In this document: positions 1-32,068 of the stretch, piece by piece
Numbering within the stretch: the stretch's first letter is position 1
How the letters are laid out: each line of letters opens with the position of its first letter
Source: Flavobacteriaceae bacterium
Lineage (GTDB): Bacteria > Bacteroidota > Bacteroidia > Flavobacteriales > Flavobacteriaceae
Reading direction: 5' to 3'
NCBI GenBank assembly: GCA_029934835.1
Contig: JAOZLL010000020.1
Span: 1 to 32,068, forward strand
Length of the DNA stretch: 32,068 nt
Notes under the pieces: model-generated
What the model was told of the DNA's origin: nothing
Database searches by the model: none
The model's input: only the letters and a program-made list of their open reading frames with translations
Translations under genes and position numbers: made by a program

Positions 1-1
1 T

Positions 2-442
2 AATGCAAGAGGAAAGGAAATTATGCAACAAGAGTTTTCTTATAATAAAAAAGATTTAAGTAAGATTAAAACAACCACAAATCCTAGTTCAAAAATGATT
101 GAAAATGTTCAAAAATTTGATAAAAATGATAATCTTATTGAATCCTATCAATTTGATGTTGAGGGTAATGTTAAATCAAAATTTAAATATGTTTTAGATG
201 GTAATGATAAAATTATTGATACCAAATATTTTGAAAGCACCATACTAAAGGTTCATAGAACACTTACTTACAATCATCTCAATTTTTTAATTGATGTTAC
301 TGTTGAATATCCTGATAAAAACAAATCAGATCAAATAACATACATTTATGATTTTGATGAAAAAGCAAATTGGATTAAATTAACAGAATACGTAAATTCA
401 ATACCAGTGAAAGTGGAAGAAAGAAAAATAGTATATTATTAA
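2..442 (+). CDS. C-terminal part of a YD/RHS-like repeat protein (5' partial)
   Basis: The reading frame is open from base 2, so the ATG at 23 is probably internal and the gene probably begins left of the window. The visible part is rich in Asp, Asn, Lys and Tyr and has short repeats of the kind 'FDxxGN' and 'YDFDEKANWIK'. It ends in 'VEERKIVYY', which resembles the end of YD/RHS-like extracellular proteins common in Flavobacteriia. No signal peptide follows the ATG at 23, which also argues for a truncated view. Against this, a purine-rich stretch (AGAGGAAAGGAA) precedes that ATG, so a short 139-residue protein cannot be ruled out. Function unknown. The mscS-like gene follows after 23 bases. 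Confidence 0.6.
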   Translation, partial: NARGKEIMQQEFSYNKKDLSKIKTTTNPSSKMIENVQKFDKNDNLIESYQFDVEGNVKSKFKYVLDGNDKIIDTKYFESTILKVHRTLTYNHLNFLIDVTVEYPDKNKSDQITYIYDFDEKANWIKLTEYVNSIPVKVEERKIVYY

Positions 443-465
443 TCCTCAAATTTACCAACTAATAA

Positions 466-1278
466 ATGGAATATCAAAAATACTTAGAATTAAGTAAAGA
501 ATTAATAATTGAATATACACCAAAGTTTATTGCTGCAATACTTTTATTGCTTATAGGTCTTTGGATAATAAAAAGAATAACAATCTTTACTAAAAAACTA
601 ATGCAAAAAAAAGGAGTTGATGCAAGTCTTCAAACCTTTTTAAGTAGTTTAATAAATATTTCTTTAAAAATATTACTAGTTATTTCTGTACTATCCCAAG
701 TTGGTATCGAAACAACTTCATTTATTGCCGCTCTGGGAGCAGCAGGTTTAGCAATTGGTTTGGCATTACAAGGTTCTCTTTCAAACTTTGCAGGTGGTGT
801 TTTAATCTTATTCTTTAAACCTTTTAAAGTTGGAGATATGATTAAGGCTCAAGGTGAATTAGGTGAAGTTAAAGAAATTCAAATATTAGTCACTAAATTA
901 GCAACAGCTGGGAACAAAACAGCAATTATTCCGAATGGACCCTTAGCAAATGGAAATATTATCAATTATAACCAAGACGGAAAGATCCGAGTTGATTTAA
1001 ACATAGGAATATCTTATGATGCTGATATTAAAGAAGCCCGTAAAACATTAATGCGTGTAATGAACGCACACCCAGACATTTTAGAAAAACCTGAACCAAC
1101 CGTAAATGTATTAGAATTAGCAGACAGCTCTGTTAATCTAGTATTAAGGCCGTGGACTGTCCCGAGTAAATATTGGGATGTTTTCTTTGATATTTTAGAA
1201 AACAGCAAAGAAGCTCTTGATGAAGATGGTATTACAATACCTTTTCCACAAAGAGATGTACATATTATTAACAGTTAA
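466..1278 (+). CDS. MscS-family small-conductance mechanosensitive channel
   Basis: At 270 residues it is close to E. coli MscS (286). Three hydrophobic segments lie at about 20-40, 57-80 and 84-115. The third is the Gly/Ala-rich pore helix (AALGAAGLAIGLALQG at about 88-103), followed by 'NFAGG' and 'FKPFKVGDMI', the start of the beta domain of the cytoplasmic vestibule. The family forms heptameric inner-membrane channels that release solutes on hypo-osmotic shock. The start at 466 places the first helix at the usual distance from the N terminus. The flanking genes do not suggest a specialised role. The family assignment is secure; gating properties cannot be read from sequence. Confidence 0.95.
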   Translation: MEYQKYLELSKELIIEYTPKFIAAILLLLIGLWIIKRITIFTKKLMQKKGVDASLQTFLSSLINISLKILLVISVLSQVGIETTSFIAALGAAGLAIGLALQGSLSNFAGGVLILFFKPFKVGDMIKAQGELGEVKEIQILVTKLATAGNKTAIIPNGPLANGNIINYNQDGKIRVDLNIGISYDADIKEARKTLMRVMNAHPDILEKPEPTVNVLELADSSVNLVLRPWTVPSKYWDVFFDILENSKEALDEDGITIPFPQRDVHIINS

Positions 1279-1321
1279 TTGGTATAATATTTGGCAACCA
1301 ATAACTTAAACACTATTTATT

Positions 1322-2026
1322 ATGAAAAAATTATGGATACTATTTTTAATTGCAATTAGTCTCAATATTTATTCCCAAGAACGCAAAATCGGAAAAAATA
1401 TTAACGACATGTTATTAGATCAAAATGAAAAATCAATAATTAAAGATTCTGGAAATAGAATAATTAATTTATCCGATACAAAAGGCTCTCCTTACTTTAA
1501 AGACTTTTTTTTGAGTGGGACAGTATTTGCTGAAAAGACAAATGAAAGTTTAGGGTATCAACTTAGATACAATATCTATAATGACGAAATTGAAGTTGAA
1601 AATTCTAGTGATAATACCCTTAGTGCACTTAAAAAAGACAGTAATTATTCTTGTAAAATAATGAATGATTCCTTCAAGTATTTAGAATATACTGATAAGG
1701 ATAATGAATCTCAAAATGGCTATTTCCATGAGTTAACAGAAGGAAAAACAGTATTACTATTGAAATATGAGTGTAAATATCAGCCTAAAAAAACTGGTAA
1801 ACCACCTGTTTATAAAGTTACACCTGCAAGATTTGTTACCCAAAAAACATATTATTTATTATCAAATGATCAATTAACACTTATTTCTACCAAGAAAAAG
1901 AAACTATTAGAATATTTTGGGTCACATAAAGGTGCGGTAAATAGTTATATAAATAAAAATAATCTAAAATTGAATAACGATAGAGATCTTATTCGTGTTA
2001 TCACTTATTATAATTCTATACTATAA
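1322..2026 (+). CDS. Secreted protein of unknown function
   Basis: The 234-residue product starts with Lys residues and a hydrophobic stretch (residues 4-17) ending in 'NIYSQ', typical of a Sec signal peptide cleaved near residue 19, so it is probably exported to the periplasm or beyond. The mature part is polar, with many Lys, Asn and Asp and no lipobox, membrane segment or catalytic motif that I recognise. It starts 43 bases after the mscS-like gene and ends 11 bases before mtnN, so it may be co-transcribed with them, but nothing links it functionally to either. Confidence 0.8.
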   Translation: MKKLWILFLIAISLNIYSQERKIGKNINDMLLDQNEKSIIKDSGNRIINLSDTKGSPYFKDFFLSGTVFAEKTNESLGYQLRYNIYNDEIEVENSSDNTLSALKKDSNYSCKIMNDSFKYLEYTDKDNESQNGYFHELTEGKTVLLLKYECKYQPKKTGKPPVYKVTPARFVTQKTYYLLSNDQLTLISTKKKKLLEYFGSHKGAVNSYINKNNLKLNNDRDLIRVITYYNSIL

Positions 2027-2037
2027 TTAAATCATTA

Positions 2038-2772
2038 ATGATAGCTATTATAAGTGCCATGCCCGAAGAGATGCAATCTCTTATTGATAACTTAAAAATA
2101 GATCAAACCCTAATAAAAGGTAAACGAACCTATTATCAGGGTTTGCTTTTTGAAACCGAAGTTGTATTGGTTTTTTCTCGTTGGGGAAAAGTTGCCGCAG
2201 CAGCAACTGTTACTCAGCTACTCAATTCATTTGATATTTCTGATATTATTTTCTCTGGTGTTGCTGGTGGCTTAGAACCAAATTTAAATATCGGGGATGT
2301 TGTCATCGGAACTGGGCTAATACAATATGATATGGATGCAAGTCCATTATATCCTGCTATGGAAATCCCACTTTTGGGTAAGACTACTTTTGAAACTTTC
2401 GACACGACAAAACTTAAACAGGCAACTAAATTATTTTTAAATAATTATTCCAAACTATTTACAAACAAAGTCCAAAAAAAATATGGCATTGTCAATCCTA
2501 GATTATATCAAGGGTTAATTGTCAGTGGTGATCATTTTGTGAATTCTATGGAGAAAATAAATGAAATCACCTCAAAAGTTCCTGCTGCACTTTGTGTGGA
2601 AATGGAAGGAGCAGCAGTAGCTCAAGTTTGCTACGAATATGATATTCCTTTCCAGATTATCAGGATTATTTCAGATAAAGCTAACGACAATTCACATATA
2701 GATTTTCCTAAATTTGCTAATGAAGTTGCTGGCAAATATGCGCTTAGAATTTTAACAAAATATTTGAGCTAA
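2038..2772 (+). CDS. mtnN: 5'-methylthioadenosine/S-adenosylhomocysteine nucleosidase
   Basis: This cytoplasmic enzyme removes adenine from methylthioadenosine and S-adenosylhomocysteine, recycling by-products of methylation and polyamine synthesis. The 244-residue product opens with 'MIAIISAMPEEM', which carries the substrate-site Glu, has the nucleoside-phosphorylase fold signature 'SGVAGGL', the purine/ribose-binding 'VEMEGAAVA' (Glu188 and Glu190) and the 'SDKAND' loop (Asp213). The Glu190 to Asp213 spacing of 23 equals that of E. coli Glu174/Asp197. The 3' end overlaps the convergent M3 peptidase gene by 4 bases. Confidence 0.95.
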   Translation: MIAIISAMPEEMQSLIDNLKIDQTLIKGKRTYYQGLLFETEVVLVFSRWGKVAAAATVTQLLNSFDISDIIFSGVAGGLEPNLNIGDVVIGTGLIQYDMDASPLYPAMEIPLLGKTTFETFDTTKLKQATKLFLNNYSKLFTNKVQKKYGIVNPRLYQGLIVSGDHFVNSMEKINEITSKVPAALCVEMEGAAVAQVCYEYDIPFQIIRIISDKANDNSHIDFPKFANEVAGKYALRILTKYLS

Positions 2773-4805
2773 TGAGCTAGCCCAGCACGCTTTAATAAAG
2801 CTTCATTACTCGATTCTTTACCCCTAAACTTTTTATAAAGTATTGCAGGATTTTCTGTTCCTCCTTGTGAAAGGATATTCTCTTTAAATTTGTTTGCTGT
2901 TTGTTTATCAAAAATTCCATTCTCTTTAAAATACTCAAAAGCATCGGCATCCAAAACTTCAGCCCATTTATAACTATAATAACCTGAGGAATAGCCACCA
3001 GGAAATATATGTGAAAAAGCTGTACTCATACAACTTGTAGCCACATCAGGATAAAGTTGAGTTACAGAAAAAGCTTCTTTTTCGTAATCTTTTACATTGC
3101 TAATTGTAGTAGGATTTGTTCCATGCCAAGCCAAATCTAGTAAACCAAAACTCAACTGACGTAAAGTTGCCATTCCTTCCATAAAGTTAGCAGATTTTTT
3201 TATTTTTTTTACAAATTCTATGGGAATAAGTTCTCCTGTTTTATAGTGTTTTGCAAATAAGGCCAAAGCTTCTTCTTCGTATGCCCAATTCTCCAATATT
3301 TGGCTTGGTAATTCAACAAAATCCCAATAAACACTTGTGCCCGATAAACTTGGATAAGTTGTGTTTGCTAACATTCCGTGTAAAGCATGACCAAATTCAT
3401 GAAACAAAGTGGTTACTTCTCTAAAAGTTAATAAAGATGGTTTTGTTTCAGTAGGCTTTGTAAAATTACAAACGATAGAAATATGAGGTCTTGAATTCTC
3501 ACCTTCCTTTTTCCATTGATTTTTGTAGGAAGTCATCCATGCACCATTACGTTTGCCTTTGCGTGGAAAAAAATCTGCATAAAAAATAGCAACCAACTCA
3601 TTATTTGAATCAGTAACTTTATAGCTCTCCACATCTTTGTGATAGGTGTCAATTGTATCTACTTTTTCAAAATATAAATCATATAATTTGGTAGCAATCT
3701 CGAAAGCACCTTGTGTCACTTTTTCAAGTTGAAAATAGGGTTTTAGCAATTCATCATTTAAATCGAATTGTTGTTTCTTAAGTTTTTCGGAATAATAAGT
3801 GCTATCCCAAATTTGTAAATTTTCAACACCATCGTTTTTTGCAAAATCTTGTAATATTTTATATTCTCTTTTTGCAGCTGGCAAAGCTTTAACCAACAAA
3901 TCATCTAAAAATTCTTGTACTTTCTCAGGATTACCTGCCATACGTTCCTCTAATACAAAATCAGCATGGGTTTTATAACCTAATAATTGTGCTCTTTCAA
4001 ACCGTAATTGTGTTATATCAAGAATATTTTGTTCATTGTTTTTATCATTATTCTGAAAGCTTCGCATGCCAAAAGCTTTTGACATTTTTTCACGTAAATT
4101 CCGATGTGCACTATACGTCATAATAGCATGATAACTAGGGAAATCTAGTGTAAACAACCATCCTTTTTTGTTTTTTTGGATGGCAGTTTGTTCAGCTGCT
4201 TCTTTGGCTCCTTCTGGCAAACCTTTTAAGTCATTCTTATCGGTTAAATATAATTCAAAAGCTTGGGTCTCTGCCAATATGTTTTCGCTAAACTGTAATT
4301 TCAAAGTGGCTAATTGTTTATCAATCTTACGTAATTTCGTTTTGTCTACCTCATTTAAATTCGCTCCGTTTCTACTAAAACTTTTGTATTTCTTATCTAG
4401 TAAGGTTTGTTGCTCCGTAGAAAATTTCCCTTTATCTTTTGAATCATATACTTGCTTGATTCTCTTAAATAAACCTTTATTTAAGGTAATATCATTACCA
4501 AACTCTGATAATAATGGTGACACTTCTTGTGCAATTTTTTGAATCTCATCATTGGTTTCAGCTGAATTCAAATTAAAAAAGATGCTGGTAATTCTATCCA
4601 GTTTTTGACCTGAAAATTCTAAAGCCTCAACAGTGTTACTAAAAGTTGCTTGTTCTTTATTCTGGATAATTGTATCAATTTCATTTTTAGCCATTTCAAT
4701 AGCTTCAACTATTGCAGGTTTAAAATGATTGGGTTTTATTTTACTAAAAGGAGCTGTAGCAAAATCATTTGTAAATTTTTGTAATAATGGATTGGTCATC
4801 ATCAT
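2769..4805 (-). CDS. M3 family zinc oligopeptidase (Dcp / oligopeptidase A type)
   Basis: A 678-residue metallopeptidase with the thimet-oligopeptidase motif HEFGH (His469, Glu470, His473) and third zinc ligand Glu498 in 'FVELPSQ'. The C-terminal 'FPGGYSSGYYSYKWAEV' is also characteristic of the family. There is no signal peptide, so it is probably cytoplasmic and degrades short peptides. Three consecutive Met codons begin the gene (4805, 4802, 4799) and any could be the start; the family usually begins with M-T-N-P. It lies 59 bases downstream of lipB on the same strand. Dcp and PrlC/OpdA subtypes cannot be separated here. Confidence 0.95.
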   Translation of the reverse strand: MMMTNPLLQKFTNDFATAPFSKIKPNHFKPAIVEAIEMAKNEIDTIIQNKEQATFSNTVEALEFSGQKLDRITSIFFNLNSAETNDEIQKIAQEVSPLLSEFGNDITLNKGLFKRIKQVYDSKDKGKFSTEQQTLLDKKYKSFSRNGANLNEVDKTKLRKIDKQLATLKLQFSENILAETQAFELYLTDKNDLKGLPEGAKEAAEQTAIQKNKKGWLFTLDFPSYHAIMTYSAHRNLREKMSKAFGMRSFQNNDKNNEQNILDITQLRFERAQLLGYKTHADFVLEERMAGNPEKVQEFLDDLLVKALPAAKREYKILQDFAKNDGVENLQIWDSTYYSEKLKKQQFDLNDELLKPYFQLEKVTQGAFEIATKLYDLYFEKVDTIDTYHKDVESYKVTDSNNELVAIFYADFFPRKGKRNGAWMTSYKNQWKKEGENSRPHISIVCNFTKPTETKPSLLTFREVTTLFHEFGHALHGMLANTTYPSLSGTSVYWDFVELPSQILENWAYEEEALALFAKHYKTGELIPIEFVKKIKKSANFMEGMATLRQLSFGLLDLAWHGTNPTTISNVKDYEKEAFSVTQLYPDVATSCMSTAFSHIFPGGYSSGYYSYKWAEVLDADAFEYFKENGIFDKQTANKFKENILSQGGTENPAILYKKFRGKESSNEALLKRAGLAH

Positions 4806-4826
4806 TTAAAATTGAATTATTCTTTG

Positions 4827-4834
4827 CAAAAATA
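4827..4834 (-). promoter_or_regulatory. Possible Bacteroidota -7 element upstream of the M3 peptidase
   Basis: On the - strand this reads TATTTTTG, a perfect match to TAnnTTTG. A start about 7 bases downstream would leave a leader of about 15 bases before the M3 start codon. No convincing TTTG -33 box is found 19-21 bases upstream and the region is very AT-rich, so a chance match is quite possible. Confidence 0.25.
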
Positions 4835-4864
4835 ACACAAAAAAGAGAATATATTTTTGATATT

Positions 4865-5572
4865 TTAGAATCCAATAAAATCAACAAATTCACTGTCAAA
4901 CACCTCAGAAAAGTATTTAAGAATGATTCTTTTAACATCAATTTCATCAATTTTTCTTTCTAATTCTTTAGCTAGAGAGGTAATTCCTTTGTTGGTAATA
5001 CCACAGGGAATTATTCCGTCAAAGTAGCTTAAATCTGTATTGACGTTTAAAGCAAAACCATGCATGGTAACCCATCGTGAAGTATGTACGCCTAAGGCAC
5101 AAATTTTACGTGCATTTGTGGTGTCAACATCCAACCAAACTCCTGTTTCACCTTTGCTTCTATCTCCTTTAAGTCCATATTCAGCAATGGTTAGAATGAT
5201 TACTTCTTCTAACTTTCTCATATAAGCATGAATGTCAGAGAAAAAATTATCTAAATCTAAAATTGGATAACCCACAATTTGCCCTGGACCATGATAGGTA
5301 CTATCGCCACCACGATTAGTACGAAAATAAGTTATTTCATTTTCTTTAAGTTGTTGTGGATTCAGTAAAATATTGGTACTATCTCCGTGTTTTCCCATAG
5401 TATAAACATGTGGATGTTCTACAAAAAAAAAGTAATTTGGAGTAGGCAAACTAGTTCCTTGATTTCTATTCAGAATCTTTAGGTTTTTAATATGTTCGAA
5501 ATGTTCAAACTGTAGTTTTAAAACAACCTCATAATCCAGATTAGATAAATCTTTAAACTGTATTTTTTTCAT
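4865..5572 (-). CDS. lipB: Octanoyl-[acyl-carrier-protein]:protein N-octanoyltransferase (LipB)
   Basis: LipB transfers octanoyl groups from acyl carrier protein to lipoyl domains of 2-oxoacid dehydrogenases and GcvH, the first step of endogenous lipoate synthesis, in the cytoplasm. The 235-residue protein has the hallmark 'RGGDSTYHGPGQ', the catalytic Lys156 in 'ARKICALGVH' and the catalytic Cys190 in 'IIPCGI', and is of usual length for the family. It is followed 59 bases later by the M3 peptidase gene on the same strand. A degenerate repeat (5601-5645) lies in the 95-base gap before its start codon. Confidence 0.95.
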   Translation of the reverse strand: MKKIQFKDLSNLDYEVVLKLQFEHFEHIKNLKILNRNQGTSLPTPNYFFFVEHPHVYTMGKHGDSTNILLNPQQLKENEITYFRTNRGGDSTYHGPGQIVGYPILDLDNFFSDIHAYMRKLEEVIILTIAEYGLKGDRSKGETGVWLDVDTTNARKICALGVHTSRWVTMHGFALNVNTDLSYFDGIIPCGITNKGITSLAKELERKIDEIDVKRIILKYFSEVFDSEFVDFIGF

Positions 5573-5600
5573 ATACTAAAGAATCTATGTAAATGTTTTT

Positions 5601-5645
5601 TTACCACTAGGATCGCAAAGATTTTCACTAAGAACACTAAGAAAT
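5601..5645. repeat. Degenerate CACTAAGA/GCAAAGA dispersed-repeat remnant
   Basis: This intergenic stretch is built from imperfect units of roughly 10-12 bases: CACTAGGA, CGCAAAGA, TTTCACTAAGA, ACACTAAGA. The pattern matches intergenic sequence I know from many Bacteroidota and Chlorobi genomes, in which phrases such as accac-taag-acac-aaag recur. Here only one short copy is visible, between the lipoprotein gene and lipB. No function is established from the sequence. Confidence 0.5.
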
Positions 5646-5667
5646 AGTACTTTTGTAAGATGAAAAC

Positions 5668-6405
5668 CTAAAAAGTAACTTCAAAATCTAAAAGTTTCGG
5701 ATTTTTAGTAAGACTATCCATCTCAATTTCGATAATTAATGTTTTACGATTGTCTGAAAATTGAGCATCTGAATAATTTATTTTTTTTATTTTTTTGGGG
5801 AAATTATAAATAAGTTTGTACTTACTACCTGATAAGAACATGTTTGCTTGTTTTTGAGAAGCTTCAAATTCTTCTTGTTCTTCAGTACTTAATTCTTTCA
5901 TAATTACACTACGCGAAAACCTCTTTTTATTATAGGAATAGCGAATTTCATGATTTTCAATATTTTGTTTTTCTTTACCCTTATTATCTTGAATTTGGTT
6001 GGCTTTTTCCAGTTTTTGTCTGATGTTATCTAAATCAGAAATTTTCTTGAAATCAATCATAAAATCCATTAGCATCACTCCTTTTTCTTCATCAACTCGC
6101 ATACGCATTTTCATATCTTTTAAAGCATTTATAACAGCTTTATCAGCATCAGACAATTGTGCAATACTATCTTTTTTAGCCTCAAGAATATCCTTGAAAC
6201 TAATGATTGAATCTAATTTTTCAGGTTCTTTCTTAATTGAATCATTTTTGCTCATTCCATTCATAGTCGACATCATACCACCCATATCAACATTAAGTTT
6301 GTAGGATCCACTACCATTTTTATTAATGGTAATTTCTTCGGTAAACTGACAAGAAGTCAATACTAATGCAAAAAGTGTAATCAAAAAAAGATGTAAATTT
6401 TTCAT
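5668..6405 (-). CDS. Lipoprotein of unknown function
   Basis: The 245-residue product has a lipoprotein signal peptide with lipobox 'LTSC' (Cys19). The mature part begins 'QFTEEITINKNGSGSY', resembling small envelope proteins of Flavobacteriia whose N terminus reads 'TEEItI..dGSG.y'. A Met-rich patch (about residues 46-52) and a long charged region predicted to be helical (about 60-160) follow. No catalytic motif is recognised. It lies between the yqaE-like gene and lipB on the same strand. A TATATTTG element lies 26 bases upstream of the start codon. Confidence 0.8.
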   Translation of the reverse strand: MKNLHLFLITLFALVLTSCQFTEEITINKNGSGSYKLNVDMGGMMSTMNGMSKNDSIKKEPEKLDSIISFKDILEAKKDSIAQLSDADKAVINALKDMKMRMRVDEEKGVMLMDFMIDFKKISDLDNIRQKLEKANQIQDNKGKEKQNIENHEIRYSYNKKRFSRSVIMKELSTEEQEEFEASQKQANMFLSGSKYKLIYNFPKKIKKINYSDAQFSDNRKTLIIEIEMDSLTKNPKLLDFEVTF

Positions 6406-6430
6406 ATATAAAAAGCTTTATTTAAAAGAA

Positions 6431-6438
6431 CAAATATA
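6431..6438 (-). promoter_or_regulatory. Likely -7 element for the lipoprotein gene
   Basis: On the - strand this reads TATATTTG, an exact match to the Bacteroidota -7 consensus TAnnTTTG. A start about 7 bases downstream would give a leader of about 20 bases before the ATG at 6405. The -33 region shows no clear TTTG, only TTC at short spacing, so the assignment rests on the -7 match and its position. Confidence 0.35.
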
Positions 6439-6476
6439 GACATTCTATATCATTGAAGTAGCTTTTTTAGGTATTC

Positions 6477-6632
6477 TTATTCTGGATTATTTAAAATAAC
6501 CAATGCTGCTATAACACCAGGAACCCATCCTGCTAAGGTCAATAAAAAAGTGATGATGACCGATCCGCAACCTTTATCAATTACGGCTAGAGGTGGAAAT
6601 AATATGGCTAAAAGTACGCGCCAAAAACTCAT
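6477..6632 (-). CDS. YqaE/Pmp3 family small membrane protein
   Basis: This short - strand frame encodes 51 residues starting MSFWRVLLAILFPPLAVIDK and continuing through 'GCGS', a second hydrophobic stretch and 'LAGWVPGVIAALVIL' before 'NNPE' and the stop. It is the standard two-helix layout of the YqaE/Pmp3 (UPF0057) family: 'FPP(L/V)AV', a Gly/Cys turn and 'LGWLPGIIHA'-like second helix. Family members are tiny integral membrane proteins linked to stress or membrane-potential homeostasis in yeast and plants; the bacterial role is poorly defined. It lies 71 bases upstream of the lipoprotein gene on the same strand. Confidence 0.9.
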   Translation of the reverse strand: MSFWRVLLAILFPPLAVIDKGCGSVIITFLLTLAGWVPGVIAALVILNNPE

Positions 6633-6922
6633 AGTATATTTTTTCGGGTTAATCAATTTCTTAACTATGAATAAGACGGTAATACCTGAAAATTGTTACA
6701 AAAAACTTAGATTAACAAAAATTTATATTTTTAAGACACCCTATAATCAGTGTTGGATTGATTCTCTCTAAGTATTTATTATACAACAAGGACACAACAA
6801 ACAGCAAAATACAAATACATAAACAATTGATTATCTATATCTTACGAGCAGATATTAATAATACTATAATAATCAATACCTTTACAGAATGTTTATTTAC
6901 ATAATAACTGATAATTATTAAA

Positions 6923-9691
6923 ATGAATTATTTTCTAAAAAGTCAATTATTTTTATTCATCTCTTTTTTTACTTTACTTACTTCTGCTCAAGAAATTCCA
7001 CCAATAGAACTTTACAAAACAGACGACTATTTTGCAGGAAACCAAAATTGGATGATTTCTCAGACTGCAGATAAACAGATTTATATAGCAAATAATGAAG
7101 GTTTGCTAGAATTTAATGGAGCAAGCTGGAAGCTATATCCTTCGCCGAACAACACGATAATTAGATCTGTTAATGTTGTTGATGATTTTATTTACACGGG
7201 ATGTTTTATGGAGTTTGGCTACTGGAAAAAAGATGAATATGGAAATTTTGAATATTTCTCACTATCAGAAAAACTAGATGAGAAAATGATTGAAGATGAA
7301 CAAATTTGGAATATCATTAGTATTGATAATTGGATATTATTCCAATCATTAAACCGAATTTATGTATACAATACAATAAACAATAAATTTTATATCATAA
7401 ATGCCAAAAATCAAATAAAAAAAATATATAAGCTAAAAAACACTATTTACTACTTTGAATCTAACCGAGGTATATTTCAAATAAAAGAAGGAAAACCAAT
7501 TCTCTTTATCAATAATGAGTATCTCAAAGGCATAGACATTATCAATATTTTTAATTATAAAAATCAATTATTACTCTTGTCCAGAAAAAATGGTTTCTAT
7601 TTCTATAAAGATAATAGAATTAAAAAATGGAATATTTCAGGAAATAGTTTAATAGATTCAACTGTCATATATAGTGCAATTCAACTAAATGATGCTAGTT
7701 TTATTCTAGGTACAATTTCCAATGGAATTATCCATTTATCAGAAAGTGGTACTATCTTATATCAAATAGATCAAAGTAACGGATTGAGCAATAATACGGT
7801 ACTATCATTGTTTGTAGATTACGATTATAATTTATGGTTAGGATTGGATAACGGAATTAATACAATAAATTTAAAATCTCCAATTACGCTATACAAAGAT
7901 TATAAAGGAGTAATTGGCACAGTATACTGTTCAACCGTTTATAATGACAACTTGTATTTAGGGTCAAATCAAGGTTTATTTTATAAAAAATTTAATTCAA
8001 CTGATGAATTTAAACTATATAAAGATACCAATGGACAAGTCTGGAGCTTAGATATTATTGATAATAAATTATTTTGCGGGCACCATTCGGGAACTTATAT
8101 AATCGATAATAATTCTGTCAAATTACTGGCATCTGAATATGGAACATGGAGTGTAAAAAAAATACCAAATAATCCTGACTTACTTTTACAAGGTACATAT
8201 GATGGTTTTTATGTATTAAAAAAAGAAAATAATAATTGGAAGATTAGAAATAAAATAAAAGGCTTTAATATCTCTACACGTTCTTTTGAATACACATCTG
8301 ATACTAATTTAATTGTTAATCATGAATATAAGGGACTTTATCATGTTACAATTGACAAAGAATATTCTAAGGTCACAAAAAGCTATTTAGATTCTACAAT
8401 AAATAAGGGTAAAAACTCTGGAATTATTGCCCACAAAAATAAGATTCTCTATGCTAATAAAGAAGGAATATTTGTTTATTCAAAAAAGGAGAAATCCTTT
8501 AAAAAAGAGAGAATACTCAGCAAATTAATCAATAATGAAAACTATATATCAGGAAAACTTGTCGTGGATAAAACTAATAATTTGTGGTTGTTTGCTAAAA
8601 GATATATATACCACATCACGCCAAATCAATTAAATGAAAAACCAAAAATTAACTCAATACCAATATCTAATATATTACGCAAAGGAAATATTGGTTTTGA
8701 AAATATCTCGCAGGTATCAGAACATGAATACTTAATTGGAAAATCAAACGGCTACATAAAACTTGATCTGTCAAAAATTCAAAATAAGGATTATTCAGTT
8801 AACTTGAGTAATGTATACTATAAAGCCCGTGAAAATATGATAAAGTATGTATCATTTGAAAAAGTTGAGATTTTAAAAAATAAACAAAATGATATTCATT
8901 TTAGTTATTGTGTCCCACAATATGATAAATATTTAGCTACTGAATACCAATATAAACTAGAAGGTTTAGATGATAGATGGAGTAATTTTTCAACAGAATC
9001 AAAGATCTTATTTAAAAATTTAAGATATAATGATTACAACTTTAAACTAAAAGCTCGAGTAGGTAATACTTTAACCAATACAACATCACTAAAGTTTAAG
9101 ATAGACAAGCCTTGGTACTTATCAAATCTTTTTTTTGTTATTTATTTTTTAACAACTATCGCACTTATTTTATTAATTCATAAAACACACAAATATTACT
9201 ATAATAAGCAATATAAACATAACTTATTAAAAAACAAACAGTTGATTACGAGCATTAAAAATGAAAAACTCAATCAAGATATTAAAAGTAGAAATAATGA
9301 ATTAGCTATATCAACAATGAGTTTAATAAAAAAAAATGAGGTGTTAAGTAAAATTAAACATGAATTAATAGGAACTGATAAAGAAAAAAATATATCAGTT
9401 ATTAAGCTCATAAACAAAAATTTAAACGACGAAAAAGATTGGGAATTTTTTGAAAAAGCATTTAATAATGCCGATAAAAATTTTATGCATAATATCAAAA
9501 AAGCTCATCCAAAATTAACACCAAATGACCTGAGGTTTTGTGCCTTTTTACGATTAAATATTACCTCTAAAGAATTGGCTCCATTACTAAATATATCCTA
9601 TAGAAGTGTCGAAATAAAAAGATACCGTTTAAGAAAAAAAATGAATTTATCTGCAAAAAATAGTTTAATAAGTCATATTTTAGAGTTTTAA
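6923..9691 (+). CDS. Membrane-anchored PUL regulator: beta-propeller, triple-Tyr domain, LuxR-type HTH
   Basis: The 922-residue product has an N-terminal signal sequence (about 1-22). A long periplasmic sensor follows (about 25-640) with repeats typical of two-component-regulator propellers, for example 'DYNLWLGLDNGINTI' near 300-315. A Y_Y_Y domain lies at about 670-720 ('YQYKLEGLDDRWSNF'), a transmembrane helix at about 733-753 and a charged coiled coil at about 765-815. The C-terminal LuxR-like helix-turn-helix (about 862-920) contains 'LTPNDLRFCAFLRLN' and 'NISYRSVEIKRYRLRKK'. No histidine kinase or receiver domain is present, so it should act as a one-component transmembrane transcription factor. 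It lies 285 bases upstream of the SusC-like gene in the same direction and is the only regulator in the locus. I infer that it senses glucan oligosaccharides in the periplasm. The 290 bases before it contain no other gene that I can support. Confidence 0.93.
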   Translation: MNYFLKSQLFLFISFFTLLTSAQEIPPIELYKTDDYFAGNQNWMISQTADKQIYIANNEGLLEFNGASWKLYPSPNNTIIRSVNVVDDFIYTGCFMEFGYWKKDEYGNFEYFSLSEKLDEKMIEDEQIWNIISIDNWILFQSLNRIYVYNTINNKFYIINAKNQIKKIYKLKNTIYYFESNRGIFQIKEGKPILFINNEYLKGIDIINIFNYKNQLLLLSRKNGFYFYKDNRIKKWNISGNSLIDSTVIYSAIQLNDASFILGTISNGIIHLSESGTILYQIDQSNGLSNNTVLSLFVDYDYNLWLGLDNGINTINLKSPITLYKDYKGVIGTVYCSTVYNDNLYLGSNQGLFYKKFNSTDEFKLYKDTNGQVWSLDIIDNKLFCGHHSGTYIIDNNSVKLLASEYGTWSVKKIPNNPDLLLQGTYDGFYVLKKENNNWKIRNKIKGFNISTRSFEYTSDTNLIVNHEYKGLYHVTIDKEYSKVTKSYLDSTINKGKNSGIIAHKNKILYANKEGIFVYSKKEKSFKKERILSKLINNENYISGKLVVDKTNNLWLFAKRYIYHITPNQLNEKPKINSIPISNILRKGNIGFENISQVSEHEYLIGKSNGYIKLDLSKIQNKDYSVNLSNVYYKARENMIKYVSFEKVEILKNKQNDIHFSYCVPQYDKYLATEYQYKLEGLDDRWSNFSTESKILFKNLRYNDYNFKLKARVGNTLTNTTSLKFKIDKPWYLSNLFFVIYFLTTIALILLIHKTHKYYYNKQYKHNLLKNKQLITSIKNEKLNQDIKSRNNELAISTMSLIKKNEVLSKIKHELIGTDKEKNISVIKLINKNLNDEKDWEFFEKAFNNADKNFMHNIKKAHPKLTPNDLRFCAFLRLNITSKELAPLLNISYRSVEIKRYRLRKKMNLSAKNSLISHILEF

Positions 9692-9831
9692 AACATACAA
9701 CAAAACAGATATTTACCACAACATTGACTTAACATTTCTTTTTTCTAAACCCTATTTCATAAATCAATTTCTTGAATAATAAAATTAAATAATTCCCAAA
9801 AGAGTCAGTAAAACAACGATCATACAAGATA

Positions 9832-9864
9832 TAATGTATACTATTTTATCTTAGATTAATGTAT
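9832..9864 (+). promoter_or_regulatory. Direct repeats upstream of the SusC-like gene, candidate operator
   Basis: Two copies of TAATGTAT lie at 9832-9839 and 9857-9864, 25 bases apart start to start, in the 285-base gap between the regulator and the SusC-like gene. Downstream at 9905-9912 is TAACTTTA, one mismatch from TAnnTTTG. The nearest TTTG (9873-9876) is about 28 bases upstream of it, too far for a normal promoter. This may be a binding site for the LuxR-type regulator, but AT-rich DNA gives such matches by chance. Confidence 0.25.
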
Positions 9865-9976
9865 GTATGTAATTTGCTGTAGCGATATATTACACTAGAG
9901 GTAGTAACTTTACAAAGCAGTAAAAATAATCATTAGCTGCAGACTCTGAATTAATTTAATCTTAAAAATAACTTAA

Positions 9977-12900
9977 ATGAGTTTAAAAATTTATTACAAG
10001 AAAAGTATACTGACAATTGCCTTATTGTTGTCATCGTATATTATGTTTTCCCAAACGATTACAGGAAATGTCAAAGCAAGCGAAGATAATATGCCTTTGC
10101 CTGGTGTTTCAGTTATCGAAAAAGGAACAACAAATGGAACGGAAACCGATTTTGATGGCAATTTCTCCATTGATGTTAATGAAAATGCAACTATAGTTTT
10201 TTCATATATTGGCATGATAACAAAAGAAGTTGTGACAACAGGCAATACAATTAATATCTCACTTGATTATGACAGTAATACCCTAGACGAAGTTGTTGTT
10301 GTAGGATATGGTACATTAAAGAAGAGTGATTTAGTAAGTTCTGTTGCAAAAGTAGATTTAAAAAACGCCCTTGTTTCACCAACATCCGATATTAACGAAA
10401 TGTTAAGAGGTCATATCGCTGGTTTAAAAGTAGATGTTGGAAGTGGATCTTTAAGACCAGGAGGTACTTCAGATATTCAGTTTCGTGGTAGAGGCTCTGT
10501 AGAAGGAAATGTAAATGGTATCTACGTAGTTGATGGTGTTGTTAGAGAAGGTGGAATAGATGACATAAATCCTGATGATATTAAATCAATAGAATTCTTA
10601 AAAGATGCTTCGGCACAAGCAATTTATGGATCTAGAGCTGTTAATGGTGTTGTTTTAATTACTACTAAAAGAGGTAAAAGTGACAAAATACAAGTTTCTT
10701 ATCATGGTTATACCACATTAAAAGATGTTACGAAGAATTTTGATGTATATAGTGGTGAAGAATTTGCACAATTAAGACGTGAAGCCTATAGAACTGCTGA
10801 TGCTAATGATGCTTATCCAAATGATACTGATATTTTTTCAGACGTTGAAATGCAATCAATAACAGATGCTAATTTTGTTAACTGGGATAACGAGTTACTT
10901 CAATCAGGCTTTGTAAATAGTCAATCTGTTGGGATTTCTGGTGGTACAGATTTAACTAAAGTTTATGCTAGTTTAAACTACTTTAATGAAGATGGAATGG
11001 TCCCAACATCTAACTTTACTAAAAAAAGTTTACGATTAAATATAGATCAAAAAGTTTCAGATAAAGTTTCTGTAGCATTTGATGCAAATCTTGTTAACTC
11101 TGATCTCGATAGAGCTGCAAATGTAAATGTAATTACCATGTCACCACTTGGTAGAGCCTATGATAATGAAGGTAATATCATGAGATATCCTAGTGGAGAA
11201 GAATTATCTGCAACAAATCCTTTATGGAATTTAAATGAATCAAACCATGATATACAAGGAAATGATTTTGTCGTCACTGTTATTCCAAGAGTACAACTAA
11301 CAAAAGATTTAAAATATGAATTTAAAGGATCCTTTGCTAGAAAAAACTCACAAGGTGGCCAATATCTTTCCTCTTTTAGCTCTGCTGGTGATAGCGATAA
11401 TGGTATTGCTAGACTAGACAACAAACAAAGAGAATCCTTTTTGATAGAAAATATTTTATCTTATGATAAACAAATCAATGATAATAATGGCATTAATATA
11501 ACGCTAGTTCAAGCCATTGATGAAAATAAATATTCAAGAACTTTTTCAGAGGGAAAAGGTTTTACCAATGAAGAATTAGGCTATGATGGTATTGCTAATG
11601 CAATAAACAGCTATTCAATTGATAGAGATAAATTTAAAACAAGAACTGCATCTTTTATGGGTAGGCTTCGTTATAATTTAATGGATAAGTATTTAGTAAC
11701 AGGTACTTTTAGAGCAGATGGTGCCTCTGTTAATGCTAATGATCACAAATGGACCAACAATCCTGCAGCAGCTTTTGCTTGGAAAGTACACAATGAAAGT
11801 TTTTTACAAAATATTGATGCTATAGACGAATTAAAGTTTAGGGTAAGTTATGGTTCATTGGCAAATGCACTTAAAACACCTTATACATCATTGTTTACAG
11901 CAGATGGGCAACATTATGTTTTTGATGGGGAATCTACAACTGGTTATTCACCATCTGACGTCTTACCAAATCCAAATCTAAAACATGAGACAGTTACTAC
12001 ATTTAATGTAGGTCTTGATTTTAATATTTTTAAAAATCTTTTAAAAGGTAGTGTAGAGTATTACAATTCAAATACAAAAGATTTATTACTTAAAAAAGGA
12101 GTTCCTTCAACTACTGGTTATGATTTCACCTACTTTAATGCTGGTAAAGTTGTCAATAAGGGATTCGAATTAGGTTTAACTGCTAAACTTTTAAATAAAG
12201 AAGACTTTAAATGGTCTATTTCGACCTCTTTGTCAAACAATAAAAATGAACTTGTTGAATTGTATGATGATGCAAATGGAGATCCTGTTTTAGAAGATAA
12301 TACCTATCATTATTATGTTGGAAACGCCATAAGTACCATAAGACATTATCAATTTGATGGAATATGGCAAGAAGGTGATGATTTTGAAAATGCACCTCAA
12401 GCAAATCCAGAATCTACCAATACACAAGTTGATCTTAGACCTGGTGATATTAGAATTAAAGATACCAACGGAGTTGATGATGAGGGAAATCCAACAGGAA
12501 TACCTGATGGAATAATCACGGAAGAAGATATGATATTTACGGATAGAAACCCAGATTGGTTTGGTTCATTCTCATCAACTATCTCTTATAAAGGAGTTAG
12601 CTTATACGCTGACTTTTATACCGTACAAGGAGCTACAAAATATAATACAGTATTAGCAGACTACAACTCTGGTGGTGCTTTAAGAGGTGCTATTAATGGT
12701 GTAAAAGTACCTTACTATACTCCAGAAAATCCTTCAACCACTTTCCCAAGACCCAATTCTGATGGCTTGCTCTATTTAGAGTCATTGGCAATTCAAGATG
12801 CTTCTTATATAAGATTAAGAACTTTACGTTTAGGATATGAGTTACCTGAATCTCTTATGTCTAAAATAAAAATTGATCGAATTAGTTTGTATATAACTGG

Positions 12901-13033
12901 AACTAATCTATTTACCAAAACTGATTTCTTAGGTTATAGCCCAGAGGTGAGCATTAGACAAGCTTATTCAAGTGCTGATAGCGGTTACCCAGATTCAAGA
13001 GGCTTTTCATTCGGTTTAAAAGTTAAATTATAA
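9977..13033 (+). CDS. SusC-like TonB-dependent outer-membrane glycan importer
   Basis: The 1018-residue product has a signal peptide ending near 'MFSQ' (residue 26), an N-terminal carboxypeptidase-D-like domain (about 27-97; 'ITGNVKASEDNMPLPGVSV'), a TonB-box region 'DEVVVVGYG' at 104-112, a plug domain with the SusC signature 'LKDASAQAIYGSRAVNG' and a 22-strand-type barrel ending in 'FSFGLKVKL'. SusC proteins form a TonB-powered channel capped by a SusD lipoprotein and import oligosaccharides across the outer membrane. The SusD-like gene follows after 19 bases. The first gene of the operon usually carries the regulated promoter, which should lie in the 285-base gap upstream. Confidence 0.97.
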   Translation: MSLKIYYKKSILTIALLLSSYIMFSQTITGNVKASEDNMPLPGVSVIEKGTTNGTETDFDGNFSIDVNENATIVFSYIGMITKEVVTTGNTINISLDYDSNTLDEVVVVGYGTLKKSDLVSSVAKVDLKNALVSPTSDINEMLRGHIAGLKVDVGSGSLRPGGTSDIQFRGRGSVEGNVNGIYVVDGVVREGGIDDINPDDIKSIEFLKDASAQAIYGSRAVNGVVLITTKRGKSDKIQVSYHGYTTLKDVTKNFDVYSGEEFAQLRREAYRTADANDAYPNDTDIFSDVEMQSITDANFVNWDNELLQSGFVNSQSVGISGGTDLTKVYASLNYFNEDGMVPTSNFTKKSLRLNIDQKVSDKVSVAFDANLVNSDLDRAANVNVITMSPLGRAYDNEGNIMRYPSGEELSATNPLWNLNESNHDIQGNDFVVTVIPRVQLTKDLKYEFKGSFARKNSQGGQYLSSFSSAGDSDNGIARLDNKQRESFLIENILSYDKQINDNNGINITLVQAIDENKYSRTFSEGKGFTNEELGYDGIANAINSYSIDRDKFKTRTASFMGRLRYNLMDKYLVTGTFRADGASVNANDHKWTNNPAAAFAWKVHNESFLQNIDAIDELKFRVSYGSLANALKTPYTSLFTADGQHYVFDGESTTGYSPSDVLPNPNLKHETVTTFNVGLDFNIFKNLLKGSVEYYNSNTKDLLLKKGVPSTTGYDFTYFNAGKVVNKGFELGLTAKLLNKEDFKWSISTSLSNNKNELVELYDDANGDPVLEDNTYHYYVGNAISTIRHYQFDGIWQEGDDFENAPQANPESTNTQVDLRPGDIRIKDTNGVDDEGNPTGIPDGIITEEDMIFTDRNPDWFGSFSSTISYKGVSLYADFYTVQGATKYNTVLADYNSGGALRGAINGVKVPYYTPENPSTTFPRPNSDGLLYLESLAIQDASYIRLRTLRLGYELPESLMSKIKIDRISLYITGTNLFTKTDFLGYSPEVSIRQAYSSADSGYPDSRGFSFGLKVKL

Positions 13034-13052
13034 TTATTAATATTCAAGTAAT

Positions 13053-14681
13053 ATGAAAACATTTAAAACAATACTAAAAATAAGTATGGCTATGATGGCT
13101 GTGTTATTATTCTCTATATCTTGTACAGATTATTTAGAGGAGCAGCCAAGTACATCTATTGATGCTGGATATATATACAATACTGAAGATGGTTTACAAT
13201 CTGGAGTAGTCAGCTTATATAAATTTTATCGTCAAAAATATGAATATGGATCCCAAGATTTTATAGCAGCAAATTTTTTACAATCAAGAAATGATTTAAA
13301 TCTTAGTAGAACAGGTTATTTAGGTTTAGTAGGTCGCTATCAAAGAGCTATAAGCCCTACAGATTACGGAACTAAATTAATGTCTTATTATATATGGGAT
13401 CATCACTATAAAATTGCTAGTAAAGCTACAGAAATCATCAACGCAGCCGAGGCTCTAGATGATATTGATGAAGAAGCCAAAAATGAAATCATTGCACAAG
13501 CTAAGTTTTTTAGAGCGGAATCTTATTTTACATTATATAGAATTTTTAATAATATATATGTAACTACTGAATCTGTGACTGTTGATAATGCTTTTGATGT
13601 AGTTGAAGATAAGTCATCAGAAGTAGAAATATTTGAATTATTAAACAGTGATTTAAGCTTTGCTATTGAACATTTACAATGGACATCTGAATTTGGAAGA
13701 CTTACCAAAGGAACTGCAAAACACGTAAAAGCAAAAGTTGCCATGTGGCAAGGAGATTGGGCAATTGCAAGATTAGAAGCTGAGTCTTTAATATCAGAAG
13801 GGCCTCACAGTCTTGAGAGTAGTACTGCAGCTGTTTTTGATGGCAACATGAATAATTCTGAACAATTATTTGTAGTACAATATGAAGAAGACGTTGCCGG
13901 TGGTGGTGGAAAAAGTATGATTAGTGCAAATTACTTAGTAAAACATTGGTATGCAGATGCTAGTGATGGTAGTACTACAGATTTTACACAAGAATATGGT
14001 GGAGCTGGTTTTGCACGTTTATTACCAAATCATTATTTATTAGATCTTTTAGCCGAGGATCCTAATGATACTAGAGATGATAATACATACTTTAGACTAA
14101 AATACTATTTTGATGCAGGACCTCGTACAGGAGAAGTAAATGACACGTACACACCTATAACTTACGACCCAATAACCGACACCTATATCTACAGTTCAAC
14201 TTATATTAAATTTTTAGAACGATTAAATCCTTCTTGTTTAAAATTTGCTCCAGAAGATAATGACGAAACTAGCTATTGGCAGATTAATAATATTATGATT
14301 TATCGTCTAGCTGAAACCTATTTAATTGCAGCTGAAGCAAATATGCGTCTTAATGGTTCTGGTTTAGATTTCTTAAACGCAGTTAGAACTAGAGCAGGTG
14401 CCGCTCCAGCAACCCTAATTGATGAAACAGCAATACTAGACGAACGTGCACGTGAGTTAGCCTTTGAAGGACAACGTTGGTTTACTATGAAAAGAATGGG
14501 ACAATCAGTAATCAATCACCAAATGAGAACTTATTCTGGTGATGGGCAATTTGTACCAGCATATTACAATGGAGTAAAAGATCCAAGAGTAAACTGGCAA
14601 GACCATTATATAAACTTCCCAATTCCTCAAATCAATTTGGATTTGATGGGATCTAGCTATCCCCAAAATGATGGGTATTAG
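13053..14681 (+). CDS. SusD/RagB-like surface glycan-binding lipoprotein
   Basis: This 542-residue lipoprotein has signal peptide and lipobox 'SISC' (Cys24). The mature N terminus 'CTDYLEEQPST' is acidic, as expected for surface export. The body contains a SusD-like N-terminal tetratricopeptide region and the C-terminal RagB/SusD signature: 'YRLAETYLIAAEANMRL' near 415-430, 'LNAVRTRAGAA' and 'DERARELAFEGQRWFTMKRMG' near 468-488. It binds the glycan and forms the lid of the SusC channel. Its stop codon abuts the next gene directly (TAG then ATG), suggesting translational coupling. Confidence 0.97.
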   Translation: MKTFKTILKISMAMMAVLLFSISCTDYLEEQPSTSIDAGYIYNTEDGLQSGVVSLYKFYRQKYEYGSQDFIAANFLQSRNDLNLSRTGYLGLVGRYQRAISPTDYGTKLMSYYIWDHHYKIASKATEIINAAEALDDIDEEAKNEIIAQAKFFRAESYFTLYRIFNNIYVTTESVTVDNAFDVVEDKSSEVEIFELLNSDLSFAIEHLQWTSEFGRLTKGTAKHVKAKVAMWQGDWAIARLEAESLISEGPHSLESSTAAVFDGNMNNSEQLFVVQYEEDVAGGGGKSMISANYLVKHWYADASDGSTTDFTQEYGGAGFARLLPNHYLLDLLAEDPNDTRDDNTYFRLKYYFDAGPRTGEVNDTYTPITYDPITDTYIYSSTYIKFLERLNPSCLKFAPEDNDETSYWQINNIMIYRLAETYLIAAEANMRLNGSGLDFLNAVRTRAGAAPATLIDETAILDERARELAFEGQRWFTMKRMGQSVINHQMRTYSGDGQFVPAYYNGVKDPRVNWQDHYINFPIPQINLDLMGSSYPQNDGY

Positions 14682-15350
14682 ATGATAAGCAATATGAGAA
14701 ATTTTCATAATTTCATCCTTGTTTTCGTTATATTTATTGCTTACAATTCTTTTTCTCAAGAATATGTAAATCATTGGAAAAAAAATATTGATGCATTTAA
14801 TACACTTAATGGAGATTCCCCCTTACAAGGGGGAATCCTCTTTACAGGGAGCTCATCCATACGTTTTTGGGAAAATCCAGCAAAAGATTTTAATAATCTC
14901 CAAATAATTAATCGAGGTTTTGGTGGTTCACAACTAATTGATTTAATCGAAAACTTTGATCAAATTATTTTACAATATCAGCCAAAGAAAATAGTTATTT
15001 ACTCCGGTGATAATGATGTGCAAATTGGAAAATCGGCTGAACTAGTTTACGGTGACTTTTGTACACTTTTTGGTATGATAAGAGCCAAACTTCCCAATAC
15101 ACAAGTCTATTACATCGCCATTAAACCCAGTTTAAACCGTTGGGGAAAAGTATTAGAAATGAAAAAAGCCAATACTATGATTAATGAATACCTCAACAAA
15201 CAATCAAAGGGCTTTTTTATAGACATTTTCTCACCAATGATTGGTAAAAATGGAAAACCTTGCAAAAAGTGGTTTGTAGAAGATGAACTACATCTGTCAA
15301 AAAAAGGGTACAAACTCTGGACTGAAATTTTAGAACCATATATTAAGTAG
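14682..15350 (+). CDS. SGNH/GDSL-family hydrolase, probable carbohydrate esterase
   Basis: The 222-residue exported protein has a hydrophobic segment (about 11-22) ending 'NSFSQ', cleaved near residue 26, with no lipobox. SGNH motifs are visible: block I 'FTGSSSIRFW' with nucleophile Ser58 (GSS replacing GDS, common in this subfamily), block III 'SGDNDV' (109-113) and block V 'DELH' with Asp201 and His204. Members remove acetyl or other acyl groups from sugars. The ATG at 14682 touches the SusD stop codon; a second ATG at 14694 is an alternative start. It occupies the place where a SusE/SGBP-type binding protein often sits. A strong hairpin lies inside its coding sequence (14814-14837). The exact ester is unknown. 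Confidence 0.88.
   Translation: MISNMRNFHNFILVFVIFIAYNSFSQEYVNHWKKNIDAFNTLNGDSPLQGGILFTGSSSIRFWENPAKDFNNLQIINRGFGGSQLIDLIENFDQIILQYQPKKIVIYSGDNDVQIGKSAELVYGDFCTLFGMIRAKLPNTQVYYIAIKPSLNRWGKVLEMKKANTMINEYLNKQSKGFFIDIFSPMIGKNGKPCKKWFVEDELHLSKKGYKLWTEILEPYIK
14814..14837 (+). repeat. Strong GC-rich inverted repeat inside the first SGNH hydrolase gene
   Basis: Perfect 11-base arms (GATTCCCCCTT and AAGGGGGAATC) surround a 2-base centre; as RNA this would be a 9-base stem with a 6-base loop. Runs of five C and five G stand out in this AT-rich sequence. The repeat sits 132 bases into the gene that follows susCD and encodes 'DSPLQGGI', which fits the protein family, so it is compatible with function. 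Only a short T run follows (CTCTTT), so it is not a classical terminator. Confidence 0.6.
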
Positions 15351-15365
15351 ATTATCTTAATAACT

Positions 15366-15402
15366 TAAATTTGCTTACTAATATACGTGTATAATCGTAT
15401 AT
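15366..15402 (+). promoter_or_regulatory. Possible internal promoter and dyad upstream of GH16
   Basis: In the 77-base gap before the GH16 gene, TAAATTTG (15366-15373) matches the -7 consensus TAnnTTTG. Directly downstream, where transcription would start, lies a perfect dyad ATATACG-(8)-CGTATAT (15381-15402). No clear TTTG -33 box is present. The arrangement resembles a promoter with an operator over its start site and could allow separate expression of GH16 and later genes. Confidence 0.3.
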
Positions 15403-15427
15403 ACATCCATTTTAAAAAGTACTAGAT

Positions 15428-16285
15428 ATGAAAACCTATTCATTTATATTTTCGCTTGTCATTTTACTATTTCTTTCTGCTTGTAAAAGTAAAAAGACAT
15501 ACCAATTAGTATGGTCAGATGAATTTGAAATATCAGGGAAACCAGATTCCACAAAATGGAGCTATGAATACGGATTTCTCAGAAATAACGAAGAGCAGTT
15601 TTATACAGATAACCCCAAAAATATAAGAGTTGAAAATGGCGCTTTAATAATAGAAACACATCTTGAAAAAATAATAAATCCAAAATTCAAGACTAATGAA
15701 TTTGATAAAAAACATTGGTTAAAATGGATTGCAAAAAGAGACTCCGCTAAATATACCTCAGCAAGTATTACAACAATAGATTTAGCAGAATGGACTTATG
15801 GTAAATTTGAAATAAAAGCAAAATTACCAACAGGTATTGGTTTATGGCCTGCAATATGGATGCTTGGTGAAAATAAAACAGTCGTTAACTGGCCTGAGTG
15901 TGGAGAAATTGATATTATGGAATATGTTGGTTACGAGAAAGATTCTATTTTTGGAACAATTCATACAAAAGCATATAACCACATGATTCATACACAAAAA
16001 GGGAAAAAAACTTTTATTAATAATCCAGATGTTATGTTTCACCTATTCGCTTTAGAATGGACCCCAGAAAAAATTGATTTTTTACTAGATGGAAAAATCT
16101 ATAATCATATTGAAAATGAGCACAAAACTACAGATGAATGGCCATTTGATCAAAATTTTCATTTAAAATTAAATGTAGCCGTTGGAGGTGCACTTGGTGG
16201 TAAAAAAGGAATCGATGACACTGTTTTTCCAAAACAAATGATCATTGATTATATAAGAGTTTATCAAAAAAAAGTAAATAATTGA
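15428..16285 (+). CDS. GH16 endo-beta-1,3-glucanase (laminarinase-like) lipoprotein
   Basis: The 285-residue lipoprotein has lipobox 'LSAC' (Cys19) followed by one GH16 catalytic domain (about 25-282). The signature 'GEIDIMEYVG' gives nucleophile Glu160, Asp162 and acid/base Glu165. 'GLWPAIWMLG' (138-147), 'FGTIHT' and the final strand 'MIIDYIRVYQKK' also fit laminarinase-type GH16. The family cleaves beta-1,3-glucan internally by a retaining mechanism. The residues after Cys19 are 'KSKK', not acidic, so it lacks an obvious surface-export signal and may act in the periplasm. It is flanked by the two longest gaps in the operon. Licheninase or galactanase activity is less likely in this context. 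Confidence 0.93.
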   Translation: MKTYSFIFSLVILLFLSACKSKKTYQLVWSDEFEISGKPDSTKWSYEYGFLRNNEEQFYTDNPKNIRVENGALIIETHLEKIINPKFKTNEFDKKHWLKWIAKRDSAKYTSASITTIDLAEWTYGKFEIKAKLPTGIGLWPAIWMLGENKTVVNWPECGEIDIMEYVGYEKDSIFGTIHTKAYNHMIHTQKGKKTFINNPDVMFHLFALEWTPEKIDFLLDGKIYNHIENEHKTTDEWPFDQNFHLKLNVAVGGALGGKKGIDDTVFPKQMIIDYIRVYQKKVNN

Positions 16286-16394
16286 AAAATAGAAATAACT
16301 AAATAATGGATTAACAATGTCTAAAAAGTGATATACTAATTGCTAACAATAAGTACAACCAAAATAGACTTATAAATAATTCTCTAAATAACTA

Positions 16395-16400
16395 AGAGGA
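16395..16400 (+). promoter_or_regulatory. Shine-Dalgarno-like sequence before the EEP gene
   Basis: AGAGGA lies 5 bases before the ATG at 16406 and supports that start. Most other starts in the locus have only A-rich leaders, as usual in Bacteroidota, so this one stands out. It may be a chance purine run. Confidence 0.35.
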
Positions 16401-16405
16401 ACAAA

Positions 16406-17245
16406 ATGAATAGAATAGGATTTTTAATAATAATTTTACTGATAGTAAGTTGTAATAGACAACCAAAAGAACTAAACCTCTCTGTTATGACCTATAACAT
16501 TAGATATGGCTTAGCTGATGATGGAGAAAATTCTTGGAAATTTAGAAAAGATAATATTGTTAATTTAATCAATTTTTATGAGCCAAATATATTCGGAACA
16601 CAAGAGGGATTGCCTTTTCAAGTAAATTACATAACTGAAAAATTACCTCATTACAAATATATAGGAGCTGATAGAGATGGAAATGGAAGAGGAGAAAATA
16701 CAGCCATTTTCTATGACATAAATAAATTTAATGTAATAGAACACAATACTTTTTGGCTTGCTCCAGATCAGAACAAACCTTCAAAAGCTTGGGATGCTGC
16801 ATATCCAAGAATTTATACCTATGGACTTTTTGAAGATAAAATGACTCAAAAGAAGTTTTGGATCATTAATTCACATTTTGATCATGTTGGTGCAAAAGCA
16901 AGGGTAAATAGTGCAAAAATTATTCTAGAGAAAATCAAAGAGATTAATACAGAAAATCATTTGTTAATTTTCATGGGAGATTTAAATGCAGAGATCAATG
17001 CTCCCGAAATAAATAGTCTAAAAAAACAATTAACTGATACAAAAGAACTAAGTGTAAAAAAACCATTTGGACCCATTGGTACTTTTAATAATTTTGAGTT
17101 TAAGAAACCAGTGACCATACTTATAGATTACATATTTGTTAATAATAGAACTATAAAAATAAATAAACACGCCGTATTAAGTGATTCTGAGAACTTAAAA
17201 TACCCATCAGATCATTTCCCCGTGTATATAGAATTGACATACTAA
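16406..17245 (+). CDS. Endonuclease/exonuclease/phosphatase (EEP) family lipoprotein
   Basis: The 279-residue lipoprotein has lipobox 'IVSC' (Cys16). EEP-fold motifs are complete: 'MTYNIRYG' (metal-site Asn31), 'TQEG' (Glu67), 'NSHFDHVG' (His157), 'GDLNAE' (Asp192, Asn194), Asp241 in 'LIDYIF' and 'SDHFPV' (Asp269, His270). The superfamily hydrolyses phosphodiesters or phosphomonoesters with Mg2+ (nucleases, sphingomyelinases, inositol phosphatases). Being exported and inside a glycan locus it is unlikely to be a DNA-repair nuclease. I infer action on a phosphate-linked substituent of the glycan or on a co-occurring lipid or nucleic acid. It follows the GH16 gene by 120 bases and precedes GH30 by 17. 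Confidence 0.88.
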   Translation: MNRIGFLIIILLIVSCNRQPKELNLSVMTYNIRYGLADDGENSWKFRKDNIVNLINFYEPNIFGTQEGLPFQVNYITEKLPHYKYIGADRDGNGRGENTAIFYDINKFNVIEHNTFWLAPDQNKPSKAWDAAYPRIYTYGLFEDKMTQKKFWIINSHFDHVGAKARVNSAKIILEKIKEINTENHLLIFMGDLNAEINAPEINSLKKQLTDTKELSVKKPFGPIGTFNNFEFKKPVTILIDYIFVNNRTIKINKHAVLSDSENLKYPSDHFPVYIELTY

Positions 17246-17262
17246 TAGTTATAAAAGTTTTA

Positions 17263-18756
17263 ATGTTTAATTTTTTAAAAATAATAAATAGTAGTTTAGG
17301 TTTCATCCTGATATTCACTTTTTATGCTTGTAGTCAAGTTGAAAATAAAACCATCAATGAACCTACTAAAAAACAATACACAAAAGATTTTACAATTAGC
17401 AAAGTATATACTACAGTAGCAAAGGATACAATAAAATTACAATTAACCGCTAAAAACATACCTTTTTCAGGATTAATACAACCACTAGAAACAGAAGCAT
17501 CTATTCTAATCAATCCATCAAAACAATATCAAACCTTCTTAGGAATTGGTGCCGCATTAACTGATGCTGCTGCAGAAACTTTTTATAAGCTCCCAAAAAC
17601 AAAACAAGAGCAGTTTATGGAAGCCTATTTTGATAAAGAAAAAGGAATTGCCTATTCTTTAGCTCGAACCATAATCCACAGTTGTGATTTCTCGTCTGAA
17701 ACTTACACTTATGTTAAAGAAGGAGACCACAAGTTAACATCTTTCAGCATTAATCATGACAAACAATTCAGAATTCCATTTACTAAAAAAGCAATACTTG
17801 CATCTGGAGGCAAATTACGAATATATGCAAGCCCATGGAGTCCTCCAGCTTTCATGAAGACTAATAATAGCATGCTCAAAGGAGGAAAATTGAAAACAGC
17901 ATTTTATCAAAACTGGGCAAACTATTTTGTTAAATTTATTAAAGCTTATGAAAAAGAAGGTATCCCAATTTGGGGATTAACCATACAAAATGAGCCCATG
18001 GCTGTGCAACAATGGGAATCCTGCATATATATAGCTGAAGAAGAACGTGATTTTTTAAAAAATTATTTAGGACCAACTTTAGAAAAAAACGGATTAGGAG
18101 ACAAAAAGATAATCATTTGGGATCATAACAGAGATTTACTTTTTGAAAGAGCCAATGTTATTTTAAATGACCCTAAAGCAAATAAATATGTTTGGGGAAC
18201 AGGCTTTCATTGGTATGAAGATTGGAAAGACGGGACTCCAATGTATAAAAATGTTAGTGCTGTTAATAAAGCATTTCCAGATAAACACTTAATATTCACC
18301 GAAGGATGCAATGAAAAATATGAACTGAGTAGAATCTCAGATCCAAAACTAGCTGAACGTTATGGAAAAGCTATGATAAATGATTTTAATAATGGAACTG
18401 TTGCCTGGACAGACTGGAATATTTTATTAGACGAAACTGGAGGACCAAATCATGTCGGTAATCTATGTTTTGCACCAGTACACGGCAATACAAAAACAGG
18501 AGAATTAACATTTACAAATTCTTACTATTATATTGGCCAGTTTTCAAAATTCATTAAACCCGGTGCTAAAAGAATTGCTACAGGAACAACAGCAAACCAT
18601 TTAAGTGCAACATCATTCTTAAATACTGATGGAAGTATTATTGTGGTTGCTTTAAATAATAGAAACAATGCTATAAAATATATGTTGACCATTGATAATA
18701 AAACAGCTAAATTAACGATGCCTGCACATTCAATTCAAACGATTGTAATAAACTAA
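17263..18756 (+). CDS. GH30 glycosidase lipoprotein, probable beta-1,6-glucanase
   Basis: The 497-residue lipoprotein has lipobox 'FYAC' (Cys23). The catalytic (beta/alpha)8 domain with side beta domain spans about 75-497. Family marks are 'GIGAALTDAAAETF' (94-107), 'YASPWSPPAFMK' (188-199), acid/base Glu244 in 'TIQNEPMA' and nucleophile Glu347 in 'IFTEGC'. The C-terminal part carries the side beta sandwich ('PAHSIQTIVIN'). GH30 subfamilies 1 and 3 include glucosylceramidases and beta-1,6-glucanases; next to GH16 and GH3 in a SusCD locus the beta-1,6-glucanase role is most likely. Subfamily cannot be fixed without comparison. Confidence 0.93.
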   Translation: MFNFLKIINSSLGFILIFTFYACSQVENKTINEPTKKQYTKDFTISKVYTTVAKDTIKLQLTAKNIPFSGLIQPLETEASILINPSKQYQTFLGIGAALTDAAAETFYKLPKTKQEQFMEAYFDKEKGIAYSLARTIIHSCDFSSETYTYVKEGDHKLTSFSINHDKQFRIPFTKKAILASGGKLRIYASPWSPPAFMKTNNSMLKGGKLKTAFYQNWANYFVKFIKAYEKEGIPIWGLTIQNEPMAVQQWESCIYIAEEERDFLKNYLGPTLEKNGLGDKKIIIWDHNRDLLFERANVILNDPKANKYVWGTGFHWYEDWKDGTPMYKNVSAVNKAFPDKHLIFTEGCNEKYELSRISDPKLAERYGKAMINDFNNGTVAWTDWNILLDETGGPNHVGNLCFAPVHGNTKTGELTFTNSYYYIGQFSKFIKPGAKRIATGTTANHLSATSFLNTDGSIIVVALNNRNNAIKYMLTIDNKTAKLTMPAHSIQTIVIN

Positions 18757-18789
18757 TAATGAAAATTAACCAATACTAAACAAAATATT

Positions 18790-20304
18790 ATGAATAGAAC
18801 ATACACCATTACCATAAGTCTTATTGTAGCAATGGGTGGTTTCCTTTTAGGATTCGACAGTGCTGTAATTTCAGGTGCAATAAATGGAATAAGAACCTAT
18901 TTTGAAATGTCTGATTGGGAACTTGGTTTTGCAGTAGGCTGTGTTATTTTTGGTGCTATGGCAGGAAACATACTTGCCGGCCCATTAAGTGATAAGTTTG
19001 GAAGGAAAAAAATATTAATTATTACCGCACTATTGTTTATAATTTCTGCCCTGTGGTCTGCATCAGCTACAAACTATGTTTCATTTGTAATTGCAAGAAT
19101 TATAGGAGGCGTTGGTATCGGAGGTGCTATACTTATTGCCCCAATATATATTGCAGAAATTGCACCACCAAAATTAAGAGGTAGTCTGGTATCTTTAAAT
19201 CAGTTAAACATTGTTTTAGGGATCTCAGTTGCTTATTTTTCTAATTATTTTATGAAAGATCTAGATGGTGAGAGTTGGAGATGGATGCTAGGTGTTGAAG
19301 TAATTCCAGCTGCCATATACTTTTTAGGATTGTTCTTAGTCCCAAAAAGTCCAAGATGGTTAATCAAAAAATTTAATCAAGTTAATGTTGCAAAAAATAC
19401 CTTAATAAAAATTGGGGGTGAAGCGTTTGCTGATAAAACTATTATCGAAATAAAGAAAGGAATTGATAAAAAAGAAACAAAAGGAACCTATGCCGATTTC
19501 TTCAGTAAAAGGATGAAAACAATTGTAATCATTGCTTTTGGTTTGGCATTTTTTCAACAAATTACAGGTATAAATGCTATTTTCTATTATGCACCTACTA
19601 TTTTTGAACAAGCAGGTGGAAGCACAGATGCTTCCTTTTTACAAGCTATTGTTGTAGGCCTTACCAACCTGATATTTACATTTGTAGCTATCTTTTTAAT
19701 TGATCGATTAGGGCGAAAACCTCTCTTAATTATAGGTACAAGTGCCATGGCAATCGCATTATCTATGGCAACTTTAGCATTTAATAATGCAACTTATAAT
19801 TTCAATGATACTACAATTGAAAAAATTAGTAATGCTAAAACAAAAATTGCTTTAAACAAACTAAATAGAGTTTCTTTTTCATCACAAAAAGAATTATTTG
19901 CAAGTGTTGAACCTCTACTTAATGAAAGTCAGTTTAGAGAATTCAAACAAAGTGAAGTTAAGAATTTTATCAATATTAATGCTACTCTTGTATTAATTGC
20001 CATTCTCTTATATGTTGCTGCTTTCGCAATTTCTCTTGGACCTGTAATGTGGACAATGCTATCTGAAATATTCCCAGGAAATATCAAAGGAATCGCTATA
20101 TCAATAGTTGGATTTTTCAACTCATTAGTAAGTTACACAGTTACGCAATTTTTCCCTTGGGAACTAACAAATTTAGGGCCAACAGTTACGTTTGCTATTT
20201 ATGCTGGCATGGCTGTTTTATCATTAGTATTTGTCTATAAATATGTTATAGAAACAAAAGGTAAAACCTTAGAAGAATTAGAAGAGTTATTAATTACATC
20301 CTAA
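18790..20304 (+). CDS. Sugar-porter family MFS transporter with long cytoplasmic-type insertion
   Basis: The 504-residue inner-membrane protein has twelve predicted helices and the sugar-porter marks: 'GFLLGFDSAVISGA' (helix 1), 'GPLSDKFGRKK' (loop 2-3), 'PIYIAEIAPPKLRG' (after helix 4), 'QQITGINAIFYYAPTIF' (helix 7), 'DRLGRKPLL' (loop 8-9) and terminal 'ETKGKTLEELEEL'. It should import glucose or small gluco-oligosaccharides, probably by proton symport. Residues about 333-397 form a polar, Lys/Glu/Asn-rich insertion before helix 10, absent at that length from the second MFS in the locus. It lies 33 bases after GH30 and 9 before the GH158-like gene. Substrate unknown. Confidence 0.95.
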   Translation: MNRTYTITISLIVAMGGFLLGFDSAVISGAINGIRTYFEMSDWELGFAVGCVIFGAMAGNILAGPLSDKFGRKKILIITALLFIISALWSASATNYVSFVIARIIGGVGIGGAILIAPIYIAEIAPPKLRGSLVSLNQLNIVLGISVAYFSNYFMKDLDGESWRWMLGVEVIPAAIYFLGLFLVPKSPRWLIKKFNQVNVAKNTLIKIGGEAFADKTIIEIKKGIDKKETKGTYADFFSKRMKTIVIIAFGLAFFQQITGINAIFYYAPTIFEQAGGSTDASFLQAIVVGLTNLIFTFVAIFLIDRLGRKPLLIIGTSAMAIALSMATLAFNNATYNFNDTTIEKISNAKTKIALNKLNRVSFSSQKELFASVEPLLNESQFREFKQSEVKNFININATLVLIAILLYVAAFAISLGPVMWTMLSEIFPGNIKGIAISIVGFFNSLVSYTVTQFFPWELTNLGPTVTFAIYAGMAVLSLVFVYKYVIETKGKTLEELEELLITS

Positions 20305-20313
20305 AGTAAAACA

Positions 20314-21627
20314 ATGAAAAATATTTTTATTATACTATTTCATCTAGTACTTATTATGGGATGTAAAGATGATCCATCAAAAGGCAAATCAATCCTAAAT
20401 AATAACAAACCAGCAAAAGTTGAACTAATAAACACCAATGAAAAATTTGATCTATTGGTTAATAATGAGCCTTTTTATATTAAAGGAGCAGGCCTAGAAT
20501 TTGGGGATGTTACAGCCTTAGCAAAACATAATGCAAATTCTTTTAGAACATGGCGAACAGAAAATGGGAAAAAAAGCGGAAAAGAAGTACTAGATGAAGC
20601 CCATAAAAATGGATTAATGGTTACCATGGGTATCGAAGTAGCAAGAGAACGACATGGATTTGATTATAATGATTCAATTGCAGTAAAAAAACAATTTAAG
20701 AGAATAGAAGAAGAAATTTTAGCTTATAAAGACCATCCTGCACTATTGATTTGGGCTATCGGAAATGAATTAAATCTACGTTATACAAACCCTAAAGTTT
20801 GGGATGCTGTAAATGAAATCTCCAAAATGATTCACAAAGTAGATCCTAATCATTTAACCACAACAACATTAGCTGGTATTTCAAAGAACAATATTGCTCT
20901 TATCAATGAAAGGTGCAAAGATCTTGATATCCTATCTATACAAATGTATGGTGATCTACCAAATTTACCAAAACTAGTAAGAGAATATGGTTGGAAAGGT
21001 GCCTATATGGTTACCGAATGGGGAGCAACAGGTCATTGGGAAGTTCCTAAAACAGATTGGGGAGCACCAATTGAAGAAAACAGCACTATAAAAGCCGCTA
21101 ATTATTTAAAAAGATATAAAGGTGGCATAGAAGCAGACTCGTTACAATGTATAGGTTCCTATGTGTTTCTTTGGGGAAATAAACAGGAACGAACTCCAAC
21201 TTGGTACGGTATTTTTCTAGAAAATAATAATGAAACAGAATCTGTAGATGTAATGCATTATATCTGGAATGATAAATGGCCAAAAAATCGAACTCCTCAA
21301 ATAGGATCATATACAATAAATAACAAAACAGCTTATGAAAATGTTACTTTAGAAGCTGAAAAAGAATATGTTGCTAAAGTGAATATAAAAGATTTTGAAA
21401 ACGATAAGATAAACTATGTTTGGGAAATACTACCCGAAAGCACTAACTTAAAAGATGGAGGTGATGTAGAGGAAAGACCTGAGAGTGTTGAGATAAATGT
21501 AATTAAACAACAAAAAGGACAATTAGTATTTAAAGCACCCCAAAAGGGGCTATACCGATTGTTTGTATATGCTGATGATGAATTTGGGCATGCCGCAACT
21601 GCTAACATCCCTTTTATAGTAAAATAA
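20314..21627 (+). CDS. Clan GH-A glycosidase lipoprotein (GH2-TIM-barrel-like, GH158 candidate)
   Basis: The 437-residue lipoprotein has lipobox 'IMGC' (Cys17) followed by 'KDDP', which matches the K-(D/E)2 surface-export signal described in Capnocytophaga, so surface exposure is likely. A (beta/alpha)8 barrel spans about 45-330, with acid/base Glu152 in 'WAIGNELN' and nucleophile Glu235 in 'VTEWGATGHWE', 83 residues apart. Barrel-end motif 'YVFLWGNKQERTPTW' follows. A C-terminal Ig-like domain (about 335-437) ends 'HAATANIPFIVK'. It has no GH2 sandwich domains, so it is not a true GH2 enzyme. Length, architecture and context suggest GH158 (endo-beta-1,3-glucanase). Clan assignment is firm; the family is inferred. 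Confidence 0.8.
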   Translation: MKNIFIILFHLVLIMGCKDDPSKGKSILNNNKPAKVELINTNEKFDLLVNNEPFYIKGAGLEFGDVTALAKHNANSFRTWRTENGKKSGKEVLDEAHKNGLMVTMGIEVARERHGFDYNDSIAVKKQFKRIEEEILAYKDHPALLIWAIGNELNLRYTNPKVWDAVNEISKMIHKVDPNHLTTTTLAGISKNNIALINERCKDLDILSIQMYGDLPNLPKLVREYGWKGAYMVTEWGATGHWEVPKTDWGAPIEENSTIKAANYLKRYKGGIEADSLQCIGSYVFLWGNKQERTPTWYGIFLENNNETESVDVMHYIWNDKWPKNRTPQIGSYTINNKTAYENVTLEAEKEYVAKVNIKDFENDKINYVWEILPESTNLKDGGDVEERPESVEINVIKQQKGQLVFKAPQKGLYRLFVYADDEFGHAATANIPFIVK

Positions 21628-21652
21628 AAACTACTAATCTCGTGAGTAAATA

Positions 21653-24600
21653 ATGATTGATAAAGCTATATATATAGGTAATAATAAAGCTATTTCTAAA
21701 GAAAAAGTTGTAGTAGGAGAATTTGTGACAATAGATAATGAATCGTATTACAAAATAGAAAATAGTGATACTCTCAGACCTTTCTTTATGAGTATTGTAA
21801 GCAATTCAAATCATTGGATGTTTATCTCAAGTAATGGAGGATTATCAGCAGGTAGAAAAGATAGTGATATGGTTCTTTTCCCCTATTATACTGATGATAA
21901 AATTACAGAGTCAAAAGAGGTTACAGGTAATAAAACAATATTTCAAATACATATTGATGGCAAAATCTATTTGTGGGAACCTTTTAGCGATAGGTATAAA
22001 GGTATTTATGACACTACTATAAATTTGTACAAGAATAGCTTTGGCAACAAAATTATCTTTGAAGAAATAAATAATACTTTAGGTTTAACTTTTAGATACC
22101 AATGGAGTTCAAGTGAACAATATGGATTTATAAAAAAATCAACTTTAATAAATAACACAAACTCTCTTTTACGAGTGACTGTTCTGGATGGAATTCAAAA
22201 TATAATACCTTATGGTGTATCTTCAAATTTACAAAACTCACGTAGTAATTTAGTAGATGCGTATAAAAAGAGTGAATTAGAAACCGAAGTAGGACTAGGT
22301 ATTTATGCTTTAAGTGCCATAATAGTTGATAAACCAGAACCTAGCGAAGCACTAAAAGCTACGATCGCTTGGTCTGCTGGTCTCGAAAATCCTATTCATT
22401 TATTATCCTCATTACAACTTGACAATTTTAGAAAAGGAAAACCCATTCAAGAGGAAACTAATGTTAGAGCAGAAAAAGGAGCTTATTTTATAAGCACTGA
22501 CTTAAAACTTCAATCTAAAACTGAAAAAAATTGGATGATTGTCGCAAATGTAAATCAATCCATCACTTCTATTGTCAAAATTTCAACACAAATAAAAAAT
22601 GATACCAAGCTTTTTAAAACAATTCAAAAAGACATAGAAATTGGAACACAAAATTTATTAAAATTTATCACAGCTTCTGATGGATTACAATTAACAGCTG
22701 ATAAACTACTAAATAACAGACATCTTTCCAATACACTGTTCAATATTATGCGTGGTGGTATTTTTGATACTAACTATCAAATTGAAAAAGACGATTTTAT
22801 TAAATATATTGCTACTTCAAATAAAAAAGTTCTAAAGAATAAAAAAGTTTTTATAGCACAAATTCCACAAGTATTTTCAATTCAATTCTTAAAAGAATTA
22901 GCGATACAAGATAATGACAGCAACTTTATAAGGCTCTGTTTTGAATATTTACCACTAAAATTTAGCAGAAGACATGGTGACCCAAGTAGACCATGGAACA
23001 AATTTTCGATCAATACTAAAAACGAAATTAATGGAAAAAAAATATTAGATTATGAAGGCAATTGGAGAGACATATTTCAAAACTGGGAAGCATTAGCGCA
23101 ATCCTATCCTGAATTTATTGAAAGTATGATTCATAAATTTTTAAATGCAACTACTTTTGATGGCTACAACCCTTACCGAGTCATGAAAAATGGCTTTGAT
23201 TGGGAAGTTGAAAAAGCTAATGATCCATGGTCGTTTATAGGATATTGGGGAGATCATCAACTAATATATCTACTTAAGTTCCTAGAGTTTATTGAAAACT
23301 ATTATCCAAATAGATTATCCGATTTTAGTAATCATGAAATATTTGTTTACGCTAATGTGCCTTATAAAATAAAGTCCTATGCTGATATAGTAAAAAACCC
23401 AAAAGATACTATTGAATTTGATACAAAATTACATGATAGTATTACTCAAGAAAAGACAAAACTAGGGACTGATGCTGCACTACTTAAAGATTGTAATAAT
23501 TCAATATATAAAGTCAATTTAATAGAAAAATTACTAGTAACAGTATTGGTAAAAATTTCAAATTTTATTCCTGAAGCTGGAATTTGGATGAACACGCAAA
23601 GACCCGAATGGAATGATGCGAATAATGCATTAGTTGGCAATGGAGTTTCTATGGTTACTTTATATTATTTAAAAAGATTTTTAAATTTCTTTGAAAAACT
23701 AGGTAGCACAATTGCTGATGATGGAGTAATGATTTCCAAAGAGTTAGCACTGTTTTTCAAAGAAACTGTCACTGTTTTTGAAAAATATCAATATATATTA
23801 TCAAACAAAATATCTGATAAAGACCGAAAAAAAGTTCTTGATGGTCTTGGTTTTGCGGGTAGCAAATATAGAACTACTATTTATGAAAATAGATTTTCAA
23901 ACAAAAAGGTAAAACTAACCAAAAAAGACCTCAAAGACTTTTTTGAGATTTCTAAAAAATTTATTAGCCATACTATTGATACAAGTAAACGCTCAGATAA
24001 GTTGTATCATTCTTATAATTTAATGAGCATTAAAAATAATTCTGAAGTTTTAATTTCTAATTTACCAGAAATGTTAGAAGGTCAAATAGCTATTTTAAGT
24101 GCTAATTATTTATCCGCTAAATCGTCTTTAGAATTATTAGATAGTTTAAAAAATAGTGCCTTGTTTAGATCTGATCAATATAGCTATTTATTATATCCAA
24201 ACAAAGAACTGAAAAGATTTAGTAACAAGAATACTATTCCTTTTAAGCAAATAAAAGAATCCGCATTATTAATACAACTTTTAGAAGATGGGAATTCGCA
24301 AATCATTGAAAAAGATATTTTAGGAAACTATCATTTTAATGGAAATTTCAACAATGCTAATAGCTTAAAAGAAGCACTAAAGAATATATCCAAAGAGAAC
24401 TATCAATCTTTAGTAAAAAAGGATACAAAATTAATATTAGAAATTTTTGAAAAGATTTTTGATCATAAATCATTTACGGGTAGATCAGGAACTTTTTTTG
24501 GCTATGAAGGATTAGGTTCAATTTACTGGCATATGATTTCCAAACTATTGTTAGCGGTACAAGAAATCTGTATAAAAGCAATCGATAATAATGAAAACAA

Positions 24601-25123
24601 GGTTTTAATAGGTAAATTACTAGATCATTATTATGAGATTAACGAAGGAATAGGTGTTCATAAATCACCCGAATTATACGGAGCGTTTCCAACCGATCCA
24701 TATTCTCACACACCATTGAGCAAAGGTGCGCAACAGCCTGGTATGACAGGTCAAGTTAAAGAAGATATTTTAAGCAGATTTGGGGAATTAGGAATTGTTG
24801 TTAAAGATACTCAACTCCAATTTAAACCTAGTTTATTGAAAAGAAAGGAATTTCTTAAAAAACAAAAAGTATTCAAATATAGTGATGTAAATGATGTAAT
24901 TAAAGAGATAGTCTTAGAAAAAAATTCACTTTGTTTTACCTATTGTCAAGTGCCTATAATTTATCAATTGAACACTGAAGAAAATTTGCTTATTACCTTT
25001 AGTAACGGAAAAACTGAAAAAATTGAAACTTTATGTCTAGATAAAAAAACAAGCCAACAGATTTTTGGAAGACAAGGCACAGTATCTCAAATTACAATTT
25101 CAGTAAAAAGCATATTGAAATGA
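21653..25123 (+). CDS. GH149-like beta-1,3-glucan phosphorylase
   Basis: The very large (1156-residue) protein has no signal peptide, so it is cytoplasmic. The N-terminal half looks like the beta-sandwich of GH94-type phosphorylases ('FFMSIVSNSNHWMFISSNGG' near 42-61, 'GGLSAGRKDSDMVLFPYYTDD', and a 'YRQ'-like strand region near 145-185). A helical (alpha/alpha)6-type region follows, with 'RPEWNDANNALVGNG', where Asp655 occupies the place of the catalytic Asp of the GH94-related families. The C-terminal 'QQPGMTGQVKEDILSRFGELGI' also fits. Such enzymes cleave beta-1,3-gluco-oligosaccharides with phosphate to give glucose 1-phosphate. Length and genomic context favour GH149; GH161 and an uncharacterised relative are alternatives. 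It overlaps the GH3 start by 4 bases (ATGA). Confidence 0.68.
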   Translation: MIDKAIYIGNNKAISKEKVVVGEFVTIDNESYYKIENSDTLRPFFMSIVSNSNHWMFISSNGGLSAGRKDSDMVLFPYYTDDKITESKEVTGNKTIFQIHIDGKIYLWEPFSDRYKGIYDTTINLYKNSFGNKIIFEEINNTLGLTFRYQWSSSEQYGFIKKSTLINNTNSLLRVTVLDGIQNIIPYGVSSNLQNSRSNLVDAYKKSELETEVGLGIYALSAIIVDKPEPSEALKATIAWSAGLENPIHLLSSLQLDNFRKGKPIQEETNVRAEKGAYFISTDLKLQSKTEKNWMIVANVNQSITSIVKISTQIKNDTKLFKTIQKDIEIGTQNLLKFITASDGLQLTADKLLNNRHLSNTLFNIMRGGIFDTNYQIEKDDFIKYIATSNKKVLKNKKVFIAQIPQVFSIQFLKELAIQDNDSNFIRLCFEYLPLKFSRRHGDPSRPWNKFSINTKNEINGKKILDYEGNWRDIFQNWEALAQSYPEFIESMIHKFLNATTFDGYNPYRVMKNGFDWEVEKANDPWSFIGYWGDHQLIYLLKFLEFIENYYPNRLSDFSNHEIFVYANVPYKIKSYADIVKNPKDTIEFDTKLHDSITQEKTKLGTDAALLKDCNNSIYKVNLIEKLLVTVLVKISNFIPEAGIWMNTQRPEWNDANNALVGNGVSMVTLYYLKRFLNFFEKLGSTIADDGVMISKELALFFKETVTVFEKYQYILSNKISDKDRKKVLDGLGFAGSKYRTTIYENRFSNKKVKLTKKDLKDFFEISKKFISHTIDTSKRSDKLYHSYNLMSIKNNSEVLISNLPEMLEGQIAILSANYLSAKSSLELLDSLKNSALFRSDQYSYLLYPNKELKRFSNKNTIPFKQIKESALLIQLLEDGNSQIIEKDILGNYHFNGNFNNANSLKEALKNISKENYQSLVKKDTKLILEIFEKIFDHKSFTGRSGTFFGYEGLGSIYWHMISKLLLAVQEICIKAIDNNENKVLIGKLLDHYYEINEGIGVHKSPELYGAFPTDPYSHTPLSKGAQQPGMTGQVKEDILSRFGELGIVVKDTQLQFKPSLLKRKEFLKKQKVFKYSDVNDVIKEIVLEKNSLCFTYCQVPIIYQLNTEENLLITFSNGKTEKIETLCLDKKTSQQIFGRQGTVSQITISVKSILK

Positions 25124-27417
25124 AAAGAATAGTATACATATATATTATTTCAGTATTTATATTGAGTTGTACAACAAAAGAACAACCTAGAATAACCCAT
25201 ATAAATAGTAGTAGTCTAGAAACTGTAGAAACAGAAAAAAAAATTAAAAGCTTGTTAGCTCAAATGACACTCAAAGAAAAAGCAGGACAAATGCTAAACA
25301 TTGGTTTACCTGCTATGCTAAAAGGTAATTATTGGGATAAAAAAAGTAGTTATAGTTTTGACACAACAAAATTTAAAAAGTTTATTATTGATTATGCAGT
25401 AGGATCTATCCATAATAAACCTCGCATTCCTGTTTCTAAAGAAGAATGGTATCAGATAATAAAAAAAATACAAGATTCAGCAATGAGTAACACACGTCTT
25501 GGAATTCCTGTGTTGTATGGAATCGACAATATTCATGGAGCAAATTATGTAACTGGATCTGTACTATTTCCACACCAAATCGCTATAGCTGCAACATGGA
25601 ATACCGAGCTTTCTTATTTAGCTAGCAACATTACATCTTATGAATCAAGAGCAGCATCACTTCCTTGGAATTTTAATCCAAATGCAGATATAGCAATGAA
25701 TCCCCTTTGGGGACGAATTGCAGAGAGTTTTGGCGAAGATCCCTATCTAATTTCAGAGATGACTAACGCCTATATAAAAGGATCTCAAGCAAAAGGATTA
25801 AATGATTCAACAAGTACGGCCGTCTGTTTAAAACATTTTATCGGCTATGGTGCAGGAAAAAACGGAAAAGACAGAGCCAACGCATTGATTCCAGAAAATA
25901 ACCTTCGTCAGTATTTTCTACCTCCTTTTGAAAAAGCTATTAAAAACGGAGCAATGAGCGTTATGATTAGTTCAAATGCTGTAAACGGAATTCCTTGCCA
26001 TATCAATAAGCATTATATTACTGATATTCTTAAAGGAGAATTTAATTTTAAAGGCGTTGTAATTTCAGATTTTAGTGATGTAGATTTTTTGGTTGATTCA
26101 CATCTTTCTGCAAAAGATAAAAGAGAAGCTACTAAAATGGCGGTAAATGCAGGTTTAGATTTAATTATGAATCCTTTTGATGTAGACGTGGCAGATTATA
26201 TCGTTGATTTAGTAGAAAAAAATGAAATTCCAATGAGTAGAATTGATGATGCCGTTACGAGAATTCTACGACTCAAATTTTATTTAAACCTATTTGAAAC
26301 TCCTTACAACAAGCCTGAGAATTATATAGATTTTGGAAGTAAAAAACATATTGATGCCAACTATAAAACAGCAAGTGAAGCCATAACATTATTAAAAAAC
26401 AAAAATAACATATTGCCACTATCACCTTCTAAAAGAGTATTACTTACAGGTTATTCTGCTAATTCTATTAATCTATTAAATGGAGCATGGTCAAGATCTT
26501 TTCTAGGAAGAGATACACTATATAATGACCCAACAAAACTGACAATTTTAGATGCCATAACAGCCCAAATTGGAACGAATAATATTGAATTTCTAAAAGG
26601 AACAGATTATTTAGAAGATATTAATTCAAATGAAGTCCTAAAAGCAGCTAAAAACACAGATTGTATAGTTGTTTGTGTAGGAGAAATACCTGCTACTGAA
26701 AAATCATCTGATATTAACGAATTAGAGCTCACAACAGTACAACAAGAATTAGTAAAAAAACTCTCAAAAAGCAACAAACCAATCATATTGGTCATGGTAC
26801 AAGGAAGACCAAGGATTATTCGAGAAATTGAGCCCTTGGTTGATGCAATTATCATGGCTTACCTACCAGGACAAGAAGGAGGTCGTGCAATTTCAGATGT
26901 GTTATTTGGCAAAGTTAATCCAAGTGGTAAATTACCCTATACCTACCCAAAATACTCAGGAAATATCTTGCCTTATTTTCATAAAAAAGCAGATATTAGA
27001 GATAAAAAATGGGGTTTTGATGGGTTTTTTCCTCAATTTGAATTTGGTTTTGGTTTATCATTTACTAATTTTGAATATACAAATTTGAGACTTAGCAAGG
27101 ATACCTTAAAAATGGGTGAAAACCTTAAGATCTTCGTAGATGTAAAAAATACAGGTGATCGTGAAGGTAAAGAAATTGTAGAAATGTATAGTAGCGACCT
27201 AGTTTCAACGCGTACTCCAGATCTAAAAAAATTGATAGGTTTCACCAAAATAAATCTAAAACCTGATGAATTAAAAACTGTTAGTTTTAGTATTAACTCA
27301 AAAGATTTAGCTAGCATAGGTATTGCTAATAATTGGGTAACTGAGGAAGGTGAGTTTGAAATTCAAATTGGTGGAAACCCACAAAAATTATTAAAATCAA
27401 TATTTTATTATAAATAA
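25120..27417 (+). CDS. GH3 beta-glucosidase lipoprotein
   Basis: The 765-residue lipoprotein has lipobox 'ILSC' (Cys17). Domains in order: (beta/alpha)8 barrel (about 40-385) with 'KHF' (238-240) and nucleophile Asp317 in 'VVISDFSDV'; (alpha/beta)6 sandwich (about 420-640) with probable acid/base Glu527 in 'GEIPATEKSSD'; C-terminal fibronectin-III-like domain (about 660-755). The nucleophile motif reads SDF where SDW is usual. It should release glucose from the non-reducing ends of beta-gluco-oligosaccharides in the periplasm. The start codon overlaps the preceding stop (ATGA), indicating coupling to the phosphorylase. Linkage preference (beta-1,3 versus beta-1,6) is not evident. Confidence 0.95.
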   Translation: MKRIVYIYIISVFILSCTTKEQPRITHINSSSLETVETEKKIKSLLAQMTLKEKAGQMLNIGLPAMLKGNYWDKKSSYSFDTTKFKKFIIDYAVGSIHNKPRIPVSKEEWYQIIKKIQDSAMSNTRLGIPVLYGIDNIHGANYVTGSVLFPHQIAIAATWNTELSYLASNITSYESRAASLPWNFNPNADIAMNPLWGRIAESFGEDPYLISEMTNAYIKGSQAKGLNDSTSTAVCLKHFIGYGAGKNGKDRANALIPENNLRQYFLPPFEKAIKNGAMSVMISSNAVNGIPCHINKHYITDILKGEFNFKGVVISDFSDVDFLVDSHLSAKDKREATKMAVNAGLDLIMNPFDVDVADYIVDLVEKNEIPMSRIDDAVTRILRLKFYLNLFETPYNKPENYIDFGSKKHIDANYKTASEAITLLKNKNNILPLSPSKRVLLTGYSANSINLLNGAWSRSFLGRDTLYNDPTKLTILDAITAQIGTNNIEFLKGTDYLEDINSNEVLKAAKNTDCIVVCVGEIPATEKSSDINELELTTVQQELVKKLSKSNKPIILVMVQGRPRIIREIEPLVDAIIMAYLPGQEGGRAISDVLFGKVNPSGKLPYTYPKYSGNILPYFHKKADIRDKKWGFDGFFPQFEFGFGLSFTNFEYTNLRLSKDTLKMGENLKIFVDVKNTGDREGKEIVEMYSSDLVSTRTPDLKKLIGFTKINLKPDELKTVSFSINSKDLASIGIANNWVTEEGEFEIQIGGNPQKLLKSIFYYK

Positions 27418-27433
27418 TAATTAAATTTAAAAA

Positions 27434-28216
27434 ATGAATTTATTCTTTAAGCATATCGTTATAGGCCTTTTTCTAAGTAGCCTTATTTCTTGTGTAAATA
27501 CACAAACTTATGTAATTGCACACAGAGGATATTCAGACAAAGCTCCAGAAAATACACTTGCTGCTTTTCAAAAAGCCATTGATATTGGTGCAGATTATTA
27601 TGAGTTAGATGTTCATAAAACGAAAGATAATAAATTAGTTGTAATTCATGACAAGTCTGTAGATAGAACCTGTTCTAATAATAAAACAGGAAAAATAACG
27701 GAGCTTAATTTTACCGATCTACAAGATATTAGAGTGGGCTTTTCTGAAAAATTTGGTGAAACATATCAAAATGAAAAAATTCCTACATTAAAAGAATCGC
27801 TTGAATTAGCAAAGGGCAAAATAAAAGTTTGTATCGAAATAAAAGTAAAAGACATAGAAAAACAAGTTGTCCAATTAGTTGAAGAGCTAGCCATGGTTAA
27901 CGAGGTAATTATCTTTTCTTTTAACTATGAAACCGTTAAAAATACTAAGATTTTAAACCCTAAACTCCAAACTCTTTTATTAATTGATAATGCCAATTTA
28001 CAAACCATAGACAAAGTTAAGGCAATAAATGCAAATGCTATTGGTGTTGGGTACAATACTAAAATCACAGAACAATTGGTAACTTATGCACATCAAAACA
28101 ATATTAAAGTTTTTAAATGGACTGTCAATAAAGAGAAAGAGATGATAGAACTCATCAATTTTAAGTTAGATGGTTTAATAACCAATAAACCAGATTTACT
28201 ACTTAAACTTAAGTAA
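27434..28216 (+). CDS. Glycerophosphodiester phosphodiesterase (GDPD) lipoprotein
   Basis: The 260-residue lipoprotein has lipobox 'LISC' (Cys20) and a complete GDPD TIM barrel: 'AHRGYSDKAPENT' with catalytic His30 and Glu39, 'ELDVHKTKDNKLVVIHD' with metal ligands Glu57 and Asp59 and catalytic His72, then 'IPTLKESL', 'VCIEIK' and the terminal 'LDGLITNKPD'. The family hydrolyses glycerophosphodiesters such as glycerophosphocholine to glycerol 3-phosphate and an alcohol. It is of normal length and all catalytic residues are present. It lies between GH3 (16 bases) and the HAD phosphatase (19 bases). Its presence in a glucan locus suggests that the glycan carries glycerophosphate-like groups, or that membrane phospholipid head groups are harvested with it. 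Confidence 0.93.
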   Translation: MNLFFKHIVIGLFLSSLISCVNTQTYVIAHRGYSDKAPENTLAAFQKAIDIGADYYELDVHKTKDNKLVVIHDKSVDRTCSNNKTGKITELNFTDLQDIRVGFSEKFGETYQNEKIPTLKESLELAKGKIKVCIEIKVKDIEKQVVQLVEELAMVNEVIIFSFNYETVKNTKILNPKLQTLLLIDNANLQTIDKVKAINANAIGVGYNTKITEQLVTYAHQNNIKVFKWTVNKEKEMIELINFKLDGLITNKPDLLLKLK

Positions 28217-28235
28217 AATTTTAAATTATCAAAAA

Positions 28236-29135
28236 ATGAAAAAAATATTTTTATTACTAGTCGTTTTTCAATTATTCATCTCCTGTAAAGAAAATACATA
28301 CAAGAATGATTTTACTAAAATTGATGGTTTTTCGCAATCAGCCAATCAACAATTACAACTATTTTTTGAAAAATATAAGACTACAGAAGGAAGGAAAATA
28401 GCTGTTTTTGATGGTGACGGTACAGTAATGGGGCAAACACCACATTACCTTGCTGATGAATGTATGTATCAATATGCTAGAGAAAATCCAGAATGGAATC
28501 AAGAAGTTATTGACACAATAACACAACTTTCAAATGTTTCACTGCCTTATGTTCAATATAGAGTAAAATATATATCTGGTAAGTCACTACAATTTTATCG
28601 TGATTTAGGAGAAATAACCTTTAACAAGTATTATAAGGATAAAATCTTTCAACCTGTAAAACAACTAATTTCAATTTTAAAAGAAAATGATTTTGAAGTT
28701 TGGATAGTAACAGCATCACCAGAAGGAATGTATCAGCAATTTTTAAGCAAAGAGTTTGGCATACCAATAACAAATATTATAGGAGTAAAATCAGTTATCA
28801 GAAATGGAATTATAACAGATAAAATGGTGCATCCTGTACCACAAGATGAAGGAAAAATGGAAGCTATTGAAACTTTTATACAAGGCAAACCCTTGTTAGT
28901 GGCTGGAAATAGTAGAGGAGATAAAGAAATGATTGAATTTAGTGGAGATCTAAAAATGATTGTTAATCCCGATGAACATATAGCTAAAGGTCAGCAGCAA
29001 AGTATTTCTGATTATGCAAAGAAAGAAAACTGGTTAATAGTTAAAATTAATGATACTCCAAGAAATAATTTCCCGTCAATTTCATCTGAAAATTTTGGAA
29101 TTAGATTAAACAAAACAAGAGAAATATTGAATTAA
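28236..29135 (+). CDS. HAD-superfamily phosphatase lipoprotein
   Basis: The 299-residue lipoprotein has lipobox 'FISC' (Cys17). HAD motifs: motif I 'VFDGDGTVMG' (nucleophile Asp59, acid/base Asp61), motif II 'VTASPEG' (Thr159, Ser161), and motif III/IV with 'GNSRGDKEMI' (224-233, Asp229). A helical cap lies between motifs I and II, as in phosphoserine phosphatase-like (type C1) enzymes. Relatives include phosphoserine, phosphocholine and phosphoethanolamine phosphatases. Export and position after the GDPD gene suggest that it removes phosphate from the small product of that enzyme or directly from the glycan. The substrate is not determined by sequence. Confidence 0.9.
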   Translation: MKKIFLLLVVFQLFISCKENTYKNDFTKIDGFSQSANQQLQLFFEKYKTTEGRKIAVFDGDGTVMGQTPHYLADECMYQYARENPEWNQEVIDTITQLSNVSLPYVQYRVKYISGKSLQFYRDLGEITFNKYYKDKIFQPVKQLISILKENDFEVWIVTASPEGMYQQFLSKEFGIPITNIIGVKSVIRNGIITDKMVHPVPQDEGKMEAIETFIQGKPLLVAGNSRGDKEMIEFSGDLKMIVNPDEHIAKGQQQSISDYAKKENWLIVKINDTPRNNFPSISSENFGIRLNKTREILN

Positions 29136-29154
29136 AACCCTAAGCTACTTCCTA

Positions 29155-29787
29155 ATGAAAAGATTTTTTTTCTTATTTATTTTCGTACTATTATTTCTTA
29201 TCTCTTGTTCTCCAATTAAAGTAGCCTGTGTTGGTGACAGCATAACCTATGGTTCAAGTATTAAATATAGAGATTCACTCTCTTATCCTGCACAATTACA
29301 ACGATTATTAGGTGACAAATATATGGTAGGTAACTTTGGTCATAGCGGAGCAACAATGCTAAAAAAGGGAAACAAACCGTATTGGAGCTTACCAGAATTT
29401 GAAAAAAGCAAAGTATTTAATGCCGATGTTGTTATAATTATGCTTGGTACAAATGACACAAAACCAGTCAATTGGAGTTTAAAAACAGATTACATTCCTA
29501 ATTATAAAGAGCTTATAAAGGTTTATCAAAATCAAAAAAATCACCCTAAAGTTATACTTTGTTTACCACCACCAGTTTTTGAAAATAAATGGACAATCCA
29601 GCAAGAAGTTGTTAAAAATGAAGTTATTCCATCAATATTACAGCTGACAAAAGAGCAAGATTTAACCTATTTTGATATGTATGCTCTACTTATCGATCAT
29701 CCTGAATTTCTTACAGATAAAGTGCATCCAAATAAAAATGGTGCAGCAGAAATAGCTAAACTAATTGCTAAAAAACTAACAGAATAA
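29155..29787 (+). CDS. SGNH/GDSL-family hydrolase lipoprotein
   Basis: The 210-residue lipoprotein has lipobox 'LISC' (Cys18). All SGNH blocks are present: 'CVGDSITYG' with nucleophile Ser29, 'NFGHSGAT' (Gly62), 'MLGTND' (Asn100) and 'DKVHPN' with Asp188 and His191. Unlike the first SGNH protein of the locus it keeps the classical GDS motif and is only about 20 percent similar by eye, so the two are not recent duplicates. It resembles GDSL esterases linked to sialate or acetyl-xylan esterase groups. A role in de-esterifying the glycan is inferred. It lies 19 bases after the HAD gene and 11 before the second MFS gene. Confidence 0.92.
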   Translation: MKRFFFLFIFVLLFLISCSPIKVACVGDSITYGSSIKYRDSLSYPAQLQRLLGDKYMVGNFGHSGATMLKKGNKPYWSLPEFEKSKVFNADVVIIMLGTNDTKPVNWSLKTDYIPNYKELIKVYQNQKNHPKVILCLPPPVFENKWTIQQEVVKNEVIPSILQLTKEQDLTYFDMYALLIDHPEFLTDKVHPNKNGAAEIAKLIAKKLTE

Positions 29788-29798
29788 ATCATTCTATT

Positions 29799-31247
29799 AT
29801 GAGAAATCTTTCAAATAAAAAAATCAATATATATTTTATTACTATTGTAATTACACTTGGAGGACTTCTTTTTGGATATGATACAGGAGTTATAAATGGA
29901 ACCCAATTCTACTTTTCAAAATACTTTGAATTAACAGGTTTTTGGAAAGGATTTGTCGTAAGTAGTGCATTAATAGCTGCTTTTTTTGGTGCATTAATTT
30001 CTGGTGTTTTAAGTAAAAAGATTGGAAGAAAGAATTCTTTGATTATTGCAGCAGTTTTATTTTCTATTTCTGCTTGGGGATCAGGTTTGCCAAATATGTT
30101 GCCCGAATCAATTTCATTAATGGTTTTCTTTAGAATTTTAGGAGGTGTAGCAATAGGTATTGCATCAATGAATGCACCTATGTATATTGCTGAAATCGCA
30201 CCAGCAGAGAAAAGAGGGAATTTGGTAACTTTCTATCAATTGGCAATTGTAATAGGATTTTTTGTCGTTTTCTTAGCTACATATTCTATTGGAAACAGAT
30301 TAAGCGAAGCAGAAAATATTCAGTTTGGATGGAGACAAATGTTTTGGACAGAACTTATTCCCTCATTATTATTTTTTATAGGATTATTTTTTGTTCCCAA
30401 AAGCCCACGTTGGTTAATGACAAAAGGAAGAGAAGAAGAAGCCTTAAATATCTTAACTCGAATTCATGGAGAGAAAACTGCCAATAAAGAAATTATCGAA
30501 ATTAGAAATTCTATTCAAAGTGAAAATGCAAAAGATAAAATTTCTCTTTTTGTAAAACCATTACTTGCAATTGTTGTAATTGGTACAGTCTTATCAGCAC
30601 TTCAGCAGTTTACGGGTATTAATGCCGTATTGTATTATGGTGCTGATATTTTTGAACAAGCCTTAGGCTTTGGGAAAGATGATATTTTAAAACAACAAGT
30701 CTTACTCGCTACAGTCAATCTGGTTTTTACATTTATCGCCATGTTTACAGTTGACAAACTCGGTAGAAAACCTTTATTAACAATTGGTGGTTTTGGAATG
30801 CTAATAGGCTTTTTAATTATGGGATATACTTTATATACAAGTGATTATTCTAATAGTAATGCAGCAGGTTTACCAGCATTGTCAGCGACTGAAGGAGTTG
30901 TTAGTTTAGTAGGAATTCTAATTTTTATAGCGTCTTTTGCCATGTCAATGGGTCCAGTTGTATGGGTGATATTGTCTGAAATATTTCCAAATAGAGTTAG
31001 AAGTATTGCCATGTCCATTGCGGTGGCAGCACAATGGTTGGCCAATTATTTTGTTTCGTTCACTTTCCCATTGATTGTTGAAAGTGATGCAAATAAATTG
31101 CAAATGCATGGAGGCACATGGAATAATTCTTTACCCTACTTTATATTCTCTGCTTTTATTGTAATTATTATTGTATTTGTTTGGAAATTTATCCCTGAAA
31201 CAAAAGGTAAAACATTAGAAGAAATGGAAACACTTTTTGAAAAGTAA
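29799..31247 (+). CDS. Sugar-porter family MFS transporter (second copy)
   Basis: The 482-residue inner-membrane protein has twelve predicted helices and the same family marks as the first MFS: 'GGLLFGYDTGVINGT', 'GVLSKKIGRKN', 'PMYIAEIAPAEKRG', 'QQFTGINAVLYYGADIFEQ', 'DKLGRKPLL' and 'PETKGKTLEEMETLF'. The loop before helix 10 is short (about 20 residues). It differs clearly from the first MFS and may carry a different substrate, for example glucose versus an oligosaccharide, or the alcohol released by side-chain hydrolases. It is the last gene of the locus; 213 bases without another recognisable gene follow. No clear terminator hairpin is seen after it. Confidence 0.95.
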   Translation: MRNLSNKKINIYFITIVITLGGLLFGYDTGVINGTQFYFSKYFELTGFWKGFVVSSALIAAFFGALISGVLSKKIGRKNSLIIAAVLFSISAWGSGLPNMLPESISLMVFFRILGGVAIGIASMNAPMYIAEIAPAEKRGNLVTFYQLAIVIGFFVVFLATYSIGNRLSEAENIQFGWRQMFWTELIPSLLFFIGLFFVPKSPRWLMTKGREEEALNILTRIHGEKTANKEIIEIRNSIQSENAKDKISLFVKPLLAIVVIGTVLSALQQFTGINAVLYYGADIFEQALGFGKDDILKQQVLLATVNLVFTFIAMFTVDKLGRKPLLTIGGFGMLIGFLIMGYTLYTSDYSNSNAAGLPALSATEGVVSLVGILIFIASFAMSMGPVVWVILSEIFPNRVRSIAMSIAVAAQWLANYFVSFTFPLIVESDANKLQMHGGTWNNSLPYFIFSAFIVIIIVFVWKFIPETKGKTLEEMETLFEK

Positions 31248-31460
31248 GCCTTGGATGTCTTTCTTGTCAAAAATATGTTGATAAAATAATACAATTGAGA
31301 GATTATACGATCTAAATTCTCAGATTGATATACATTCATTTTGATAGGTTACTTCAGAAACAAAATTTATTGGTGAATCTATAATTCAGATAGTTACATT
31401 TATTTCTGTATAATACAAATACACAACTAAAAATATATTCCTTTTCCCTACATTTGCTGT

Positions 31461-32068
31461 ATGTCCATACGTGTTTCAAATCTATCAAAATCTTATGCTT
31501 CTGAAAAAGCAGTAGATACTATTAATTTTTCAATTAAAAAGGGAGAAATAGTTGGTTTTCTAGGGCCTAATGGTGCAGGAAAATCTACTGTAATGAAAAT
31601 ATTAACAGGCTTTCTAAAAGATTTTGAAGGTGAGGCTTTTATTAACGAAATTGCTGTCACTAAACAACCAATTGAAATACAAAAACATATCGGTTATTTA
31701 CCAGAACACAATCCATTATATTTAGATATGTATGTCAAAGAATATCTTGCTTTTAATGCGGAGATATATAAAGTATCTAAAGAACAGATTGATACGATAA
31801 TAACAAAAGTCGGTTTAGAATCTCATACTGATAAAAAAATACATCAACTCTCAAAAGGTTACCGACAAAGAGTAGGATTGGCAGCTGCCCTACTCCACGA
31901 ACCTGATGTGTTAATTCTAGATGAACCAACAACAGGTTTAGATCCTAATCAATTAGTAGAAATTAGAGAATTGATTAAAAAAACAGCTAAGAATAAAACA
32001 GTGCTGTTTTCTACACATATCATGCAAGAAGTAGAAGCCGTTTGTGATCGAGTAATCATTATTAATAA
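31461..32068 (+). CDS. gldA: Gliding-motility ABC transporter ATP-binding protein GldA (3' partial)
   Basis: The reading frame runs from the ATG at 31461 off the right edge, giving 202 residues. ABC ATPase motifs: Walker A 'GPNGAGKST' (35-43), 'YLPEHNPLY' at the Q-loop position (79-87) as in GldA homologues, signature 'LSKGYRQRVGLA' (130-141), Walker B 'VLILDEPT' (150-157) and switch His186. GldA forms an ABC complex with GldF and GldG needed for gliding in Flavobacterium johnsoniae. The start 'MSIRVSNLSKSYASEKAV' matches the usual GldA start. The 213-base upstream gap holds TACATTTA at 31395-31402 with ATTG at 31369-31372 (22-base spacing), a weak promoter candidate. A generic ABC-2 export ATPase is the alternative. 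Confidence 0.85.
   Translation, partial: MSIRVSNLSKSYASEKAVDTINFSIKKGEIVGFLGPNGAGKSTVMKILTGFLKDFEGEAFINEIAVTKQPIEIQKHIGYLPEHNPLYLDMYVKEYLAFNAEIYKVSKEQIDTIITKVGLESHTDKKIHQLSKGYRQRVGLAAALLHEPDVLILDEPTTGLDPNQLVEIRELIKKTAKNKTVLFSTHIMQEVEAVCDRVIIIN

Follow-up and report, generated by a model that had tools for sequence, protein, structure and literature searches.

Described beta-glucan utilization systems

In a described flavobacterial laminarin PUL, GH16, GH30, GH149 and MFS genes occur together (PMC13188888), and GH149 genes of Bacteroidetes are reported to map to PULs (PMC5827456). The words "phosphatase" and "phosphodiesterase" do not occur in the main text of the former report (PMC13188888), whereas the locus analyzed here adds five hydrolases of phosphoesters or acyl groups. 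A similar case is the Bacteroides PUL1,6-beta-glucan (BT3309-BT3314), which combines SusCD with GH30 and GH3 for beta-1,6-glucan; however, it has just two enzymes, GH30_3 and GH3, and "phosphatase" does not occur in its description (PMC5481569). The GDPD and GH16 classes of our locus are found in one chain in PDB entries 7wwc and 7ww4 ("beta-1,3(4)-glucanase"), although there the domains are fused and the GDPD is of another subtype than that of the window. These entries are described with laminarin bound and without an accompanying publication, and their naming is inconsistent, as a Pedobacter terrae glucanase with laminarin versus a Bacillus circulans xylanase (PMC12448869). As for possible substrates, cyclic beta glucans with 1-phosphoglycerol exist (PMC4881576), and the title of a reference in the same paper names a phosphocholine-substituted beta-(1,3);(1,6) glucan of Bradyrhizobium. 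Our search of open-licence papers gave no direct match to the idea of a phosphoesterase-equipped beta-glucan locus.

We interpret the locus as a laminarin-type beta-1,3/1,6-glucan PUL that recruited an exported module for the removal of phosphoester and acyl groups, a reading to which we give slightly better than even odds (roughly 0.55).

Gene content and organization

The window, i.e., the whole analyzed stretch of 32,068 nucleotides from a Flavobacteriaceae bacterium (contig JAOZLL010000020.1), contains a single compact gene row at 9977-31247, all on the plus strand and with gaps of -4 to +120 bp from SusC to the second MFS gene (Table 1). It comprises SusC/SusD, GH16, GH30, GH158, GH149, GH3 and two sugar MFS porters, as well as five additional exported hydrolases (SGNH1, EEP, GDPD, HAD and SGNH2), so that a SusC/SusD pair is linked to CAZymes on the same strand, as in a PUL. 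The gene set and coordinates of the initial annotation, with beta-1,3/1,6-glucan glycosidases, a GH149 and five interleaved exported enzymes, were borne out by Pfam, NCBIfam and PDB comparisons.

Table 1. Features of the beta-glucan locus and the matches on which their assignment is based.
Feature	Coordinates	Strand	Basis
Regulator, propeller/Y_Y_Y sensor part (probable)	6923..9691	+	Pfam Reg_prop 21.2 bits (cut-off 20.4)
SusC-like TonB-dependent transporter	9977..13033	+	Pfam
SusD-like lipoprotein	13053..14681	+	Pfam; lipobox SISC
SGNH hydrolase 1 (SGNH1), exported, lysophospholipase L1 / O-acetylesterase-like	14682..15350	+	Pfam Lipase_GDSL_2; PDB 6njc E 1.4e-15
GH16 laminarinase-like lipoprotein	15428..16285	+	Pfam; PDB laminarinase 3iln E 3e-69
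EEP-family lipoprotein, sugar-phosphatase-like	16406..17245	+	Pfam Exo_endo_phos; PDB 3mpr E 6.4e-44
GH30, predicted beta-1,6-active glucosidase or glucanase	17263..18756	+	Pfam
MFS sugar porter 1	18790..20304	+	Pfam; NCBIfam TIGR00879 373 bits (cut-off 238)
GH158-like beta-1,3-glucanase, lipoprotein by eye	20314..21627	+	PDB 9oro, 6pal
GH149 beta-1,3-glucan phosphorylase	21653..25123	+	NCBIfam NF058639; PDB 6hq6
GH3 beta-glucosidase lipoprotein	25120..27417	+	Pfam; lipobox
GDPD lipoprotein, predicted glycerophosphodiester phosphodiesterase	27434..28216	+	Pfam 158 bits; PDB 2pz0 E 3e-39
HAD phosphatase lipoprotein, phosphorylcholine-phosphatase-like fold	28236..29135	+	Pfam HAD; model pLDDT 87
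SGNH hydrolase 2 (SGNH2) lipoprotein	29155..29787	+	Pfam; NF042968 183 bits (under cut-off 700)
MFS sugar porter 2 (MFS2), XylE-like	29799..31247	+	Pfam; NCBIfam

The GH149 protein scores 1761 bits against NF058639 (equivalog cut-off 1150) and 1547 bits against 6hq6, with no Pfam match and no export signal. For the GH158-like protein, Pfam gives only a weak GH2 barrel, and the assignment comes from 9oro, "GH158(Pro)" (E 1.5e-84, query residues 31-435), and also from 6pal. The GH16 matches 7wwc with 224 bits, and the GH3 reaches 437 bits with a BglX-like model, under its cut-off of 666. As the GH30 is closer to 2wnw (277 bits) and human glucosylceramidase (237 bits) than to 5ngk (197 bits), and, unlike in the BT3309-BT3314 system, scores only 266 bits against a cut-off of 700 with the NCBIfam model of the BT3312 endo-1,6-beta-glucanase (GH30_3), its sequence makes an exo role as likely as an endo role. 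The lipobox pattern is present in SusD, GH16, EEP, GH3, GDPD, HAD and SGNH2; it missed GH30 and GH158, which are lipoprotein-like by eye. The gene preceding the row is the probable regulator of the locus, with a Y_Y_Y match of 26.2 bits, slightly under the Pfam cut-off of 26.6, and relatives (871-970 bits) near GH149 cores in three other loci (L124, L203 and L205).

The GDPD, HAD, SGNH2 and MFS2 genes form a cassette that extends the glucan row with gaps of 11-19 bp. Recent insertion betrayed by odd composition was rejected for these four genes, whose GC (0.29-0.32) and codon distances are inside the range of the other genes. A scan of 13000-32000 found 96 promoter-like sites versus 104 in shuffled sequences and 7 terminator-like sites versus 6.9, so such sites do not split the gene row.

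The five additional exported hydrolases

SGNH1 has a Sec-type signal by eye, and its translation contains GSSS, GDND and DELH, which we take to be SGNH hydrolase motifs. The GDPD exceeds the Pfam cut-off of 23.6 bits by far and retains HRG, PENT, ELD and HD in the alignment; these (HRG, PENT/PEN, ELD/ExD and HD) are presumably the conserved functional residues. SGNH2 is related to acetylxylan esterase AxeA1 (C-terminal part). The EEP protein is a relative of 4c1r, "mannosyl-6-phosphatase" (E 1.6e-43), but here the gene sits in a beta-glucan locus.

By fold and motifs, the HAD protein resembles PchP of Pseudomonas aeruginosa, an exported HAD with a DxDxT motif (4as2; PMC3170909). The model superposes on 4as2 with Z 22.1 and an rmsd of 2.9 over 235 aligned residues, although identity is 22% and the window protein is a lipoprotein. 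Two structures of unknown function, 3fvv (Z 20.7) and 4gxt (Z 20.3), also rank above phosphoserine phosphatases, and phosphorylcholine phosphatase is, by this model, the nearest among characterized enzymes. DxDGT and GNSRGD, as well as D74 and E75, are unchanged in 12/12 aligned sequences; the reported choline-site residues of PchP are E42, E43 and YYY82-84 (PMC3170909).

Beta-glucan loci of relatives

The extras are not an ordinary component of the GH149 locus of the family, a possibility ruled out by the absence of any relative of the five (E 0.01) from 120 same-family GH149-centred loci, read to at most 8.3 kb either way. Seven of these loci are shorter than 19.9 kb. They represent 120 of 140 GH149 rows, after exclusion of the window's own row and of a further 19 that are mostly truncated or located on short contigs (G124, G235, G147, G047, G331, G066, G221, G165, G218, G037, G167, G264, G170, G057, G062, G082 [twice], G161 and G278-C8). 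G047 later proved informative. The fused-type GDPD described below also found no match in the 120 loci when used as query. Genome G204 has a complete core (L120, L201 and L202) without the five extras, which together with the 120 loci indicates that beta-glucan loci manage without them. The initial annotation had named a core lacking phosphoesterases in most relatives as a result that would speak against a decorated substrate, and this is what the 120 loci and G204 show. The count concerns only the stretches read, since in G181 an EEP gene and a GDPD-GH16 gene lie just beyond its 20-kb stretch. In a search of 80 genomes at E 1e-15, of which 78 belong to the 137 that carry GH149, comparison by eye placed no GDPD of a relative less than 20 kb from GH149, a weak negative because this cut-off missed the G181 fusion (7.6e-15).

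Parts of the module nevertheless recur with beta-glucan genes. Among the EEP places listed, EEP lies no more than 3 kb from a window-type GH30 (>600 bits) in at least 5 of 25 relatives and is not so linked in 19, with G047 undecidable; these places are the best ones of more, so further pairs may be missed. The GH30 search covered 80 of the 171 EEP-matching genomes, mostly those with the best EEP scores, plus G204 and G032. A rough Poisson estimate, which ignores shared ancestry and assumes 1 to 2 EEP copies in a 3.7-Mb genome, puts the chance of this EEP-GH30 linkage at about 2e-7. In G181, a 518-aa GDPD-GH16 fusion (Pfam GDPD 88.8 bits, GH16 75.2 bits) directly precedes EEP, in the order GDPD-GH16, EEP, GH30, GH30, MFS, GH158 and GH3, with GH149 on the opposite strand. 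The fusion keeps HRG, PEN, E-D and HD and has the domain architecture of 7WWC. In G047, a 554-aa frame with a GDPD match adjoins EEP. As the GDPD subtype of the G181 fusion and 7wwc differs from that of the window, what recurs is an activity class and not orthologs. In the plasmid search with the fusion protein no record covered 80% of it; a Mesorhizobium plasmid match covering 75% was rejected, as it consists of GH16 and RTX repeats without GDPD. Finally, G133 codes for GDPD, EEP, two SGNH proteins, GH3 and HAD within 16 kb, together with GlpD/GlpK/GlpF and GH31, away from its own GH149.

The idea of the initial annotation, a locus adapted to a decorated glucan, is supported in part: the EEP-GH30 linkage, the G181 GDPD-GH16/EEP arrangement, the G133 set, the glycerol-phosphate neighborhoods of HAD orthologs (see below) and the PchP-like HAD fold speak for it, and the 120 loci and the bare core of G204 against it. 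From the EEP-GH30 linkage, the G181 fusion before EEP and the G133 set, a phosphoester/acyl function of the extras is plausible. The recurring parts of the pairing suggest either that the glucan is decorated or that a phosphodiester is digested with it, and the phosphate-bearing groups most likely accompany the beta-glucan that serves as food, either attached to it as substituents or released along with it.

By homology, SusC/SusD would take up the glucan, GH16 and GH158 would cleave beta-1,3 links, GH30 and GH3 would act on beta-1,6 links and ends, and the MFS porters would import products for GH149 phosphorolysis in the cytoplasm. The SGNH enzymes may take off acyl groups, while the GDPD would split a glycerophospho-diester into glycerol-3-phosphate and the alcohol or glucan released from it. 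The phosphate of the small phosphomonoester (glycerol phosphate, phosphocholine or phosphoethanolamine) would be removed by HAD and EEP, as would that of any sugar phosphate, and the trimmed glucan could then enter the ordinary pathway.

One of the two branches of this recruited-module reading is that the beta-1,3/1,6-glucan proper carries phosphate, e.g., as a phosphoglycerol- or phosphocholine-substituted glucan of bacterial origin. We consider it a tentative possibility, in line with the GDPD-GH16 fusion, the EEP-GH30 linkage, the PchP-like HAD and the substituted glucans already known (PMC4881576), but none of 12 HAD ortholog loci is a GH149 locus. A dedicated system for phospho-/acyl-substituted beta-1,3/1,6-glucans, in which GDPD (by itself or joined to GH16), EEP and the PchP-like HAD would strip phosphoglycerol or phosphocholine before the GH enzymes and GH149 act, is equally tentative. 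If it were true, the GDPD-GH16 fusion would mark such systems in other Bacteroidota, and if the phosphoesterases do act on the glucan, laminarin-centred accounts of turnover would be missing phosphate-decorated beta-glucan as a food source. The arrangement of GDPD, GH16, EEP and GH30 provides a concrete search marker and assayable enzymes.

Glycerol-phosphate context of the HAD phosphatase

The other branch, which we regard as about as tentative, is that the glucan itself is bare and that glycerol and phosphate are scavenged from the head groups of phospholipids, set free by the lysed cells that also supply the glucan. It draws on the neighborhoods of the 12 HAD orthologs, which come from several phyla and exclude four weak partial matches (L195-L198) and HADs of ~30% identity (L207-L211 among them). 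Any of GDPD, GlpT, GlpD or GlpK is nearby in 7 of these 12 loci: GDPD is within 10 kb in four and within 16 kb in five, a GlpT-type MFS is found in four, GlpD in three, and GlpK with GlpF in one (an FGGY kinase in L189, with 35 bits to GlpK, was not counted). Queries for GDPD, GlpT, GlpD and GlpK gave no match in the 120 GH149 loci. The uncharacterized HAD lipoprotein family is thereby linked to glycerophosphodiester metabolism in several phyla. SGNH1-like lipases stand beside HAD in L194 and L199, and the likeness of SGNH1 to lysophospholipase L1 and of HAD to PchP would also suit lipid salvage. The fusion of GDPD to a GH16 glucanase (G181 and 7wwc) is hard to reconcile with it, however, and the own genome (88% complete) yielded no glycerol kinase, nor is there a GlpT, GlpD or GlpK among the window genes scanned.

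Outside the recruited-module reading, the 3' genes (GDPD, HAD, SGNH and MFS) could form a hitchhiking unit that serves another phosphoglycerol polymer or glycoside, e.g., a teichoic-acid-like one. In L199 (G336), a single row holds SusC, a metallophosphoesterase, GH97, GDPD and HAD, and SGNH and GlpD lie next to it, the G133 set comes with GH31 and the GlpD/GlpK/GlpF genes, and the 80% identity of HAD to a Bacteroidales MAG protein points to transfer. We nevertheless find this explanation unlikely, as the glucan row continues into the cassette without a wider gap than 11-19 bp, and beta-glucan loci elsewhere also contain EEP and a GDPD. Pure chance neighborhood of the extras was rejected, because the EEP-GH30 and GDPD-HAD linkages are above a rough Poisson expectation that ignores shared ancestry. 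It is very improbable that the GDPD-fold protein is a TIM-barrel domain adapted to beta-glucan and no phosphodiesterase, as the existence of GDPD-GH16 fusions and the Q in place of E in the PEN motif of 7wwc might suggest, since HRG, PEN, E-D and HD are all retained in the GDPD of the window as well as in the G181 fusion, and the former has its Pfam match of 158 bits.

The rarity of the HAD protein, like the missing glycerol kinase, counts against the recruited-module reading. Plasmid matches are all below 60% identity, and the nearest HADs (72-80% identical) are without GDPD, on contigs of only 3-11 kb. Among 397 family genomes, three have a match above 200 bits and a further 55 have weak matches of no more than 56 bits, and the one of 395 class genomes that matches at 1e-40 is the own genome.

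Core and additional genes of the beta-glucan locus

The source genome is fragmented (2.47 Mb, 88% complete), and the window is its contig C105. The gene set claimed for it by the initial annotation is present, in 14 genes on one strand with intergenic gaps of -4 to +120 bp. GH149 scores above the curated cut-off and GH158 and GH16 match solved enzymes, while the subfamily of the GH30 is unsettled. Five additional hydrolases are predicted to be exported, as a pattern search found lipoboxes in EEP, GDPD, HAD, and SGNH2, and a Sec-type signal was recognized by eye in SGNH1.

Positions of the features discussed, in the window unless a stretch of a relative's genome (L) or a contig (C) of a genome (G; G000, source genome) is named
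Feature	Position	Strand	Remarks
Regulator	6923-9691		directly upstream of the gene row
Gene row	9977-31247	+	SusC, SusD, SGNH1, GH16, EEP, GH30, MFS1, GH158, GH149, GH3, GDPD, HAD, SGNH2, MFS2
HAD	28236-29135	+
GDPD-GH16 fusion lipoprotein	L203:12956-14509		G181, beta-glucan locus
Cluster with HAD	L200, C5:26205-42247		G133
PUL with HAD	L199:8803-19900		G336
Short protein 5' of HAD	L189:9087-9944
Short protein 5' of HAD	L191:9147-10001
Short protein 5' of HAD	L194:9099-9983
Second GDPD-like stretch	G000:C7:38244-38684

GH149 was found in 137 of the 397 family genomes searched, with no match in the two same-genus genomes among the 397. We read 120 of the 140 GH149 rows, each over 20 kb at most, and in these relatives of GH16 (104/120) and GH30 (99/120) are frequent and a window-type core (GH30 of >600 bits, MFS of >300, GH158 of >400) appears six times. 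None of the 120 stretches contains EEP, GDPD, HAD, SGNH1, or SGNH2, even at an E value of 0.01. One of the six, in G204, was read further out (L120, L201, and L202) and has the regulator, SusCD, GH16, GH30, MFS, GH158, GH149, and GH3, with the five additional genes absent. Thus, the core exists elsewhere without them and is ordinary, a pattern that the initial annotation had named as counting against its proposal of a locus adapted to a phospho- and acyl-decorated beta-glucan, possibly bacterial.

EEP and GDPD in other beta-glucan loci

Outside the flanks covered by these stretches, the pairing does recur. EEP relatives occur in 171 of the 397 genomes, 80 of which were searched for GH30. The window-type GH30 was found in 25 besides the source genome, and in five of these (G317, G127, G371, G375, and G181) EEP lies <3 kb away among the best EEP places listed, versus about 0.1 expected within 6 kb by a rough estimate that ignores shared ancestry. 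In G181, the gene preceding EEP is a 518-aa GDPD-GH16 fusion that retains the GDPD motif residues, and EEP is followed by two GH30, MFS, GH158, and GH3, with GH149 on the opposite strand. A similar fusion is inferred in G047, where a frame of 554 aa with a match to GDPD adjoins EEP close to the start of a contig; the GH30 of G047, which is the closest one found (74%), is near the start of another contig. GDPD therefore adjoins EEP in two of these six genomes; the GDPDs of G317 and G127 are far from EEP, those of G375 are on another contig, and a search of G371 showed none.

PDB entries 7wwc and 7ww4 have the same architecture as the G181 fusion, GDPD and GH16 in one chain; their molecule name covers the glucanase only. 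An excerpt of PMC12448869, which labels the entry inconsistently, describes it as a glucanase crystallized with laminarin, without publication. The GDPD of the fusion differs in subtype from that of the window, which suggests that beta-glucan loci acquired this activity at least twice. The second GDPD-like stretch of the source genome is inside a 624-aa open frame, apparently not a GH16 fusion, since a GH16 search of this genome found the window gene alone.

Neighborhood, fold, and origin of HAD

We collected 12 full-length HAD orthologs, two from family genomes and 10 from named MAGs (six Bacteroidales and one each titled KSB1, Deltaproteobacteria, Leptospiraceae, and Ignavibacteriales). The stretches read contain GDPD in four of the 12 loci, a GlpT-type transporter in four (421 to 440 bits, under the curated glpT cut-off of 633), GlpD in three, GlpK with GlpF in one, and an SGNH1 relative in two. 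At least one of GDPD, GlpT, GlpD, and GlpK is present in seven; four of the other five are on contigs of 3 to 11 kb. The same queries found nothing in the 120 GH149 loci. A rough chance estimate for the GDPD-HAD linkage, ignoring shared ancestry, is 5e-7. GH149 is elsewhere in the genome for three of the 12. One genome, G133, has a fifth GDPD 14.5 kb from HAD, in a 16-kb cluster (known before 31.9 kb by match positions only) of GDPD, EEP, GH3, GH31, two SGNH, GlpD, GlpK, GlpF, and HAD, apart from its GH149 locus.

The best structural alignments of the HAD model (pLDDT 87) are with 4ovy (Z 23.5), for which no function is stated, and with the phosphorylcholine phosphatase 4as2 (Z 22.1, rmsd 2.9, 235 residues); for phosphoserine phosphatases, Z does not exceed 15.6. 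As the HAD substrate, the neighborhood points to glycerol phosphate and the modeled fold to phosphocholine, both compatible with glycerophosphodiester breakdown.

HAD exceeds 200 bits in only three of the 397 family genomes, and the window protein is 72 to 80% identical to Bacteroidales MAG proteins (L185 to L188). This rarity, together with the 80% identity, suggests horizontal transfer between orders.

The PUL of G336 contains SusC, a calcineurin-like metallophosphoesterase, GH97, GDPD, HAD, a divergent SGNH, and GlpD, and is a candidate for the utilization of a glycan that contains phosphoglycerol. Three of the 12 loci have a short exported-looking protein directly 5' of HAD; the L194 copy, when searched, had no Pfam match.

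Putative substrate

The five additional genes look like a phosphoester/acyl module, of which some parts recur in beta-glucan loci and some in glycerol-phosphate loci. The chemistry proposed by the initial annotation is plausible; the groups may be attached to the glucan, and the glucan may be bacterial. Neither phosphatase nor phosphodiesterase appears as a word in the main text of PMC6794258 or PMC13188888, both on marine PULs. The premise that substituted beta-glucans exist is borne out in print: a portion of PMC4881576 reports 1-phosphoglycerol on cyclic beta glucans and cites a paper whose title names a phosphocholine-substituted beta-(1,3);(1,6) glucan, and a passage of PMC10514313 gives phosphoglycerol, succinate, and phosphoethanolamine as substituents of Escherichia coli OPGs.
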